Shown piece after piece: positions 1 through 64,000 of a stretch of DNA of 64,000 nucleotides. A program made the position numbers and the translations under genes. The stretch's first letter is position 1, and each line of letters opens with the position of its first letter. The DNA is from a bacterium (GTDB taxonomy: Bacteria > Auribacterota > Tritonobacteria > UBA1439): NCBI GenBank assembly GCA_028716845.1, contig JAQUPF010000003.1, forward strand, positions 124,001 through 188,000, written 5' to 3'. The notes beneath the pieces are model-generated. The model was not told where the DNA came from, did no database searches, and worked only from the letters and a program-made list of their open reading frames with translations.

Positions 1-2711
1 CGGAAACGCATGACCACCGTGTGATCCCCCGCGGGGACCGGGACCGCCCTGAAGGCGTAGTGCGCCAGGTAGAGCGGCGCGGGGGCGCCGTCCACCTCCG
101 CCTCCCAGCCGGGGTAGGAGACGTCGCTCAGGAAGAGGAAACGGGGGCCGTCCGACGACGTCCTGAACTCGATCCGGTTGGGGGAGTACATCGTGATCTC
201 CGCGTCGCCGGGGGGCCCTTCGTCACCGCCGCCGCGCGGGTACCAGGCGGGCGGCGGCTCCTCGATGATGATCCGCGCCGACGGGTCGACGGAGCCGTCC
301 AGGAGCCGATCGAGGGCCTCCGCCCCGTCGCGGACCTGGAGGACGTCGCGCGCGAGGAACGCGCGCGGCATCGCCCGCCGGTACTCGTACACGATCACGC
401 CGTGGGCCTCGTCGCGGAAGACCGGCTCGTACCTTTCCTTTATCTCCTCGAGAACGCGGGCCCGGTCGGGGGGGGCGCAGTACACGCGCCTGAAGGTGAG
501 CTCGCCCCTGTCGTGCAGATAGCGGAGGTCCATCTGGTCGAAGGTGACGGGCGCGCCGAGGTCGAGCGCCGTCCGGTAGCAGGTTCCGGTGAGCGGCGCT
601 CCCCCCTCCGTCCACTCGTCCCAAGATTCCCATTCCTCCGCCCGCCGGTGGCGGACGAACGACGCCCGCCGCGGATCGTTCAGGTCGAAGACCTCGGCGG
701 TGTGGATGCCGGCGATGACCGGATGCTCGGCGACCTTCGCCTTCCCGAGGAAGAATTCCGCGAGCGCGACGACGGCGCCCTGGGGAGCGTCGGCGGCCCC
801 CTCGAGATACGACTGCATCACGATCTCGTCCGTCGTGACGGTGCCCCCCGGACGGATCGAATACGGCTCCCCCGGCCCGGCCGTCCGCTCCTCGAAGGCG
901 TCGTGGAGGATGCGCAGCGGGACGTCGAGCTCCCCCTTGCTCACGACGTACCTGACACCGAACAGATCGATGACCGGCGAGGTGAGGTCCCTGATCCGGG
1001 GATTGTACGCCACCGTGTCGATCACGATCTCGTAGCCCCTGTTCGCGGCCTTCATGAGGGAATCGTACCGCCGCACGTGGAGCGGCCCCCTGCACTGGAT
1101 GTCGTAGAGCCGGTAGAGGTTCGAGAGCTCCGGGTAGAGGAGCGGCACGGCGTCCGCGTCCATGAAGCGAGGCGAATAGTCGTGGACGTGCTTGTTGTAC
1201 GTGAAGAACCTGCCGAGCCCCGCCTTCTCGCGGAGGAAGGCGGCGGCGGCGGGCATGGCGTACTTCTCCCGGGCGTCGAAGAAGACGATGTGGGCCGCGT
1301 TCCGGTACGACTCGGCGAAGGCGAGGCCGAAGAGGAGGGCGACCGCGAGGCCGGCCCGGCGGCCTCCCATAAGAACGATGGCGGCGATTGCGAGCGCGGC
1401 GAGATAGAACGGCGCCACATTCCTGACAGCGGCGGCCGAGAGCGGGACGGCGCCGGCCCAGCCGGCCCCGAGCGCTTTTCCCGCCGTCAGGGCGGCGACG
1501 AGGATGAGGAGGGAGAGGAAGAACGCCGCGTCGGCCCGGCGGCGACCGCCCGCCGCGACCCGGAGGAGACGGTCCGCGCCGAATCCGGCGAGCGGGGCGA
1601 GGCAGAGCGGGACCGACCATATGAACCTGGCGGGATGATGAAAAAAGTCCGCACCCGGCACATAGGTAAAGAAAAGGCGGTAGAGGGGCGTATAGGAACC
1701 GAGGGCGAGGAGGTAGGTCACGACGAACGCAACGGCGAAGAAGCGCGCCGCTCCGTTCCTCCAATCCAGCGCCGCGCCGTAGAGGGAGAAGACGACGCCG
1801 GTCGCGCCGACGTAGGCGATGTGCACCCACCAGCCGGGCCAGTACCGCATGGCCGAGAGCAGGCACTCAAGCGCCTTCCCGTGGGGGACCGACATGGGCA
1901 CGGCCTTCTCGAAGGTGAACTGCTGGTACTGCCAGAGGGTGGAGAACTCGAGGAGGGGTATGATGTGCACCGCTGCGAGGCACGTCCCCAGGGTAACCGC
2001 CGCGGCGATACCCGCGAGCCGCCGGCCCGCCGCGCGCCACCCCGCGCCGCCACACGCGGCCACAACGGCGCGCCAGAGGACAAAGGCGGCGAAGAGGATG
2101 GAGAGGTTGTATGAGCTCTGAATGAAGGTGCACATCTGCATTCCCCAGAGGACGGCGAGGAAGAACAGGGCGGTCCGGCCGCCCCGTTCCATGTGGCGCA
2201 GCGCGAGGAGGAGGATGAGCGGGGAGAGGTGCCAAGCCCAGAACGCGCCGTAGAGAAGGAAGCCGTGGACGACCGGGTAGGAGAAGGCGTAGACCCCCGC
2301 TGCGAAGAATGCCGCCACGGGCGCGCCCCCGAGCGCTCGCACGAGGAAGTAGAGCGACACGGCGGCGACGGCGAAGTGGAGCACCGTGACGATCGTGAAC
2401 GAGGCCGCGGTGTCGAACAGCAGGTTCACCCATATCGGGGGATAGGCGATTGTGTAGTGCTGGTCGGCCATGAGGAGCATCCCCCCGTGCGCGTGGGGCG
2501 ACCAGAGCGGGAGGACGCCCTCACGGAGCATCGAGGAGAGCAGGTTCCACGCGGGGAAGAGCGAGAAGTACACCTCGTTGAGGTGGCCCGGGTCCCTGAT
2601 CCCCGGCGTGAGGCCGAGGAGCGTCGCCCGCCACCAGTAGAGGAAGACGGCGGCGACCGCGATGAGCGGCGGCATGAGGTCGCGGCCCGGTCCCTTCGGT
2701 TCCGTGGTCAT
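1..2711 (-). CDS. YfhO-like polytopic membrane protein (C-terminus cut by window edge)
   Basis: Reading the minus strand from the ATG at 2711 gives about 903 codons with no stop before the window edge, so the C-terminus is missing. The N-terminal two thirds alternates hydrophobic helices and short loops. The first long loop carries Pro/His-rich segments (LWSPHAHGG, DQHYTIAYPP) typical of YfhO/GT-C proteins. The last third is soluble and ends in a beta-rich segment, LFLSDVSYPGWEAEVDG, which strongly resembles the C-terminal hallmark of the YfhO family. B. subtilis YfhO and relatives help add sugars to lipid-linked or teichoic-acid glycans outside the membrane. An extended -10 (TGCTATAAT, 2762-2770) lies upstream. 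Substrate is unknown. Family assignment is good, exact role inferred. Confidence 0.85.
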   Translation of the reverse strand, partial: MTTEPKGPGRDLMPPLIAVAAVFLYWWRATLLGLTPGIRDPGHLNEVYFSLFPAWNLLSSMLREGVLPLWSPHAHGGMLLMADQHYTIAYPPIWVNLLFDTAASFTIVTVLHFAVAAVSLYFLVRALGGAPVAAFFAAGVYAFSYPVVHGFLLYGAFWAWHLSPLILLLALRHMERGGRTALFFLAVLWGMQMCTFIQSSYNLSILFAAFVLWRAVVAACGGAGWRAAGRRLAGIAAAVTLGTCLAAVHIIPLLEFSTLWQYQQFTFEKAVPMSVPHGKALECLLSAMRYWPGWWVHIAYVGATGVVFSLYGAALDWRNGAARFFAVAFVVTYLLALGSYTPLYRLFFTYVPGADFFHHPARFIWSVPLCLAPLAGFGADRLLRVAAGGRRRADAAFFLSLLILVAALTAGKALGAGWAGAVPLSAAAVRNVAPFYLAALAIAAIVLMGGRRAGLAVALLFGLAFAESYRNAAHIVFFDAREKYAMPAAAAFLREKAGLGRFFTYNKHVHDYSPRFMDADAVPLLYPELSNLYRLYDIQCRGPLHVRRYDSLMKAANRGYEIVIDTVAYNPRIRDLTSPVIDLFGVRYVVSKGELDVPLRILHDAFEERTAGPGEPYSIRPGGTVTTDEIVMQSYLEGAADAPQGAVVALAEFFLGKAKVAEHPVIAGIHTAEVFDLNDPRRASFVRHRRAEEWESWDEWTEGGAPLTGTCYRTALDLGAPVTFDQMDLRYLHDRGELTFRRVYCAPPDRARVLEEIKERYEPVFRDEAHGVIVYEYRRAMPRAFLARDVLQVRDGAEALDRLLDGSVDPSARIIIEEPPPAWYPRGGGDEGPPGDAEITMYSPNRIEFRTSSDGPRFLFLSDVSYPGWEAEVDGAPAPLYLAHYAFRAVPVPAGDHTVVMRF

Positions 2712-2761
2712 TGCGCGTTCCCGCGCGGCGGGCCCATGATGCCCGGCCGGCGCGGAGAATC

Positions 2762-2770
2762 ATTATAGCA
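2762..2770 (-). promoter_or_regulatory. Extended -10 promoter for the YfhO-like gene
   Basis: On the minus strand TGCTATAAT gives a perfect TATAAT with the TGn extension. It lies about 50 bases upstream of the ATG at 2711, in a short AT-rich patch inside GC-rich DNA. I see no good -35. Extended -10 promoters often dispense with one. Confidence 0.6.
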
Positions 2771-2813
2771 TGCGGGCCGGCCGCGGCCGCAAGCACCGCC
2801 TGCGGACATGAAG

Positions 2814-2990
2814 AACCAATCCACCGCGGATTCACACGGATCATCACGGATACGCACGGATGATACTTCCTCACGCCACAGAGATCACAGAGACCACGGA
2901 GAATCCGGAGCGTGCATCCCGTTCAATCCGCGGAAATCCGCGGCGAGGAGTTCATTGTCCCGTCCGCGGCGGAAGATCCGTTTGGGCTTG
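2814..2990. repeat. Intergenic CACGGAT repeat element, copy 1
   Basis: The 2712-3074 gap holds an element made of repeated CACGGAT units (2835-2861), a CACAGAGA-type stretch (2877-2900), and a distal part with GGAGTTCATTG and CGGCGGAAGATCCG. The segment 2824-2841 is inverted-repeat related (15 of 18 positions) to 2926-2943. Both ends resemble the element at about 33.58-33.72 kb: ACCAATCCACC near the left end and GTTCAT then GCGGCGGAA with CCGTTTG near the right end. The middle differs. Its function is unknown. Confidence 0.65.
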
Positions 2991-3074
2991 CTCCCCGTTC
3001 GGCGCCTGTGGTAGGGTATGCCCGATCCCGTGCCGCTCAGGCGGCGATGCACGGGACATCCGCGGAGGGGGGCC

Positions 3075-4049
3075 ATGCGGGGCGGGTTCTGGAAGGGGAG
3101 GCGGGTGCTCGTCACCGGCGCCGACGGCTTCATGGGATCGCACCTGGCCGACCGGCTCGTCGGCGAGGGGGCGCGGGTGTCGGTCTTCGTCCGCGGGAGC
3201 TCGACGGTCGGCACGACGCAGTACGCCCTCAAGAACATCGGGCACCTCCTGGGGCGGCTCGCGGAGATCATCACCGGCGACATCGGCAGCCCGGACGCCC
3301 GGCACCTCGCGATCAGGAACAGGCCCGACGTCATCTTCCACCTCGCCGCGGACGCCTACGTCCCCAACTCCTTCGCCCACCCGCTCGAGGTGATGGAGAC
3401 GAACGTTATCGGCACGCTCAACATGCTCCACGCCGTCAAGGAGGGGAGGCGGATCTCCCGGATCGTCTGCACCTCGTCGAGCGAGATCTACGGGCTGACG
3501 ATCGGGAAGGCGATCGGCGAGGAGCACCCGCTCTACCCGTCCTCGCCCTACGCGGCGAGCAAGGCCGCCGCCGACCGGTACGCCTACGCGTACTGGAACA
3601 CCTACCGCCTCCCCGTCGCCATCATCCGGCCGTTCAACACCTACGGCCCCCGCCACACCTACGACGTCATCCCGAAGTTCATCACCCTCGCGCTCGCGGG
3701 CGCCCCCCTCACCATCCACGGCACCGGCAGGCAGTCCCGGGACTTCACCTACGTCGACGACATGGTCGAGGCGTTCCTCGTCATGGGCAGCCACCCCGAC
3801 GCGGTCGGGAGGGCCGTGAACTTCGGCACCGGGAAGGCGGTCGAGATCAACTACATCGCGCGCGCCGTCAGGCGGATCGCGGGCTCGGCCTCCCGTATCG
3901 TCCACACCGCCGACCGGCAGGCGCAGGTGCCGAAGCTCCAGTGCGACTTCTCGCTCGCGAGGAAGCTGTTCGGCTGGAGGCCGCGGATCGGCATCGACGA
4001 GGGTCTTCGGAGGAACATCGAATGGGCGCGGGAAAACCCCGGCCGGTAA
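3075..4049 (+). CDS. NAD-dependent SDR nucleotide-sugar 4,6-dehydratase/epimerase
   Basis: Extended short-chain dehydrogenase of 324 aa. The Rossmann motif TGADGFMGSH is near residue 13, the catalytic serine region TSSSEIYG near 135, and the Tyr/Lys pair in YAASKAAADRYAY near 160. The RPFNTYGPRH and DFTYVDDM motifs are typical of dTDP-glucose/GDP-mannose dehydratases and UDP-sugar epimerases or decarboxylases. The ATG at 3075 follows a G-rich ribosome site (ggaggggggcc). An upstream ATG at 3018 would add 19 non-conserved residues. It probably makes a 4-keto-6-deoxy or epimerised nucleotide sugar in the cytoplasm. It overlaps the acetyltransferase gene by 28 bases. A LegB-like 4,6-dehydratase is a reasonable guess, but the substrate cannot be read from sequence. 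Confidence 0.9.
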   Translation: MRGGFWKGRRVLVTGADGFMGSHLADRLVGEGARVSVFVRGSSTVGTTQYALKNIGHLLGRLAEIITGDIGSPDARHLAIRNRPDVIFHLAADAYVPNSFAHPLEVMETNVIGTLNMLHAVKEGRRISRIVCTSSSEIYGLTIGKAIGEEHPLYPSSPYAASKAAADRYAYAYWNTYRLPVAIIRPFNTYGPRHTYDVIPKFITLALAGAPLTIHGTGRQSRDFTYVDDMVEAFLVMGSHPDAVGRAVNFGTGKAVEINYIARAVRRIAGSASRIVHTADRQAQVPKLQCDFSLARKLFGWRPRIGIDEGLRRNIEWARENPGR

Positions 4050-4555
4050 CGAAGGCCGTCATCGACCGGCGGGCGGTCGTGGCGAGGTCCGCGAGGATCG
4101 GCGCCGGCACGAGGGTGTGGGCGTTCGCCCAGATCGGCGACGGCGCCGTGATCGGCCGGAACTGCGTCATCGGGAACGGCGCCTACGTCGACCGGACGGT
4201 CGTCGTCGGCGACAACGTCCGCATCCACAACCGCGCCCTCCTCTACCGCCCCCTCGTCGTCGAGGACGACTGCTTCATCGGCCCCGGCGCCTGCTTCACG
4301 AACGACAAGTATCCGCGCGCCGGCGCGACCCGCGACCTGTCGGGCGTCTCCTGGCGCGTCGGGAAGGGCGCCTCGATCGGGGCGAACGCGACCATCCTTC
4401 CCGACGTGCACATCGGCCGGGGCGCGGTCGTCGGGGCGGGCGCCGTCGTCACGAAATCCGTGCCCGACGGGGCCGTCGTCTGCGGGAATCCCGCGCGGAT
4501 CATCCGGCGACGCGCGCCGCGGGGAAGGCGGCATGAGCGGCCCGCGCGCGGGTGA
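4022..4555 (+). CDS. Hexapeptide-repeat (left-handed beta-helix) N-acetyltransferase, WbpD/FdtC-like
   Basis: 177 aa starting at ATG 4022, inside the end of the dehydratase gene. Residues about 10-160 are hexapeptide repeats (IGAGTRVW, IGDGAVIGRN, IGRGAVVGAGAVVTKSV), followed by the CGNPARIIRR tail seen in sugar O/N-acyltransferases. The sequence FTNDKYPRA is characteristic of the WbpD/WlbB/FdtC group, which acetylate a 3-amino (or 4-amino) group of a nucleotide-linked sugar using acetyl-CoA. With the adjacent dehydratase this points to an N-acetylated amino-deoxy sugar. The matching aminotransferase would be the distant DegT gene at 38.5 kb (inference). It overlaps the next gene by 23 bases. 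Confidence 0.88.
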   Translation: MGAGKPRPVTKAVIDRRAVVARSARIGAGTRVWAFAQIGDGAVIGRNCVIGNGAYVDRTVVVGDNVRIHNRALLYRPLVVEDDCFIGPGACFTNDKYPRAGATRDLSGVSWRVGKGASIGANATILPDVHIGRGAVVGAGAVVTKSVPDGAVVCGNPARIIRRRAPRGRRHERPARG

Positions 4556-5657
4556 TCCGGCGGTCGACCTCGCGGCGCGGTGGCTGCTCGAGTCCGGCAT
4601 CCAGTCGCCGGGGGGCGGTTTCCACGCCTGGTTCGATCTCGACGCCGGGCGCCCCTCCTTCCTCTACACCGAGATCACGGGCTACGGGATCACCACCCTC
4701 CTCCTCCTCGCCCGCGTCTCGGGCGACCGGGGCCCCGTCGCGCGGGCGGTCCGGGCGGCCGAATGGATCCTGTCGGCCGCCGCCCACCCGTGCGGCGGCG
4801 TCCTGACGCGGCTCTACGCCGGCGGCGAGGACGCGGATCCGCTCTACTCGTTCGAGGGCGGGCGCGTCTTCTCCTTCGACACCGCGATGGTCCTCTACGG
4901 CATGGTGCTCCTCGCGCGGGAGACGGGCGAGCGGCGCTTCCTCGACGCCGCGCGCTCGATGGCCCTCTTCCTCACGGACCGGATGCAGGCCGCCGACGGC
5001 TCCCTCCTCCCCGTCTTCGACGGCCGCCGCGGCGCCCCCTTCATCCCCGGCGGTTCGAAGTGGTCGGACCAGGCCGGCCCGTTCCACGCGAAGGCGGCCC
5101 TCGGCCTCGTCGAGATCTTCAGGGACACGGGCGAGAACCGGTACAGGGACTCGGCCGTGCGGCTCTGCGACTTCGCCCTCGCCGCGCAGGAGGAGTCGGG
5201 CAGGTTCATCACCGGCGGCCGCTCGGCGACGACGAACCTCCACCCCCACTGCTACGCGGCCGAGGGGCTCCTCTACGCCGGCGGGGCGCTCGGGATCCCC
5301 CGCTTCGTCGATGCCGCCCGCCGGGGCGCGGAGTGGGCGCTCCGCGCGGCGGACGGCGGGCGCGGCGGCGAGACCTTCGACCCGTCGGCGGGGCGCTTCA
5401 GCGGCGCCGTGCGGACGGACGTCCTCGCCCAGGCGACGCGCCTCGCCGCCCTCCTCTGCCCCGGCGGGGGACCCGACGGACTGAGGGATGCACTGCGCGC
5501 GCGGCAGTACCTCGGCGACGCCCCCGGCGGGCGCGGCGGTTTCCTCTACCGCGGCGACGGCCGGCACGTGAATTCGTGGTGCACCATGTTCGCGATCCAT
5601 GCGCTCGCCCTCGCGTCCGAGCCGGACGCCGCGCGCGAGGCGGCGATCTTCGTCTAG
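4533..5657 (+). CDS. Alpha/alpha-toroid (six-hairpin-like) protein of a sugar-nucleotide operon
   Basis: 374 aa soluble protein with no signal peptide. Regularly spaced helical repeats contain small-residue and aromatic motifs (FLYTEITGYGITTLLLLA, FSFDTAMVLYGMVLLA, WSDQAGPFHAKAALGLVEIF, NLHPHCYAAEGLLYAGG, NSWCTMFAIHALALA). This pattern is typical of alpha/alpha six-barrel folds such as epimerases of the N-acylglucosamine 2-epimerase type, unsaturated glycosidases, and the VpsJ-like proteins of polysaccharide clusters. The ATG at 4533 overlaps the acetyltransferase gene, and wecB follows after 12 bases. A role in glycan assembly or sugar isomerisation is plausible, but no catalytic residues can be assigned. 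Confidence 0.8.
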   Translation: MSGPRAGDPAVDLAARWLLESGIQSPGGGFHAWFDLDAGRPSFLYTEITGYGITTLLLLARVSGDRGPVARAVRAAEWILSAAAHPCGGVLTRLYAGGEDADPLYSFEGGRVFSFDTAMVLYGMVLLARETGERRFLDAARSMALFLTDRMQAADGSLLPVFDGRRGAPFIPGGSKWSDQAGPFHAKAALGLVEIFRDTGENRYRDSAVRLCDFALAAQEESGRFITGGRSATTNLHPHCYAAEGLLYAGGALGIPRFVDAARRGAEWALRAADGGRGGETFDPSAGRFSGAVRTDVLAQATRLAALLCPGGGPDGLRDALRARQYLGDAPGGRGGFLYRGDGRHVNSWCTMFAIHALALASEPDAAREAAIFV

Positions 5658-5669
5658 GGAGGACACCCG

Positions 5670-6791
5670 ATGGGCGGCAGGACCCTCTGCTTCGTCTTCG
5701 GCACGCGGCCCGAGATCATCAAGCTCGGCCCGCTCATCAGGCTGTGCCGGGAGGAGCGGGTCCCGTTCTTCTGCATCCACACCGGCCAGCACTACTCGCG
5801 CGCGATGGACGAGGTCTTCTTCGAGGAGCTCGGCCTCCCGATGCCCCGCTACCGGCTCAGCATACGCTCCAAGGCCCCCCACCGGCAGGGGGATCACACC
5901 GGCCGCATGCTCATCGAGATCGAGAAGATCCTCCTCGACCGCTTCCCCTTCTGCGTGGTGGTCCAGGGCGACACGAACACGGCCTTCGCCGGGGCGCTCA
6001 CCGCCGAGAAGATCTCCACCACCGAGAGCTTCATGGGCTACCACATACGGGTCGCCCACGTCGAGGCGGGCCTCCGGAGCTACGACCGGTCGATGCCGGA
6101 GGAGACCAACCGGTTCATCGCCGACCACCTCTCCGACTTCCTCTTCGTCCCCACCGCCGAGGAGCGGAAGATCCTCCTCCGGGAGGGGGTGCCGCGCGCC
6201 GCCATCCACGTGACCGGCAACACCATCGTGGACGCCGTGCGGCAGTCGATCCCCGCCGCGGAGCGGCGGAGCCGCATCCTCGAGACGCTCCGGCTGCCGC
6301 CGGGCTCGTACCTCCTCCTCACCCTCCACCGCCAGGAGAACGTGGACTCGCGGGAGGTCTTCGCCGGGATACTCGAGGGGCTCTCGATGGCGATGCGCGC
6401 CCTCGGCCGGCCGATCGTCTTCCCGATGCACCCCCGGACCGCCAAGATGGTGGAGCGGTTCGGCGTCGCGATGCCCGAAGGCGTGCGCGTCCTCCCGCCG
6501 CTCGGCTTCCTCGACTTCCTGCGCTTGGAGGCGAACGCGGCGATGGTCTTCACCGACTCCGGCGGCGTCCAGGAGGAGACCTGCATCCTCGGCGTCCCCT
6601 GCGTCACGCTCCGGACGAGCACCGAGCGCCCGGAGACCGTCGCCGTCGGCTCCAACGTCGTCGCGGGGACCGCCCCGCGCGGGATCGTGCGCGCGGCGCG
6701 GCGGATGGCGGGGGCGCGGCGGCGGTGGCGGAACCCGTTCGGGGACGGACGGAGCGCCCGGCGGATGCTGGAGATACTGCGCAGGGAATGA
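5670..6791 (+). CDS. wecB: Non-hydrolysing UDP-N-acetylglucosamine 2-epimerase
   Basis: 373 aa, the usual length. Family motifs are all present: GTRPEIIKLGPLI at the N-terminus, HTGQHYSRAMDEVFF, VQGDTNTAFAGAL, VAHVEAGLRSYDRSMPEETN, VTGNTIVDAV, LLTLHRQENVD, and FTDSGGVQEE with the STERPET region near the C-terminus. The enzyme interconverts UDP-GlcNAc and UDP-ManNAc in the cytoplasm and feeds ManNAc-type residues into surface glycans. A related UDP-sugar is possible for this homologue. Its ATG has a clear GGAGG 7 bases upstream. It ends the plus-strand operon, and its TGA abuts the TCA stop of the converging radical SAM gene. Confidence 0.93.
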   Translation: MGGRTLCFVFGTRPEIIKLGPLIRLCREERVPFFCIHTGQHYSRAMDEVFFEELGLPMPRYRLSIRSKAPHRQGDHTGRMLIEIEKILLDRFPFCVVVQGDTNTAFAGALTAEKISTTESFMGYHIRVAHVEAGLRSYDRSMPEETNRFIADHLSDFLFVPTAEERKILLREGVPRAAIHVTGNTIVDAVRQSIPAAERRSRILETLRLPPGSYLLLTLHRQENVDSREVFAGILEGLSMAMRALGRPIVFPMHPRTAKMVERFGVAMPEGVRVLPPLGFLDFLRLEANAAMVFTDSGGVQEETCILGVPCVTLRTSTERPETVAVGSNVVAGTAPRGIVRAARRMAGARRRWRNPFGDGRSARRMLEILRRE

Positions 6792-7892
6792 TCAGCGCCC
6801 CCGGCCGAGGAGCGAGCGGGCGAGGAGGAGGGGGGCGAACATCGCGTTGATCTCCAGGTGGCAGACGTAGTGGCAGTCGCGGCAGCCGAGCAGCCCCCTT
6901 CTGAGCGTGGCGTAGCGCGGCGACCGCCAGAGTTCCCGGAGCGGCGCCTCCTCGATCGATGCCGCCGGCGTCCCCCGATTCAACGCCATGTAGCAGGGGA
7001 AGACGTCGCCGTGGCAGTCCACGAAGATGGACGAGTAGCCGGCGAGGCACCTGATCGGCGGCCGCCCGCCCCGGTACTTCCCCATGAGGAGCCGGATGCA
7101 GGCGTCGGAGTTGTCCACGATGCCGCCCTCCCCCTTCCGGTCGAGGAAGCGCCGGAGCGAAGCGAGGATCGCCTCCCGCTGGCCGTCATCGAAAACGGCG
7201 TGCGCCTCGCCGCTCCCCTCGGCGCTGAAGAAGCTGACGTTGTCCGCCCCGAGCCGGCGGGCGAGCGCCGCGATTTCGTCGAGCATGCGGGCGTTCTCCG
7301 GCAGGATGACCGCCGAGAGAGAGAGGATGAGGCCGCTCCCGCGGCGCTTCCGGGCCTCGAGGACGTGCCGCGCCGCCGCGACGGCCCGGTCGAACGCGCC
7401 GGGGACGCGCCTGATCCCGTCGTGCACCTCGGCCGTGGGGCCGTCGACGGAGATGGTGAGCGCGTCGAGCCCCGCGGCCACGAGCCGGTCTGCGGCCGGC
7501 GCGTCTAGCGTGAGGGCGTTCGTCGCCATCTGCGCGAGCGCCCCCCGCGCCTTGGCGTGCGCGATGAGGTCGAAGATGTCCGCCCGCAGCATCGGCTCGC
7601 CGCCGGTGATGGCGATGTTGTCGATCCCGAGGGCAACGAGGTCGTCGATCACCGCCTTCATCCGCTCCGTGCCATACTCCTCCCGGCCGGCGCGCGCGGG
7701 GAAGTCGCACATGCGGCAGCGAGCGTTGCAGCGGTAGGTCACCGCGACGCAGCCGAGGACGGGCGCGGCGAGGGCGAGGCCGGTGCAGCGCGAGACGAGG
7801 CAGGCGGGGTATTTCAAAACGGACCGGAGGAGCGCGCGGTACTGGCGGGCGGCGAGGCGGCGCATGAAGAAGGAGGCGTATTTTCGTCTCAT
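6792..7892 (-). CDS. Radical SAM protein with C-terminal cysteine cluster (no B12 domain)
   Basis: 366 aa. CxxxCxxC (CNARCRMC) lies near residue 55, followed by the ITGGEPMLR motif, so this is an ordinary radical SAM core without an N-terminal cobalamin domain. The C-terminus has SPASM/twitch-like cysteines (IRCLAGYSSIFVDCHGDVFPC) and a CxxCxxxCHLEINAMF tail. The tail closely matches that of the protein encoded at 62838-63911. Such proteins typically carry an auxiliary Fe-S cluster. The start at 7892 is chosen because ATGA overlaps the TGA of the glycosyltransferase, implying coupled translation. Substrate unknown. Confidence 0.85.
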   Translation of the reverse strand: MRRKYASFFMRRLAARQYRALLRSVLKYPACLVSRCTGLALAAPVLGCVAVTYRCNARCRMCDFPARAGREEYGTERMKAVIDDLVALGIDNIAITGGEPMLRADIFDLIAHAKARGALAQMATNALTLDAPAADRLVAAGLDALTISVDGPTAEVHDGIRRVPGAFDRAVAAARHVLEARKRRGSGLILSLSAVILPENARMLDEIAALARRLGADNVSFFSAEGSGEAHAVFDDGQREAILASLRRFLDRKGEGGIVDNSDACIRLLMGKYRGGRPPIRCLAGYSSIFVDCHGDVFPCYMALNRGTPAASIEEAPLRELWRSPRYATLRRGLLGCRDCHYVCHLEINAMFAPLLLARSLLGRGR

Positions 7893-8653
7893 CGCCGGTG
7901 CGGCGGCCGTTCGGTCCAGAGGGCGACCCTGAGCCGGACGAGCATCGCGAGGGTGGAGAAGATGTTCCGGGCGACCCGCATCTTGCTCACCCCCCCCTTC
8001 CGGTCGTACCGAAGCACGATCGGGATCTCGGCGACGATGGCGCCCATCCCCCCGAGCCGGAGGATGAGCTCGGAGGCGCAGGAGAACTCCCGCCCCTCGA
8101 TGAGCCGGCCGCCGTACCGGTCGAAGGCTGCGGCGAGGATCGCCGTCCGGTAGGCTCTGAATCCGCTCGTGTAGTCGCTCACGCCCTTGTTCGGGAAGAG
8201 CAGCTTCATGACGAGCGCCCCGCCGAGGCTGAGCGCCCGCCGCGCGGCCGGGAGCCCCACGACACGGGCGCCGCGCCTGAAGCGGGAGGCGACGACGACG
8301 TCGAAACCCTCCGTTATCCGGTCCGCCATCCGGAAGATCTGCTCCGGGTTCTGCGTATCGTCCCCCTCGAGCATGACCGCGACGTCGTCCCCGCCGGCTG
8401 AGAGCTCGACCGCCTTCCGGAGGAGGGCCTCCATCCCGGCGCGGAGGCCGCGGTTCACGCCGCCGCGGATGACGGTCACGGGCATGGAGGCGGCGTACCC
8501 CTCGGCGATGTCGGCGGTCCCATCGGTGCTGCCGTCGTCGTACACGAGGACGCGGTACGGATACCCGCGCCGCTCCATCGCCGCTCTCGTCCGATCGAGG
8601 ACACGGCCGATGGCCGCCCGCTCGTTGTACGCCGGCACGCAGATGTAGTGCAC
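7889..8653 (-). CDS. Family 2 glycosyltransferase, dolichol-phosphate-mannose-synthase type
   Basis: 254 aa GT-A fold: CVPAYNERAAIG at the N-terminus, VYDDGSTDGTADI near residue 40, and a metal-binding region MLEGDDTQNPEQ near 95. A later segment, GVSDYTSGFRAYR, is typical of DPM1-like enzymes that move a sugar from a nucleotide donor to polyprenyl phosphate. There are no membrane helices beyond a weak C-terminal hydrophobic stretch. It leads a two-gene operon with the radical SAM gene (4-base overlap). Its promoter is probably at 8697-8724. It likely supplies a lipid-linked sugar to one of the GT-C enzymes (inference). Confidence 0.88.
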   Translation of the reverse strand: MHYICVPAYNERAAIGRVLDRTRAAMERRGYPYRVLVYDDGSTDGTADIAEGYAASMPVTVIRGGVNRGLRAGMEALLRKAVELSAGGDDVAVMLEGDDTQNPEQIFRMADRITEGFDVVVASRFRRGARVVGLPAARRALSLGGALVMKLLFPNKGVSDYTSGFRAYRTAILAAAFDRYGGRLIEGREFSCASELILRLGGMGAIVAEIPIVLRYDRKGGVSKMRVARNIFSTLAMLVRLRVALWTERPPHRR

Positions 8654-8696
8654 GGGTGCTCCTCAAAGGATCTGCCGAAAGACGGTGCGAGGCCAC

Positions 8697-8724
8697 ATGA
8701 TATCACATGGCGCGACCTTTTCAA
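8697..8724 (-). promoter_or_regulatory. Promoter for the GT2/radical SAM operon
   Basis: On the minus strand TTGAAA (8719-8724), a 16-base spacer and TATCAT (8697-8702) with an upstream TG (TGATATCAT). It lies about 45 bases before the ATG at 8653, in an AT-rich patch, and is divergent from the plus-strand promoter at 8795. Confidence 0.55.
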
Positions 8725-8794
8725 CGACAATGCACACTGCCGGCACCGCGCGGCTTCCCCCCGGAAGAAAAGAATTCAACCCGGGAAATTGTTC

Positions 8795-8823
8795 TTGACA
8801 TCGGGGGGGGGATTTTGTATATA
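8795..8823 (+). promoter_or_regulatory. Near-consensus sigma70 promoter with a G-run spacer
   Basis: TTGACA (8795-8800), exactly 17 bases, then TATATA (8818-8823). The spacer contains an uninterrupted run of nine G. Transcription would begin about 25 bases before the ATG of the secreted-protein gene at 8856. Confidence 0.75.
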
Positions 8824-8855
8824 TAACCGAATAATCGAGCAGCAGAGGCGAAGCC

Positions 8856-9665
8856 ATGCGACACGTGCATTCTGGCCCCGGCCGGACGCGGTCCCTCCCC
8901 CCAAGGAGGGCATGGCGGGTGGCGTTGTTCGCCTGCGCGCTCGCCTCGCTCCTCCCCTGCCCCACGCTCCTCTCCCAGCCCGCCGACTCGACGCCCACGT
9001 CATGGATGCCGCCCAACCTGTACTACACGAACGTCTCCCGCACCGTGAACGGACTGACCGCCAATGAGATATGGGCCACCTTGTCCGGGTCCTCGGCATC
9101 GTATATCCCGATCTTTACCTCGGGCTACCGCTATCGTGCCTACTGGTGGTCGGACGTCTCCATCCGTCGGCCGGACGGTTCAGAGACGCCGATCGGCACC
9201 CGCGTCGCCGAGCACGAGGAATACACGTACATTTCGTACTATCACTTCTACGGCTATGTCGAGAGCGATTGGCCCGACCCGCCAGCCGTCACCCTGGAAC
9301 CGGGAGACGCCCTCAAGATCGTCGAGACGGTCTCATGCGGCCCGCATACCCTTTCCGCCACCTTCATCACGCCACCGCTGTGGGGAGGGAAGATCGCGGA
9401 AGGGAAGTGGGTCTTCAAGAGATACGTGGAGTACTATTTCGAGTATAGATCCTGGAGCCCTCCGTATGCCTGGACCGATGCCTGGTTCCACTATGGCGAC
9501 CCCGGTCACGCCTCGACGGTCGGCGGCTTCACCATCGTGCCGGAGGACGGGCCCGTCACGAAGCGCATCAATTTCCAGCAGGAGGGGGTCGCCGGGCTGT
9601 CCGGTTACATGCCCGCCGGCAGCGGGTCCTTCGATGACTACTCCGGCTTCGGCTGGCTGCACTGA
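8856..9665 (+). CDS. Orphan secreted protein of unknown family
   Basis: 269 aa. The N-terminus has basic residues then a hydrophobic segment (RVALFACALASLLPC) and a likely signal-peptidase site near residue 40. The Cys in LLPC could suggest a lipobox, but the context is weak. The mature part is rich in Tyr, Trp and Ser with beta-strand-like spacing and no recognised motif. It stands alone behind a near-consensus promoter (8795-8823). Base composition is lower in GC than neighbouring genes, so it may be a recent arrival. I do not recognise its family. Confidence 0.75.
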   Translation: MRHVHSGPGRTRSLPPRRAWRVALFACALASLLPCPTLLSQPADSTPTSWMPPNLYYTNVSRTVNGLTANEIWATLSGSSASYIPIFTSGYRYRAYWWSDVSIRRPDGSETPIGTRVAEHEEYTYISYYHFYGYVESDWPDPPAVTLEPGDALKIVETVSCGPHTLSATFITPPLWGGKIAEGKWVFKRYVEYYFEYRSWSPPYAWTDAWFHYGDPGHASTVGGFTIVPEDGPVTKRINFQQEGVAGLSGYMPAGSGSFDDYSGFGWLH

Positions 9666-9689
9666 CCGGCCATCCCTCGCACAATTCCT

Positions 9690-9719
9690 TTGACTCCCCC
9701 GCCCCGCCTTTGATTAACT
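9690..9719 (+). promoter_or_regulatory. Possible promoter for the GT-C gene at 9736
   Basis: TTGACT (9690-9695), 18-base pyrimidine-rich spacer, TTAACT (9714-9719). The -10 is weak, so this is tentative. Confidence 0.35.
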
Positions 9720-9735
9720 GTCGCCTTCCCGCGGC

Positions 9736-11499
9736 ATGGGGGCCGCCTTGAACCGATTGCCGTCGCTCATATTCGTCTCCATCCTGGTGCTCGCCGTGGC
9801 GCTGCGCCTCCTCATCTGCGCCCTCCCCACGGAGACGCTCATCGTCCCCGCCCTCTTCGACGACAGCTTCATCGGCCTCAAGATGTCGCAGAACATGGCC
9901 GAGGGGAAATGGATCACCTGGGACGGCCACACGAGGACGAACGCCCTCACGAACCCCGGCTTCCTCCTCCTGATGTCGCCGGTCTACCGGCTCTTCCCCG
10001 GCCGGCATGATTTCGCCCTCCACGTCATCCTCGGCCTCTCCGCCCTCGCGGACGGCCTCGTGATATTCCTGCTCTACCGGTTCGTCGCCTTCCTCGCCGG
10101 GCGGCGCGCCGGCCTTCTCGCGGTCCTCCTCTGGGCCTTCAACCCGTACGTCATCTCATTCAACCTCAGCGGCTCGGAGCACGCCTTTGAATCGCTCGGC
10201 TTCATCGCCTGCGTCTCCTACTACGTCATGTCCGTGAAGGCGGGGGGGCGGCGCTCGCCGGGGCGCTTCGCGCTCCTCGGCCTCATGCTCGGCGCGACCG
10301 CCATGTTCCGGGTCTCCCTCCTCTTCCTCTTCCTCTTCATCGCCGCCGACGTCCTCCTCGGGGCGCTCCGCGCGGGGCGCCGCGAGTCGCCCGCCGGCGC
10401 CGTCGGGCGCCTCCTCCTGATGACCGCCGGCTTCACGCTCGTCATCTCGCCGTGGCTGCTCTACTCATTCCTCAACTTCGGCACGATCATCCCCCACAAC
10501 GCCGCGCTCATCACCTACTTCAACCGCAACTTCTACCTCCTCCAGAATCCCGGCCTCGCGAACTGGCTCCAGGCGAACGCCCGCTTCCTCCTCCACGCCT
10601 TCAACTGCTGGTTCGAGATCATCGGCCTCGGGCACCTCGCCGTCACCTCCCCCTACCCGATCCCCGTCATCGGCCCGCTCGATTTCACCGACCTCGTCAT
10701 GGCCCTCAGGGTGGCGCTCATCTTCATCGGCGGGGCGATCGCCTGGTCGGCCGCGCGCCGGCTCGACCGCCCGGGCGGCGCGACCGCGCGCCTCCCCCTC
10801 CTCGGCTTCGCCTTCGCCGCCGTGACGTTCCTCACCCTCTACTACGGCGGCGTCCAGTGGAAGCTGGACAAGCGCTACTTCATCGAGGCGGTCATGCTGT
10901 TCTCGATCGCCGCCCCCGTCATCGCCGTCGTCATCGTCGACGCGGTGTGGCCGGCGCGCCGCGCGCGCGCCGCGGTCCTCGCGTCGCTGGCCGCCCTCGC
11001 CCTCCTGAACTGCGCGGCGCACGGCATCCGCGTCCGGGAGAAGGGGCCGGAGAGCGTGGGGGCCTTCTCGGTCAACCACCGCTCGATGCTGAACGCCGCC
11101 ATGTGGATCAACCGGAACCTGCCCGGGGATGTCGTCATCGGTTCGTTCAACCCGGGCATCTACGGCTACTATCTCCGGAACCCGGTCGTGGACCTCGTCG
11201 GCATCGCGAACAGGGACGCCTGGGAGGCGGCTCAGGAGCGCCGGCTGCTCGAGTACATCTGGGAGAAGAAGGTCGACTACGTCATCGATTTCGAGACCTG
11301 CTTCGATTTCTTCTACAGCCCCTACCTGACCGGGGGGGACTACAGCTACTGGAACCACATCGAGGAGGGCCCCTATTTCGCGTTCCGCACCCGAACGGTC
11401 ACTCCGATGCACCTCTACATCGTCAGGAGGCCGGACGGCTCCTGGGACGGGATCCCGCTCGACGAGCTGAAGCGGCGGGGCGAGGCGGACCCGTTCTGA
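9736..11499 (+). CDS. GT-C family (PMT/GT39-like) membrane glycosyltransferase
   Basis: 587 aa with about ten membrane helices in the first 450 residues, starting with LIFVSILVLAVALRLLI. The first periplasmic loop has the acidic pair expected of GT-C catalysis (ALFDDSFIGLKMSQN, near residue 40). The C-terminal 150 residues form a soluble domain (MWINRNLPGDVVIGSFNPG) common in bacterial GT39-like proteins. These transfer a sugar from polyprenyl phosphate to an acceptor on the outer face of the membrane. Its TGA directly abuts the TCA stop of the converging membrane-protein gene. Acceptor unknown. Confidence 0.85.
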   Translation: MGAALNRLPSLIFVSILVLAVALRLLICALPTETLIVPALFDDSFIGLKMSQNMAEGKWITWDGHTRTNALTNPGFLLLMSPVYRLFPGRHDFALHVILGLSALADGLVIFLLYRFVAFLAGRRAGLLAVLLWAFNPYVISFNLSGSEHAFESLGFIACVSYYVMSVKAGGRRSPGRFALLGLMLGATAMFRVSLLFLFLFIAADVLLGALRAGRRESPAGAVGRLLLMTAGFTLVISPWLLYSFLNFGTIIPHNAALITYFNRNFYLLQNPGLANWLQANARFLLHAFNCWFEIIGLGHLAVTSPYPIPVIGPLDFTDLVMALRVALIFIGGAIAWSAARRLDRPGGATARLPLLGFAFAAVTFLTLYYGGVQWKLDKRYFIEAVMLFSIAAPVIAVVIVDAVWPARRARAAVLASLAALALLNCAAHGIRVREKGPESVGAFSVNHRSMLNAAMWINRNLPGDVVIGSFNPGIYGYYLRNPVVDLVGIANRDAWEAAQERRLLEYIWEKKVDYVIDFETCFDFFYSPYLTGGDYSYWNHIEEGPYFAFRTRTVTPMHLYIVRRPDGSWDGIPLDELKRRGEADPF

Positions 11500-13563
11500 T
11501 CAGCGGATCGAGATCGCCCCGATCTCGAGATCGAGGGCCTCCCCCGGCGGGAAGGAGAGGCGGAGGGCGGTGATATCGCCGTCGATCAAATCGTAAATCC
11601 GCCGCGTGAGGGGGACGCGGATCGCGGCGAGCGCTCCATACGGCGGGACGGCGAAGGGGACCCGCTTGTTCCAGTCGAAGAAGGGCTCCTCCTTGGTCGC
11701 GTACTCGAGCGCCGCGTCGGTTCCCCTTCGCCCGCCCGCCCGCGCCTCCAGCTCGAGGGTACCGTAGCGGTCGGGGGGGATCGAAACGCCCGCGAAGGCA
11801 ATGCCCCCTCCCCCGGCCCCCAGGATAAGCCGACCCGCCCCGTCCCAGCGGGCGTCGCCGAACGGCTCCCACCCGCCGCGGGCCGCAAGGTCACGGCCCA
11901 CCCACCGGAGCGGGCGCCCCGGCGGGGACGACGCGCGCTCCAGTACGCGGCCGCTGATGTCGTCGAGCCGCTCCTCCCGCGGCAACCATTGGAGGAAGAA
12001 GTCCGTTTCGCCCGCTTTCAGCGATCGGAGGTACTCGATCGAGAACCTGGGGGCCGCCTCGTACTCGTTGCGCAGTTCCTCGACGGCGACGTCGCGGTTG
12101 AGCATGTATATCCTGTACGGGTACCGCTCCCTGACCTGGAGCTCGACGGCCGGGTGCCACAGCCCGGTCGCGTAGACGGGCCCGAGCGACGGGCCGGGGT
12201 CCCTCCAGACGGCGATGCTCGTCCCCCCCCACCAGACGGGGGCCCCTTCCATCCGGACCGGGACGTCGAGCATGAAGACCGTCGAGCCGGCCGGCAGGCG
12301 CAGGTCCATGCCGCGGAACTGGTCGAGGATCCGGTGCGCCGTTTCGAAGGCGCGGCGGTAGTTCCGGCAGTACGCGCGGGAGACGGGAATGGAGGCGGCG
12401 ATCGCGAGCGCGAGGAGGACCCTCCCGGCGGTCCGCCGCGCCCCCCCCTCCCCGCAGAACAGGAGGGCGCAGAGGGCGGTGGAGAAGCCCGCCGTCCCCT
12501 GGTACAGGTAGTGCGAGAACTCCATGTCCCGCGACACGACGTCGAGCTTCCCCAGCACCTGCCAGTGCGCGAGGGTGCCGAGGAGCCACCACCCGACGCC
12601 GAAGGCGACCATTCCCCACGGGATGCCGCGCCTGGACGAGAGGAACACGATGAGGATGAGGGAGACGGCAAGGACGAGCGCGGGGTGCGCGAGGAGCGCC
12701 GCGACGGGGGACGGCAGGACCGCGCGGACGGTCGCGCTCTTGAGGGGGACCAGTTGGAGGGCGGGGAGCTGCACGAACGCCGCCCGCACAATTTCCCGGA
12801 TCGGCGGGATGTAGCTCGCCCCTCCCGCCTGGTAGCCGCCGAGGCCGCCGAGGAGGAGATGGCGGACGGAGAAGAAGGCCGCCGTGAGGAGGAAGAACGA
12901 CGCGTGGATCCTCCACCTCAGCCGCGCGCATTCGATCGGCGTCTCGCCCCGCGCCTTCCGAGCCACGAGGAGGTCGCACAGGACGATGACGAACGGGAGG
13001 GTCACCGCGCTCTCCCGTATGAGGAGCGCGCAGAGGCCGAGGCCGAGGGAGAGGAGGTGGAGCACCCCCCACGCCCGCCCGCCGCTTCCGAGGAAGGCGA
13101 GAACGGCGAGGAGGGAGAAGATCATGCAGTAGACGTCGTCGATGCCGAGTATCCAGGCGGCGGTCTCGACGGCCAGCGGCGTCGAGACGAAGAGGAGGGC
13201 GGTCACGGCCGCGAACGCCCCCGGGCCGCCCAGCCGGGCGAGGAGGAGGAAGAGCAGGTACGCGGTGAGGGCGTGGGCGGCGACGAGCATCACGTGGTAG
13301 AGCGGGGCGTTCGGTCCCCACACGAGGTAGAAGAGGGACCAGATCACGATGTAGAGGGGACGGTAGATCATCTCGCCCCGGAAGGGAACGAAGCGGTTGA
13401 GGTAGTCGCGGGGCGAGGCGCCCTCGGTCCACGCGATGAAGGCGATCTCGTCGGAGCTGAACGGCGCGGTGAAGATCGGGCTGTAGATCGCGGCGGCCGC
13501 GGCGCAGATCAGGAGCAGGGCGACGGCCCGGCGGGGCCCCGGATGCCTCGGTTCTGGTCGCAT
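11500..13563 (-). CDS. GT-C-like membrane protein with a C-terminal beta-domain
   Basis: 687 aa from ATG 13563, preceded by a GGGGGAG ribosome site. Residues up to about 430 are polytopic. After helix 1 comes APFSSDEIAFIAW and later EMIYRPLYIV, similar to bacterial GT-C/GT39 relatives with an acidic residue in the first outer loop. The C-terminal 130 residues are soluble and beta-rich (IPPDRYGTLELEARA), like a carbohydrate-binding jelly roll. It is the last gene of the 18359-to-11500 series, 19 bases after the B12-radical SAM gene. Enzyme class inferred, substrate unknown. A longer in-frame reading from 13872 would add low-complexity residues and is rejected. Confidence 0.8.
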   Translation of the reverse strand: MRPEPRHPGPRRAVALLLICAAAAAIYSPIFTAPFSSDEIAFIAWTEGASPRDYLNRFVPFRGEMIYRPLYIVIWSLFYLVWGPNAPLYHVMLVAAHALTAYLLFLLLARLGGPGAFAAVTALLFVSTPLAVETAAWILGIDDVYCMIFSLLAVLAFLGSGGRAWGVLHLLSLGLGLCALLIRESAVTLPFVIVLCDLLVARKARGETPIECARLRWRIHASFFLLTAAFFSVRHLLLGGLGGYQAGGASYIPPIREIVRAAFVQLPALQLVPLKSATVRAVLPSPVAALLAHPALVLAVSLILIVFLSSRRGIPWGMVAFGVGWWLLGTLAHWQVLGKLDVVSRDMEFSHYLYQGTAGFSTALCALLFCGEGGARRTAGRVLLALAIAASIPVSRAYCRNYRRAFETAHRILDQFRGMDLRLPAGSTVFMLDVPVRMEGAPVWWGGTSIAVWRDPGPSLGPVYATGLWHPAVELQVRERYPYRIYMLNRDVAVEELRNEYEAAPRFSIEYLRSLKAGETDFFLQWLPREERLDDISGRVLERASSPPGRPLRWVGRDLAARGGWEPFGDARWDGAGRLILGAGGGGIAFAGVSIPPDRYGTLELEARAGGRRGTDAALEYATKEEPFFDWNKRVPFAVPPYGALAAIRVPLTRRIYDLIDGDITALRLSFPPGEALDLEIGAISIR

Positions 13564-13582
13564 GGCCCGTTCGCTCCCCCGT

Positions 13583-14995
13583 TCAGTCAGGCGTCCTTTT
13601 CCGCATGTTCCGCAGCAGCGAGACGCCGTTCCGGGCAAGGAGGAGGAGGCGCCGCGGCGACCGGGCGCGCGCGACGGCCCTTGCGAGGTACCGCGGCCGC
13701 AGGTAGAACGCCCTGTTCGCCCGGTTCCTGAGCCGCCAGAGATCCTCCGCCGGCAGGCCCGGCAGATTGATGGGAGGATACCCGGTGCTGTCGAAGACGT
13801 CGAGGTCTTTCCCGATCCACCCCTTCCCGATCGCCTCCTCCCTGAGCCGCGTCCCGAAGTCGGGGGTCGCAATCGTGAACGAGGCGTAGTCGGCGTCGAG
13901 CTCCCTGCTGAAGGCGATCGTCTCCATGACCGACTCGCGCGTGTCGCCCGGGAGGCCCAGGATGAAATAGGCCATCGTCTGGATGCCGGCCTCCCGGCAC
14001 ATCCTGAAGGCGTCGCGGATCCTGTCCGGCTCGATCCGCTTCTCCGCCCGCCGGAGGACCCGGAGACTCGCGCTCTCGACGCCGAGCTGGAGCATGTGGC
14101 AGCCGGCGCGCCGCATCTCCCCGAGCAGCTCCCGGTCGAGCGTGTCGACGCGCGTGTTGCAGCTCCAGGAGATGTCGAGGCCGGCGCCGGCGACCTCCCG
14201 GCAGAGCGTCATCGTCCGGTCCCTGCCGATGACGAAGGTCGGGTCGGTGAAGTAGACCTGGCGCAAGCCGAGGGAGACGAGGTGCCGGAGCTCCTCCATG
14301 ATGTTGCCGATCCGCCGCTGTCTGAACGGGACGCTCGCGTGCGAGCAGAAGGCGCACCGGTGCGGGCATCCCATGCTCCCCATCACGCGGCTGAACGGGA
14401 ACCGGCGGGCGTACGGGAGGGAGTATCGCCTGAGGGGGAAGAGCTCGTGGCGCGGCAGCGGGATCTCGAACTCGCGGGCGGCCGGGCGGCGGCCCGGCGC
14501 GAGGACGGCCCCGCCCGCCCTCGTGAGGTGGTCCGCGACGGGCTGCTCGCCGTCCGAGACCCAGTTCTCGATGAGCGGGGAGGTGAAGTCGAGGCTGACC
14601 GCGTCGAGGGCGGGGTACCGCTCCATGACCGCCGCCCCGTGGAACAGCAGGAAGCCGCCGCTCGCGAGGGTCCGGCAGCCGGCCGTCTCCCTCAGGCGCC
14701 CGACGAACGCCAGGTCCTTCTTCCAGGAGGCGTAGCCGGTGACGAAGAGGACGTGGGACGGCGCGGCCCGGACGGCGGCGGCGAGCGCCTCCCCCTCCCC
14801 CATTCGCTCAGCCCGGGCGTCCAGGACGGCCAGGTCGTGGCGCGCGTGGAGATGGCCGCTCATCACGAGGAGGTCGAGCGGCGGGGCGTAGTAGCTCGCC
14901 TTCGACGAGAAGCTGCAGTAGTTGTCGTTCTGGTAGATGATCCGGGAGGGCGGGACGAGCAGCAGGACCTTCCGCCGGACCGGGTCGGGGCTCAC
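13583..14995 (-). CDS. B12-binding-domain radical SAM enzyme
   Basis: 470 aa. The N-terminal ~150 residues form the Rossmann-like cobalamin-type domain (VLLLVPPSRIIYQND, FVTGYASWKKD, SGGFLLFHG). The GGxH element is atypical here, lacking the usual His. CxxxCxxC (GCPHRCAFC) is at about residue 210, followed by FTDPTFVIG, LGVESAS and YFILGLPGDT of the class B radical SAM core. The C-terminus has FYLRPRYLARA, shared with several other proteins in this window. The GTG start at 14995 forms a GTGA overlap with the methyltransferase stop. Relatives methylate or rearrange unactivated carbons using B12 and SAM. Reaction here unknown. Confidence 0.88.
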   Translation of the reverse strand: MSPDPVRRKVLLLVPPSRIIYQNDNYCSFSSKASYYAPPLDLLVMSGHLHARHDLAVLDARAERMGEGEALAAAVRAAPSHVLFVTGYASWKKDLAFVGRLRETAGCRTLASGGFLLFHGAAVMERYPALDAVSLDFTSPLIENWVSDGEQPVADHLTRAGGAVLAPGRRPAAREFEIPLPRHELFPLRRYSLPYARRFPFSRVMGSMGCPHRCAFCSHASVPFRQRRIGNIMEELRHLVSLGLRQVYFTDPTFVIGRDRTMTLCREVAGAGLDISWSCNTRVDTLDRELLGEMRRAGCHMLQLGVESASLRVLRRAEKRIEPDRIRDAFRMCREAGIQTMAYFILGLPGDTRESVMETIAFSRELDADYASFTIATPDFGTRLREEAIGKGWIGKDLDVFDSTGYPPINLPGLPAEDLWRLRNRANRAFYLRPRYLARAVARARSPRRLLLLARNGVSLLRNMRKRTPD

Positions 14996-15690
14996 CGGGG
15001 CCTCCTGCACAGGAAGATCCACGACGGCTTCGCGAGCGGCGGCGCGGTGGCGGGGACCCGCCGCATCGAGTACTCGAGGCCCGCCCCGCGGATGAGGGCA
15101 TCCCAGTCGCCCCGGCCGCGGAAGGCGAAGCGACCGCTCCCGCGCGTGAGGCGGAGGACGTCGCGCATGATCCGCTCCTGGATCCGCGCCCGGAGGAGAG
15201 TCCGGCGGGATGAGAAATCGACGGTCTTGATGACGCAGGACCCTCCAGGCGCGAGCCGCGCGGCGCATGCCGCGAGCGTCTCCCGCCCCTCCGCCTCTCC
15301 CATGAGGTAGAGGACGTCGGAGAGGACGATCCCCTCGCACGAGGCGGGCGGGAGGTCCCGGAGGCGCCCGACGGAGAAGGCGATGTTGTCCCGCCCGCCG
15401 ACCGTCGACAGGGCCGAGGCGATGCACACCTCGGATATGTCGATCCCCAGGACGCGGCGCGCCGGTGCGGCAAGGGCGAGGTAGTTCGCCACGACGCCGT
15501 CGCCGCAGCCGATCTCCAGGATCGTCCCCGCCGGCGGCACCCCCCGGTCGATCTCCTCGAGCGGGAGGTTCAGGATGCGGAGCCGCGCGCGGAGGCGGGT
15601 GAGGAAATCCGCCCTGCGGTAGAGCACCGCCGTTTCCCGCCTGAGGGGAGAGCGGCGCCGCTCAGCCCGCGGCCCCGGGCGCGCCGCCAT
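14992..15690 (-). CDS. Class I SAM-dependent methyltransferase
   Basis: 232 aa. The SAM-binding motif I is ILEIGCGDGVVANYLAL near residue 58, with an acidic motif II (VLGIDISE) and motif IV SDVLYLM. It closely resembles the methyltransferase at 20127-20822 (same ANxLALA and RxVxGID spacing), so the two are paralogues. It sits between a polyprenyl-phosphate GT2 and a B12-radical SAM gene, coupled to both by overlaps. The start is uncertain: ATG 15690 or 15705, both inside the upstream gene. Likely a sugar or lipid O/N/C-methyltransferase. Confidence 0.82.
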   Translation of the reverse strand: MAARPGPRAERRRSPLRRETAVLYRRADFLTRLRARLRILNLPLEEIDRGVPPAGTILEIGCGDGVVANYLALAAPARRVLGIDISEVCIASALSTVGGRDNIAFSVGRLRDLPPASCEGIVLSDVLYLMGEAEGRETLAACAARLAPGGSCVIKTVDFSSRRTLLRARIQERIMRDVLRLTRGSGRFAFRGRGDWDALIRGAGLEYSMRRVPATAPPLAKPSWIFLCRRPR

Positions 15691-16663
15691 GGCTCCATGT
15701 CTCATCGACGTCGTAGATGCGGCGCCCCCGCGTCTCGAAGTAGATCCGGGAGATCATCTCGCCGAGGAGGCCGAGCGAGATGAACTGGAAGCCGAGGATG
15801 ATGAGGAGGACCGACAGCTGGACGAGGGCGTCCTTCCCGATCGACCGGCCGAAGACGATCTTCTGCGCCGCCTCGTAGAGCCCGAAGCAGAAGCCGAAGA
15901 GGAGGGCGACGAGGCCCATGGAGCCGAACATCCGCATCGGCGTCCGCGAGTAGCTCAGGAAGAACTTGACCGTGATGATGTCGAGGAGCACGCCGGTCGT
16001 CCGCCAGAGGCCGTAGTGGGATTTCCCGTGGGGGCGGTTGACGTTCGCGATCGGGATCTCGGTGATCCGCGCGCCGAGGTCGCTCGCGAGCGCCGGGATG
16101 AACCTGTGGAGCTCCCCGGTCAGCTTGACGCCCTTGATGACCGAGCGCTTGTATGCCTTGAGCGTCGTGCCGAAATCCCTGATCGGGACCCCCGAGAGCC
16201 GGCGCATGATCGCGTTCGCCGCCCACGAGGGGATCCGCCTCGTCACGAGCAGGTCCTTCCGCTCCTTCCGCCACCCGCTCACGATGTCGTACCCCTCGCG
16301 CATCTTGTCGAGGAGCCGGCGGATGTCCTCGGGGTCGTGCTGGAGGTCGCCGTCCATCGAGATGACGACGTCGCCGCGGGCCTCGTCGAAGCCCGCGGCG
16401 AGCGCGGCGGTCTGCCCGAAGTTCCGCCGGAGCCGGATCACCTTGACCGCCGGATCCGCGCGGAAGATCTCCCGGAGGATGTCGGGGGTGCGATCGGCGC
16501 TCCCGTCGTCCACGAAGATGAGCTCGTACGACCCCCCGATCGAGTCCATCACCTTCTTCAGGCGCTCATGGAGGAGCCGGCAGGACCGCTCCTCGTTGAA
16601 GAACGGCACGACCACCGAGTAGGCGGGGCGCGCCCCCGGCCGGGGGGAAGGCTGCTCATCCAT
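15662..16663 (-). CDS. Membrane-anchored polyprenyl-phosphate glycosyltransferase (GtrB/ArnC-like GT2)
   Basis: 333 aa. GT-A domain with VVPFFNEERSC, IFVDDGSADRTPDIL and DGDLQHDPEDI (metal-binding DxD), followed by NFGQTAALAAGF and DFGTTLKAYKR. Two C-terminal membrane helices (about 235-260 and 270-295) match GtrB/ArnC/DPM1-type enzymes. These transfer a sugar (glucose, Ara4FN, GlcNAc) from a nucleotide donor to undecaprenyl phosphate at the cytoplasmic face. It starts 8 bases inside the end of the carbamoyltransferase gene. The product is probably used by a GT-C enzyme of the region. Confidence 0.93.
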   Translation of the reverse strand: MDEQPSPRPGARPAYSVVVPFFNEERSCRLLHERLKKVMDSIGGSYELIFVDDGSADRTPDILREIFRADPAVKVIRLRRNFGQTAALAAGFDEARGDVVISMDGDLQHDPEDIRRLLDKMREGYDIVSGWRKERKDLLVTRRIPSWAANAIMRRLSGVPIRDFGTTLKAYKRSVIKGVKLTGELHRFIPALASDLGARITEIPIANVNRPHGKSHYGLWRTTGVLLDIITVKFFLSYSRTPMRMFGSMGLVALLFGFCFGLYEAAQKIVFGRSIGKDALVQLSVLLIILGFQFISLGLLGEMISRIYFETRGRRIYDVDETWSHGGAPGAAG

Positions 16664-18359
16664 TCCGCTTGGGGTTCTCCGCGAGGAACGGCCCCATGGC
16701 GAGGTGGTCGAGGTGCCCCTCGATGAAGGACCGCACCGCGTCGTCGGGGCTGCAGACGATCGGTTCCTCGTGCATATTGTAGCTCGTGTTGATGATGGAG
16801 GGAAGACCGGTGATCTTCCGGTACTCGTCGATGATCGCGTAAAAGGAGGCGTTCGATTCCCGGGAGACGAGCTGGGGCCGCGCGGTCCCGTCCACGTGCA
16901 CCGCGGCTGGGCTCTCCCGCTTCATGGAGTCGGTGCAGTCGAACGTGATCGTCATGAACATCGCCGGGTGGATGTTCCGATCGACGTCCCGGTAGCACTC
17001 CGCCGCGCGCTCGACGAGCGTCGCCGGGGCGAACGGCATGAACTCGGTGCGGTTCAGGCGCTTGTTGAGCCAGTGGTTCACCGAGGGGTCCTTCGCGTGG
17101 TAGAGGATCGAGCGGTTCCCGAGGGCCCGGGGGCCGTACTCCATCCGCCCGTTGAACCGGCCGACGACTTTCCCCTCGCTGATGAGCCGGGCGATCTCCG
17201 GCTCGATCGGCCTGATCTCCCGGAAGGAGGCGCCCCGGCGCCGCATCGCCTCTGCCATCTCCCGCTCGCCGAACTCGGGGCCGAAGTAGACGTGGGCGAG
17301 CCGCAACGTCTCCGGCGCGAGATGGTCGAGGACCGCCCCCACGCCGAGGCCGCCGTCTCCCATGTGCGGGAAGATGAAGACCGACTCCACCCCCGGCAGC
17401 TCGGCGAGCTTCTGGTTGAGCCGGACATTGGCGAACACCCCCCCGGCGAGGACGAGGCGCCGCATGCCGGAGCGCTCGACCCAGGGCCGGACGAGGGCGA
17501 GGATCTCCCGTTCCGTGTGGTGCTGGAGCCAGGCGGCGATGTCCTCGCTGCTGTAGTGCTTGAACCGCTCGAGCCAGCGGGCGGCGTACGTGCCGTGCCG
17601 CTCCGTGTAGGTCGGGACGCCGTCGACGACGCGGAACGGGAAGGGGACCTCGACGCGCCGCCAGTCGCCGTGGGCGCTCAGGCCGAGGATCTTCCCCTCG
17701 TGCCGGTTCGGCTTGAAGCCGAGGTACTGCGTGAAGAGCGAGTAGACCTTGCCGAACGAGTTGAGCGCCTCCATCGAGAAGACGCGCTCGATCGTGCGGT
17801 CCCGGCAGAGGTTGATGGTGAAGGAGAGGCCGTCGCCGAAGCTGTCCGATGTCACGCAGAGCGCCTCGGGGAAGCCGGCGCAGTAGTAGGCGGAGGCGGC
17901 GTGGGCCCGATGGTGCTCGACGAAACGGATCGGCTTCCGTCGGAGCGCGCCGGGCAGGTCCCGCCGGAGGATCCGCTCCACGAGGCGCCGGTCGATCCTC
18001 CCCATCCGCGATTCGGGGAGGTAGCTGGTCATCCTGAGCCGGTACTTCACGAAGTCGGAGAGGGCGGCGGTCAGCCGGTAGCTCTTGTTCTCCCGGACGG
18101 CGGTCTCGATCTGCTGGAACTTCCGGAACCGTCGGACGATGAAGGGGGGGCTCGCGACGCTCCCGACCACGATGAGGTCCACCTCCTCCGGGGCGGTCCC
18201 CGTGCAGCGCAGGACCTCGGCGATGCTGCGGGAGGGGAAGCCCGAGCTCATCTTGATCCGGTTGAGCCGCTCCTCATTCACCGCGGCGGCGACCGCGCCG
18301 TCTTCGAAGAGGCAGGCACCGGAATCGTACTGGCCGTCCGCAAGTCCCAGAATTTTCAC
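16656..18359 (-). CDS. O-carbamoyltransferase, NodU/TobZ family
   Basis: 567 aa from GTG 18359. The YrdC-like/Kae1-like two-domain architecture shows in ILGLADGQYDSGACLF, the metal-binding histidines VEHHRAHAASAYY near residue 135, GGVFANVRLNQKL near 310, and the hallmark GRMEYGPRALGNRSIL near 415. The family carbamoylates hydroxyls of sugars or antibiotics via carbamoyl-AMP, using carbamoyl phosphate and ATP. An ATG at 18389 is possible. The TATAAT at 18400-18405 would place it almost at the transcription start, while the GTG has AAGGGA just upstream, so I prefer GTG. Predicted to carbamoylate a glycan sugar. Confidence 0.92.
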   Translation of the reverse strand: MKILGLADGQYDSGACLFEDGAVAAAVNEERLNRIKMSSGFPSRSIAEVLRCTGTAPEEVDLIVVGSVASPPFIVRRFRKFQQIETAVRENKSYRLTAALSDFVKYRLRMTSYLPESRMGRIDRRLVERILRRDLPGALRRKPIRFVEHHRAHAASAYYCAGFPEALCVTSDSFGDGLSFTINLCRDRTIERVFSMEALNSFGKVYSLFTQYLGFKPNRHEGKILGLSAHGDWRRVEVPFPFRVVDGVPTYTERHGTYAARWLERFKHYSSEDIAAWLQHHTEREILALVRPWVERSGMRRLVLAGGVFANVRLNQKLAELPGVESVFIFPHMGDGGLGVGAVLDHLAPETLRLAHVYFGPEFGEREMAEAMRRRGASFREIRPIEPEIARLISEGKVVGRFNGRMEYGPRALGNRSILYHAKDPSVNHWLNKRLNRTEFMPFAPATLVERAAECYRDVDRNIHPAMFMTITFDCTDSMKRESPAAVHVDGTARPQLVSRESNASFYAIIDEYRKITGLPSIINTSYNMHEEPIVCSPDDAVRSFIEGHLDHLAMGPFLAENPKRNG

Positions 18360-18399
18360 ATGTCCCTTATCAGTTCCACCGCAGAACAATTATTCCTGC

Positions 18400-18405
18400 A
18401 TTATA
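18400..18405 (-). promoter_or_regulatory. -10 element for the carbamoyltransferase operon
   Basis: Perfect TATAAT on the minus strand between the radical SAM stop (18475) and the carbamoyltransferase start. No recognisable -35 at the right distance. An independent promoter here would drive the five-gene series down to 11500. Confidence 0.45.
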
Positions 18406-18474
18406 CGCCCCTCTCCGACAACGCACATGAATCGCCATGGGGTTGCCAGGGATTAAGACACCTCAACCGCGCTA

Positions 18475-19929
18475 TCAGCGACGGCCACAGCCGGTCTCCA
18501 TCTTCCGTTCACCATCCTCCGCTGTCCCGTGAGACCCCTTTCTGAGGACTGCGAGATAGAACTTGTACATCATGGAAAGGATCTTTCGGCCACTGTTGAA
18601 ATTCCTCAGGATGTAGCGCGCCACCCTCGGTCGCAGGTGGAAACGGATGTATGCGCGTTTCTGGATCTTCCTGAGCCTGTCATAAGGCACCTCCGAAAGA
18701 TCATTCCTATAGTTTATGAAATCCAACGAGCCGAATGTCTCAATGTCCATTACGCGCATCGAAAGCACGCGTCTGTACAGCTCGGTACCCGGCAGGGGGG
18801 TCAGAATGGCAAAGGAGGCGCCGGTCAGCGGGAGGCTCCTTGCGAAGGAAACCGTGTGCCGTACCTCCGCAGCGGTTTCTCCTGGGAAGCCGAGCATGAA
18901 GAACCCTATCACCTCAATGCCCCCCTTCCGCAGAATGCCAACTTTTTCTCTCACGAGCTCGGGGGTGATTTGTTTTCTGATTTCCTTCAGGATGCGCGGC
19001 GAGCCGGATTCGATGCCGACGTTCACCTGGAAGCATCCGCTCCGCCTCATCAGGCGGACGTATTCCTCGTCGATGGAATCGATCCGAATGCCGTTAGGGG
19101 CGCACCATGTAATATCCACATCCTCGGCGATAATGCGTTCGCATAGTTCCCGCAGAGAACCGGAAGGGTGCGCGCAATTGCTGTCATAGAACTGAATCTC
19201 CCGGACGCCGTATTTCGATGTGAGGAGCCGTATTTCCTCCAGCGCGTTGTCGGCACTCCGGGAGCGTATAGGGCGGCCGTTGATGAGCCCCGCGGCGCAG
19301 AAGGTGCACCTCCCGGGACAACCGCGCGTGAGGACAAGAGGAGCTATCGGATACCTGCGAGAGTAGAAATTGAATGGGGTGCAGGGAAATTTCCTCGGCT
19401 CCATGAGGTCCCAGGCAGGGAAAGGAAGAGAATCCAGATCCATGACCCTTTTCTGTTCATTGACTGTTGTCTCGCCCCCTTTCCTCCAGATGAGACCCGG
19501 TATCTGGTCAAGTTCCCGTTCATCAAGGGGGCCGGAGGACAATCTCGCGGCCAAGTTGACAAGCCCTATCTCGGCCTCCCCGGAAAAGGCGTAGTTGATC
19601 TCCGGGATCACCCGGAATACGCTGTCCGGGTCGGATGAGGGGTGCGGGCCGCCCATGACAATTATCGCCCCGTGATCGATCGCCCGTATTGCCTTGGTGA
19701 TCTCACGCGCCGTTCCGAGCGCGGATGATGCCGACTTGATGCCGTACAGGTCAAAGCGTTCCGATCGAACGAGTTCCATGAGTGCCGGAGGAGCGCACTC
19801 TTTCGGTCTGATGCACAGCCGTACCGTATGCCCCTCCTTCATGAGACAGGCAGCCAGATAGCCGAGGCCCAGATCGGGCACGTACCGCCTGTAGAGTGGA
19901 TGCGATGCGAGCATTAAAAGTATGTGCAT
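18475..19929 (-). CDS. B12-binding-domain radical SAM enzyme
   Basis: 484 aa. The N-terminal cobalamin-type domain includes LGLGYLAACL, IKSASSALGTAREI and the family signature GGPHPSSDPD near residue 93. CxxxCxxC (GCPGRCTFC) is at about 204, then FYDSNCAHPS, VGIESGSPRIL and FFMLGFPGETAAEV of the core. C-terminal RFHLRPRVARYIL is a variant of the FYLRP motif found in its neighbours. ATG 19929 is preferred over the in-frame GTG at 19950. Base composition is lower in GC than the flanks. The promoter is probably at 20016-20044. It may be co-transcribed with the carbamoyltransferase series. Substrate unknown. Confidence 0.88.
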   Translation of the reverse strand: MHILLMLASHPLYRRYVPDLGLGYLAACLMKEGHTVRLCIRPKECAPPALMELVRSERFDLYGIKSASSALGTAREITKAIRAIDHGAIIVMGGPHPSSDPDSVFRVIPEINYAFSGEAEIGLVNLAARLSSGPLDERELDQIPGLIWRKGGETTVNEQKRVMDLDSLPFPAWDLMEPRKFPCTPFNFYSRRYPIAPLVLTRGCPGRCTFCAAGLINGRPIRSRSADNALEEIRLLTSKYGVREIQFYDSNCAHPSGSLRELCERIIAEDVDITWCAPNGIRIDSIDEEYVRLMRRSGCFQVNVGIESGSPRILKEIRKQITPELVREKVGILRKGGIEVIGFFMLGFPGETAAEVRHTVSFARSLPLTGASFAILTPLPGTELYRRVLSMRVMDIETFGSLDFINYRNDLSEVPYDRLRKIQKRAYIRFHLRPRVARYILRNFNSGRKILSMMYKFYLAVLRKGSHGTAEDGERKMETGCGRR

Positions 19930-20015
19930 TGCTGTCTTCAGCCGGATCACGGCCGCAAATGAGCATTGCCCTGCGCGGCGAGATGAAGAATGGCGGAACC
20001 GGGCTGCCGTTAAAC

Positions 20016-20044
20016 AGGATATTCGAAAATCATCCGTATTTCAA
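20016..20044 (-). promoter_or_regulatory. Promoter for the B12-radical SAM gene at 19929
   Basis: TTGAAA (20039-20044), a 17-base spacer and TATCCT (20016-20021) on the minus strand, about 90 bases before the start. The 19930-20126 gap holds no other feature I can name. Confidence 0.5.
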
Positions 20045-20126
20045 CATGCCATATCATGCCCCTCCGGACTTGAGGCGGGATGCCACCACCGGGGGCCCCT
20101 TCGACAGTTGGTGGATGGGGACGACC

Positions 20127-20822
20127 TCACGACAGGACGGCGCGGCCACGGCGGCAGATGAAGACGTTCCCCGGCGTGGCGAGCGGGACCGCGGCGGCCG
20201 AGGCCGAGAAGCCGGTCGAGGCGAGCATCGCCTTCCACTCCTCCCGCCGTCGCGGGTAGAGCCGCATCGGGACCGAGGTGGACTGGGCGCCCGTGAGCCG
20301 GAAGGCCATGTTCGCCGTGAACTCGATGATCTTCGATCTCCAGAAACGGATCCCCTCGCTCGGGTCCACCGTGTTCAGGAGCAGCGTCCCCCCCGGCGCG
20401 AGGGCATCGCGGCACTGCTCGAGGATCGGCCGGTGGCGCGGGTACGGTATGAGGTAGAGGACGCCGATGATGGCGATGGCGTCGAACGGGTCGAGCCGGA
20501 GCGTGGAGAGGTCCCCGGCGGAAAATCGGATGTTGCCGCGCGAGCCGACGGTCCTCGCGGCGATCTCGATCTTCCCGGCGTCCCTGTCGATGCCGACGAC
20601 CTCCCGGCGGGGGCCGGCGAGGGCGAGGAGGTTCGCGAAGACGCCGTGGCCGCAGCCCAGGTCGGCGACCCTGCCCTCGCGCGGCAGGAGCGCCTCGAGC
20701 GCCGGGAAGGGGACCCGCCTCGCCCGCATGGCGACGTGGAAACGGGTGGCGCGGCGCTCGCCGTCGTACAGGCGGAGGACCCGCTCGAGGATGTCATCGC
20801 GCGGGGGGGGGGCGCCGCTCAT
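20127..20822 (-). CDS. Class I SAM-dependent methyltransferase
   Basis: 231 aa. Motif I is VADLGCGHGVFANLLALA, with motif II VVGIDRDAG and motif IV IAIIGVLYLIPYP. Clear paralogue of the methyltransferase at 14992-15690. ATG 20822 is supported by an ATGA overlap with the upstream methyltransferase gene. It is the last gene of a three-gene operon (membrane protein, methyltransferase, methyltransferase). Likely acts on a lipid or sugar. The acceptor cannot be predicted. Confidence 0.83.
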   Translation of the reverse strand: MSGAPPPRDDILERVLRLYDGERRATRFHVAMRARRVPFPALEALLPREGRVADLGCGHGVFANLLALAGPRREVVGIDRDAGKIEIAARTVGSRGNIRFSAGDLSTLRLDPFDAIAIIGVLYLIPYPRHRPILEQCRDALAPGGTLLLNTVDPSEGIRFWRSKIIEFTANMAFRLTGAQSTSVPMRLYPRRREEWKAMLASTGFSASAAAVPLATPGNVFICRRGRAVLS

Positions 20823-21580
20823 GCCCCCTCCACCTTGCGCCCCTGCATCTGGATCCATCCCTCGCCCCGGAGGAGACGGCTGAGGGGCCTCGTGTGATCG
20901 TACTTCTCGATCGCGACCCGCCGCACCTCGCCGAATCCCCGCTCATCGAACCAGCCCCTGACCTCGGATTCCGTGTGCCGGGTCTGGATCGGCACGTACA
21001 GGTAGTCGAGGATGTCCGCGCGGCTGATGGGGGAAATCGGCAGGCGGGAGACGAGCGCCCGTATCCAGCGGAACGGGACCGGGCGGACGAGGAGGCGCGC
21101 GAGGGAGATCGCCCCGCTCAACAGCCCCCCCTTCCCGTAGACGCCGATCGAGAGGAGGCCGCCGGTGCGGAGGCAGCGGGCGAGCTCGCGGAACCCCGCC
21201 CCCGCGGAGGGGGTGTGGTGGAGGACGCCGGAGCAGTGGACGAAATCGAACGCACGGTCGCGGAACGGCAGGGCGAGGACGGATGCCTTCAGGAGGCGCA
21301 CGGCGGCCGCGCCCGCGGTCCGCCGCGAGGCGGCGCGGAGATTGCCGTCGCCGACGTCGATGCCGACGACCATCCCCGCCCCCAGGCGCGCCATGGAGGT
21401 GAGCGCCCTCCCCGATCCGACGCCCGCGTCGAGGCACCGCCTGCCCTCGAACCACCGGTCGCCGGCGGCCACCCGCCGCCCGAACCGCGCGGCGAGCGCC
21501 GCGTACTCGTCGTCCGTGAAGCCGCCGAACAGGTCGGAGTAGAGCTCCCCGGTGCGGGCCTCGACGTCGCCGCGCGTCAT
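20819..21580 (-). CDS. Class I SAM-dependent methyltransferase (UbiE/Methyltransf_11 type)
   Basis: 253 aa. CLDAGVGSGRALTSMARLG is motif I near residue 50, VVGIDVGDGNL motif II, and HCSGVLHHTPSAGAGFREL the post-II/III region typical of methyltransferase type 11. The C-terminal part (ILDYLYVPIQTRHTESEV) is shared with glycan-cluster methyltransferases. It is linked at both ends by ATGA overlaps, so the three-gene operon is translationally coupled. It is not closely related to the adjacent methyltransferase, so this is not a recent tandem duplication. Confidence 0.87.
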   Translation of the reverse strand: MTRGDVEARTGELYSDLFGGFTDDEYAALAARFGRRVAAGDRWFEGRRCLDAGVGSGRALTSMARLGAGMVVGIDVGDGNLRAASRRTAGAAAVRLLKASVLALPFRDRAFDFVHCSGVLHHTPSAGAGFRELARCLRTGGLLSIGVYGKGGLLSGAISLARLLVRPVPFRWIRALVSRLPISPISRADILDYLYVPIQTRHTESEVRGWFDERGFGEVRRVAIEKYDHTRPLSRLLRGEGWIQMQGRKVEGA

Positions 21581-23232
21581 GGCCCGCCGCGGCCGCCACC
21601 GGCCGCCTCCGCAGGGCGCCCGCGGGGCACGAGGACCGCGTGCGGCCTGAACTGGGAGCCCTCGACCGGGACGAAGACGGGGCGCGATGGCGTCAGCAAC
21701 CAGTCCTGGCGGTGGTCCGGGCGGCGGGGGAACGTCAGGCCGCCGTAGTCGAATATCCGCTTCTCCACGTAATGCGCCCGCAGCGCGTCGCGCAACTCCG
21801 GGATGCTGTACATCGCCGTGAAGCCGTTGTCCAGGTCGGCGTCGATGATGATGCGGTCGTAGCGGCGGTTCTCGACGTCCTCGATCATGCGCCGGATGAG
21901 CCTCCCGGTCATCTTGTAGTACCGCTCCGTCCCCTCCGACGTATAGTGGAACCCCTTGCCCGCCATGTGCGCATAGTCGGGATGGTGGGGGACCCAGACC
22001 TCGCCGGGCAGGCCCGACAGGAAGGCGATGAACCCGTTCCCGGCGGCGAGATCCTCCTCCCTCGGCACATGGTCGGCCGGATCGTAGGCGAGCATGAATC
22101 CCTGCGCGAGGAGGCAGGTTGAGAAGAGAAGGGAGCGGAGGGGGCGCGCCCGCCGCTCCGCGTCGAGGACGCCGGCGAGTATGCCGACGATGACGCTGGT
22201 GAATGCGATCGTGGGGTAGAAGCTGTTGTGCCATGAGCGCGATTTCGCGTAGTTGAGACCGTCCATCGCGAGGAAGACGACGAAGAGGAGCACCCAGAGC
22301 GCGGCCGAGGATCCGCCGGCAAGCCGGAGCCGCCCGCGCGCGGCAAGGAACACGACGGCGACGAGGCACACCGGGTAGTAGCGGAAGATGTAGCTCATTC
22401 CCATGTGGATGCCATAGCCCGTCAGGATCGGGTACGTCATCCCCCTGCTGACGTGACCGGTCGTCTGTCCAAAGGCGTAATGCCAGTACCAGCCGCCCGT
22501 GTGCCACTGGAGGAAGAGAATCCCCCCCCCGATGAGGATGCCGGTCAGGCCCGCGAAGGCGACCGCGCGGCGGCGATCCGTCGCCAGGAGGTAGAGGAAC
22601 ACGCAGCCGGCCGCGGCGGCGGCGTGCTGTTTCGTGAAAAAGGAGACGGCGAACAGCATCGCGGGGAGGGCGACGCGTGGCGGCGATGGTGCGCCGCCGC
22701 CGACAAGGGCGCATCCCAGCAGCATGGTGAAGATCCAGAACGAATCTATCCTCGCGAGATCGTACCAGTACCCCACGACGGGGAAGGAGGCGAGGAACAG
22801 CGCAGCCCCGGTCACTCCCGCCGCCGGGCTGCGCGTCGAACGTCGGACCGTCGCGTAGATGCACATCGCCGTGAGGAGGGTCGAGACGAGCGAGAGCGCC
22901 CGCGCCGTACCGATGCCGGGCCCGGCGAAGGGGATGAGGAGCGCCACGAGATATTGATAGAGGGGGTTATAGACGAGCGCCGCCCATCCCGATTCCGGGT
23001 CGACATACAGGGGAAGCCCTTCCCATATTCGCAGGCTGTCGGCGAAGACCGTCCCCTCCATCCATTCGACGTTATAGGGGAAGAAGAGCCGGTTCCCCGC
23101 GACCCGGAGGAACAGGAACGACAGCAGGACGAGAACGACGAGGCATGCGATCCCCGCCATGGAGGCCGCCCGTTGCAGCATGGTGCCGCGTTCGTTCGTG
23201 ACATCCCTCCCGGAAAAGGATTGACGCTCCAT
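21577..23232 (-). CDS. GT-C-like polytopic membrane protein
   Basis: 551 aa. About ten to eleven helices from LVVLVLLSFLFLRVAG to about residue 390, then a soluble C-terminal domain. The first outer loop reads FPYNVEWMEGTVFADSLRIW, an acidic-residue motif also seen in dolichyl-phosphate-mannose-mannosyltransferase-like bacterial proteins. The Tyr-rich loop DGLNYAKSRSWHNSFYP may bind the lipid-sugar. The ATG at 23232 has GGGAG 7 bases upstream, and a strong promoter lies at 23259-23287. First gene of the membrane protein/methyltransferase/methyltransferase operon. Confidence 0.82.
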   Translation of the reverse strand: MERQSFSGRDVTNERGTMLQRAASMAGIACLVVLVLLSFLFLRVAGNRLFFPYNVEWMEGTVFADSLRIWEGLPLYVDPESGWAALVYNPLYQYLVALLIPFAGPGIGTARALSLVSTLLTAMCIYATVRRSTRSPAAGVTGAALFLASFPVVGYWYDLARIDSFWIFTMLLGCALVGGGAPSPPRVALPAMLFAVSFFTKQHAAAAAGCVFLYLLATDRRRAVAFAGLTGILIGGGILFLQWHTGGWYWHYAFGQTTGHVSRGMTYPILTGYGIHMGMSYIFRYYPVCLVAVVFLAARGRLRLAGGSSAALWVLLFVVFLAMDGLNYAKSRSWHNSFYPTIAFTSVIVGILAGVLDAERRARPLRSLLFSTCLLAQGFMLAYDPADHVPREEDLAAGNGFIAFLSGLPGEVWVPHHPDYAHMAGKGFHYTSEGTERYYKMTGRLIRRMIEDVENRRYDRIIIDADLDNGFTAMYSIPELRDALRAHYVEKRIFDYGGLTFPRRPDHRQDWLLTPSRPVFVPVEGSQFRPHAVLVPRGRPAEAAGGGRGGP

Positions 23233-23258
23233 GCGGCGCTCCCGTCGTGGCGCGCCAT

Positions 23259-23287
23259 ATTCTATGGCTCCCGCCCGGCCCTGTCAA
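23259..23287 (-). promoter_or_regulatory. Near-consensus promoter for the 23232 operon
   Basis: TTGACA (23282-23287), 17-base GC-rich spacer, TAGAAT (23259-23264) on the minus strand, ending 27 bases before the ATG. One of the best sigma70-type matches in the window. Confidence 0.72.
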
Positions 23288-23290
23288 CGC

Positions 23291-23331
23291 CACACCCCCT
23301 GGAGTCACACCCCCTGGAGGGGTTTCTCCAG
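23291..23331. repeat. 15-base-period direct repeat plus small hairpin
   Basis: CACACCCCCTGGAG occurs at 23291-23304 and again at 23306-23319. The second copy ends in CTGGAG (23314-23319), which pairs with CTCCAG (23326-23331) across a 6-base loop. It lies between the divergent promoter/operon at 23.2 kb and the deacetylase gene. Role unknown. Confidence 0.6.
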
Positions 23332-23443
23332 TTGTTAGAATACCGGCTTAAATCCGTTGCTATGCATTTCCGGGGAATGACCTCCTCCCCCGGCGGACAC
23401 TTTGCAATCGACCGCGGCGGAGGCTTCTGCTATTATATCCCGG

Positions 23444-24298
23444 ATGAAGCGGCTCATCATCAACGCGGACGATTTCGGCCTGACGGGGAGCGTCAATCAG
23501 GGTGTCCGCAGGGGGTTCCTCGAGGGGGTTCTCACGAGCGCGACGATCGTGGTGAACGGCGCCGCCTATGAGAAGGCTGTCGCCATCGCCGCGGAGAATC
23601 CCGGTCTCGGCGTCGGTGTGCATCTCAACATCCTGCGCGGCAGGCCGGTCCTCCCCCCCGGGCGGATCCCCTCTCTCGTGGGCCCCGACGGCCTCTTCCT
23701 CAGGAGTACGGCGGCGCTACTCCTCCGCTTCCTCACGCGCCGCATCGACCCCCGCGAGGTGGCCGAGGAGTTCAGCGCCCAGATCGGCAGGGCGCTCGCC
23801 GACGGCGTGCCGGTCACGCATCTCGACGGCGAGAAGCACCTCCACATGGTCTTCATGGGTCCGGCGGTCGAGGCGGCGCGGCGGCACGGGATACGCGGGA
23901 TGCGCGTCAGCGGGGAGCGTCCGGGGCTGCCGCGGTGGGGATTGCTGAACCGGCGCCTCTACGCGTCGCTCGCGCTGGGGGCCGGCACTCGGCGGGCACG
24001 GCGGCAGCTCGACGCGGAGGGCATCCGACACCCCGACCGCTTCTTCGGCATCCAGTACAGCGGCGAGATGCTCCCGGACTGCCTCGCGCGCATCATCGAC
24101 GCCCTCCCTGAGGGGACGAGCGAGATCATGACGCATCCGGGACGGCTGCGATGCGAGCTCGATGCGCTCGGCGCCGAGTTCGGCAGGTATGATCTCAGCA
24201 GCCGCTGCGCGGACGAGCTCGACACCCTCATCTCCCCGCTGGTGAAGAACGCCATCGGCCGGAATGGCATACGTCTGATCAGTTACCGTGAGGTCTGA
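23444..24298 (+). CDS. ChbG/HpnK (YdjC-like) carbohydrate deacetylase
   Basis: 284 aa. KRLIINADDFGLTGSVN at the N-terminus carries the metal-binding Asp pair. GVGVHLNILRGRPV and THLDGEKHLHMV supply the conserved His residues, and EIMTHPGR the C-terminal catalytic region. YdjC-family members deacetylate N-acetylated oligosaccharides (ChbG) or act in hopanoid side-chain synthesis (HpnK). ATG 23444 is preferred because the motif begins there. TATTAT lies only 8 bases upstream, so a short or leaderless transcript is possible. It could deacetylate GlcNAc on a lipid-linked or hopanoid intermediate (inference). Confidence 0.9.
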   Translation: MKRLIINADDFGLTGSVNQGVRRGFLEGVLTSATIVVNGAAYEKAVAIAAENPGLGVGVHLNILRGRPVLPPGRIPSLVGPDGLFLRSTAALLLRFLTRRIDPREVAEEFSAQIGRALADGVPVTHLDGEKHLHMVFMGPAVEAARRHGIRGMRVSGERPGLPRWGLLNRRLYASLALGAGTRRARRQLDAEGIRHPDRFFGIQYSGEMLPDCLARIIDALPEGTSEIMTHPGRLRCELDALGAEFGRYDLSSRCADELDTLISPLVKNAIGRNGIRLISYREV

Positions 24299-24334
24299 TC
24301 GTCGTCGGGCATCGCGGGGCCACATCCATTCCGT

Positions 24335-24363
24335 GTCCGCCCCCGCCCGGCGGGGATGCGGAC
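24335..24363. terminator. Possible bidirectional terminator hairpin
   Basis: GTCCGC-CCCCG, 5-base loop, CGGGG-(AT)-GCGGAC forms an 11-bp stem with a 2-base bulge. It sits exactly in the 80-base gap between the converging deacetylase (+) and GT39 (-) genes. There is no clear T-tract, so its termination strength is uncertain. Confidence 0.5.
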
Positions 24364-24378
24364 CGGGAGCGGGCGCCC

Positions 24379-26097
24379 TCAGAACGAGTAGATGAAGATC
24401 GAGTACCCCACGTTCCCGACCGGCTCGTGGCGGTCGAACCACGCGTATTTCCCGGGGTCCAGATCCCACACCCCGGATCGGGCCGTCGCGCTGACCGCGA
24501 CGATTGACCCGGCGGGAAGCCCCTCCGGCCCGCCGGCCAGCGCCAGCCGCTCCCGGAGCGGCTCGTGATTGATGCCGTAATACTCCAGGCAGCCGCGGAG
24601 GCCGAGATAGTCGATGAGGACCGTCTCGATTCCGTGCGCGTCCATGTACCGCTTCAGCCCCTTGAGATCCTGCCCCCAGTCGAGGTTCGAGTCGACGAGG
24701 CACCTGTAGCCGTTTTCCGCCCCCCCCGCTGCCTCGTTGAAATAGGCGAGGTAGTGCGGCCAAATCGCGAGGCTCCCCCAGAGGTACCACAGCGAGGCGA
24801 GCGTGATGCCGGAGCGGAGGAGCAGGCTGCCCGCGGGCCGCCCGAGCCGGATCGCGGCGAGCCCGCCGATATAGGCGTGCAGCAGCGGGTACACGAGGAG
24901 GATGTGGCGCACGCCGATGTTCTGGCTGCTCCAGAACGAAGCAAGGAAGGTCATCCCGACCGGGACGAGCAGCAGGAGATCGCCGATTTCCTCCCCCCTT
25001 CTCAAACGCCTCGACAGGCCCATCCTCGCCGAGAGGAGGAGGAGGATCGGGATCGGGGTCTTCAGGAGGAAGGCAGCCGGGTAGTAGTACCACCACCCCC
25101 GCGCGGACACCCTCCCCAGGAGGAACGCCGGATGGCCTGACCCCGCGTGCCGGGTGAGGTTCCAGAGCCCCCTGAGGTAGGCCGTGAGGGGGAGCCACCC
25201 CTCGCGGAACGTCCCCATCGATCGGCGGGCCGCGTCCGGAAAGTACCACGCACCGCCGGCCTCAGAGACGAACGGGTCTATCTTCCGCACGTCCGAGAGG
25301 CTGCCGGCGTCGAAGCCGTACCCGGCCCACACCACCGCGAAGCCGATCAGAAAGACCGCGCATAGTTTCAACATCGGGACCGCGATGCCCGCCCCCCCCC
25401 CGCGGCGCAATCGGACCGCGAGCAGGATCACGAAGGAGGGGGCGAGGAGCAGGGCCGAATACTTGCCGAGCTGGGCGAGGCCGAACGCGACGCCCGCGAA
25501 CGCGACGTTCCGCGGCCGCATGTCCAGCAGGAACTCGTGGAACGCGCACAGGGCGAGGACCATGAAGAACGCCGCGCAGACGTCGAGCACCGCGTACCTC
25601 GACAGCCCGAGCACGGTGGGGCTGAAAGAGTACAGGAAGAGCGCGAAGAGGCCCGCGTCGGTCCCGTGCAGGCGCCGCGCGAGATGGAAGACGAGGAGGC
25701 CGAGCATCACGGAGAAGAACACGGTGACGAGGCGGCACCGGTGGACGATCTCCTCCGAGCGCTCCATGTTGAGCGAGAAGAGGAAGCGGTCGCCGAAATC
25801 CCAAACGCCCGTCCCCAGCCAGTCGTCGTCGTCCGGCGGGTAGTTGAGCCCCTCCATGAAGAGAACCGGGAGGGCGTTGCACAGGTAGCCGAGGGGGGGG
25901 TGGTGCTCTCCCATGTAGAAGGCGCGGTGCGCCTCCCTCCCGAAGGAGAGGAAGGTGACGCCGCCGGCGATGTAGTTCGGCTCGTCCACGACGGCCGATT
26001 CCGTCAGCAGGCTGGTCACGCACTGGAGGGCGATCGCCGCGAGGAGCACGACGGCGAGGATGGCATGTCGCGGTGCAACACTGTTCCCGCTTTGCAT
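24379..26097 (-). CDS. GT39/ArnT-like phospholipid-dependent membrane glycosyltransferase
   Basis: 572 aa. The first helix (ILAVVLLAAIALQCV) is followed by ESAVVDEPNYIAGG, the classical acidic loop of PMT/ArnT-like GT-C enzymes, and by MGEHHPPLGYLCNALP. About eleven helices reach residue 460. The soluble tail has DSNLDWGQDLKGLKRYM, a signature I recognise from bacterial phospholipid-carrier-dependent glycosyltransferases. ATG 26097 is chosen. The longer reading from 26325 is low-complexity and overlaps the divergent gene. Predicted to use polyprenyl-phosphate sugar at the outer membrane face. Monocistronic. Confidence 0.88.
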   Translation of the reverse strand: MQSGNSVAPRHAILAVVLLAAIALQCVTSLLTESAVVDEPNYIAGGVTFLSFGREAHRAFYMGEHHPPLGYLCNALPVLFMEGLNYPPDDDDWLGTGVWDFGDRFLFSLNMERSEEIVHRCRLVTVFFSVMLGLLVFHLARRLHGTDAGLFALFLYSFSPTVLGLSRYAVLDVCAAFFMVLALCAFHEFLLDMRPRNVAFAGVAFGLAQLGKYSALLLAPSFVILLAVRLRRGGGAGIAVPMLKLCAVFLIGFAVVWAGYGFDAGSLSDVRKIDPFVSEAGGAWYFPDAARRSMGTFREGWLPLTAYLRGLWNLTRHAGSGHPAFLLGRVSARGWWYYYPAAFLLKTPIPILLLLSARMGLSRRLRRGEEIGDLLLLVPVGMTFLASFWSSQNIGVRHILLVYPLLHAYIGGLAAIRLGRPAGSLLLRSGITLASLWYLWGSLAIWPHYLAYFNEAAGGAENGYRCLVDSNLDWGQDLKGLKRYMDAHGIETVLIDYLGLRGCLEYYGINHEPLRERLALAGGPEGLPAGSIVAVSATARSGVWDLDPGKYAWFDRHEPVGNVGYSIFIYSF

Positions 26098-26324
26098 GAG
26101 GGACGGCTTCCGTGACGATCCCCGCCGGCCGGCAGGCGCGCCCGCCTCATCTCCGTTGTCGTGGGGCGGCGCGGACGCCCGCCTTTTCAAGACATCCCGG
26201 CCATGATAGTATGTCATCTCGTCATGCGCAATGCCCCGATCAGGGAACGGTGCATCCCCTGCGGCGCGCCCGCCGGCCGCCCTCAAGCCGGGCCCCGGCG
26301 GCGCGCGGGCGAACGGATTCGTCA
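26098..26324. other. Divergent intergenic region, no clear element
   Basis: The gap between the GT39 (-) and B12-radical SAM (+) genes is GC-rich. It has one AT-richer patch (CATGATAGTATG, about 26201-26212) that could hold a weak -10. I see no convincing -35, repeat or RNA structure. Confidence 0.4.
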
Positions 26325-27800
26325 ATGAAGGTCGCGTTCATAACCTCCGGGCAGGAGAACCTCGGCGTCGAGTACCTGAGCTCGTCCGTCAGGCGCGCGG
26401 GGCATGAGGTGCGGCTCTTCTTCGACCCGCAGACGTTCGGGGGCGGCATATTCCTGAGGATAGAACTCCTCAGGATGGCGTTCGATCTCCAGAACAAGAT
26501 CGCCGCCGGGGTCATCGACTGGCGTCCCGACATCATCGGCTTTTCGTGCATGACGCACAACTATGACTGGTCCCTGCAGGTCGCCCGCAAGATCAAAGAG
26601 CACGCGGGCGCCCCGCCGATCATCTTCGGCGGCATCCACCCCACCAGCGTGCCCGAGTCGGTCCTGTCCCAGGACTGCGTCGACATGGTGGCCGTGGGGG
26701 AGAGCGAAACCTCGTTTGTGAAGCTCGTAGACAGCCTCGGGACGACCGCGCCCTCTCCGGACGTGAAGGGAATCCAGTTCAAGCGGGAGGGGAGAATCTT
26801 CCGGAACAAGCCCTCCCCCCTCATACAGGATCTGGATTCGCTCCCGTTTCCTGACAAGAAGATCTTCCACGACAAGGTCCCCGGCTTTCTGGAGCTGGAT
26901 TCATATTCCATCATGGCGGGCAGGGGGTGCCCGTTCAGCTGCACCTACTGCTGCAACGACATCCTGCACAGGCTATACAGGGGGCAGAGCATCCTCCGCA
27001 AGCGCAGCGTCAGCAACGTCATCGAGGAGTTGCGGCTCGCGAAGGAGCGGTTCGCCTTCCCCGAGGTGTTCTTCCAGGACGACGTGTTCCCCTCCGACCT
27101 GACGTGGCTGGAGGAATTCTCCGAGCGATACCGGAAGGAGATCGGCATTCCCTTCCAGATGATCTACCACTTCAAGTTCACCTCGGAGGCGCACATCAGG
27201 CTGCTGCGGGCGGCCGGATGCTATCATATCGCCTTCGGTGTCCAGAGCGTGTCCGAGCGGGTCAGGAGGGAGATATGCAACAGATTCTACACGAACGAGG
27301 AGGCGAGGGAGGCGATACGGATATGCAGGGGCAACGGGATCATCGTAAAGCTGGAGCACATGTTCGGGTTCCCGACGGAGACGGCGGATGACCTGGAGGA
27401 GGCGGTCGAATTCTACAGGGACGTTTCACCGGATCTCATCTATACATACTGGCTGGTGTACTATCCGGCGACATCGATAGTCGAAAAGGGCAGGAGGGCG
27501 GGCCTCCTGTCGGAGGCGGACATCGGGGACATCGTCGCCGGGAGGAGGGCGTTCTACCACAGGGGCACGTCCATCAGGGATAGGAAGCTGCTCATGACAT
27601 ACCAGCTCCTGTTCGATCTGGTCCCGTTGCTGCCGCGCAAAATCCATCAATGGCTGGCATCCCACAGGGGATTATTGAAATTGTTGCCGAGGGGCTATAT
27701 CTCCCACTTCTTCCTCGTCCTCCTGGCGGACTTCAAGACACGACAGTCCATCTTCTCGCGCTACCTGCGGCTCATGCTTTCAAGGAAGAACGTTCCATGA
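26325..27800 (+). CDS. B12-binding-domain radical SAM enzyme
   Basis: 491 aa from ATG 26325. Cobalamin-type domain: VAFITSGQENLGVEYLSS, GFSCMTHNYDWSLQVA, and GGIHPTSVPES near residue 102. CxxxCxxC plus an extra adjacent Cys (GCPFSCTYCCND) is at about 202. Core motifs are FFQDDVFPSD, FGVQSVSERV and HMFGFPTETADDL. The C-terminal 110 residues are helical and basic and lack the FYLRP motif. Its TGA overlaps the ATG of the GT-C gene (ATGA at 27797-27800), so the two are coupled and probably act on the same glycolipid. Substrate unknown. Confidence 0.88.
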   Translation: MKVAFITSGQENLGVEYLSSSVRRAGHEVRLFFDPQTFGGGIFLRIELLRMAFDLQNKIAAGVIDWRPDIIGFSCMTHNYDWSLQVARKIKEHAGAPPIIFGGIHPTSVPESVLSQDCVDMVAVGESETSFVKLVDSLGTTAPSPDVKGIQFKREGRIFRNKPSPLIQDLDSLPFPDKKIFHDKVPGFLELDSYSIMAGRGCPFSCTYCCNDILHRLYRGQSILRKRSVSNVIEELRLAKERFAFPEVFFQDDVFPSDLTWLEEFSERYRKEIGIPFQMIYHFKFTSEAHIRLLRAAGCYHIAFGVQSVSERVRREICNRFYTNEEAREAIRICRGNGIIVKLEHMFGFPTETADDLEEAVEFYRDVSPDLIYTYWLVYYPATSIVEKGRRAGLLSEADIGDIVAGRRAFYHRGTSIRDRKLLMTYQLLFDLVPLLPRKIHQWLASHRGLLKLLPRGYISHFFLVLLADFKTRQSIFSRYLRLMLSRKNVP

Positions 27801-29353
27801 TGCATCCGACGGCTCCCCGGAACCATGTCTGGATAACGATCGCCATTTCAGGGTTCTGCCTGAGCGTCCTCACCGGCTGGATCGGTATCGACTTCGGCTA
27901 TCACTGGGACGAGCCCGGCGTCATTCGCTATGAGGTCGACAGGTGGATGCCGCATGAGTACGGCTACCCCTCCATGACATTTACCATCACCCGACTCGCC
28001 ACTGCTTCGCATCTCGCCGTCATGGCCCGCAGATTCAGAATCGAGGACCCCTCCACGTGGAGGGAGCGGCTGCGTCGTTACTCGTACGACCCCCGCGAGC
28101 AGCACCGGATGAAACTCGTCGCGCGGACGGCCTGCCTGCTCGTCTCCCAGCTCAGCGTCGTCGGCGTCTTCATCATCGTCGCCGGCGCCTGGGGGCGGCC
28201 CGAGGCCGCCCTCGCCTGCGTCCTGCTGAGCTTCTCGAACGAGTTCCTCTACCACTCCCGATGGGCGGTGCCGGACACGCTCCACGCCTTCTGGGGCGTC
28301 ATGACGATGGCGGCCGTCCTGCTCGCCCTGCGGAGAGGCAGCTTCAGGGCTCTCTGCGGGGCCGCCGCCCTGGCGGGCGCGACCGTCGCCACCAAGTACA
28401 CCAGCATGTTCATCATCTGCCCGGTGTTCGCCTGCTGCCTCATGATCACGCCGCGGGATGCCCGGCGGGCCGCCCGGCGCTGTCTGCTCCTCGCCGCCCT
28501 GGCGGCCGGCGTCTTCCTCCTCGTCTGCCCCGGCATCATCATCGAGCACGAGAAGTTCTGGCGCACCGTCATGCCGGTGTTCCGCGACTACACCCATGGC
28601 CACGGCGGCTACACCGTGCGGCCCGGCCTCCCCCACCTCGGCCTCTCGCTCCTCTACCTGTCAACGCAGTTTTTCTCGGGCATCATGGCGGTTAACGTCG
28701 CGTTCTTCGCCCTGGCAATTTGGGGGGCGGTGAGCTGGATCGCGCGGCGGCGGCGGGAGGCGGCGCTCATCTTCCTCTACCTCGTCTTCTACGTCGGCTT
28801 CATCTCCTCGTTCGTCACCATGATCGCGCGGAACCTGATGCCGGTCATCCCGTTCCTCGCAATATTCGCCGCGCGCGGCATCGCCTCCTGCCGCTCAGCC
28901 CTCCCCCCCCTCCCGCGGGGGGTCTTCTCGCTCCTCGTGGCGGCCGCCGTCGCGGCGACCGCGGCGATGGAGGCGCGCGATGCCGTCGGGATCAAGCGGC
29001 ACGCGCACGACCATGACTACCCGGTCCGGAGCGCCCTGGAACACGTCGGGAGGGACGGCGCGCGCCGATACTACGTCCACGAGAACATCCGGGAGGCCCT
29101 GCTCGCGCAGGGGCCCCTCCCGTCAAACGTGACCGGCGACCCCGACGAGGCGGATTACGTCCTGGCCTTCGCCCCCTACCTGCCGAACAACATCGAGAAC
29201 AGCCCGTTCGTCATCAGGCGGTGGTTCGGGACGCGGGAGGTCAACCTGCGCTACTACAGCATCTGGCAGCAGGACGTCTGGGGGATGGAGCGGGACAAGC
29301 CGAACCCGGTCATCCTCCGTCCGGCGGATGCGCGGAAATACGGGCTGCTCTGA
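27797..29353 (+). CDS. GT39-like membrane glycosyltransferase
   Basis: 518 aa. The N-terminal helix (WITIAISGFCLSVLTGWI) is followed by DFGYHWDEPGVIRYEVDRW, with the Asp-Glu pair expected in the first outer loop of GT-C enzymes. Later features are EYGYPSMTFTITRLA, SRWAVPDTLHAFWG, and GATVATKYTSMF in a cytoplasmic loop. About ten helices precede a soluble tail. Two consecutive ATG codons make the exact first residue ambiguous. Coupled to the upstream B12-radical SAM gene. Confidence 0.85.
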   Translation: MMHPTAPRNHVWITIAISGFCLSVLTGWIGIDFGYHWDEPGVIRYEVDRWMPHEYGYPSMTFTITRLATASHLAVMARRFRIEDPSTWRERLRRYSYDPREQHRMKLVARTACLLVSQLSVVGVFIIVAGAWGRPEAALACVLLSFSNEFLYHSRWAVPDTLHAFWGVMTMAAVLLALRRGSFRALCGAAALAGATVATKYTSMFIICPVFACCLMITPRDARRAARRCLLLAALAAGVFLLVCPGIIIEHEKFWRTVMPVFRDYTHGHGGYTVRPGLPHLGLSLLYLSTQFFSGIMAVNVAFFALAIWGAVSWIARRRREAALIFLYLVFYVGFISSFVTMIARNLMPVIPFLAIFAARGIASCRSALPPLPRGVFSLLVAAAVAATAAMEARDAVGIKRHAHDHDYPVRSALEHVGRDGARRYYVHENIREALLAQGPLPSNVTGDPDEADYVLAFAPYLPNNIENSPFVIRRWFGTREVNLRYYSIWQQDVWGMERDKPNPVILRPADARKYGLL

Positions 29354-29354
29354 T

Positions 29355-29510
29355 TTGCACGGCCGGGGCGCGGGCCTGGGAGCGGGATGCCTCGCGGGCC
29401 CGCTGTTCTCCCTCCCGTTCATTCTTCTCATCGTGCTGATCCTGCTGCGCTACCGCCACATCTCGCGCGCGGATATTTTGGGGAGGATGGAGATAGCGGA
29501 TGAGGGGTAG
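29355..29510 (+). CDS. Possible small single-helix membrane protein
   Basis: A 51-codon frame opens at TTG 29355, one base after the GT39-like stop (or ATG 29328 inside it). It encodes one strongly hydrophobic helix (FSLPFILLIVLILLRYR) followed by a short polar tail. It fills the 180-base gap between two converging genes. There is no recognisable family or good ribosome site, so it may be chance. Confidence 0.25.
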   Translation: MHGRGAGLGAGCLAGPLFSLPFILLIVLILLRYRHISRADILGRMEIADEG

Positions 29511-29533
29511 GCGTGTCGGAGGGAATGGGGAAT

Positions 29534-30982
29534 TCAGTCGCCGAACAGGCTGAAGCGTATGACGTTCGCGCCGCCGCGGATGATGCGGGCGGCGTCCTCC
29601 CGGCTCCGCATCCTCCCCAGCCACTTCAGCAGGTAGCCGGGGCGGAGGTAGTACTCGCGGTAGGCCCGCCGGATGGAGCGCTCGAGCATCTCCCTCGACA
29701 CCGACGTGTACCACTCGTTGTAGGTGCCGGCGGTGTGCAGGTCTTTCAGGCTCAGCCGGTTCTCGTCCCCGAGCTCGGGGTGCTCACGCAGCAGCTCGTT
29801 GAAGAGGGCCGATCCCGGATAGGGCGAGCATATCCCGATGTCAATGGTGGTGGGCTCAATCTCCTTGATGAAGGCGATCGTCCGGTCAATCGTCTCCGGG
29901 GTTTCTCCGGGCATGCCGAACATGAGGTGCGCGTGGGTGTCGAGGCCGGCCTCGCGCGCCCACCCGAAGAGCCGGCGGGTCTCGTCGACGCGAATGTGCT
30001 TTTTCGAGCGGTCGAGGATCTCCTGCGCGCCGGACTCCATGCCAATCTTGATGAGATGGCAGCCGGCCTCCTTCATGACCTTCAGGAGATCGCGATCCGC
30101 GCTCCCCACGCGGACGTTGCAGATCCAGGTGATGTCGAGCCCCTCCCCCCTGATCCGTTCGCAGATCTCCCGGACGCGCCGCCGGCTGAAGGTGAAGGTC
30201 TCGTCCCGGTAGTAGACCTCGCGGTACCCGAGGCCGATGAGGTACCTGATCTCCTCAATCACCCGGTCGACCGTCCATGAGCGGATCTGCTTCCCGGAGA
30301 AGGCGGGGGCCGTGCAGAAGGTGCAGAGACCCGGGCAGCCGCGGGAGGTGCAGCTCGTCGTGTACGGGTACCGCTTCACGATCGGGTTGAAGTACCGGGC
30401 GCCGCGCGGGAGGAGGGTGCGGTCGGCGACGGGGATGTCCTCCATGTCGTTCATGAACGGGTACTCCTCGTTCAGGACGACCTCCTCCCCCTCCCGGTAG
30501 CCGATCCCCCGCACCGCCTTCCAGGCGTCGCCTCCCTCCCCCATCGCCCGCAGGAGGTCCCTGATGATCAGGTCGGGCTCCATCCGCACGACGATGTCGA
30601 TGGACGGGTCGGCGAGGCACTGCCGGGGCATGAAGGAGGGGTGGGAGCCGTAGAAGACGGCCCGCAGGCCCGGATGGATCCCTTTCAGCCGGCGGACGGT
30701 GTCCGCGTCCTCGTCGACCGTCATCGAGGAGGAGAGGACGAGGACGACGTCGAAGTCGCGTATGCCGCGCGCGACCGCCTCGAACGGCAGCCGCTGCTCG
30801 AGCGCGTCGACGAGGGAGACCTCGACGCCGTCGCACTTCAGGATCGTGGCGATGGTGAGGGCGTTCAGCGGCGGCACGGCCCCGCCGCCGATGCGGCGGC
30901 CCTTGCACCAACAGCCGTAGAGGACGTCCCGCACGACGTTGTCGGCGTAGGCCGACGCGGGGATCAGCACGAGGGCTTTCAT
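29534..30982 (-). CDS. B12-binding-domain radical SAM enzyme
   Basis: 482 aa. The N-terminal domain has ALVLIPASAYADNV, VLSSSMTVDEDADTV, and YGSHPSFMPRQ in place of the usual GGxHPT. CxxxCxxC (GCPGLCTFC) is at about residue 216, then YYRDETFTFSRRRV, IGMESGAQEIL and LMFGMPGETPETI. C-terminal YLRPGYLLKWLGRMRS belongs to the FYLRP group. ATG 30982 overlaps the asnB-like stop (ATGA). Last gene of GT2 / amidotransferase / radical SAM. Reaction unknown. Confidence 0.88.
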   Translation of the reverse strand: MKALVLIPASAYADNVVRDVLYGCWCKGRRIGGGAVPPLNALTIATILKCDGVEVSLVDALEQRLPFEAVARGIRDFDVVLVLSSSMTVDEDADTVRRLKGIHPGLRAVFYGSHPSFMPRQCLADPSIDIVVRMEPDLIIRDLLRAMGEGGDAWKAVRGIGYREGEEVVLNEEYPFMNDMEDIPVADRTLLPRGARYFNPIVKRYPYTTSCTSRGCPGLCTFCTAPAFSGKQIRSWTVDRVIEEIRYLIGLGYREVYYRDETFTFSRRRVREICERIRGEGLDITWICNVRVGSADRDLLKVMKEAGCHLIKIGMESGAQEILDRSKKHIRVDETRRLFGWAREAGLDTHAHLMFGMPGETPETIDRTIAFIKEIEPTTIDIGICSPYPGSALFNELLREHPELGDENRLSLKDLHTAGTYNEWYTSVSREMLERSIRRAYREYYLRPGYLLKWLGRMRSREDAARIIRGGANVIRFSLFGD

Positions 30983-32721
30983 TCGCGGGGGGGACGGGCG
31001 CCCTCTCCCGCCCCGGGAGGGGGCGCGCCGCCGAAGAAGGTCCTGAGCCACAGCTCGAGGCTGATCGCGGCGTATCGCGACCGGTCGAACTCTCCCCTCC
31101 CCCCCCCGCCGCGTGGAACGGCCACGCCGCGGCGGGCGAGCGAGTCGGCGAGTTCCCGGCACCATTCCCCCAACTCGCCGTCGAACCAGCGGTTCAAGGG
31201 GACGACGAGCCCCTTCTTGTCCTCCCGCTCGATGACGGCGTCGGGGACGATGCCGCGCGCCGCCTCCCGCAGGATGTGCTTGGTGGTGAAGCCCCGCACC
31301 TTCATCTCGGGCGGGAGGCGGAAGGCGAACTCGACGATCCGGTGGTCGAGGAACGGCGTCCGGTTCTCAAGCCCCACCGCCGCGACCGCCTTGTCGTTCA
31401 TGGTGATGAGGGAGGGGAAGGTCAGTTTCAGGTCGGTGTAGCCCATCCGGTCGATGAGGCTCCGCTGCCGCTCGAATATCCCGCGGAAGAGGCCGAGGAT
31501 CCTGCCCGACGGATCGTCCCCGCGCCTGACCAGGTCGAAGTAGCGCTCGCACGGATCGCGGAACATCCGCTCCGACCAGAAGTGGCGCGCGAGCGGCAGG
31601 TAGCTCCTGAGGATCGGCGCCTCGGCGAGGCGCGCCTCCTCCAGCATGAGGAGGTACCGGACGTAGCCGCCGAAGATCTCGTCGGCCCCCTGCCCTCCGA
31701 GCACCACCTTGACGTGCGGCTTCGCGAGCCGGGCGAGGGCGAACTCCGCGATGCTCGAGGGCGTCGCGATCGGGTGGTCCAGGTGGTAGAGCACCCGCGG
31801 GAAGTCCCGCCGGAAATCCTCGGCCGTCGGCTCGATGACGAGGTGCTCGGCGCCGATGGCCCGGGCCACCATGGCCGCGTACGAGAACTCATCGTAACGG
31901 TCCCCCAGCGGGAACCTGCAGGAGAAGACCTTCTCCGGGCGGGCGAGGCAGGCGATGAGGCTCGAATCGAGGCCGCCGCTCAGGAAGACGCCGAGCGGGA
32001 CGTCGCTCCGCAGGCGAAGGCGGACCGAGTCGCCGATCAGCCACCGGAGCTCCTCGACGTAGTCCGCCTCGCGCCGCCGGGGGCCGTCGAACGGCTCGAT
32101 CTCCCAATACCGGCTGACCGCGGGCTCCCCGTCCCGCACGACCATGCAGCAGCCCGGCTCGAGGGAGCGGATGTCCCGGAACATCGTGTTGCCGAGGAGC
32201 GGCGTCTCGAACACCAGGTACTCCTCGTCGATGACCGGCTCTGCGGGGACCTCCCTCAGGAGCGCCTTGATCTCGGAGGCGAAGAGGAAGCGCCTCCCGT
32301 GGCGGCAGTAGTATAGGGGCTTCTCGCCCAGGCGGTCGCGCGCGATGAAGAGCTCCCGGCCATCCCAGACGGCGAAGGCGAACATCCCGATGAAGCGCGC
32401 GAGGCAGTCCCTCCCCCATTCCTCGTACGCGTGGACGATGACCTCCGTGTCGGTCTTCGTGTAGAACCGGTGCTTCGGCTCGAGCTCCTTCCTGAGCTCC
32501 CTGTAGTTGAAGATCTCGCCGTTGTGGACGATCCAGATCGTGCCGTCCTCGTTGCGGATCGGCTGGTGGCCCGTGACGAGGTCGATGACGTTGAGCCGCC
32601 GCACCCCCAGCTTGAGCGCCCCGTCCTCGTGGTAGCCGTGGTCGTCGGGCCCCCGGTGGGCGAGGCACTCCGTCATCGCCCGGATGTCGCCCTCCCCCCA
32701 TATCCCCGCTATGCCGCACAT
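30979..32721 (-). CDS. asnB: Glutamine-hydrolysing asparagine synthase-like amidotransferase
   Basis: 580 aa. MCGIAGIWGEG exposes the catalytic Cys2 of the class II glutaminase domain (about 1-190), with HRGPDDHG and WIVHNGEIFNYRELR. The synthase domain has the ATP-pyrophosphatase P-loop VFLSGGLDSSLIACLA near residue 235 and GGQGADEIFGGYVRY near 330. The start is fixed by Cys2. Members make asparagine. Homologues inside O-antigen clusters (WbpS-type) amidate uronic acids instead. Sitting between a GT2 and a B12-radical SAM with overlaps at both ends, a sugar-amidation role is likely but inferred. Confidence 0.92.
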   Translation of the reverse strand: MCGIAGIWGEGDIRAMTECLAHRGPDDHGYHEDGALKLGVRRLNVIDLVTGHQPIRNEDGTIWIVHNGEIFNYRELRKELEPKHRFYTKTDTEVIVHAYEEWGRDCLARFIGMFAFAVWDGRELFIARDRLGEKPLYYCRHGRRFLFASEIKALLREVPAEPVIDEEYLVFETPLLGNTMFRDIRSLEPGCCMVVRDGEPAVSRYWEIEPFDGPRRREADYVEELRWLIGDSVRLRLRSDVPLGVFLSGGLDSSLIACLARPEKVFSCRFPLGDRYDEFSYAAMVARAIGAEHLVIEPTAEDFRRDFPRVLYHLDHPIATPSSIAEFALARLAKPHVKVVLGGQGADEIFGGYVRYLLMLEEARLAEAPILRSYLPLARHFWSERMFRDPCERYFDLVRRGDDPSGRILGLFRGIFERQRSLIDRMGYTDLKLTFPSLITMNDKAVAAVGLENRTPFLDHRIVEFAFRLPPEMKVRGFTTKHILREAARGIVPDAVIEREDKKGLVVPLNRWFDGELGEWCRELADSLARRGVAVPRGGGGRGEFDRSRYAAISLELWLRTFFGGAPPPGAGEGARPPRE

Positions 32722-33452
32722 CGGCGCCCCCTCCGCAGCAGCCGGTTGAGGACGAGGAATTCCCACAGCGCCTTCGGCAGGTCGCGGAGCGACCCGAGCG
32801 AGAAGGCGAACGGGTTCGTGATGAACGAGCTGCCCCAGTGGCGCTCGTAGAAGATGATCGGGACCTGCACGATGCGGTACCCCTTGCTGACGGCCGAGAT
32901 GGTCACGAAATGCTGGAAGTGGCGGTACCGGTGCCTCGTCTCGAGCACGTCCCGGAACACCTCCCGCCGGAAGACGATGTAGCCCGACTTGATGTCGTGG
33001 AGGCGGCAGCCGAACAGGATGTTCAGCGTCCAGCAGAAGCCGAGGCTGAGCGAGTACCGGAGAGAATCCGAATAGTTGTGGCCGATCCGGAATCCCTGCA
33101 CGATGTCGGCGCCCGTCTCGAGCGCCCGGGCGACGAGCTTGGCGTTGTCCTCCGGCGCGTACTGGAGGTCCGCGTCGGTGATGAGGACGTACCCGCCCCG
33201 GGCGAGGCGGAGGCCCGTCCGCCATCCGCCCGCGATTCCCAGGTTCCTCGGATGCGTCTCGGTCACGACGTTGGGGAAGCGCCGCATCACCTCCCGAATC
33301 TTCGCCGCCGTCCCGTCGGTGCTCGCGTCATCCACGAGGATGATCTCGCCGTCGATGCCGTGCTCCCGGAAGTTTGTGTCTGTCCGCGCGACGAGCTCCT
33401 CGATATTTCCCTCCTCGTTGTAGCACGGGACAATCACGCTCACGAGCGGCAT
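32709..33452 (-). CDS. Family 2 glycosyltransferase, polyprenyl-phosphate type
   Basis: 247 aa. VSVIVPCYNEEGNIEELV, ILVDDASTDGTAAKI and ITDADLQYAPEDN define a GT-A fold of the DPM1 type. NYSDSLRYSLSLGFCWTLN and DIKSGYIVFRREV are typical of bacterial dolichol-phosphate-like mannosyltransferases lacking C-terminal helices. The ATG at 33452 follows a G-rich ribosome site. The longer reading from 33599 would start inside the promoter. It leads the GT2/asnB/radical SAM operon. Confidence 0.9.
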   Translation of the reverse strand: MPLVSVIVPCYNEEGNIEELVARTDTNFREHGIDGEIILVDDASTDGTAAKIREVMRRFPNVVTETHPRNLGIAGGWRTGLRLARGGYVLITDADLQYAPEDNAKLVARALETGADIVQGFRIGHNYSDSLRYSLSLGFCWTLNILFGCRLHDIKSGYIVFRREVFRDVLETRHRYRHFQHFVTISAVSKGYRIVQVPIIFYERHWGSSFITNPFAFSLGSLRDLPKALWEFLVLNRLLRRGRRCAA

Positions 33453-33482
33453 GCAGCCCCCCCCCGATGGACAAACCTGATG

Positions 33483-33512
33483 ATTATATGGCCCTCCCGC
33501 CGGGGCGGACAA
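33483..33512 (-). promoter_or_regulatory. Promoter for the GT2-asnB-radical SAM operon
   Basis: TTGTCC (33507-33512), 18-base GC-rich spacer, perfect TATAAT (33483-33488) on the minus strand, ending 30 bases before the ATG. The same -35 variant occurs at 36117-36122. Confidence 0.7.
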
Positions 33513-33576
33513 GCGAAATGTCCGCGGATGGCCGCGGAATCGCCCCGGCGTAATCGCACCGGCGGGAGGAAAAAGC

Positions 33577-33724
33577 ACCAATCCACCACGGATGCGCACG
33601 AATCATCACGGATATACACGGATACAACGCTGGAATAATCCGTGAATATCCGTCAACAATCAGTGGATATCCGCGGTGAGCAGTTCATGGTTCCGCATGC
33701 GGCGGAACGATGAGCCGTTTGTGG
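33577..33724. repeat. Intergenic CACGGAT repeat element, copy 2, with a long hairpin
   Basis: Related to the element at about 2.81-2.99 kb in both flanks (ACCAATCCACC...CACGGAT on the left, GTTCAT...GCGGCGGAA...CCGTTTG on the right) but with a different centre. Here 33608-33623 and 33638-33653 form an inverted repeat matching at 15 of 16 positions, around a 14-base loop. It lies in the 277-base gap between the GT2 promoter and the stop of the esterase gene. Function unknown. Confidence 0.68.
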
Positions 33725-33729
33725 ATGCT

Positions 33730-34665
33730 TCACAGGGTGCGGAGGAGCCAGCGCGCCGCCTCCCGCCCCATCCCGGCGGTGAACCGGTGAGGGCCGGGGA
33801 CGAGCCGGGAGAGGAAGCACCGCCGGTCCCCCGACGCGTAGGCTCGCGAAATGGTCCGGACCGCCTCCCGGAACCCCTCCAGGGGCGCCTTGTCGTCCCC
33901 CGCCGCGTTCAGGCAGAGGAGCGGCCGCGGCGCGACGAGGGCGGCGACGCCGTCGAGATCCGCCGCGGCGAGGACGCCCGGGATAAAGTAGTACCACTGG
34001 TGGCGGGAGAACGCCCTCGCCCGCAGGAGGGCGTGGTACGTGGTGAGGGCGCAGACGGAGACGGCGGCGCGGAGGCGCGGATCAAGGGCGGCCAGCCAGA
34101 GCGCCTTGGTCCCCCCCATCGAGAAGCCGGCGCAGCCGACCCTTGAGGGGAGGACGTCAGGGCGGGAGCGGAGGTGGTCGAACGCGGCCGCCTCGTCACG
34201 GAGCATTGCGGCGAACAGGCTGTCCCCCTCGAGGAACAGCCGCCTGGCCGCCTCCCCCTCGTCCTCCCTCCGCTCCCCGAAGCAGGGGGCATCGATGCCG
34301 AAGACCGCGCATCCCCCCGCGAGGAGGCCGCGGACGAGGGTCCCCGCCCCCCCTCCCGGCTCCAGCATCTCCGACTTCCCGAGGTCGTATCGGTGGCCGT
34401 GCGAATGGATGAAGAGGACGGCGGGGAACGGCCCCCGTCCCTCCGGCCGGAGGAAGAGGCCGGGGACGGGAAGGGCCGAACCGGGATCAAGGACGACCCG
34501 CCGGCGGATGATCCCGCCCCTTCCGACGGGCGCCTCCTGTTCCTCCCGGGCGGGGGGAGGGACACGCGACGACGGCAGGGAGACGAGGCGGGCGAGGCGC
34601 CTCCGGATGACCGCCGCCGGCCGGCGCCGCTCCCCCCTTCGGGAATCGGTCGGCACCGGCGTCAC
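33730..34665 (-). CDS. Alpha/beta-hydrolase (dienelactone hydrolase / acetyl-xylan-esterase-like)
   Basis: 311 aa from GTG 34665, which forms a GTGA overlap with the upstream GT87 stop. FPAVLFIHSHGHRYDLGKS carries the oxyanion-hole region, FGIDAPCFGERRED follows, and GFSMGGTKALWLA holds the nucleophile Ser near residue 175. The Asp is probably in NAAGDDKAPLEGF and the His in VPGPHRFTAG. No signal peptide, so probably cytoplasmic. Its coupling to a membrane glycosyltransferase suggests removal of an acyl/acetyl group from a glycan or lipid intermediate (inference). Confidence 0.85.
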   Translation of the reverse strand: MTPVPTDSRRGERRRPAAVIRRRLARLVSLPSSRVPPPAREEQEAPVGRGGIIRRRVVLDPGSALPVPGLFLRPEGRGPFPAVLFIHSHGHRYDLGKSEMLEPGGGAGTLVRGLLAGGCAVFGIDAPCFGERREDEGEAARRLFLEGDSLFAAMLRDEAAAFDHLRSRPDVLPSRVGCAGFSMGGTKALWLAALDPRLRAAVSVCALTTYHALLRARAFSRHQWYYFIPGVLAAADLDGVAALVAPRPLLCLNAAGDDKAPLEGFREAVRTISRAYASGDRRCFLSRLVPGPHRFTAGMGREAARWLLRTL

Positions 34666-36029
34666 CCCCCCTCGCCCCGCTCCTCCCGCCGCAGGAGGTC
34701 TCCCCGCACGAGCCAGACGACGGCGCCCAGGACCATCAATGTCGGCCACTTGTTGCTCAAGAACCAGAGGCGGGTCAGGTAGCCGCCAGCGGGGCCCGGG
34801 GCGATCGGCATTTTCAGGATCGACATGAAGATCAGTGTGGCGCTCAAACTGAATAGAAGAAACAGCACCCTCGTCCGCAGGGTGCGGAAATCCAGATGTT
34901 CAAACACAATGATGCAGGAGACGAACACGAAATAGAGCATCACGAGCGAATAATCATTGGCCGCCGGCGGAATGACGGTCATGGGGATCATCATGAGGGA
35001 GAAATCCATCAGGGAGGAGGTTGTATCTCTCGTCCTCCGCGCGACCACTGAGAGCGAAACACACGCGAGGATCACGCAGTTGATGACGTTCGAGATGCGA
35101 ATCAGGAGCGCGGAGGGCAAGGAATAGCTCCGGAGCAGGTAGCTCATGAAGCTGTATGTGGAATGGTTCCCGGCGAACACCCACGTATCCTCGGTAATGT
35201 AAACATCGCTTACGAAGCGGTACAGCTTGACGTACTGGGCCATCCCGGCGCCGAACCCCTCCCGTGAAACGAGGGCGCTTGCGAGAATGAGGATGAGCAC
35301 GAAGGCGATGATCGAGAGACTCACTCGCCATTCCTTCTTCAGGATAAAGTAATAGAGGAATATCAGCGGATACATCTTCACGTGCGCCGCGAGTGCAATG
35401 AGCGCCCCCACCCATACGGCGCTCTTCCCTCCCCTCCACAGGACGAAGGCGAGCGTCACCAGGAGAAGAACGAACGACTCGCTGGCCCCTCTCTCGAGCT
35501 GAAACAGCAAGGGATACGAGAACGCGACCAGCGCCGACGAGACCGCCCAGTAGTGCGCCCTGTGCCGCGAATATCCGCTGAGAAGACCCAGGGCCAGGAA
35601 GAGCGCGGCGAGCAGGGCGCCGATATGCACCCTGTACGCCACGGGATGAGACAGGGAGGTGAGCGGAATGAAGATGTACGCGGCAATGGGCGTGTGGTTC
35701 CACGGGAGCGCCTGAACCCTGATTATCCAGTCCTTGGCTTCCTCGGGGAGCGAGCCGAGCATCCGCCGGTAGTGGGCATCGAGCGCCGCTTGGCGTGGAT
35801 CTCCGTAATCCCTTTCCTCATAGAGGGGAAGGCCGTGGCGCAGGCGCAAAGCCATATAGTTAACACATTGAAAATCTCCGCCGATGATATTGTCCGGTGG
35901 GAAGACGGGACCATGCCGATAGATGTCCGCGCTGAAATCCATTACGATGCCGCGCCCGAAGTTGATCAGGGCGATTAAAATAACGAATATACAGGCATAG
36001 GTGGAATAGGTATACTTTTTCTGCTCCAT
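34662..36029 (-). CDS. GT87-family (PimE-like) membrane mannosyltransferase homologue
   Basis: 455 aa. The first helix (YACIFVILIALINFGRGIV) is followed by DFSADIYRHGP, then GGDFQCVNYMALRLRHGLPLY. Family signatures are PWNHTPIAAYIFIPL, FQLERGASESFVLLLVTLAF and the cytoplasmic AAHVKMYPLIFLYYFI. GT87 enzymes use polyprenyl-phosphate mannose or related donors. ATG 36029 is supported by GAGGAA 7 bases upstream and by a promoter at 36094-36122 that rules out the in-frame ATG codons at 36095 and 36155. First gene of a two-gene operon with the hydrolase. Confidence 0.87.
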   Translation of the reverse strand: MEQKKYTYSTYACIFVILIALINFGRGIVMDFSADIYRHGPVFPPDNIIGGDFQCVNYMALRLRHGLPLYEERDYGDPRQAALDAHYRRMLGSLPEEAKDWIIRVQALPWNHTPIAAYIFIPLTSLSHPVAYRVHIGALLAALFLALGLLSGYSRHRAHYWAVSSALVAFSYPLLFQLERGASESFVLLLVTLAFVLWRGGKSAVWVGALIALAAHVKMYPLIFLYYFILKKEWRVSLSIIAFVLILILASALVSREGFGAGMAQYVKLYRFVSDVYITEDTWVFAGNHSTYSFMSYLLRSYSLPSALLIRISNVINCVILACVSLSVVARRTRDTTSSLMDFSLMMIPMTVIPPAANDYSLVMLYFVFVSCIIVFEHLDFRTLRTRVLFLLFSLSATLIFMSILKMPIAPGPAGGYLTRLWFLSNKWPTLMVLGAVVWLVRGDLLRREERGEGG

Positions 36030-36093
36030 ATGTTTCCTCAGAGGGAAAGGCGCGTGCGGACTTCTTCCCTTCCGTATTTCGCGATGTTTTTTC

Positions 36094-36122
36094 ATTATAT
36101 ACAAGTGGATGCAAAGGGACAA
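36094..36122 (-). promoter_or_regulatory. Promoter for the GT87/hydrolase operon
   Basis: TTGTCC (36117-36122), 17-base spacer, perfect TATAAT (36094-36099) on the minus strand, about 65 bases before ATG 36029. Its AT-rich core lies in the 110-base divergent gap with the methyltransferase at 36140. Confidence 0.75.
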
Positions 36123-36139
36123 TACCGCATCCCACGGAC

Positions 36140-36955
36140 ATGAGATCATTCGCATTCGGCAGAAACTGGCAGGAGTTCATCAGGCGATTCCTCGACCAAG
36201 GACGGATAGAGGAGGCGGTCAAATCGCTTTCCGCGTTCTGCCGCGGATACGACTTCAAGGGCAAGACGTTCCTCGACGCGGGGTGTGGGAGCGGACTTTT
36301 CTCGCTTGCGGCCTGCCGGCTGGGCGCGTCAAGGGTAGTGAGTTTCGACGTCGATTCTGATTCCGTGCACTGTTGCCGGTATCTCCACGACCGGGAGGGG
36401 AAGCCCGCTCACTGGCAGGTGATGCAAGGCTCCATCCTCGACGAGCACTTCATGGCCGGCCTCGGGAGATTCGACTGCGTCTATTCCTGGGGAGTCCTCC
36501 ATCACACCGGCAACCTCTGGAAGGCAGTTGAGAACGCCTCGCGCCTTGTGGCGAAGGGAGGGGTCATGTACCTCGCAATATACAACAGGGCAGACGGCAT
36601 CTGTTTGTATCCCGACGGCAGGTTCGGGCCTTCGACATTCTGGGTGAAGGTGAAAAGGGCGTATTCCCGCTCACCGCTTGCGCTACAGAAATTGATCGAC
36701 GCCTCCGTCATGTCGTTCCTCGTCCTCGCCTACTGCCTCACGCTGCGCAATCCCGTAGAGAAGATCAGGAGACACCGGGAACTGCGAGGGATGTCATGGA
36801 GAATCGACATTCGCGACTGGCTGGGAGGATACCCATACGAGTATGCTTCCGTCGCGGAGGTGTTCGCCTTCGTAAGGAAGCTGGGGTTTTCACTCGAGAA
36901 CTTGAAGTGCACCAACGGATTGGGAAACAACGAGTACCTCTTCAAGAAGTGCTGA
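36140..36955 (+). CDS. Class I SAM-dependent methyltransferase
   Basis: 271 aa. FLDAGCGSGLFSLAACRLGA is motif I near residue 45, with VVSFDVDSDSV motif II, and DCVYSWGVLHHTGNLWKAV with YLAIYNRADG forming the central motifs. The C-terminal half is helical with DIRDWLGGYPYEYASVAEV, which I associate with methyltransferases in glycan clusters acting on sugar or lipid acceptors. It runs divergently from the GT87 operon and is followed 90 bases later by a B12-radical SAM gene on the same strand. Confidence 0.87.
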   Translation: MRSFAFGRNWQEFIRRFLDQGRIEEAVKSLSAFCRGYDFKGKTFLDAGCGSGLFSLAACRLGASRVVSFDVDSDSVHCCRYLHDREGKPAHWQVMQGSILDEHFMAGLGRFDCVYSWGVLHHTGNLWKAVENASRLVAKGGVMYLAIYNRADGICLYPDGRFGPSTFWVKVKRAYSRSPLALQKLIDASVMSFLVLAYCLTLRNPVEKIRRHRELRGMSWRIDIRDWLGGYPYEYASVAEVFAFVRKLGFSLENLKCTNGLGNNEYLFKKC

Positions 36956-37045
36956 CCCGCCTCATGCGCCGGCGATGCCGCGTATCGAGGCGCCGTGGTT
37001 GCGCGCAGATCACCCTCCCCTCGGAGGGGAGGATAGAGAGCGAGC

Positions 37046-38476
37046 ATGCCGCACGCACCTGAGCGTATCCTGCTGATATCCCCCCGGAGTTCCAAAGACG
37101 CCCTCTTCGGGAGGCTGAAGGAGTTCGGGAACTACAAGCTGCCCATCAACCTTTGCAACCTCGCTGCGATGTGCAGGGAGCGCGGCCACGTCCCCCGGAT
37201 ACTGGACCTGAACGTGTCGCGCCCGGCCCCCGGGGAGCTGCGCGCCGAGATTGCGAGGTTCGATCCTCGCTGGATAGGGATCACCGCGTTTACCATGGAC
37301 ATCAACAGCGCCTCCCGCCTCGCGCGATCGATAAAGGATGCGTTCCCCCGCATCGCGATCATCATCGGCGGCGTCCACCTCTCATCACTCCCGGAAAGGA
37401 CGATGTGCGAGAACCCCCAGTTCGATTACGGCGTCGTGGGAGAGGGCGAACTCACGCTCGTTGAATTGCTGGAGGCTGGCATCCACGATGCGGCGAAGGC
37501 CGCGACTATCCCGGGCATCATCTTCAGGCACGATGGTTCCCTGTCAAGGACCGCCCCCCGCGGCCTCATCGATAACCTGGACACGCTCCCGTTCCCCGCC
37601 TATGACCTCGTCGAAGACATGGATGCGTATCAACCCTCCATTCACCGACGGTCCAATTCGAAATCGATGATGGTGATCACCTCAAGGGGATGTCCGATGG
37701 GATGTACCTTCTGCGACAGGACGGTGCTGGGGCGGCGCTACAGGAGCCATAGCGTTCCCTACGTCATCGACCTGATGAAGCACCTCCGGGACAGATATGC
37801 CATTCGCCACTTCGACATCGAAGACGAAAACATGGGTCTGAATGCTCAATGGCTGCACCATTTCTGCGACAGGCTGGCCAATGAACTGCCGGGCATCACG
37901 TGGGCGTGCAGCATGCGCGCCGACCTGGTGACGGACGATAAGCTGAAGGGGATGCGCGCCGCGGGCTGCCGGAACATCACCTTCGGCATCGAGAGCGGGT
38001 CCCAGGAGATGCTCGACAACTACAAGAAGAGGCTCAAGGTGGAGACCATCCGCACCGCCGTCGGGCTTGTCAAAAAGAACAGTATCGGGATGAGCGGTTC
38101 GTTCATACTCGGCGGCGCGGGCGAGACGGAGAAGACGATGCGCGAGTCGATCAAGTTTCTGAGAACAATCGACCTGGACTACTTTTATCTCTGGTACCTC
38201 GCCCCAGTGCCGGGATCCGAGGTCGCCGGGGACCTGGATCGCCACGGGCAAATCGCCTCGCGCAACTGGGACGACTACTCCGGGCAGAAGATCGTGTTCA
38301 TCCCCCGCGGGCTGTCCGAGCGTCAATTGCGGAAGACATACACGCGGTACTACCGGGCGTTCTACCTGCGCCCCTCCTATATCATCCGCAAGCTGCGGTC
38401 GCTCTCGAGCGCCCGAGAGCTCAAGGAAACGGCGCGCCTCGCACTCACGTTTGTCCGCATGCTCCTGCAGCGGTGA
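37046..38476 (+). CDS. B12-binding-domain radical SAM enzyme
   Basis: 476 aa. Cobalamin-type domain with LLISPRSSKDALFGRL, LPINLCNLAAMC, ITAFTMDINSASRLA, and GGVHLSSLPER near residue 108. CxxxCxxC (GCPMGCTFC) is at about 216, then DIEDENMGLN, FGIESGSQEML and FILGGAGETEKTM. C-terminal FYLRPSYIIRKLRSLSS is one of the clearest examples of the shared motif. GGAGG lies 5' of the ATG but somewhat far. It ends 10 bases before the converging aminotransferase stop. Reaction unknown. Confidence 0.9.
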   Translation: MPHAPERILLISPRSSKDALFGRLKEFGNYKLPINLCNLAAMCRERGHVPRILDLNVSRPAPGELRAEIARFDPRWIGITAFTMDINSASRLARSIKDAFPRIAIIIGGVHLSSLPERTMCENPQFDYGVVGEGELTLVELLEAGIHDAAKAATIPGIIFRHDGSLSRTAPRGLIDNLDTLPFPAYDLVEDMDAYQPSIHRRSNSKSMMVITSRGCPMGCTFCDRTVLGRRYRSHSVPYVIDLMKHLRDRYAIRHFDIEDENMGLNAQWLHHFCDRLANELPGITWACSMRADLVTDDKLKGMRAAGCRNITFGIESGSQEMLDNYKKRLKVETIRTAVGLVKKNSIGMSGSFILGGAGETEKTMRESIKFLRTIDLDYFYLWYLAPVPGSEVAGDLDRHGQIASRNWDDYSGQKIVFIPRGLSERQLRKTYTRYYRAFYLRPSYIIRKLRSLSSARELKETARLALTFVRMLLQR

Positions 38477-38486
38477 GCGGCGGCGC

Positions 38487-39608
38487 TCAGCCCGGAAACG
38501 CCCTGACCGCCTCGATGATGTACTCCACCTCCGCGTCGGTGAGCACGGAATGGTTCGGCAGGGAGAGGAGCCGGGGGAAGACCTCCTCGGCGACCTCGAG
38601 GCGGGGCTGCCAGCCGTAGCAGCGGTACAGGTGGATCGGCTTGTAGTGGACGCCGGTGAAGATCTTCTTCTCCCGGAGATAGACGCTCAGGTCGTCCCGG
38701 TCGACCCCCCGGCAGCGGATCGCGCAGATGTGCCAGGCGGAGCGGTGGATCTCGTCGTCCTCCGGCGGCATATCGAGCCACGGCAGGTCCGCGAAGGCGA
38801 GGCGGTACCGCCGCACGATCTCCCGGCGGCGGTCGTTCATCCGCTCGAGCTTCCCGAGCTGGACGAGGCCGATCGCCGCGAGGATGTCGTTCATGTGGCA
38901 CTTCAGGCCGATCTCGTCCACGTTGTACTCCCACCAGTAGGACTTGTTGTCCGGCGTGCGGTCCCAGGTCCCCTTGTCGATCCCGAGCCAGCGCAGCCGC
39001 TTCGCGCGCTCCGACAGCCTTGCGTCCCGCATCGCGACCGCGCCCCCCTCGCCCATCGTGAGGTTTTTCACCGCGTGAAAGCTGAAGCAGCCGAACTCCC
39101 CGAAGGCGCCGACATGCGCCCCCCGGTAGCGCGCGCCGGTCGCGTGGGCGCAGTCCTCGATGATCGGGATCCCCCCCGCGATCCCGCGGATCCGGTCCAT
39201 CTCGGCGGGGCGACCCGCGTAGTGCACGACGATGACGGCCCGTGTCTTCGGGGAGATCTTGCCCCTCATATCCTCCGGCGAGATGTTGAGCGTTGCGGGA
39301 TCGACGTCGACGAACACCGGGCGGCACCGGTTGTACACCACCACGTGGGCGGTGGAGACGAACGTGATCGCGGGCACCAGGATCTCGTCCCCCGGCGACG
39401 GATCGAGCAGTCGCACGGCCAGCTCGAGCGCGGCCGTGCAGGAGTTCGTGCCGACCACGTGCGCGGCGCCGATGAACTTCGCGAATGCCTTCTCAAACTC
39501 CGCCGTCTTCGGGCCGAGGCCGAGCCACTTCGATTCGAACACCTGCCGGACGGCCTCGAGCTCCTCCCCGTCTATCTCCGGTCGAAACAGCTGGATCGGT
39601 TCTTTCAT
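38487..39608 (-). CDS. DegT/DnrJ/EryC1/StrS-family sugar aminotransferase
   Basis: 373 aa PLP enzyme of fold type I. IQLFRPEIDGEELEAV is at the N-terminus and VGTNSCTAALELAVRLL follows. The PLP-binding Lys lies in FSFHAVKNLTMGEGGAV near residue 180, and IPIIEDCAHATGA carries the cofactor-interacting Asp. It transaminates a keto-sugar nucleotide using glutamate. A 3- or 4-keto sugar made by an SDR such as the one at 3075 would fit. ATG 39608 overlaps the FAD-enzyme stop (ATGA). Third gene of GNAT / FAD enzyme / aminotransferase, a set resembling amino-sugar synthesis and N-acylation. Confidence 0.92.
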   Translation of the reverse strand: MKEPIQLFRPEIDGEELEAVRQVFESKWLGLGPKTAEFEKAFAKFIGAAHVVGTNSCTAALELAVRLLDPSPGDEILVPAITFVSTAHVVVYNRCRPVFVDVDPATLNISPEDMRGKISPKTRAVIVVHYAGRPAEMDRIRGIAGGIPIIEDCAHATGARYRGAHVGAFGEFGCFSFHAVKNLTMGEGGAVAMRDARLSERAKRLRWLGIDKGTWDRTPDNKSYWWEYNVDEIGLKCHMNDILAAIGLVQLGKLERMNDRRREIVRRYRLAFADLPWLDMPPEDDEIHRSAWHICAIRCRGVDRDDLSVYLREKKIFTGVHYKPIHLYRCYGWQPRLEVAEEVFPRLLSLPNHSVLTDAEVEYIIEAVRAFPG

Positions 39609-41026
39609 CTGTTCATCTCGTTTCTGAGCGCCGCAACGGCGGCGGCCGCCATGTGGAAACACTCGTCTCCGTTCACGTATCGAAACTGCCCCTGCCTGCC
39701 GATGGACCGCAGCCGCGGGAACCGCGCGAGGAACGCGCGCGTGCGATCAAGGTGAAACGAAGTGCCGACCTCCATCAGCGGGTAGGCGTGCGCGAACCGC
39801 GCGCTGAAATACCCCGTGTGCCGCGCCCGGACGACGCGCCCGATGTCCCGACGGCGGCCGATCGGCTGCTCCAGTTCGCGGGCCGTGAGGTCGAACAGCT
39901 CGTCGTCCGGCATCGACCAGAGGTGGTCGCCGGCCGTGCAGTTGAACTCCACCGAGAGGCCCGTCTTCCCGGGAGGACAGAAATCCGGCGAGAGATTCCT
40001 GTACTCGTTGATGCGGCTGAATGAGAAATTGTCGCCCTGAAAATAGGTCCACTGCGCCGTGAATATCCGATCACAGTCGATCATGACGTTCAGCAGGCGG
40101 AGCGCGCGGTACCGGAGGGCGCCGATCGTCGGGGCCAGTTCGTCGCGGGGTCCCGGGGCGAGAAGCCCCAGGAGGTCCGGGACGGGTATCGTCGATATGA
40201 CCGACCGCGCGAGGAACTCCCTCGATTCCCCCCCCCGCGAGACGGTCACCGCCCAGCGGCCGCCCTCGGTACGGAGCCCCGTCACCTCCGCGCCGGTCAT
40301 GATCCGCGCCCCCTTCTCCTCCGCGGCCGCCCGGATCGCGTCAACCATGCGCTGCGCCCCGAGCCGCGGATAGACGATCCGGAGGGGCTGCAGGCCGTCG
40401 TATGTCTGCCGGCCGCGCAGCCCGAGGGAGCGGCGCAGCGCCTGCCCCAGGAACGTCCTGATGCGGATCCGCCTGACGCGGCGGGCGACGGATTCGAGGT
40501 CGAGGCGGACCGGATCGACCCCCCACACCTTTTTCAAATACGGCTCGAAGTAGATGCGGTACAGGAGCGGGCCGAAGTTCCCGACGGCGTAGTCGCGGAA
40601 GCTTCGCATCCACCGCTCACCGGTCAGCGTGACGCGGAGCCGTGCCATGACCAGTGTCAGGGCCCACAGGAACCCCTCGATGCCGTACGTGGTGAAGAAT
40701 TCTGCGGGCTGGAGCGGATACCGGACCAGGCGGCCGCGGAAGAGGATCTCCGTGTTTTTGTCCGCCTCGACGAAGATATCGCCCACGATGCGCTTCATCT
40801 CGGCGACGGTGGCCTCCATCTCGGGGCCGGCGGGATAGAGGCCGTGCACGCCGTGGTCGAAGATGAAACCGTCACGGCATTCCGATCCCCACAGGCCGCC
40901 GACACGCTCCTCCTTCTCAAGGAGCAAGCTTGTCGATCCGGACGACGCCGCGGAGAACGCCGCCCCCAGACCGCTGATGCCGCCCCCGAGGATTGCGAAA
41001 TCCGTCTCCCGTGCGTCGTTCGTCAT
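39605..41026 (-). CDS. FAD-dependent oxidoreductase, protoporphyrinogen-oxidase / UDP-Galp-mutase superfamily
   Basis: 473 aa. The dinucleotide motif FAILGGGISGLGAAFSAA starts near residue 9, followed by LLLEKEERVGGLWGSE. FDHGVHGLYP, and RYPLQPAEFF near residue 102, are characteristic of a group found in polysaccharide clusters. C-terminal GQFRYVNGDECFHMAAAAV fits the FAD ribityl-binding end. Related proteins include UDP-galactopyranose mutase and amine oxidases, but the mutase active-site arrangement is not evident to me. It stands between an acetyltransferase and an aminotransferase. Role in sugar oxidation inferred. Confidence 0.85.
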   Translation of the reverse strand: MTNDARETDFAILGGGISGLGAAFSAASSGSTSLLLEKEERVGGLWGSECRDGFIFDHGVHGLYPAGPEMEATVAEMKRIVGDIFVEADKNTEILFRGRLVRYPLQPAEFFTTYGIEGFLWALTLVMARLRVTLTGERWMRSFRDYAVGNFGPLLYRIYFEPYLKKVWGVDPVRLDLESVARRVRRIRIRTFLGQALRRSLGLRGRQTYDGLQPLRIVYPRLGAQRMVDAIRAAAEEKGARIMTGAEVTGLRTEGGRWAVTVSRGGESREFLARSVISTIPVPDLLGLLAPGPRDELAPTIGALRYRALRLLNVMIDCDRIFTAQWTYFQGDNFSFSRINEYRNLSPDFCPPGKTGLSVEFNCTAGDHLWSMPDDELFDLTARELEQPIGRRRDIGRVVRARHTGYFSARFAHAYPLMEVGTSFHLDRTRAFLARFPRLRSIGRQGQFRYVNGDECFHMAAAAVAALRNEMNR

Positions 41027-41071
41027 CGCGACATGTGCGTGCCCGCGGGGGGCCGGCGGCCCGAGGCGCCG

Positions 41072-41542
41072 TCAGCCGCCCGCGAGGCGGCATTCGTACC
41101 GGAGGCCGCCCTCGGCCCCGGGGCCGACCTCCCTGAATCCGCATTTCGAGAAGAGCCGGCGGGAGGCCTCGTTCTCCGGCATGATGTTGGCGTAGAGCAG
41201 GTCGAGGCCGAGCGACCGGCCGCGGCCGAACATCTCCCGCAGCATCACCTCACCCGTCCCCCTGCGGCGGAACGGAACGGCGACGATGATGCGGCCGACC
41301 TCGGCGCGCCTCTCCGACCGGTCGATCCGGTAGAGCGAGCAGGTGCCCACGATCCCCCCCTCCCCCTCCGCGATGTAGACCTCCTCCCGCTCCGGGTCCA
41401 GGCCGGCGATCCAGCGGGCCGTCTCCCCCTCCGTGAATCGCCGTTTCGAGAAGAACCACTCCCAGGTGTCATCCGCGTTCCGGAGCGCGGCGAGACGGCC
41501 GGCATCCTCGACGGTGATCCTCCGGAAATACGGTTTCGCCAC
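41072..41542 (-). CDS. GNAT-family N-acetyltransferase
   Basis: 156 aa. The GNAT fold starts at YFRRITVEDAGRLAALRN, with IVGTCSLYRIDRSERRAEVG, the acetyl-CoA P-loop VAVPFRRRGTGEVMLREM, and the NIMPENEASRRLFSKCGF motif near the C-terminus. No ATG fits. GTG 41542 just before the first strand is the best start, since upstream residues are non-conserved. Genes of this type beside a DegT aminotransferase often N-acetylate the new amino group (as PseH/PglD analogues), so it may finish an acetamido sugar. Confidence 0.85.
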   Translation of the reverse strand: MAKPYFRRITVEDAGRLAALRNADDTWEWFFSKRRFTEGETARWIAGLDPEREEVYIAEGEGGIVGTCSLYRIDRSERRAEVGRIIVAVPFRRRGTGEVMLREMFGRGRSLGLDLLYANIMPENEASRRLFSKCGFREVGPGAEGGLRYECRLAGG

Positions 41543-41685
41543 TTGTCGGGCCCCGTGGGCGGAATGTCGTTCAACTATACACACCCGTTCCCGGCACGTC
41601 AACAGGGAGGCAACCGCCGGGCCGGCGGGACGGAATCGCCGTACGGGCGGCGCGACCACAGCCGTCGGGAGGGCCCGGCGCGGGC

Positions 41686-41715
41686 GCGCAATATTCGAAT
41701 GCGCAATATTCGAAT
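41686..41715. repeat. Perfect tandem 15-mer with AATATT core
   Basis: GCGCAATATTCGAAT is repeated exactly at 41686-41700 and 41701-41715, immediately upstream of a possible promoter for the membrane-protein gene at 41778. The AT-rich core is conspicuous in GC-rich DNA. It could be an operator or an expanding repeat. Confidence 0.7.
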
Positions 41716-41744
41716 TGACTGGGGGGGGGGCGCGGGGGTAACCT
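41715..41744 (+). promoter_or_regulatory. Possible promoter with a G-run spacer
   Basis: TTGACT (41715-41720), 18-base spacer of which nearly all is G, then TAACCT (41739-41744). The -10 is weak. The layout resembles the better promoter at 8795-8823. Confidence 0.4.
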
Positions 41745-41777
41745 CCCCATGCAGAGTCGATTCCTGCGGGTCAATCC

Positions 41778-43712
41778 ATGGAACACCCTCGCGCCCATTG
41801 CACGTTGAATCGGTTCCACGAGGCCCTCTACTATTCCGTTTCGGCGCTCCTGACCTTTCTCGCGCTGTCGGCCGGCGCCGCGGGGATACGTTTCGCGTGC
41901 CTATCGATACTGGTCACGGGGCAGGCGACGTATGGGCTCCTCCAGCGGTATCGAGGGCAGCCGGCCGTGTATCTCCTCGCAACCTGCGCCCTTATTGAAG
42001 TCGTTCGGCCGTTCAATGTGGATATCCTGCGGGACTACGGGTCGTTCCCAGGGATCTATTACGCCGGCATTTACGCCCTGGGCCTGATCGTATCAGGATA
42101 CGGATTCGAACTGGGCTTCCTGAAAGACGGGAGAAGTGGGAAGACCGTCGTCAATATCCTCCTGTTCGTCTTTCTCCTGCTCCTCCTCGTCGTCTCGACG
42201 AGCAGCTCCCTGTTCCTGACCGGGCACAGGCTGACGGCGAGCGGACGGTCGCTCCTTTCAATCGCGCTCGTCGCCGTCTGGTTTATTCCCTGGCTTGGCG
42301 CCGTCATGAAGGCATTCGATGCGGCCCGGCGGCTGATCGGCGGGGAGGCTCGGCCCCGCGCATTCGATTTCACGCTGCTGTTCGCCGTGGGTACGGCGAC
42401 CGGCTTGACCTATTTGTCCCTCTTCAGTCCTGGGCTCACATCGATCGATTCGTTCGGCCAGTGGGATCAGGCGATGGGCCGCATGCCGCTTTCGGACTGG
42501 CATCCGTATCTCCACACACTCGCCCTACGGTGGCTCGCCGCGATCTATCCGTCGCCGATCATGCTCCCGCTGCTGCAGATCCTCCTGTCGGCCTTCGTCT
42601 ACGCTTCCTGGGGAGCGTTCCTGTTGCGGAGGGGCGCGAACAGAACGTATGTATACCTGCTGCTTTTCATCTTCTCCCTCCTCCCCCTGCACGCAATGCT
42701 CAACATAACGCTCTGGAAGGACGTGCTGTACACGCTCGCGCTCGCCTTCCTCACGCTGCAGTTTGCGAAAATAACCGCACTGAAGGGTCGCTTCTTCCGA
42801 AGTATGCACAATAGCGTTTCTTTTGTCGTTTCCACGATACTCGTCTGGAATCTGCGTCATAACGGCTTTGTCGTCGGGGTCACCGCCACGGTTGCCCTCG
42901 CCGCCTGTCTGATATTCTACATGGCGCGGAACGGGCGCGGGGAACGAACTATCGCACGCAGCGCGTGCGCAATGATCGCCCTCATTCTCGCATCGCAGGT
43001 CGTGTTCCGGGTGATCCTGCCGGGCGGATTGGGCGTGATCCCGAATCCCCGGGGCGCGAAGTACGCCACCTTCCTGTCGCCCCTCGGCGCCATCGCAAGA
43101 GATGGGTTGCCCCTGGATGCCGAGACATCGGCACTGATGGAACGCATCATGCCGCTCGACGACTGGAAGGACAAATACGCGAAGTATTCGGTCGGTGATT
43201 ACCTGTGGGACACCGAGGGCGCGTTCATCGAGAGCAGCAGCAGGCTGGATACGTGGACGGTTCTTTGGACCTATGTCAGGACGCTGCGCAGGCATCCCGC
43301 GCACGTGGTCGCCGAAAGGATGAATCAGACCGCCAACCTGTGGAACATGACCGACTTCGTTTCCCCGATCTATACGCTGCCGTATACCTACGAGAAGGAC
43401 ATGAGGGAGCGGGGCATGCCGACGTACACTTCACCGGGAGGGCGTCGACTGATTCGCTTCCTGCAGCGGCACAGTCAGTGGCTATTCAATCTGGGGATCT
43501 ATTCGGTGATCCTGGCACTGCTGCTGTATTACGTGATCCTGCGGGGCACGTATCGGTTGTGCGTCTTATACATCCCCCTCATCGCGAACGGCATATCGCT
43601 CGCAATTGCGATGCCGTCGACGGATTACCGATTCGGGTACTACGTGTTCGAATTATGTCCCTTCGTATTCACCTTCATCCTGGTCGAAATGAATCGGCAC
43701 GGGAACGAATGA
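41778..43712 (+). CDS. DUF6020-like polytopic membrane protein
   Basis: 644 aa with about thirteen helices. The segment LFSPGLTSIDSFGQWDQAMG, with the following SDWHPYLHTLALRWL near residues 215-255, matches the 'SPGxxSxDSxxQW...HP' pattern of DUF6020-type membrane proteins, putative GT-C-fold glycosyltransferases. The N-terminal helices and the FNITLWKD-like MLNITLWKDVLYTLA loop support this. The soluble C-terminal loop (DYLWDTEGAFIES) precedes four last helices. Monocistronic. Its TGA abuts the TCA stop of the converging GT-C gene. Composition is less GC-rich than its neighbours. Function inferred only from fold resemblance. Confidence 0.8.
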   Translation: MEHPRAHCTLNRFHEALYYSVSALLTFLALSAGAAGIRFACLSILVTGQATYGLLQRYRGQPAVYLLATCALIEVVRPFNVDILRDYGSFPGIYYAGIYALGLIVSGYGFELGFLKDGRSGKTVVNILLFVFLLLLLVVSTSSSLFLTGHRLTASGRSLLSIALVAVWFIPWLGAVMKAFDAARRLIGGEARPRAFDFTLLFAVGTATGLTYLSLFSPGLTSIDSFGQWDQAMGRMPLSDWHPYLHTLALRWLAAIYPSPIMLPLLQILLSAFVYASWGAFLLRRGANRTYVYLLLFIFSLLPLHAMLNITLWKDVLYTLALAFLTLQFAKITALKGRFFRSMHNSVSFVVSTILVWNLRHNGFVVGVTATVALAACLIFYMARNGRGERTIARSACAMIALILASQVVFRVILPGGLGVIPNPRGAKYATFLSPLGAIARDGLPLDAETSALMERIMPLDDWKDKYAKYSVGDYLWDTEGAFIESSSRLDTWTVLWTYVRTLRRHPAHVVAERMNQTANLWNMTDFVSPIYTLPYTYEKDMRERGMPTYTSPGGRRLIRFLQRHSQWLFNLGIYSVILALLLYYVILRGTYRLCVLYIPLIANGISLAIAMPSTDYRFGYYVFELCPFVFTFILVEMNRHGNE

Positions 43713-45233
43713 TCAAACGCCTTTTCGCGATTTCAGCTGGTAGATATACATCGGCTCATCCTCCGCGATGTGCTCCTCGAAGGATGCCAGCAATGAATAT
43801 CTCCCGGTAAATTCCACGTCGTCATCTCTCCGCTCGTTCAGGATGAGCAGCACCCGCCGGTACGCCCCGCCCCGGATCCCGTCGTCGACCCGGCGGATGA
43901 CCTCCTCGATCGGCATGGACTGGGCGCTCTTGAATTCCCTCGTGTGGGCGGCATAGCTGCCGTAGCGCTCGCTCTCGACCTGGAACAGCCGCGAATGCGG
44001 CGGGGGGAGGAAGAGCGGTATCGCCTGGGCGGTGGTCGAGGGAAAGGCCGCGATGAGGACATCCTCCCCCACGTACCCGTGCTCCTTCAGGAAGGAGGCG
44101 GCCCTTTTCGCAGGCGAGAAGTCATACCGCAACTCATAATAGAACGCCTGGGCGGAACCGAGGAGCTGCAGCGAGAGCAGGAGGGTGAACAGCCGGGAGA
44201 GGGTTCCCTCCCTGAAAGGGATCTTCGGCCATGAGGCCGCGTCCCGGTAGCAGTCAGAGATCCATCGCGCGACGATGAATGACATGTAGATAAAGCCGAT
44301 ATGCCGCCGGGCGCCCGGGTACTTCAGCCAGAAGAGGGCCAGCAGGCCCGCGGTCGAGCAGCAGTAGATCGCCACGGGCATCCGCTTCTTCAGCAGGATC
44401 AGCAGCGACAGGCAGAAGAGCGGCGCCGCCACGAGCACGCATGCGGGGTTATGCACGAGCACCGATCCCCAGAAGTTGATCTCGAGCCTCGGGAAAAACG
44501 GGTGCCCCGAAACCGGGAGGAAGGCGAGCTGGAGCGCGTAACAGAGCTCCCTGAGCCGGGCGTGCGACAGCTCCCAGTGCCAGCCCGCCCAGACCTCTGC
44601 GCGCTCCTCCCGAGATATGGTCTGGCACATCGCCGCGGCGAGACCGAGGGCCATGAGGAGCAGGGCCGTCCTGACACCACCCGCGGACTGGGCATCGCCG
44701 GACCGCACCGCCTCGAAAAGGTAGGCGGCCGTCAGGACCGCGGCGACGATGATGCCGTGCACGTTCGTGTTCGCGAGGAGGAAGATCAGCGCCGCATAGG
44801 CGATCGGCCGCCTGAAACGATCATTGTAGAGTGCCGCGATCGCGACCAGGAAGAGCATCGAGAGGCCATACGTCCTCACGATGACGGCGTATTCATACAT
44901 GATGTAGTATCCGAAAATGAACAAGATCCGCTGGTGGCGCGGGAAGGGCGCATACCTCATGACAATGAGGACGATGCACAGGATGGTGGCGAAGTTGAAC
45001 GCCTGTGCCGACCGGAAGTCAAGCCCCGACCTGGCGAGCGGGTAGGCCATGTAGAACCACAACCCCGGCGTTCCCTCCCGGTTCATCTGGCGCACCACGG
45101 AGAGGAATGTCGGGCTGTCCCGCGCGATGAGCCAGCCCTGGGCCTCATCCCTCCAGGGCTCGTGGTGAACGAGCATGATCAGCGCGAGGAGAGAGAAAAG
45201 GGCTATGCACGCATATTCCGACTTGTGGCGCAC
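43713..45233 (-). CDS. GT-C-like membrane glycosyltransferase
   Basis: 506 aa. Helix 1 (YACIALFSLLALIMLVHH) is followed by EPWRDEAQGWLIARD, with the Asp-Glu pair of the catalytic loop, then NREGTPGLWFYMAYPLA. Roughly ten helices reach residue 360. A soluble tail (FSPAKRAASFLKEHG) is typical of bacterial GT39 relatives. It follows the B12-radical SAM stop by 9 bases and is surely co-transcribed with it. Likely transfers a polyprenyl-phosphate sugar to an acceptor modified by the neighbour (inference). Confidence 0.85.
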   Translation of the reverse strand: MRHKSEYACIALFSLLALIMLVHHEPWRDEAQGWLIARDSPTFLSVVRQMNREGTPGLWFYMAYPLARSGLDFRSAQAFNFATILCIVLIVMRYAPFPRHQRILFIFGYYIMYEYAVIVRTYGLSMLFLVAIAALYNDRFRRPIAYAALIFLLANTNVHGIIVAAVLTAAYLFEAVRSGDAQSAGGVRTALLLMALGLAAAMCQTISREERAEVWAGWHWELSHARLRELCYALQLAFLPVSGHPFFPRLEINFWGSVLVHNPACVLVAAPLFCLSLLILLKKRMPVAIYCCSTAGLLALFWLKYPGARRHIGFIYMSFIVARWISDCYRDAASWPKIPFREGTLSRLFTLLLSLQLLGSAQAFYYELRYDFSPAKRAASFLKEHGYVGEDVLIAAFPSTTAQAIPLFLPPPHSRLFQVESERYGSYAAHTREFKSAQSMPIEEVIRRVDDGIRGGAYRRVLLILNERRDDDVEFTGRYSLLASFEEHIAEDEPMYIYQLKSRKGV

Positions 45234-45242
45234 GGCGGCTCC

Positions 45243-46736
45243 CTACTCCGGTTGGGCGCGCCCTCGGCGTCGCGCCTGCGGCGTTCCATGCGCGGGCCGC
45301 CGCTTGTCCGGCCTGCGCATCAGCTCTTTGATGATGGAAACGAACCGGCGCGCGAGCACCTTGATGCCGAAATGGCGGATCAGGGCGAACATCTTCAGGG
45401 GGGCCAGATGCATGATGAGAAGGCCGATTTTCTGCTCGCGCTGGAGATCCTCCGGCGATAGCCCGTTGACCTCCATCACGCCCCCGTCGTAGCGCCTGTA
45501 TCGGCTGTAATCCGTCGAGAGAAGTTTCAGGCCGTGTAGTCCTTTCTTCGCCATCCCCAGAAGTTCGGTGCCGGGGTAGGGAGTCGCAATGGAGAACGAC
45601 GAGTAGCGCACCTCGGGGATGCTCCTGACGAACCATGCCGTGCGGCGTATCGTTTGGCGCGTCTCACCGGGCAGCCCCAGCATGGCGAAGCTCTCCGTCT
45701 CTATTCCTACCTCGCGGCAGAGGCGATAGGCCTCCCTGATCTCCCCGAGCGTCACCCCCTTCTTCATGATGTCGAGGATGCGCTGGTCCCCGCTCTCGAT
45801 TCCCAGGGAGAGCCGCACGAAGCCGGCGCCTCTCAGAGATTCGAGGAGTTCGCGGTCAATCATGTTCACCCTGGTCATTCCCTCCCAGGTGATGTCCAGA
45901 TTCCTGGTCCTGATTCCGTCGCACAGCTCCAGGACCCAATCCCGCCGCAGCGTCAGCGTCGAATCGTTGAAGTAGAAATGGGGGATATGGAACCTCCTCC
46001 GCGCCTCCTCGATCTCGTCGAGGATGTTGTCGACGCTCCGCAGCCTGAACCGCTTTCCCAGGATGACATGGGCCGAGCAGAAGACGCACTGGAACGGGCA
46101 GCCCCGGGATGCGGTGATGGTGGTGGCGCGCCGCAATCCCCTGCCGGGGACATGGGTGGCGTAGGCATTGAGATCCAGCAGCTCACGCCTCGGGAAGGGG
46201 ATCGCGTCAAGGTCTTCGATAAAGGGGTGCCGCGTCGTTTTCCGGACCCGTCCCTCCTCCCTGTAGACGAGCCCGGGGACTTCCGCGAGCTCCCGCTCCC
46301 CCCGGAGGGCATCCACGAGGAGGGGCAGGCTCGCCTCGCTCTCGCCGAGCAGGGCGAAATCGAACGGGAAGCCGAGGTCGTCCGCTCCGGTCCCGGAAAC
46401 ATGCGGCCCCCCGATGACGATGGGCAGGTTGGGCAGCGCCTTCTTCACCTCCCCGCAAAAGTCGACGGCGATCGCGTACGCCGGCGTCGTGGTTGTCACA
46501 CCGAGGAGATCGGGGCGGGCGCGGATGATCCGTCCCACCTCCTCCCGAAGAGACAAGCCGGCGGGCTCCAGGTCCATGATTTCCACTTCCTCTCCCGCCC
46601 GGAAGAGGGAGGCGGCGAGATAGCAGACGCCGACGGGAGGCAGGAAGAGCTTCTTCGAGGCGATGTCGGCGAATGAGCCATGGACGGAGGACCACGACGG
46701 CTGGACGAGAATCACTCTTGTATTATTCGCAGTCAT
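45243..46736 (-). CDS. B12-binding-domain radical SAM enzyme
   Basis: 497 aa. VILVQPSWSSVHGSFAD, LPPVGVCYLAASLFRAG, VTTTTPAYAIAVDF and GGPHVSGTGADD near residue 110 form the cobalamin-type domain. CxxxCxxC (GCPFQCVFC) is at about 213, then FNDSTLTLRRDWV, LGIESGDQRIL and FAMLGLPGETRQTI. The C-terminal helical part (LLIMHLAPLKMFALIRHFG) lacks a clear FYLRP motif. There is no ribosome site before ATG 46736. A GTG at 46715 is an alternative. First gene of a two-gene operon with a GT-C protein. Confidence 0.88.
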   Translation of the reverse strand: MTANNTRVILVQPSWSSVHGSFADIASKKLFLPPVGVCYLAASLFRAGEEVEIMDLEPAGLSLREEVGRIIRARPDLLGVTTTTPAYAIAVDFCGEVKKALPNLPIVIGGPHVSGTGADDLGFPFDFALLGESEASLPLLVDALRGERELAEVPGLVYREEGRVRKTTRHPFIEDLDAIPFPRRELLDLNAYATHVPGRGLRRATTITASRGCPFQCVFCSAHVILGKRFRLRSVDNILDEIEEARRRFHIPHFYFNDSTLTLRRDWVLELCDGIRTRNLDITWEGMTRVNMIDRELLESLRGAGFVRLSLGIESGDQRILDIMKKGVTLGEIREAYRLCREVGIETESFAMLGLPGETRQTIRRTAWFVRSIPEVRYSSFSIATPYPGTELLGMAKKGLHGLKLLSTDYSRYRRYDGGVMEVNGLSPEDLQREQKIGLLIMHLAPLKMFALIRHFGIKVLARRFVSIIKELMRRPDKRRPAHGTPQARRRGRAQPE

Positions 46737-46759
46737 ATTCTATTGTGTATTCCCATGTG

Positions 46760-46789
46760 TTGACTTTGCATGTGTCCGATTGATTTAAA
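46760..46789 (+). promoter_or_regulatory. Promoter for the plus-strand operon at 46928
   Basis: TTGACT (46760-46765), 18-base spacer, TTTAAA (46784-46789) in a distinctly AT-rich 190-base divergent region. The leader to ATG 46928 would be about 130 bases. I see no riboswitch-like structure in it. Confidence 0.5.
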
Positions 46790-46927
46790 CTGATTAGCAC
46801 GTATGCTGAATGATGTCAACACGCCGTTTGGAGGCATGGCTTACCCCACCAGAATAATCGCAGGAAACGAGCATGAGTGTGTACATCGATGGTGCGAACG
46901 GTTGTCGTCACACATGAAACTCATTCC

Positions 46928-48406
46928 ATGAAAACGCTTTTTCTGCTCAAGGAAACCATGGTCCAGGACCGGCTGGGGATGATGTACCTCATCGGCTCGC
47001 TGAAGAAACACGGCAAGGCGGTCGATCTGCTCCTCACCGGAAGGTTGAATCGCGACAAGCTTGTCCAGAAGGTTGCAGCCATAAAGCCCGACATTATCGC
47101 CGTAAGCACCATGACGGGAGAGCACAACTACTACATCTCCTTGCTTGACCACCTCAAGAGACATCTGAATTTCTTTTCCGTCATGGGAGGCCCTCATCCC
47201 ACCTTTTCCCCGGAGATCGCCCTGCACAAGTGCGTCGACACGGCATGCATCGGGGAGGGCGAGGAGGCGATGGTCGAGCTGGTGGACAGGCTCGAAAAGA
47301 GGGAATCCGTCCATGACGTTGCCAATTTTGTCTTCTCGCTGAATGGCACACTCAAGATCAACCCGCCAAGAAGGCTCGTGGATGATCTCGATGAGATCCC
47401 CTTTCCCGACAGGGAACTTATCTACTCAAAGGACAGCCTTCTGAAGCGCGACAGGAAGAAATTCTTCTTCACCCTGAGGGGATGCCCTTTCCGTTGCGCA
47501 TACTGTTTCAACCATCTGTTCAGGCAAATCTACCGCGGGAAGGGACGCGTGATAAGAACCCGCTCGGTGACTAATTTCATGCAGGAGGTCAACGAGGTCA
47601 ACAGCACATACCCCACTGAGCTCCTGAACATATACGACGATAACTTCCTCCTCCACGACATCGAGTGGCTGAAGGAATTTGCTGAAAGGCTGCCGCGGGA
47701 AACAGGCCTGCCGTTCACGACGAACTTCAATCCCGTCCTCGTGACAGAGGAGAAGATCCAACTCCTGAAAAAGGCGGGCCTATCCTATGCCGCGATAGCC
47801 CTGGAAACCGCCGATGACGAGGTCAACAAGAATATCCTGAAAAGGGCCCCCATCAGAAATCATCTCGAAAAAACCGCCCGTCTTCTCCACAAGTACCACA
47901 TCAAGTTCCAGGTGGACTGCCTCATCGGCCTGCCCGTGGACGACCCTCTGGAAAACGCCATTCGCACCATGGATTTCATGATTCAGATCAGGCCGACCTT
48001 CGCTCTCTCCAGCATCCTCTATCCGTATCCTAAAACTGATATATATAACTACGTCGTGGAAAAGGGGTACTACAAGCCGAGGGAGACGGGGACACGCGGC
48101 AGGGTCTTTACCAGGAATTATTCCGTCCTTGATTTTGGTGATCCCAAGATCGACGTCAAGATCGCGCGACTGCATAAACTATGGGGCATTACAATCAGTC
48201 ACCCCTTCATTCTGAGAAGGATTACTAGGATACTCATCAACCTCCCGCTTTTGAAATTGTACACGTACGTCTTCTGGGCGTGGCACGGCATCTCCTACCG
48301 TTTTCGGCTTGCCGTCACCTCATCATCCTTCCGCGACCTTCCTCTCTATGCCGTACGGTTGCTGGTTTTCCTCCGCGGGGTTGAAAAGAATGACGATCAA
48401 TGCTGA
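46928..48406 (+). CDS. B12-binding-domain radical SAM enzyme
   Basis: 492 aa. The N-terminal domain has LFLLKETMVQDRLGMMYLIG, AVSTMTGEHNYYISLL and GGPHPTFSPE near residue 88. CxxxCxxC (GCPFRCAYC) is at about 186, then IYDDNFLLHDIEWL, ALETADDEV and CLIGLPVDDPLEN. The C-terminus is long, aromatic and basic, without FYLRP. Lys, Asn and Ile are more frequent and the DNA is visibly less GC-rich than flanking genes, suggesting separate origin. ATG 46928 is chosen over 46877. It overlaps the downstream methyltransferase gene by 17 bases. Confidence 0.88.
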   Translation: MKTLFLLKETMVQDRLGMMYLIGSLKKHGKAVDLLLTGRLNRDKLVQKVAAIKPDIIAVSTMTGEHNYYISLLDHLKRHLNFFSVMGGPHPTFSPEIALHKCVDTACIGEGEEAMVELVDRLEKRESVHDVANFVFSLNGTLKINPPRRLVDDLDEIPFPDRELIYSKDSLLKRDRKKFFFTLRGCPFRCAYCFNHLFRQIYRGKGRVIRTRSVTNFMQEVNEVNSTYPTELLNIYDDNFLLHDIEWLKEFAERLPRETGLPFTTNFNPVLVTEEKIQLLKKAGLSYAAIALETADDEVNKNILKRAPIRNHLEKTARLLHKYHIKFQVDCLIGLPVDDPLENAIRTMDFMIQIRPTFALSSILYPYPKTDIYNYVVEKGYYKPRETGTRGRVFTRNYSVLDFGDPKIDVKIARLHKLWGITISHPFILRRITRILINLPLLKLYTYVFWAWHGISYRFRLAVTSSSFRDLPLYAVRLLVFLRGVEKNDDQC

Positions 48407-49091
48407 GAAGTCCGCCACGGCAATGGAGTGGGAGGGGTTGTGGCGGCTTTCAAAAGACAAGTGGTTTCGCAACGCCCTCTATCAGGATAGAATCACCTAC
48501 ATACTGAAGGAGTGGTTCCTCGGCCGAATTGTCCTCGACATCGGCTGCGGCACCGGTGATTATCTCACCAGGCTCGGGGACGTCTGCAGCCCCGTCGGCC
48601 TCGACATATCGATCGAGGCCCTGCGGCTCGCGCCGGGACGCCGGGTACTCGGCTCCGCCGAACGCCTGCCGTTCAGGTCGGGCTCGATCGGCGGCGTCTT
48701 CAGCATCGGGACGTTCCACTGCCTCCCCCGCCCCGAGGCGATGCTGGCGGAGGCGCGCAGGGTCCTCCGGGACGACGGCCTCCTCGTCCTCGTCGTGCCG
48801 AGCGCGCACTCCATCCCAGCCCTCTTGAGAAGATGTTTTGGCCGCATTCTCCGTCCCATTTTCAGATTCCTCGAGGAAGACGCGATTCCCGAGACGCACC
48901 GGCTCTTCAGCCCAAGGGTGCTCGACAGCCTGCTCGCTGAAAACGGGTACCGCACCATCGACGTCGAGATGCTCCACATCGGCTACGCCTTCAAGAGCCC
49001 GCTCATCCGCCTGCCGCTGCGACTGGTCGAGAAACTCGGCCTCCGCCGCATGGCCGAGGAAATCGTGGCGGTGTGCAGGCCGGTCCCATGA
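48390..49091 (+). CDS. Class I SAM-dependent methyltransferase (type 11)
   Basis: 233 aa. IVLDIGCGTGDYLTRLGD is motif I near residue 45, with VGLDISIEALRLA motif II, and GVFSIGTFHCLPRPEAMLAEARRV and LLVLVVPSAHSIPAL completing the fold. C-terminal ETHRLFSPRVLDSLLAENGY resembles methyltransferases of O-antigen clusters. ATG 48390 lies inside the end of the radical SAM gene and fits coupled expression. Composition returns to high GC part-way through, marking the right edge of the lower-GC patch. Confidence 0.87.
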   Translation: MTINAEKSATAMEWEGLWRLSKDKWFRNALYQDRITYILKEWFLGRIVLDIGCGTGDYLTRLGDVCSPVGLDISIEALRLAPGRRVLGSAERLPFRSGSIGGVFSIGTFHCLPRPEAMLAEARRVLRDDGLLVLVVPSAHSIPALLRRCFGRILRPIFRFLEEDAIPETHRLFSPRVLDSLLAENGYRTIDVEMLHIGYAFKSPLIRLPLRLVEKLGLRRMAEEIVAVCRPVP

Positions 49092-49107
49092 ACCTCCGGA
49101 GTCACGG

Positions 49108-49827
49108 GTGAGCACGCTCCGCGAGAAATGGCACGCGGCTGTGAGCATGTGGCGAACGCCCGGCTATCCCCCCCTGCCCGCGGCGATCCTGCGGCTCTGC
49201 CGCCTGTACGCGGCCTGCGACGAGGATGAGATCTGCGCGGCCCTCCATCAGTGGGCCCGCGAGGGGATCAGGACGACCGTGTTTGTGACGGGGGCCTTCA
49301 TGGAGCGGAAGGGAGAGCGGTGCGTTGCGCTCGCGAAGGCGGGGTGCGAGCTCGGCCTCCACGGCTACCGCCATCTCTCACCAGGGAGGATCGCGCCACA
49401 TCGTTTCGAGGCGGACCTCGCCAGTTGCGTGCGGGCGTTCAAACGGAGGGGGATCCATGCCTCCGGCTACAGGGCGCCGCACCTCTCCTTCCCCGCATCC
49501 CTCTATCCGGTCCTCCGGCGGATGGGCATCCGCTATTCATCCTCCCGCCTCTGCCAGCATGACCGGGCGGAGCCGATGGAGCAGTGCATCTCGTTCATGG
49601 ACGTGCCGATGCTTCTGCACCTCCCATCGGAGAACGCCGTTCTCGACGCCCTGCGGCAGCACTTCGCCGAAGGGAAGATTCTCTGCCTCCACCCGTACGG
49701 CCTGCTCGGACGCCGCCGCCATCTCGTGCGACGGCTTCTCGTTGACAGCGGGCTCAGGGCGGTTACAATAGCCGAAAAACTGGACGGCGGAAAGGGCATG
49801 TGCATCTCGGTCGACTTCGGATTCTAG
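49108..49827 (+). CDS. NodB-like polysaccharide deacetylase homologue
   Basis: 239 aa from GTG 49108, 16 bases after the methyltransferase stop. TTVFVTGAFMERKGE and the metal-binding GLHGYRHLSPG (His-x3-His type) are intact, and GYRAPHLSFP matches motif 3. Motif 1, normally TFDDG, reads AACDEDE, so the catalytic Asp arrangement is atypical. ILCLHPYGL near the C-terminus supplies the last His. There is no signal peptide, so it would act in the cytoplasm on a lipid-linked or nucleotide-linked N-acetyl sugar (compare ArnD), but activity is uncertain. Confidence 0.82.
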   Translation: MSTLREKWHAAVSMWRTPGYPPLPAAILRLCRLYAACDEDEICAALHQWAREGIRTTVFVTGAFMERKGERCVALAKAGCELGLHGYRHLSPGRIAPHRFEADLASCVRAFKRRGIHASGYRAPHLSFPASLYPVLRRMGIRYSSSRLCQHDRAEPMEQCISFMDVPMLLHLPSENAVLDALRQHFAEGKILCLHPYGLLGRRRHLVRRLLVDSGLRAVTIAEKLDGGKGMCISVDFGF

Positions 49828-49837
49828 GACCCCGCTG

Positions 49838-50542
49838 ATGAAACTCTCCGTCATCATCCCCTGCTACAACGAGAAGGACACGGTCCTCGATATCGCGCGG
49901 AAGGTCATCGCGGTCGAAATCCCGGCCGAGAAGGAGATCATCGTCGTGGACGACTGCTCGACCGACGGCTCCGGCGAGCTCATCCGCGATGCATTGGATG
50001 GGTTGGCGACGGTCATCCGCCACGAGCGGAACAGGGGGAAGGGGGCGGCGATACGGACGGGGCTCGCCCGAGCGGCCGGCGACTACGTCATCATCCAGGA
50101 CGCCGACCTGGAACTCGACCCCGAGGACTACCGCCTGTTGCTCGAGCCGGTCCGCCGGGGGATCGCGGACGTTGTCTTCGGGACCCGGATGATCAACTAC
50201 GACTACCACCACACCATCCAGGGATCGAGCGCCGACCGGGCGGTCTTCCTCGCGAGCATCGTCCTCAACTTCACGGTCAACCTGCTCTTCACCGCGACCC
50301 TCACGGACGTCATGATCGGTTACAAACTGATCCGGACGGACATCTTCAGGTCGCTCGACATCCGGTCCGACGGTTTCGACATCGAGGTGGAGATCGCCGC
50401 CAAGCTCCTCCGGCGCGGCCACCGCATCCACGAGGTGCCGGTGCGGTACTACCCGCGGCGGTTCGACGAGGGGAAGAAGATTGGCTGGCGGGACGTCCCG
50501 CGGATCTTCTGGTCGCTCCTGCGGTACAGATTCCGGGGGTAG
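49838..50542 (+). CDS. Family 2 glycosyltransferase, dolichol-phosphate-mannose-synthase type
   Basis: 234 aa. LSVIIPCYNEKDTVLDI, IIVVDDCSTDGSGELI, RNRGKGAAIRTGL and IIQDADLELDPEDYRLL define the GT-A fold with its DxD-like metal site. DVMIGYKLIRTDI and EVPVRYYPRRFDEGKKI are highly typical of this family. No membrane anchor. It would charge polyprenyl phosphate with a hexose. It ends the radical SAM / methyltransferase / deacetylase / GT2 operon (10-base gap), an arrangement reminiscent of making a modified lipid-phosphate sugar. Confidence 0.92.
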   Translation: MKLSVIIPCYNEKDTVLDIARKVIAVEIPAEKEIIVVDDCSTDGSGELIRDALDGLATVIRHERNRGKGAAIRTGLARAAGDYVIIQDADLELDPEDYRLLLEPVRRGIADVVFGTRMINYDYHHTIQGSSADRAVFLASIVLNFTVNLLFTATLTDVMIGYKLIRTDIFRSLDIRSDGFDIEVEIAAKLLRRGHRIHEVPVRYYPRRFDEGKKIGWRDVPRIFWSLLRYRFRG

Positions 50543-50723
50543 GCCGTCCCGCCTCGCGTTGCCATGTGCCGTGCCGGTTGCCGGTATCGCCGCTTTGCAC
50601 ATGTCTGCCCCCTCGGAAGCGGCAAGAACTCGCGGCAGGATTGGGGGACATCGCCAAGAGCGATTCCGGCAATCCCCGTATATCATCGCTCTTTGAACAG
50701 CGCCGCCGAGGGACAGCGGGACA
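50543..50723. other. Convergent gap, no clear terminator
   Basis: 181 bases between the GT2 and membrane-protein stops. CATGTGC (50563-50569) and GCACATG (50597-50603) form a 7-bp inverted repeat with a long loop. No T-tract or coding signal is evident. Confidence 0.35.
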
Positions 50724-52466
50724 TTACGGGGATCTTCCGGTTGATCCCGGAATGGCGGCTTTCACGGCGGACCATATCCTCCGCAGTATGCCCGGCCGCG
50801 CGGGCGGCGGAGGACGCCTGCCACGCCGTGCGTCCTCGCTGAACATCGGCCAGAGCGGCTCGTACCAGACGCCCCACAAACACTCGTCGAAACCGAACGT
50901 CATGGGGACGATGCCGGGGAAATGCTCCTCGAGGAAGGCGAGGTCGGTGCCCGAACGCTCCCGCATCCGGAGGAACATGGGGCGCCGTCCCGTCAGGTCG
51001 CATATCCTGCGCACCTGGTGCAAACCCTCCTCGGAGTCCAGCGGCCAGGCCGCCACGTTGCACTGGTCGCGGGGGCCATAGAGCGTCTTCAGGTGGTAGA
51101 AGCCCCAGTCCGTGTGGACAAACACATAGCGCCCGGAGTAGCTGTTCAGCGCGCGATTCAGCGCCCCGAACCGGGGCACGAGCGCCATTGCCTGCTCGTC
51201 CTCCCATCCCCCAGGGGCCAGCCGGTTGAATTTGAAGAATTGCCAGAGGTTGAGGGCAATAAACGCGGCGAGCAGTGCGGCGACCATCGGATTCCCTTTC
51301 GATCTGGCGAGAACATAGACCATCGGCAAAATGATGAACGGGTACCCTGGCACCAGATGGTGCATGTGAACGGCCGCGGGTGCGAACGCGACCACAAGAA
51401 CATAAAGAAGAATGGCGACCATGTTCACCGCAATGAAACCGATGGGTTCACGCCGGCGGCGCAGCACGACGGTGCCGCAGCCAAGCCATGAAACGATACA
51501 CGCCAGCAGAAGAACGCCGCTGAGCGAGACGGTCCTTTCAATCCTGAAATACATGTTTGCGCTCTGGAGCGGGTTGGTGAAGTACCTCGATATATAAACG
51601 AACTGATTCCACGGAGTGTAATCTGTCTGATGGTGCTCCACCCAATCCCTTAAAATGATTTCGGAAATTTCGTAATAGCGCTTATCCCCCATCCTGACCC
51701 TCGCGTTCAGCAACACGCCGACCAGTACGCCGGTGACGAGGATCGCACCCGTTGCGTGCGCCAGAAACCGCCTCTGCACGGATGGGCGGGCCATCGCAGT
51801 GCGATCCCGGGCGATATGATAGAGCACGAACAGAGGGATGATCGGCAGAAAGAATAGGAATGAAAGTTTGATCCAAATGCCCATCGCAACAAGGAGCACA
51901 CTGGAGAGGATGTAGCGCAGGGCGCGTGCACGCCCCGCCGCCAGGGCGTCCACCCATTTCCCCGTCATCGCGATGATCAGCAGGATGCATACAATCTGCC
52001 ATGCCGAAGGGCCTGAATCGATGACGTGCTGGTTCGAGTACGGCATGAAGAGCAGCATGAACAGGAAGGTCTTGAATGTGCCATATCCGCAGAGCCTCCC
52101 GACTATTACCGCCTCGATGCCGAGCGCAATCACTCCGAGGAGCCGGATGGAATGCGGCGATGGCCAGATGATGAAGAGGGGATAATAGAGCCATGAAGTG
52201 ATGCTCCCCACATACGAATAGCTCCGCAGGGGGAGGTACCAGTTGAACACCGGCGCCAGATCATAATACCTCGAGAGCCAGTGCAACCGGTTGAGCGGAT
52301 AGTATGTCCAGGCGATGTTGCTGTAATAACAATAGAAATCGTCACGGAGCGGGATTCCACGGTACAGAAAAACGATCCCGAGGGACAGAGCGACAATGGC
52401 ACATCCGCATGCGGTGCGCCCCGGCCATTCCCCCCTCGCCGAAACCGGAACAGGCTCACACTTCAC
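50724..52466 (-). CDS. GT-C-like membrane protein, paralogue of the one at 54101
   Basis: 580 aa from GTG 52466. After helix 1 comes IPLRDDFYCYYSNIAW with an Asp pair, then YYPLNRL, and WPSPHSIRLLGVIALG. All recur in the protein at 54101-55759, as do LCGYGTFKTFL, the HTDWG loop near residue 450 and DQCNVAAWPL. About eleven helices plus a soluble tail. The pattern suits a GT-C glycosyltransferase with an unassigned acceptor. The C-terminal 40 residues are basic and proline-rich. Separated by 255 bases from the upstream GT2 fusion gene. Confidence 0.8.
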   Translation of the reverse strand: MKCEPVPVSARGEWPGRTACGCAIVALSLGIVFLYRGIPLRDDFYCYYSNIAWTYYPLNRLHWLSRYYDLAPVFNWYLPLRSYSYVGSITSWLYYPLFIIWPSPHSIRLLGVIALGIEAVIVGRLCGYGTFKTFLFMLLFMPYSNQHVIDSGPSAWQIVCILLIIAMTGKWVDALAAGRARALRYILSSVLLVAMGIWIKLSFLFFLPIIPLFVLYHIARDRTAMARPSVQRRFLAHATGAILVTGVLVGVLLNARVRMGDKRYYEISEIILRDWVEHHQTDYTPWNQFVYISRYFTNPLQSANMYFRIERTVSLSGVLLLACIVSWLGCGTVVLRRRREPIGFIAVNMVAILLYVLVVAFAPAAVHMHHLVPGYPFIILPMVYVLARSKGNPMVAALLAAFIALNLWQFFKFNRLAPGGWEDEQAMALVPRFGALNRALNSYSGRYVFVHTDWGFYHLKTLYGPRDQCNVAAWPLDSEEGLHQVRRICDLTGRRPMFLRMRERSGTDLAFLEEHFPGIVPMTFGFDECLWGVWYEPLWPMFSEDARRGRRPPPPARPGILRRIWSAVKAAIPGSTGRSP

Positions 52467-52721
52467 CGGATGCCACCTTTCCCAGGCCCTTCTCCCGTCA
52501 GAGCGTACATGACTCCGTCAGGGAATGCAATTCTGACGAGTCCTGACGAGTCCTGGTGTCCGAAGAACAGATCGCACGGGCAACTCCCTACGCCGCCCCG
52601 GCCGGCAATCGAACGGTTGAACCGCTTGAGAGCTGAATCAACGTCCCTCCCGCAACCTCCACCTGTCCGCTCCTGCTCGGCCGGTCCGGGAAGGACCGGA
52701 TCTCCGCGTCCCGTTTCCGTG
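52467..52721. other. Intergenic gap with a short tandem repeat
   Basis: 255 bases between two minus-strand genes. CTGACGAGTC occurs twice in tandem (52533-52542, 52543-52552) followed by CTGG. No promoter of good quality or coding signal is seen. Confidence 0.45.
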
Positions 52722-54032
52722 TCATCGAATCATCCGCAGGCCCTTTAGGGAGTGGATGAGCAGCTTGAATCCGTGCCTGAACGGCCGCATCTTGGCCTCG
52801 CCGGCCTTTCGTGTCCTATAGTGGACGGGGAACTCAACCATTTTCATGCGGTAGCGCGCGGCTGCAAAGAAGAGGTCCCAGTCCCCCCAGAGGAACTCCT
52901 TGATGATGTAGACCTCCCAGTGCCTTTTCAGCAGCACCTTGGTGCCGCAAAAGGTGTCGGTAATCCGCCTCTGCGTGATCCACCTGATGAGGAGCGCGAA
53001 CAGAGTAATGCCGATACGATTGATTCTTCCGAGGGAGTGTTTCTCCCGTGGATACACTATGCGACTCCCATTGATGAATTCGGCCCCGCACTCCATGACG
53101 TAGTGAAAATTCGGGAGTTCCTCCGGCGGAGTCGTCATGTCGCAATCCAGCATCATGAGGACGTCGCCCCGCGCGCCCTTCCACCCCTCATTGATCGCAT
53201 ATCCTTTCCCCCTGTTTCGAGCATACGATATGAGGCGGACGTTCTCCTTCCTCTTCATCACCTCCTCAACGACGGATTTCGTATTATCCCGCGATCCGTC
53301 GTCAACCACGATGATCTCCAATGATGTTCCGAAGGCCGGTATCCTCTCCAGGCACTCCGCGATATTCCCCTCCTCGTTGTAGCATGGTATCACGACGCTG
53401 CAGGAGAGCCTTTGGGCATCCGGTGGAGGAGGCATCATCCGCAACACGAGGAACTGCCCGAAGCACAATCTCCGGATTATCGCGATCCTCGGAATCACTC
53501 TGTTCATCCATTCCCCGAGGCCGCAGAGCCGGAACGGGCATATGAATCGAAAACCCTTGTCGAGCACCTCGTAGTTGAAGATGCGGGCGAGGTTCTCGAT
53601 GTCGCCGAGGCGGAGGATGTTCCGGTTCAGCCGGGGTACGGGCAAGCCCAGCTTCGAGGCGACGATCAGTGTGAAGATGGCGAGCGGATTGACGCACATG
53701 ATAAAGACCTTGGTCTCGCGGGACATCAGTTCCTTCAGCACCTTGAACAGTGCATCGAGACGATTCTCATAGTGGAGATAATCATCCAGAATGATGTACT
53801 CGAAGCGTTGTCCGGCGATCTGCCCGCCGATACCTGGCGCGAAGACGAAATCCGGATGTTCGCGTTTCAACGCGTCGATGTCTGCGTCTTCGGAGCACAC
53901 CTGGAACCCGCGCGACGGTCGGACCGCCTCGAGGAGATCCGCATCCACCCCACCCATGAGGAGCACCTTCCTGTGCGGGATAATGCTGTTCCTGAGGAAC
54001 TCCATAATCTCTGCCTTGAAGAAACGTCGCAT
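52722..54032 (-). CDS. Fusion: methyltransferase-like domain plus family 2 glycosyltransferase
   Basis: 436 aa. Residues about 1-195 resemble a Rossmann methyltransferase-like domain (KVLLMGGVDADLLEAV, FEYIILDDYLHYENRL, LGDIENLARIFNYEVL), but the glycine-rich motif I is degenerate. Residues about 208-436 form a GT2 domain: SVVIPCYNEEGNIAECL, IIVVDDGSRDNTKSV, MLDCDMTTPPEEL, and FCGTKVLLKRHWEVY near 365. Fusions of this type occur in environmental glycan clusters. It is flanked by two paralogous membrane proteins that may use its polyprenyl-phosphate product. Confidence 0.87.
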   Translation of the reverse strand: MRRFFKAEIMEFLRNSIIPHRKVLLMGGVDADLLEAVRPSRGFQVCSEDADIDALKREHPDFVFAPGIGGQIAGQRFEYIILDDYLHYENRLDALFKVLKELMSRETKVFIMCVNPLAIFTLIVASKLGLPVPRLNRNILRLGDIENLARIFNYEVLDKGFRFICPFRLCGLGEWMNRVIPRIAIIRRLCFGQFLVLRMMPPPPDAQRLSCSVVIPCYNEEGNIAECLERIPAFGTSLEIIVVDDGSRDNTKSVVEEVMKRKENVRLISYARNRGKGYAINEGWKGARGDVLMMLDCDMTTPPEELPNFHYVMECGAEFINGSRIVYPREKHSLGRINRIGITLFALLIRWITQRRITDTFCGTKVLLKRHWEVYIIKEFLWGDWDLFFAAARYRMKMVEFPVHYRTRKAGEAKMRPFRHGFKLLIHSLKGLRMIR

Positions 54033-54100
54033 CGCCCCCCCCTTTCAACAACGATTCACAACCGCTCCAGGCCGCTTCCCTCTCTGTATGCCATCCGGCG

Positions 54101-55759
54101 TCAAGCGGTTCTTCCTCTGTCGATTTCGTGATACCTCGATCTCTTCCGAGGCACGTACCAGATCTCCCACGAGCCTGCGTCGCAGTCGAGGTCCAGGCGG
54201 ACGAGACCGGGGAACCTGCTCCGGATGAACCCGATGTCCGAGCCCCCCTGCTCCCGCAGCACTATGAACATCGGCCCGCGGCCCGTCCGCTCGCACGCCG
54301 CATGGACCTTGTCGAGGCCATCGTCTCCGGCCAGCGGCGCGGCCCAGATGTTGCACTGGTCCCGCCTCCCGTAGAGCGCCTTGATGTAGTAGGTCCCCCA
54401 GTCGCCGTGGATGAAGACATGGGTGTCCGCGTGCCGGTCGAGCGCCTCCCGCAGGCACTCGAAGTTCGGGACGAGACCGAATCCCGCCAGATGCACGCGC
54501 TCCCAGTCGCGGTAGTCCATGCCGGACAGCCTGTAATACTGCCAGAGATTCAGCCCGATGAAGAGCGCGAGGAGCGCCGCGACCAGCCGGTCGCCGCGCA
54601 GGCGCGAGAGGATCAGGAACAGAATGAGCAGCGGGAACGGGTACGCCATGAGCAGATGGTACATTGAATACGCCGCCGGGGAGAAGACGACGGCGATCAC
54701 CACGGCCGCGCCAGCGCACACGTTCACGATGATGAAGCCGCGGTCCTCCGGCCGCCTCCGGCGCCGGACGGCCCCGTAGAGGAGGAGCAGAACGGTCACG
54801 CCGAAAAGCGCGACGCCGCTCGCCGGGGCGTTCTTGTCCGTGTGCGAAACGCGCCCGGCGGCGAGGAGCGGGTTCGTCAGGTACCGCGTCATCCCCGCGA
54901 GGTGGCGGGCCGGCGAGGAGTAGTCATAGCCCCGCTCCTCCAGGCCGATGTCCATGCAGATGCCTCCCCAGGCGTAGTACGGCATCTCCCTGGATCCGCC
55001 GGAGCCGCACCGGGCGGTGAGGAGGGCGCCGGTGAGGACGCCGGCCACCGCCGCCGCGACCGCGACGTGCAGGAGGAAGCGCCGCCGGGGCCCCCGCTCC
55101 CGGAGGACCGCCCGGTTCCGGACCGCGGCGCGGAGGAGGAAGAGCGGGATCACCGGGAGGTAGAAGAGGAAGGAGAGCTTCGCCCAGACTCCCAGGAAGA
55201 CGAGGAGGCCGGCGAGGACCGGGTAACCGCAGGAGGGGCGCGCGCCGCGCGTGAGGAGGGATGACCACCGCTCGATCATAAGAACGATGAGGAGAATGAT
55301 GGCGATCTGAATACCGGCCACGCTCGTGTCCGTGACGTGCTGGAAGGCATAGGGCATGAAGGCGAGGAGGAGCAGGAAGGTCTTCAGCGCGCCGAAGCCG
55401 CACAGCCTGTGCATGATGAGCGCCTGCGCCCCGAGCGCGAAAACGCCGAGCAATCTCGCGGAGTGTGGCGACGGCCACAGGAGGAAGAGCGGGAAGTAGA
55501 TGATCGACGAGAGGCTCCCGATGTACGTCTCAGCGCGCAGCGGCAGGTAGCGGTCCGGCCAGACGGCGAGATCCCATATTCCGGAGAGCGGCTCCAGTCT
55601 GTTGAGGGGATACCATGACCAGGCGATGTTGCTGTAGGGGAGAAAGGAGTCATCGTTGAACGGGATGCGCAAATACAGCCGGACGACGAGGAGGCAGATG
55701 ACGATGAATAGAGCCCGCTCGACCGCCTTCCGCAACCGCATGCCGTTCATTTCCGCCAC
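54101..55759 (-). CDS. GT-C-like membrane protein, paralogue of the one at 50724
   Basis: 552 aa from GTG 55759 (ATG codons at 55750 and 55741 are alternatives). IPFNDDSFLPYSNIAW, WYPLNRL, YLPLRAETYIGSL, WPSPHSARLLGVFALG, CGFGALKTFLLLL and RRDQCNIWAAPL match the companion protein position by position. Asp pair in the first outer loop, about eleven helices, soluble tail. It follows the FAD-enzyme gene by 37 bases, so it may be read from the 61310 promoter region. Likely GT-C glycosyltransferase. Confidence 0.82.
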   Translation of the reverse strand: MAEMNGMRLRKAVERALFIVICLLVVRLYLRIPFNDDSFLPYSNIAWSWYPLNRLEPLSGIWDLAVWPDRYLPLRAETYIGSLSSIIYFPLFLLWPSPHSARLLGVFALGAQALIMHRLCGFGALKTFLLLLAFMPYAFQHVTDTSVAGIQIAIILLIVLMIERWSSLLTRGARPSCGYPVLAGLLVFLGVWAKLSFLFYLPVIPLFLLRAAVRNRAVLRERGPRRRFLLHVAVAAAVAGVLTGALLTARCGSGGSREMPYYAWGGICMDIGLEERGYDYSSPARHLAGMTRYLTNPLLAAGRVSHTDKNAPASGVALFGVTVLLLLYGAVRRRRRPEDRGFIIVNVCAGAAVVIAVVFSPAAYSMYHLLMAYPFPLLILFLILSRLRGDRLVAALLALFIGLNLWQYYRLSGMDYRDWERVHLAGFGLVPNFECLREALDRHADTHVFIHGDWGTYYIKALYGRRDQCNIWAAPLAGDDGLDKVHAACERTGRGPMFIVLREQGGSDIGFIRSRFPGLVRLDLDCDAGSWEIWYVPRKRSRYHEIDRGRTA

Positions 55760-55796
55760 CGCAGGGATGGACGGCCGATACTCTTCCGCCCCGGCC

Positions 55797-57077
55797 TCAC
55801 CGCCTCTTCAGGACCGCCTCGGCCGTCTCGCAGCCGCTCAGGAGGGCGGTGTGCATCGTCCGCGTGCACGGGTATCTCCTGTACACGCCCGCGTGGTAGA
55901 GGCCCGGGTACCGGCTCACGACCGGAGGGTTCCTGTAACCGAGGCCGTAGCGCGGCGTGCTATACGGTATTTTGAATATCCGGTGCCAGAGGTACTCGAA
56001 GCCGGGCCGCATGGTCCGTATGTCCTCCAGGTACGTCTCCGCGAGGTCCTCATCCGATGCCCGGTAGAGCGGCGAGTCCTCGTCGGCGTAGGAGAAGAGG
56101 TAGTAGACGTACTCGCCCGATGCCCCCCCCTCGGGGTGGAGGGCTGTGTGGTTGAAAATACCCCCGAAACGGAGGGGCGGCGCCATGAAGACGTTCCAGT
56201 AGTGCGGCGAGATGAGGTGCCGGGAGCCGAAGCACATGCAGATGAGCGGCCGGTAGCGGATCGTGGCGAGTTCCGGGTCGAGCCGGTCCGGCTCCTCGTG
56301 GATGCGGAGGAGGATCTCCGGCGGGACGGCGCTGACGATCCTCGGCGCGATGAAGAGGCGGCGCGCCCCGTCCGGCCCGACCGCCTCCACCGTTTCCCGG
56401 CCGACCCGCACCGCCGCTGTCTCGGTCATGATTTGTCCGCCCTTCCCCTCGATCGCGGCGGCGATCCGGTCGATGAGCGTCTTCAGGTCCGCTGAGGGGT
56501 AGCCGTAGCGGTCTCTGTTCCTCGCGCTCTCGTGAAGGCGGCTGCCGAGCCAGCCGGTGCTCACCGCCGAGAGCGGCGTGCCGAACTCCATCTCCGCGAG
56601 CGGCTCGAAGATCGCCTCCCGGGCGCGCCGGCCGATCATCCGCTCGATCCACTCATCGCACCTGACGGCATCGAGGGCATGCCAGTCCCTCCTGAGGTAG
56701 CAGGTGAGGCCGAACCGGACGAACCGGAGCCGCTCGATCGGGGTGAGCGGCCTGAAGGTGAAGATATGCCAGGGCTGGGTGAGCGGGTACGGCCTGCCGT
56801 GGAACCAGAAGACGACCTTGATCCGCCTCCAGATCATCGAGTCCCACATGCCGAACCGCTTCAGGAAGGCGTGGGTGACGGTGTCGATTCCCATGACGTG
56901 GTGGTACGTCATCGGGATCCACTTCCCGTCCTGGCGGAACGACCGCGCGAGGCCGCCGAGCTCCGCCTCCCGCTCGAGGAGCAGCACCCGCATCCCCCCC
57001 GAGGCCAGCCTCTCGGCCGCGGCGAGGCCCGCGGGTCCGCCGCCGAGGAGCAGGGCGTCGTACCGTTCCTCCGTCAC
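55797..57077 (-). CDS. FAD-dependent oxidoreductase, protoporphyrinogen-oxidase / UDP-Galp-mutase superfamily
   Basis: 426 aa. ALLLGGGPAGLAAAERLA is the FAD-binding motif, with LLLEREAELGGLARSF, YHHVMGIDTVTHAFLKRFG, and PYPLTQPWHIFTFRPLTP near residue 98, then EMEFGTPLSAVSTGWLGSR. C-terminal YPGLYHAGVYRRYPCTRTM is the FAD-binding end. It belongs to the same broad superfamily as the enzyme at 39605, but the two are not close. GTG 57077 overlaps the preceding radical SAM stop (GTGA). Probably oxidises or isomerises a lipid or sugar produced by its neighbours. Confidence 0.86.
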   Translation of the reverse strand: MTEERYDALLLGGGPAGLAAAERLASGGMRVLLLEREAELGGLARSFRQDGKWIPMTYHHVMGIDTVTHAFLKRFGMWDSMIWRRIKVVFWFHGRPYPLTQPWHIFTFRPLTPIERLRFVRFGLTCYLRRDWHALDAVRCDEWIERMIGRRAREAIFEPLAEMEFGTPLSAVSTGWLGSRLHESARNRDRYGYPSADLKTLIDRIAAAIEGKGGQIMTETAAVRVGRETVEAVGPDGARRLFIAPRIVSAVPPEILLRIHEEPDRLDPELATIRYRPLICMCFGSRHLISPHYWNVFMAPPLRFGGIFNHTALHPEGGASGEYVYYLFSYADEDSPLYRASDEDLAETYLEDIRTMRPGFEYLWHRIFKIPYSTPRYGLGYRNPPVVSRYPGLYHAGVYRRYPCTRTMHTALLSGCETAEAVLKRR

Positions 57078-58498
57078 TGCGGCGAGACCTCCTGCTCGAT
57101 GACGCGCGATTTCAGCGCGAGGGCGAGGGTCTTGAGGAACCCCAGCTTCTTGTACCGGGAGTAGTTCCGCACGAGGCAGAGCTTGAAGACGAAATCGAAG
57201 ATCGGGTTCGGGGGGAGGCGCGTGAGAAACCGGAGCAGCGGCGCGAGCCGCGGGTGGCGCACGGCGAGGTAGAAGAGGCGCTGGGTGTTCAGGATGCGCC
57301 CCTTCCCCTCAAGGCGCAGGGGGTTGCCGCGGAGGTGCATCGGCTCGAGGCGGTCGAAGTCGAAATCCGGGTCGAGGTGGCCGTGGGTCCGGGCGTACTC
57401 GTACATCTCCGTCCTCGGGAGCGGCTGGTAGACGTAGGCGAACGGATGGTCCGTCCGGCAGGCGATGTTCAGCCGCACGGTCTCCCATGCCCGCGCGGGG
57501 GTCTCGGCTGGCATGCAGAACATGTTCGTCGTCCTGAGGATGATTCCCTCCGCCCTCACCCAGCGGGACGCCGCAAGGATCTGCTCGTTCGTGACGCCCT
57601 TCCCCCCCACCCCGTTCCGGATGAACTCGCTCCCGCTCTCGATCCCGAACGACATCCCGTAGCACCCCGCCGCGCGCAAATCGCGGACGATCTCCTCGGT
57701 GAGCGTGTCCGCACGGACGCCGCAGAAGAACGGGAGGCCGACCCGCTCGCGGTAGAGGGGGAGGAACGCCCGGAGCCACTCCCTGTTCCAGACGAACACC
57801 TCGTCGTCGAAGGTGACGGTCCTGAAGCCGAGGGTCGCCTTCTGCTCCGCGATCTCCCCGGCGAAGCTCCCCGGGTCCCGCATCCGGAGGTACCTCCCCT
57901 TCCCGCGGTAGAGCGAGCGGAAGTACGGGTCCGTGCAGAAGGTGCATCTGAACGGGCAGCCGCGGCTCCCGATGAACGTCTTCGTCGTCTTCTCGCGGAG
58001 GAACCGGTACTTCCGGTAGAGCGACCAGTCGGGACGGGGCAGGCCCTCGAGGTCCTCCCGGAGGGGGCGGACCTCGTTCCTGACGATCTCGCCGTCGCGC
58101 TTGACCCAGAGGTTGGGGATGCGCCCGATGTCGCCTCCCCTCTCCATGGCCTCCGCGAGCTCGAGCAGGGCGTCCTCGCCCTCGCCGACGCAGACGACGT
58201 CCACGCCGTCCCGTTCGATCATCTCGGGGCAGACGGTCGGGTGGGCGCCGCCGAACACGGTCGCGGCGCCGAGGTCACGCCTGACGCGCGCGGCGAGCCG
58301 CAGCATGCCGACGTGCTCGCCGGTCGTGACGGAGAACCCCGCGATCCGCGGGCCGAACCGCGCGAGCTCGACGAGAAGGTTCCGCTCGAGCGCGGTGACG
58401 AAAACCTCGCACTCGTGGCCCGCCGCCCGGAGGACGGCGGCGAGGTACATGACGCCGTGGTATTCCTGGGGGAAGCTGTGGACGAAGGCGATCCTCAT
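57074..58498 (-). CDS. B12-binding-domain radical SAM enzyme
   Basis: 474 aa. IAFVHSFPQEYHGVMYLAAV, GFSVTTGEHVGMLRLA and GGAHPTVCPEM near residue 84 form the cobalamin-type domain. CxxxCxxC (GCPFRCTFC) is at about 181, then FDDEVFVWNREWL, FGIESGSEFI and MFCMPAETPARA. The C-terminal region is helical (HPRLAPLLRFLTRLPPNP), lacking FYLRP. ATG 58498 overlaps the upstream stop (ATGA) and the end overlaps the FAD gene, so it is tightly coupled on both sides. Third of three consecutive B12-radical SAM genes. Confidence 0.9.
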   Translation of the reverse strand: MRIAFVHSFPQEYHGVMYLAAVLRAAGHECEVFVTALERNLLVELARFGPRIAGFSVTTGEHVGMLRLAARVRRDLGAATVFGGAHPTVCPEMIERDGVDVVCVGEGEDALLELAEAMERGGDIGRIPNLWVKRDGEIVRNEVRPLREDLEGLPRPDWSLYRKYRFLREKTTKTFIGSRGCPFRCTFCTDPYFRSLYRGKGRYLRMRDPGSFAGEIAEQKATLGFRTVTFDDEVFVWNREWLRAFLPLYRERVGLPFFCGVRADTLTEEIVRDLRAAGCYGMSFGIESGSEFIRNGVGGKGVTNEQILAASRWVRAEGIILRTTNMFCMPAETPARAWETVRLNIACRTDHPFAYVYQPLPRTEMYEYARTHGHLDPDFDFDRLEPMHLRGNPLRLEGKGRILNTQRLFYLAVRHPRLAPLLRFLTRLPPNPIFDFVFKLCLVRNYSRYKKLGFLKTLALALKSRVIEQEVSPQ

Positions 58499-59940
58499 TT
58501 ATCGACGTTGTCGTAGCCGTAGATGTGGTAGTAGATCATCGTGTAGCCGAAGTCAAGGCCGTAGCGGACCCCCCTCGAGAGGTAGAGGGCGAGACGGATG
58601 AAGTAGCGGAGCCGCTGCCGCAGGATCATCCTGAGGAGGCGCCGGCCGAAGGTGAGGAAGTAGGCGGCCTTCTGGTACAGCTCGACCTTCCGGACGCTGA
58701 GCGCCTTCGATTCGACCACGGCGCCGAAGGTGATGTTGTCGGCCGCCTTCCAGCGATCCTCGTCTATCCATCCGCCGTACTGGTGGATCTGCCTGCACCC
58801 CTCCTCGGTGAACGGCTTGTAGATGAAGAAGGCGGTCCTGTTCGCGTCGAGCTCCATCGCGAGGCGTATGGTCTCACGGAGCGTCGCGGGGGTCTCCGCG
58901 GGGCCCCCGAGGATGTTGAACGCGGTGAAGCCGATCCCGTTCGCGCGCGCGATCCGGAAGATCTCCTTGATCTTCTCCTTCGAGATGTGCTTCCCGTAGA
59001 CCTCGTTCCTGATGAAGTCGTTCCCCGCCTCGATCCCCACCCTGAGGAGCGCGCATCCCGACTTCCCGAGGAGCTCCAGCTTCTCCTCGTCGAGCTGGTC
59101 GATCCGGGCGAACATGCTGTACTTCAGCTCCCCCCACGCGCCCGTCTCCATGTACGCCTCGCAGAACGGTCTGAGCCATTTGATGCTCGCGGTGGGGATC
59201 TGGTCGAAGAGCTGGGCGAGGCGCATGTTCCTGTGCCTGTATTTCTCCCACTGGAAGGCGATCTCCCGCGCGTAGGCGACCGGCTCCCGGATCCGGTAGT
59301 AGCGCCCCTCCACGGCCTCCGAGATGCCGTGGGCGTCGCAGTAGGTGCACTTGTAGGGGCAGCCGCGCGTGCCGATGATGTAGAGCATGCCGAGGAAGTA
59401 GAAATAGAGGTCGAGGTCCTCCCAGAGATTCCAGTCGGGGATGGGAAGGGCGTTGATGTCCTCTATGAATCGGCCCTTCCCCGTCGTGACGACGGCGCCG
59501 TCCCGCTTCGTCCAGACGCCCGGGATGCCGGCGAGATCCCCTCCGCGCTCCCGCCGGTCCAGGTACTCCGTGAGGGTGCACTCGCCGTCGCCGATGAAGA
59601 GGGCCTCCACGCCGGGGATGGAGAGCGTCTCCTCGGGCTTCAGGGAGGCGTGGTAGCCGCCGAGGATGACGGGGAGGCCGCAGTGCCGCCCGACGTGCTC
59701 GATCACCGCCCTGACGTACTGCATGTACATGGTGTTGCAGGAGATCCCGATGATGTCCGGCCGGTCCCGCCCGATGTCCGCGAGGATTTTCTCCCGCCAG
59801 CGCCGCCTGCGGAAGGTCAGGTCGGTGATGGTGGCGCGGTGGTCCGTCCGTTCGTTCAGCCAGGTCGCGAGGCAGGTGATGGCGATATCGAGGGCGCTGT
59901 AGTCGCCCCCGAGCGTCGCGTTGACGAACTTGATCTTCAC
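58495..59940 (-). CDS. B12-binding-domain radical SAM enzyme
   Basis: 481 aa from GTG 59940, which overlaps the upstream stop (GTGA). IKFVNATLGGDYSALDIAI, GISCNTMYMQYVRAVI and GGYHASLKPEE near residue 94 form the N-terminal domain. CxxxCxxC (GCPYKCTYC) is at about 194, then LFDQIPTASIKWL in place of the usual D-D-x-F motif, VGIEAGNDFI and FNILGGPAETPATL. C-terminal YIGS-type helices contain many Tyr and Arg residues (YFIRLALYLSRGVRYG). Second gene of the coupled triplet. Distinct enough from its neighbours to act on a different position or substrate. Confidence 0.9.
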   Translation of the reverse strand: MKIKFVNATLGGDYSALDIAITCLATWLNERTDHRATITDLTFRRRRWREKILADIGRDRPDIIGISCNTMYMQYVRAVIEHVGRHCGLPVILGGYHASLKPEETLSIPGVEALFIGDGECTLTEYLDRRERGGDLAGIPGVWTKRDGAVVTTGKGRFIEDINALPIPDWNLWEDLDLYFYFLGMLYIIGTRGCPYKCTYCDAHGISEAVEGRYYRIREPVAYAREIAFQWEKYRHRNMRLAQLFDQIPTASIKWLRPFCEAYMETGAWGELKYSMFARIDQLDEEKLELLGKSGCALLRVGIEAGNDFIRNEVYGKHISKEKIKEIFRIARANGIGFTAFNILGGPAETPATLRETIRLAMELDANRTAFFIYKPFTEEGCRQIHQYGGWIDEDRWKAADNITFGAVVESKALSVRKVELYQKAAYFLTFGRRLLRMILRQRLRYFIRLALYLSRGVRYGLDFGYTMIYYHIYGYDNVDK

Positions 59941-61310
59941 CGGAAGAACCTCCGCATCTTCACCATGAGCTTCCTGATCCCCGACGGGGTGAGGAGGTGG
60001 CGCATGATGTAGCGCCACCGGCGCGGCTTGAGATAGAAGCTGAACAGCGCCATCTTCTGGTAGCGCTTGAGCGTCCGCGCGGGCAGGTTCGGGTCCTCGA
60101 AGGCGCGCTTCGAGTAGTAGTTGAAGTCGGCGTAGTTCGTGCTGATCCTGTAGTTGAGGCCCCTGACCATGTCGTGCAGGTACGTCCCCGGGAGCGGCGT
60201 CGTGATGTTGAAGGTCGCCTCGTCGATGTCGAGGGCGGCGGCGAATCGGATGGTCTCCCGCAGCTCCTCCCTCGTCTCCGTCGGCGCACCGAGCATGAAG
60301 AAACAGCCCGCCCTGATCCCCGCCCGCTGGGCGGCGGCGACGGTCCTCCGGATGTTCTCGAGGCGGATCCGCTTCCGATAGACCTCGTCGAGTATCCGCT
60401 GGCTCCCGGACTCGGCCCCCACATGGAGGTAGCGGACGCCGGCCCGGTACATCCGGCGGAGCATCGCGTCGTCGGTCAGGTCCGCCCGCGCGTTGCATGC
60501 CCAGAGGATGTCGAGCCGGGCGGCGATGAGGCGGTCGCAGAGCTCGCCGAGCCAGCCCTTGTGCGCGGTCAGGGTGTCGTCGTGGAAGAAGATCCCCCGG
60601 ACGCCGTACTCCTCCTTCAGTGACGTGATTTCCTCGACGATGTTCGCCGGGCTCCGCAGGCGCAGCCGCTTCCCGAAGATCCTGTTGAGCGTGGGCTGGC
60701 AGTAGGTGCACCGGAACGGGCAGCCCCGCGACGCCACCACGGTCGTCCCCCGGATGTCCGTCCCCAGGATGTCGAGGTAGTGCCAGGAGGCCATGTAGCT
60801 CTCCATGTCGAAGAGCCTGCGCTCGGGGAAGCGGATCGAATCGAGGTCGGCGATCGGCTCGCGCGGCTCCGTCGTCACGATCCGCCCGCCTTCCCTGTAG
60901 CAGATGCCCCTGATCCCGCCGAGATCGCGCGACGGCGCCCGCTCGACGATCTCGACGAACGTCCGCTCCGCCTCGCCGAGGGCCACGACGTCCACGTCGT
61001 CGAGGAGGGTCTCCGGGAGGACCGTCGCGTGCGGACCGCCGGCGACGACGAACGCCCCCAGCCCGCGTGCCCGGCGGGCGGCGGCGATCCCGCGCTCGAA
61101 GCTCATCGTGTCGAAGAAGATCCCCGCGACGCCCGGCCGGGCCGCCCCGATCGCCGCGTGGAACTCCTCCGCGCTCCGCATGAACGTCCCGTCCACGAGC
61201 GTCACGCGGTCCCGCAGGGCCGGCGGGAGATTGGACGCGAGGTACCCGAGGCCGAGCGGCGGATCGCCCGACGGCGAGTGGAGCCGTGGAAACACGAGCG
61301 CGATGTTCAT
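59937..61310 (-). CDS. B12-binding-domain radical SAM enzyme
   Basis: 457 aa. IALVFPRLHSPSGDPPLGLG, LASNLPPALRDRVTLVDG and GGPHATVLPET near residue 90 form the cobalamin-type domain. CxxxCxxC (GCPFRCTYC) is at about 197, then FFHDDTLTAHKGWL, VGAESGSQRIL and FFMLGAPTETREEL. C-terminal FYLKPRRWRYIMRHLLT is a member of the FYLRP group. It leads the operon that continues through two more B12-radical SAM genes and the FAD enzyme. Extended -10 promoter at 61336-61344. Confidence 0.9.
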   Translation of the reverse strand: MNIALVFPRLHSPSGDPPLGLGYLASNLPPALRDRVTLVDGTFMRSAEEFHAAIGAARPGVAGIFFDTMSFERGIAAARRARGLGAFVVAGGPHATVLPETLLDDVDVVALGEAERTFVEIVERAPSRDLGGIRGICYREGGRIVTTEPREPIADLDSIRFPERRLFDMESYMASWHYLDILGTDIRGTTVVASRGCPFRCTYCQPTLNRIFGKRLRLRSPANIVEEITSLKEEYGVRGIFFHDDTLTAHKGWLGELCDRLIAARLDILWACNARADLTDDAMLRRMYRAGVRYLHVGAESGSQRILDEVYRKRIRLENIRRTVAAAQRAGIRAGCFFMLGAPTETREELRETIRFAAALDIDEATFNITTPLPGTYLHDMVRGLNYRISTNYADFNYYSKRAFEDPNLPARTLKRYQKMALFSFYLKPRRWRYIMRHLLTPSGIRKLMVKMRRFFR

Positions 61311-61335
61311 GTCAGGAGCCGTTCATTGAATTTTC

Positions 61336-61344
61336 ATTATATCA
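61336..61344 (-). promoter_or_regulatory. Extended -10 promoter for the three-radical-SAM operon
   Basis: TGATATAAT on the minus strand (perfect TATAAT with TGn extension), about 26 bases before ATG 61310. No good -35. The downstream GAAAA matches that of the promoter at 36094. Confidence 0.6.
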
Positions 61345-61425
61345 CAAGGGGGGAACCGTCCGGACGGCACCGTTGAAACGCGGATCCGTAGCCGCGCGGG
61401 AGGGCGGTCCCCGGCCGCCCGGGCC

Positions 61426-62841
61426 TCACCATATCGAGCCGGCCGCCTTCGCGAGCATCTGGAACTCATGCCACGATCGCACCGAGAGGAGCCTCCTGGC
61501 GACGTAGGACGGCCGGCAATAGAACGATTTGAAAAACCGCTTCTGCCACCGGTCAAGCTCATCGGCGGGAAAGACGGAAAAGTAGTTTCCCATCTCGGCG
61601 ATGGACTCCCGCCTGCCGCGGGTATATTCCGCCCAGAAATCCCGCCCCGTCTCTTCCATCACCTGGGAATACAATCTCGATGGAGGGCACGGCGTGAGCT
61701 TGTTCACCTGGATGAAATCGCAGGAGAGCGATTTGGCGAATCGGATGGTCCTTTCGAGCGAAACGCGATCCTCTCCGGGGTTGCCGATCATGAAGAACGC
61801 GAGCGTGGAGATGCCCGCCTCGCGCGCCCATGCGAACGCCGCGCGAATCCGCTCGAGCGGGATGCTGCGACTGAGCATTCTGAGGACCTCGGCGTCCCCG
61901 GATTCGACACCCATGTGTATCTTGAAGCATCCCGCCTGATGCATCGCCTTGAGCATCTCGGGGTTCACGAGATCCGCGCGCGTCCTGACCGACCAGAGCA
62001 CGTCGATCCCCCTGGTGCGAATGGCATCGCAGATGGCAAAAACCCTGTCCGGGCTGAGCGTAAAGGTCTCGTCCTGGAACCAGATCTCCCGTATGCCGTG
62101 CCTCCTGTAGCATTCCTCGATCTCGTCGATGACGTGCCCGGCGCTGCGCATCTGGTAGGTGATGCTCCCCACGTCGCAATACGCACATTTGAAGGGGCAG
62201 CCGTAGCTGGATATCATCACAGTGATCGGCCGGCGCTTCGACATGACGCACCTGTACGCGTGGTTCGGGAGCAGGTGCCGCGCGGGGAATGGCACCTCCT
62301 CAAGGGAGGTGCCCCGGTCCCGCCGAGGCGTCTCCCGCACGGCACCGTTCCTCCTGTGGATGAGACCGTTGACATGCTCGAGATCGCCGGAGCCCTCTTC
62401 GAGGGCGCGGAGCAGCGCGGGAAGGCTCTCCCACCCCTCGCCGACGATTCCGTAGTCGATGCAGGAGTGCGAGAGCGTCTCGCGGGGGTAGATGCCCATG
62501 TGCATCCCCCCCACGATGACGGGGAGGGGATATCGCTCTCTGACTGCGGCAATGGAGGGGAGGACGTCCAGGAAGGATTCCGTTATCAGGTTGTAGCAGA
62601 CGGCCGCCGGCCTGAACCGGACCAACTCCTCCGCGATGTCCCGCGGCGACATCTTCAGCGCGAACGCCTCGATGTAATTGACATCGAACCCCTCCCTCTC
62701 CAGCGCGCCCGCGAGGTAGGCGAGGCTCAGGTTGGGCAGTATCTGAGCGACATCGGTATAGGCCCTGCGCACCTTCTCCGTGTACATGAGCTCGGGAACC
62801 GCCTGCGGCAGATTCACGAGCGCGACCCTGCACGCGTTCAT
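61426..62841 (-). CDS. B12-binding-domain radical SAM enzyme
   Basis: 471 aa. VALVNLPQAVPELMYTEKV, ILPNLSLAYLAGAL, VCYNLITESFLDVL and GGMHMGIYPRE near residue 111 form the cobalamin-type domain. CxxxCxxC (GCPFKCAYC) is at about 215, then FQDETFTLSPDRV, MGVESGDAEVL and FFMIGNPGEDRVSL. C-terminal FYCRPSYVARRLLSVRS is a member of the FYLRP group. ATG 62841 overlaps the stop of the upstream non-B12 radical SAM (ATGA), suggesting two consecutive radical steps on one substrate. Confidence 0.9.
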   Translation of the reverse strand: MNACRVALVNLPQAVPELMYTEKVRRAYTDVAQILPNLSLAYLAGALEREGFDVNYIEAFALKMSPRDIAEELVRFRPAAVCYNLITESFLDVLPSIAAVRERYPLPVIVGGMHMGIYPRETLSHSCIDYGIVGEGWESLPALLRALEEGSGDLEHVNGLIHRRNGAVRETPRRDRGTSLEEVPFPARHLLPNHAYRCVMSKRRPITVMISSYGCPFKCAYCDVGSITYQMRSAGHVIDEIEECYRRHGIREIWFQDETFTLSPDRVFAICDAIRTRGIDVLWSVRTRADLVNPEMLKAMHQAGCFKIHMGVESGDAEVLRMLSRSIPLERIRAAFAWAREAGISTLAFFMIGNPGEDRVSLERTIRFAKSLSCDFIQVNKLTPCPPSRLYSQVMEETGRDFWAEYTRGRRESIAEMGNYFSVFPADELDRWQKRFFKSFYCRPSYVARRLLSVRSWHEFQMLAKAAGSIW

Positions 62842-63911
62842 CCGCCGGCCCTGATGGTGAACTGTTTCAACCAGTGCCCGATCGTCGAGGGATGGAGGGA
62901 GAACATCAGATTGAGCTCGGTATGGCACGCCTGGATGCACGCCCTGCAGGGGATATCCCCGAGGTTCCGGAACGCGCGGGCGAAGCCGACTTTCCTGAAA
63001 TCGAGGTACCTCCGCTTGTCTTTGCGATCGATGAACGTCGAGCCGCAGTGATACACGGACCCGTCGATGTCGATCATGCAGAACAGCTTCCCGGCCCAGC
63101 ATTTCACCCGCCTGTCCACGAGAGAGGGGAGGAAGCATTGACGATGGTCCGGCCATTTCAGCATGGCATACCTGATGCTTTCCGGAGAGGAGATGACGGG
63201 CGCGCCCTCCTTCCGCCTGCGGAGCAACGTCTCGCCGGCGCGGCGGTATTCCTCATCGGAGAGGAGGAGGTCCTCCAGCGGATGCCGCGTCTGGAAACCG
63301 GCGGGCTGATCGATCCCCTGCGGGTAGTGCAGGCACTGGAAATTGCATCGGAAATCATATTTCCTTGCGGTCTCCAGGATATAGTCGATATGGGGCGCAT
63401 TGCGCTTCGTGAGGATGGTCGTGGTAAGGAAGGGGATCCCATGCTCCTTCAGAATCTCGAATGCGCGGAGCAGGTGCCGAAAACTCCCCCTCCCCTTGAG
63501 ACCGTCGTGGACCTCCTCGGGGCCCTCGAAGCTCAGGAAGAGGTAATCGACCCCCGCGAGGGCGTTGATGCGCGCGGGGATGAAATGCTCCCGCACGGAG
63601 AGGGTGAGATAGAGCCCCCGCCCCTTGATATGGCGTATTATTTCGCCTATGTCGTCCCGCATGAGCGGGTCGCCGCCGCTCAGGTGCATCCGCTGGGTAC
63701 CGGCCTCCCTCGCCTCGTCGGCAAGGCGGAGGACGTCCTCGAGTGGAAGATCCTTCTCCCCCGTTCGCGAAAGGTTGCAGTACGCGCAGTTGGCGGGGCA
63801 GCGATTCGTTATGTCCACCCACACGGCGAGCGGCGTCCTGACCCCGAAGAGGTGTGCCTTTGCAACGGCGGCCCCTATCTTTACGACCCTCGCCCATTCC
63901 ATGGGATTCAA
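62838..63911 (-). CDS. Radical SAM protein with C-terminal cysteine cluster (no B12 domain)
   Basis: 357 aa from TTG 63911 (ATG 63902 is the alternative). CxxxCxxC (CPANCAYC) is near residue 38, then MHLSGGDPLMR. The C-terminus has CWAGKLFCMIDIDGSVYHC and CRACIQACHTELNLMF, closely similar to the tail of the protein at 6792-7892 and suggestive of an auxiliary Fe-S cluster of SPASM/twitch type. The TTG forms a TTGA overlap with a stop of another frame, fitting the overlap style of the window. It probably acts with the coupled B12-radical SAM. Confidence 0.87.
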   Translation of the reverse strand: MNPMEWARVVKIGAAVAKAHLFGVRTPLAVWVDITNRCPANCAYCNLSRTGEKDLPLEDVLRLADEAREAGTQRMHLSGGDPLMRDDIGEIIRHIKGRGLYLTLSVREHFIPARINALAGVDYLFLSFEGPEEVHDGLKGRGSFRHLLRAFEILKEHGIPFLTTTILTKRNAPHIDYILETARKYDFRCNFQCLHYPQGIDQPAGFQTRHPLEDLLLSDEEYRRAGETLLRRRKEGAPVISSPESIRYAMLKWPDHRQCFLPSLVDRRVKCWAGKLFCMIDIDGSVYHCGSTFIDRKDKRRYLDFRKVGFARAFRNLGDIPCRACIQACHTELNLMFSLHPSTIGHWLKQFTIRAGG

Positions 63912-64000
63912 TCGCCTTTTCGAGGTACCGATCCGCGCCTGCGCGGATGGAACATCCTTCGCGCCCGCCTTCTCCGGCGCGGCAAGGTAGTGGAGTACAA
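63908..64000 (-). CDS. Possible C-terminal fragment of an upstream gene
   Basis: A minus-strand frame open from the window edge ends at TGA 63910-63908, overlapping the TTG of the next gene by four bases. Its 30 visible codons encode an Arg-rich tail (TLPRRRRRARRMFHPRRR). Only the overlap style supports it. Confidence 0.3.
   Translation of the reverse strand: MYSTTLPRRRRRARRMFHPRRRGSVPRKGD

Follow-up and report, generated by a model that had tools for sequence, protein, structure and literature searches.

What are eleven B12-type radical SAM (B12-rSAM) genes doing among the sugar-transfer genes of a single stretch of bacterial DNA? We analyzed this stretch (the window, 64,000 nucleotides), which lies on contig C3 of a Candidatus Omnitrophota MAG (95% complete, 2.68 Mb). 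The first-pass annotation had counted eleven proteins with an N-terminal cobalamin domain and a CxxxCxxC motif, about a quarter of all genes, plus two radical SAM proteins lacking that domain, and had proposed that they make an undescribed, heavily C-alkylated or rearranged glycolipid or surface glycan. All eleven reading frames were present in our gene calls, representing 11 of about 49 genes (22%), with only the start of the second being uncertain (19950, a GTG, vs 19929 given earlier), and the two additional radical SAM genes were recovered as well:

13583-14995, minus: B12-rSAM 1, AprD4-like, B12 domain apparently degenerate (PF04055 only; AlphaFold model)
18475-19950, minus: B12-rSAM 2 (PF02310 and PF04055)
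26325-27800, plus: B12-rSAM 3 (PF02310 and PF04055)
29534-30982, minus: B12-rSAM 4, the window member closest to HpnJ (252 bits; AlphaFold model)
37046-38476, plus: B12-rSAM 5 (PF02310 and PF04055)
45243-46736, minus: B12-rSAM 6 (PF02310 and PF04055)
46928-48406, plus: B12-rSAM 7 (PF02310 and PF04055; ortholog C074, 68%)
57074-58498, minus: B12-rSAM 8 (PF02310 and PF04055; ortholog C068, 78%, dN 0.15, dS 0.46)
58495-59940, minus: B12-rSAM 9 (orthologs C067, 85%, L026, 87%, and L027, 57%)
59937-61310, minus: B12-rSAM 10 (PF02310 and PF04055; ortholog C066, 76%)
61426-62841, minus: B12-rSAM 11 (PF02310 and PF04055; orthologs C064, 70%, and B030, 68%)
6792-7892, minus: radical SAM/SPASM protein without B12 domain (PF04055 and PF13186)
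62838-64000, minus, continuing to 64031 beyond the window: radical SAM protein without B12 domain (PF04055 at C3:187378-187812; orthologs 54%)

The CxxxCxxC motif was found in the radical SAM domain of all eleven, intact in each as CPxxCxxC, while the cobalamin part of the claim held for ten, as PF02310 scored above its cut-off in 10/11. The sole failure, 13583-14995, retains the N-terminal fold and a radical SAM domain match and has lost the GGxH and GExE signatures common to most others. Judging from its sequence, this protein probably does not bind cobalamin, and its structural model looks like an AprD4-type enzyme with a degenerate B12 domain.

The window covers just the central part of a 114 kb island (C3:117.8-231.9 kb, or -6.2 to +107.9 kb relative to the window), in which 18 of the 28 B12-rSAM genes of the genome, all 18 with the CxxxCxxC motif, are packed into 4% of its length (binomial P ~2e-18), accounting for about one island gene in five. 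Among 2,000 random placements, the densest 114 kb stretch held at most 8 such genes. Therefore, an even density across the genome, raised as an alternative in the first-pass annotation, is ruled out. Neither Rfam nor tRNA scans gave any match in the window. We also observed a transposase-like fragment with truncated radical SAM remnants at 65-67 kb, further remnants in a fused gene at C3:218.2 kb, and two conserved small reading frames outside the window, one of which is a truncated radical SAM remnant near the transposase-like fragment.

We asked whether the 18 genes were copies of one another. The closest pair anywhere in the island shares 45% identity, and in a tree of 82 homologs the members occupy 18 separate positions, with 18 label changes for 18 members, a number not below that in shuffles. 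Recent tandem duplication is thus ruled out, in line with the earlier remark that no near-identical copies exist, and the enzymes fall into many distinct clades rather than into a single one of known function.

The glycosyltransferases and other membrane proteins of the window are the following:

7889-8653, minus: GT2 glycosyltransferase (PF00535)
9736-11499, plus: GT-C (PMT_2-like) membrane protein (PF13231 near cut-off; about 10 TM)
15662-16663, minus: GT2 like ArnC/PgfS, polyprenyl-phosphate sugar synthase type (NF007986, 219 bits, below the cut-off of 529)
21577-23232, minus: GT-C glycosyltransferase (PF13231 above cut-off)
24379-26097, minus: GT-C glycosyltransferase (PF13231)
27800-29353, plus: GT-C glycosyltransferase (PF13231)
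32709-33452, minus: GT2 glycosyltransferase (PF00535)
34662-36029, minus: GT87 (GT-C) glycosyltransferase (PF09594, 77.5 bits)
41805-43712, plus: polytopic GT-C-like protein (DUF6020, PF19484; about 9 TM)
43713-45233, minus: polytopic membrane protein (no Pfam match; about 7 TM; ortholog in G003, 64%)
49838-50542, plus: GT2, AglJ/PpgS-like (TIGR04182, 117 bits, below the cut-off of 325)
50724-52466, minus: polytopic membrane protein (no Pfam match; about 9 TM)
52722-54032, minus: GT2 glycosyltransferase (PF00535)
54101-55750, minus: polytopic membrane protein, paralog of 50724-52466 (45% identity)

In total, the window encodes five GT2 enzymes, one of them ArnC/PgfS-like, four Pfam-supported GT-C proteins and about seven further polytopic proteins, those without a family match not being counted as GT-C. 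The GT-C enrichment of the island is modest because PF13231 genes are spread over the genome (37 matches, of which 7 fall in the island and 5 others between it and the contig end), and PF13641 counts are uninformative, as GT2 genes are likewise dispersed. No flippase, polymerase or ligase (Wzx/Wzy/WaaL) was recognized among the window proteins scanned, which include many polytopic proteins without a family.

These genes are interspersed with sugar-modifying and other genes:

3075-4049, plus: NAD-dependent sugar 4,6-dehydratase/epimerase family (PF16363/PF01370; LegB-like, below cut-off)
4022-4555, plus: hexapeptide-repeat acyltransferase (PF00132)
5670-6791, plus: UDP-GlcNAc 2-epimerase (PF02350, 330 bits)
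14992-15627, minus: SAM methyltransferase (PF13649)
16656-18359, minus: carbamoyltransferase (PF16861 and PF02543)
20127-20822, minus: SAM methyltransferase (PF13649)
20819-21580, minus: SAM methyltransferase (PF08241)
23444-24298, plus: YdjC-family deacetylase, HpnK-like (PF04794, 199 bits; TIGR03473)
30979-32721, minus: AsnB-type glutamine amidotransferase (PF00733 and PF13537; TIGR01536 above cut-off)
36140-36955, plus: SAM methyltransferase (PF08241)
38487-39608, minus: DegT aminotransferase (sugar aminotransferase; PF01041, 373 bits; PseC-like, below cut-off)
39605-41026, minus: FAD-dependent amine-oxidase-like oxidoreductase (PF01593)
41072-41542, minus: GNAT acetyltransferase (PF13302)
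48390-49091, plus: SAM methyltransferase (PF08241)
49108-49827, plus: NodB-type polysaccharide deacetylase (PF01522)
55797-57077, minus: FAD-dependent amine-oxidase-like oxidoreductase (PF01593, 97.9 bits; NF005560 above cut-off)

With glycosyltransferases, sugar-nucleotide genes and sugar-modifying genes, five methyltransferases included, the window has the composition of a surface polysaccharide locus, and this context supports a glycan link for the island. Two groups combine a deacetylase with a B12-rSAM gene, one with GT-C genes at 23.4-29.4 kb and one with a GT2 gene at 46.9-50.5 kb, and a group of the GT2 kind is also present in L017 (C10, ~65-70 kb). An excess of this association beyond chance could not be demonstrated, and it is not significant alone because roughly every seventh gene of these islands encodes a B12-rSAM.

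We compared the enzymes with curated families. HpnJ (TIGR03471, cut-off 577.6 bits) is the best or second-best NCBIfam family for 7 of the 11 window members, reaching 252 bits in the window (29534-30982) and 359 bits in the island, the latter for a member outside the window (C3:212.4-213.9 kb) that groups with the authentic HpnJ of the Mycetohabitans hpnI-hpnJ-hpnK operon (SH-aLRT 99). The best AprD4 score (NF033070) is 154 bits against a cut-off of 500, and the best BchE score in the island (TIGR02026) is 206 against 481; for 18475-19950 the nearest family is the P-methyltransferase Sden_1168 (180 vs 575). By these scores, most of the nearest families appear to act on sugars or glycolipids (HpnJ, AprD4); BchE, ApyD and Sden_1168, enzymes without sugar substrates, score close to HpnJ for several members. 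None of the 18 island members reaches a curated functional cut-off, so that any substrate or reaction assigned to them is putative. AlphaFold models of 13583-14995 and 29534-30982 both share the overall fold of AprD4, N-terminal domain included, and match it best (Z 33.8 over 409 residues, the next match having Z 27.8, and Z 30.3 over 404 residues, respectively), ahead of MgmA, TsrM, OxsB and CysS. HpnJ, which forms a cyclitol ether, and AprD4, which dehydrates a sugar, are non-alkylating enzymes; with these among the nearest characterized relatives, and with one of the eleven probably not binding cobalamin, the heavy C-alkylation first proposed was not borne out, while the glycan or glycolipid setting was supported.

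The same scores bear on two other substrates. Tailoring of a peptide (RiPP) or another small-molecule natural product is highly improbable: some B12-rSAMs do modify peptides and the ApyD model gives up to 182 bits, but its cut-off is 750, the intergenic space of the window holds no conserved small ORF in comparison with the collinear G003 island, and no NRPS/PKS domains occur among the Pfam matches. It is also quite improbable that the enzymes couple, cyclize or methylate acyl or alkyl chains of membrane lipids (tetraether, ladderane or similar), with glycosyltransferases adding headgroups. Radical SAM Tes, GrsAB and Gms do such chemistry in known lipids (PMC11868695), and Omnitrophota MAGs are reported to carry Mss homologues (same paper) as well as ladderane-like clusters (PMC9902471); yet TIGR04072, the ladderane-type B12 radical SAM model, gives only ~80-136 bits against a cut-off of 360 that no member reaches, HpnJ scores higher for most members, and acyl-chain genes were not found among the window genes scanned.

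Lipid-linked sugars have a precedent in the bacteriohopanetetrol cyclitol ether pathway, in which HpnI glycosylates and HpnK deacetylates before HpnJ turns the lipid-linked glucosamine into the cyclitol ether (PMC12583986). As in that system, a B12-rSAM has a glycosyltransferase and an HpnK/YdjC deacetylase as neighbors (23444-24298, 202 bits over the full length, HpnK cut-off 232.6), and one island member falls within the HpnJ clade. However, the island has 18 divergent enzymes instead of one, surrounded by GT-C and polyprenyl-type GT2 enzymes, and no hopene cyclase was detected in the source genome or four relatives, the sole match covering 80 residues at 25 bits in G000. A hopanoid pathway is thus unsupported, with the cyclase model being above cut-off in 0 of 14 control genomes too and its sensitivity undemonstrated. 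AprD4, the apramycin radical SAM diol dehydratase acting on an aminosugar (PMC5461906), is, among solved structures, the nearest in sequence and fold to the members tested, but belongs to an aminoglycoside cluster and not to a surface-glycan context. The island further shares, by description, carbamoyltransferase and amidotransferase types with moenomycin synthesis, whose product is also carbamoylated and amidated, although no phosphoglycolipid gene set was recognized here. Moenomycin MoeK5 and gentamicin GenK/GenD1 are cobalamin-dependent radical SAM methylases with sugar-containing products (PMC8992657), of the same class as the island enzymes.

For ten of the 18 island B12-rSAMs, sister genera carry orthologs that evolve under purifying selection, with dN/dS ~0.1-0.3 for pairs in a long block collinear with G003, where the genes of 46928-50542 (B12-rSAM, methyltransferase, deacetylase and GT2) are conserved. 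Between genera, the island shows a conserved core and variable content, and the same block of chromosomal genes adjoins it in this and two other genera. This placement and turnover resemble those of an O-antigen locus, and O-antigen, capsule and EPS loci likewise combine glycosyltransferases with sugar-modifying genes, but here B12-rSAMs form about a fifth of the genes and GT-C proteins are many. A mosaic, in which B12-rSAMs of unrelated pathways accumulated in a tolerant glycan-rich locus without a common substrate class, would fit the scarce orthology between islands of genera other than G003, the dispersal of the 18 proteins over the tree and the transposase-like and truncated remnants. We consider it unlikely in view of the long selected collinear block, the glycan neighbors throughout and the identical chromosomal neighbor block in three genera. 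In other phyla, relatives occur in plasmid-borne glycan islands of Lawsonia, Solidesulfovibrio carbinolicus and S. magneticus, with strain Smac51 a less clear case. They are also found in non-glycan settings, next to desaturase and PAP2 genes on a Citrobacter plasmid and in Azoarcus.

Considering these data, the island is probably a lipid-carrier-linked surface-glycan locus whose sugars are remodeled by B12-rSAMs through ring contraction, deoxygenation and C-methylation. GT2 enzymes of the polyprenyl-phosphate type would attach sugars to a lipid carrier, for transfer by GT-C membrane enzymes on the outer face. The B12-rSAMs would act on nucleotide-bound or, more likely, lipid-carrier-bound sugars, in the manner of HpnJ (cyclitol ether), AprD4 (radical deoxygenation) or MoeK5/GenK (sugar C-methylation), with deacetylases, methyltransferases, amidotransferase, carbamoyltransferase and FAD oxidoreductases as presumable partners. 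A set of interchangeable modules fits the variable content between genera at least as well as one common product. More tentatively, carrier-attached sugars could be rebuilt in Omnitrophota of this family by a large exchangeable B12-rSAM set, giving an undescribed class of radical-remodeled surface glycans, where remodeling would mean ring contraction to cyclitols, deoxygenation and branching C-methylation. The literature on B12-rSAMs in polysaccharide or glycosyltransferase clusters, or on Omnitrophota glycans, yielded no such locus in a search mostly outside subscription journals.

To our knowledge, most members of the B12-dependent radical SAM superfamily have no known reaction. Finding 18 divergent members among glycan genes, ten of them with orthologs, narrows their likely substrate to lipid-linked sugars, and the island supplies compact gene groups suited to testing. 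If this is true, radical carbon chemistry can diversify surface glycans, and vitamin B12 supply would be linked to the cell surface in bacteria whose genomes yielded no CobS gene. In conclusion, 18 very different B12-type radical enzymes lie among sugar-transfer genes within a single conserved chromosomal stretch, which suggests that the surface sugars of an uncultured Omnitrophota bacterium are chemically rebuilt in undescribed ways.

We searched the genome of the host MAG G000 (2.68 Mb, 36 contigs, 95% complete; window at G000:C3:124001-188000) with a profile built from this island and found 28 genes for cobalamin-type radical SAM proteins (B12-rSAMs), 18 of them within C3:117.8-231.9 kb, so that the window covers only the middle of the array. 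Under uniform placement, 18 of 28 genes within 114 kb has P ~2e-18 (binomial), and simulated placement (n = 2000) never gave more than 8 in any 114 kb, which argues for regional enrichment against an even genome-wide density. All eleven B12-rSAM genes counted in the window by the first-pass annotation were present with an intact CPxxCxxC motif, and its two radical SAM genes without a B12 domain were also found. Ten of the eleven passed the Pfam B12-binding model, the failure being 13583-14995, in which alignment showed the GGxH and GExE segments, kept by most of the other ten, to be gone. The protein of 58495-59940 had matches of 57% in a Candidatus Omnitrophota MAG, its nearest named relative, and 88% in another MAG; on this protein similarity the host probably belongs to Omnitrophota.

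As had been proposed, the array is not a simple tandem expansion, the most similar island pair being 45% identical. Nor do the eleven form one clade: on a tree of 82 homologs, island members showed no clustering together at all (18 label changes for 18 members; shuffled mean 16.5). Ten have an ortholog in another genus (68-85% identity), with dN/dS of about 0.1-0.3, ratios that are rough because dS is moderate to high.

Between genera, collinearity with contig C44 of the related genome G003 extends over the right two thirds of the island and is absent from the ~13.5-29.5 kb part. Contig G002:C97 carries 15 B12-rSAM genes, few orthologous to those of G000, and G001 carries 10 spread over two contigs; in both genomes the island adjoins the same gene block as in G000 (genes O023-O034, report numbering). 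O-antigen and capsule loci likewise combine a fixed place with changing content. B12-binding domains number 20-30 in five of six genomes of the host family, against 1-26 in the rest of the phylum sample, so this richness is not unique to the family. At C3:218205-219800 (L012:10205-11797), the initial part of a B12-rSAM ORF shares ~70% identity with the SPASM radical SAM gene next to it, which would fit in-frame fusion of a truncated copy or, alternatively, a wrong start call. Past the window end (65471-66568; L011:1471-2568), a fragment that looks like a transposase on inspection by eye lies beside a truncated radical SAM frame that matches two places in G003:C44.

Judged by its surrounding genes, this is a glycan locus.

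Genes around the B12-rSAMs (window genes assigned by Pfam and NCBIfam)
Window, glycosyltransferases: GT-C and GT2, one ArnC/PgfS-like
Window, sugar-nucleotide and sugar-amine enzymes: UDP-GlcNAc 2-epimerase, 4,6-dehydratase family protein, DegT aminotransferase
Window, modifying enzymes: AsnB, carbamoyltransferase, deacetylases, acyl- and methyltransferases, FAD oxidoreductases
Outside the window, flanking genes: GHMP kinase, nucleotidyltransferase, further GT-C

Inside the island, the protein of C3:202077-203633 (L011:14080-15633; G003 ortholog 72%) has an AICARFT/IMPCHase-like domain (PF01808, 106 bits) and may be an amino-sugar formyltransferase. At L013:7980-11030, an NHL-repeat propeller is fused to a GT-C glycosyltransferase; the orthologs in G001 and G003 are 60-65% identical.

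In other phyla, relatives lie in plasmid-borne glycan islands of Lawsonia intracellularis, Solidesulfovibrio carbinolicus and S. magneticus, less clearly in strain Smac51, and in other settings in Citrobacter and Azoarcus; these neighbourhoods were chosen from match lists rather than sampled at random. On a Citrobacter portucalensis plasmid, the stretch L065:8348-19734 combines five radical SAM genes with genes for GH3, N-acetyltransferase, PAP2 and fatty acid desaturase proteins, a composition suggestive of a lipid or small-molecule island. In the related Omnitrophota genome G011, a B12-binding match (C19:392490-392834) lies within a 28,618-codon open frame that may encode a giant protein.

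When family models were scored, no island B12-rSAM reached a curated NCBIfam cut-off, the nearest models being HpnJ, BchE, ApyD, Sden_1168 and AprD4. By sequence and predicted fold, the closest solved structure for the members tested is AprD4, a sugar-acting radical dehydratase, well ahead for 13583-14995 (Z 33.8 vs 27.8 for the next), fold likeness alone being no proof of function. HpnJ performs the last of three steps on lipid-linked glucosamine, after the glycosyltransferase HpnI and the deacetylase HpnK (PMC12583986). One island member, at C3:212.4-213.9 kb (window +88 kb), scored 359 bits to HpnJ; its clade (SH-aLRT 99) also holds a Lawsonia plasmid protein and the HpnJ encoded in a Mycetohabitans hpnI-J-K operon. 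A B12-rSAM with 52% identity to this member lies on L. intracellularis plasmid 1 (L059), where the glycan island around it carries genes for GT2, methyltransferase, SIS, HAD and GHMP kinase proteins. A search of five genomes turned up no hopene cyclase. In the window, one deacetylase resembles HpnK (202 bits, cut-off 232.6) and lies two genes away from a B12-rSAM, the 46.9-50.5 kb group joins a NodB-type deacetylase, GT2, methyltransferase and B12-rSAM, and a comparable deacetylase/GT2/B12-rSAM group stands on contig C10 (L017). Since B12-rSAM genes are so dense, the repeat of such groups is no more than suggestive.

For the cofactor, a search of five genomes (G000, G001, G002, G003, G006) gave no CobS despite their 23-30 B12-binding domains, and three of the five, G000 among them, have cobalamin riboswitches. 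Going by this single gene family, these genomes probably salvage corrinoids.

The neighbouring genes support the glycan setting of the first-pass annotation, while its "heavily C-alkylated" product is one option of several. We lean towards a reading in which the B12-rSAMs would act on a lipid-carrier-linked surface glycan, remodelling its sugars in the manner of HpnJ, AprD4 or MoeK5/GenK.
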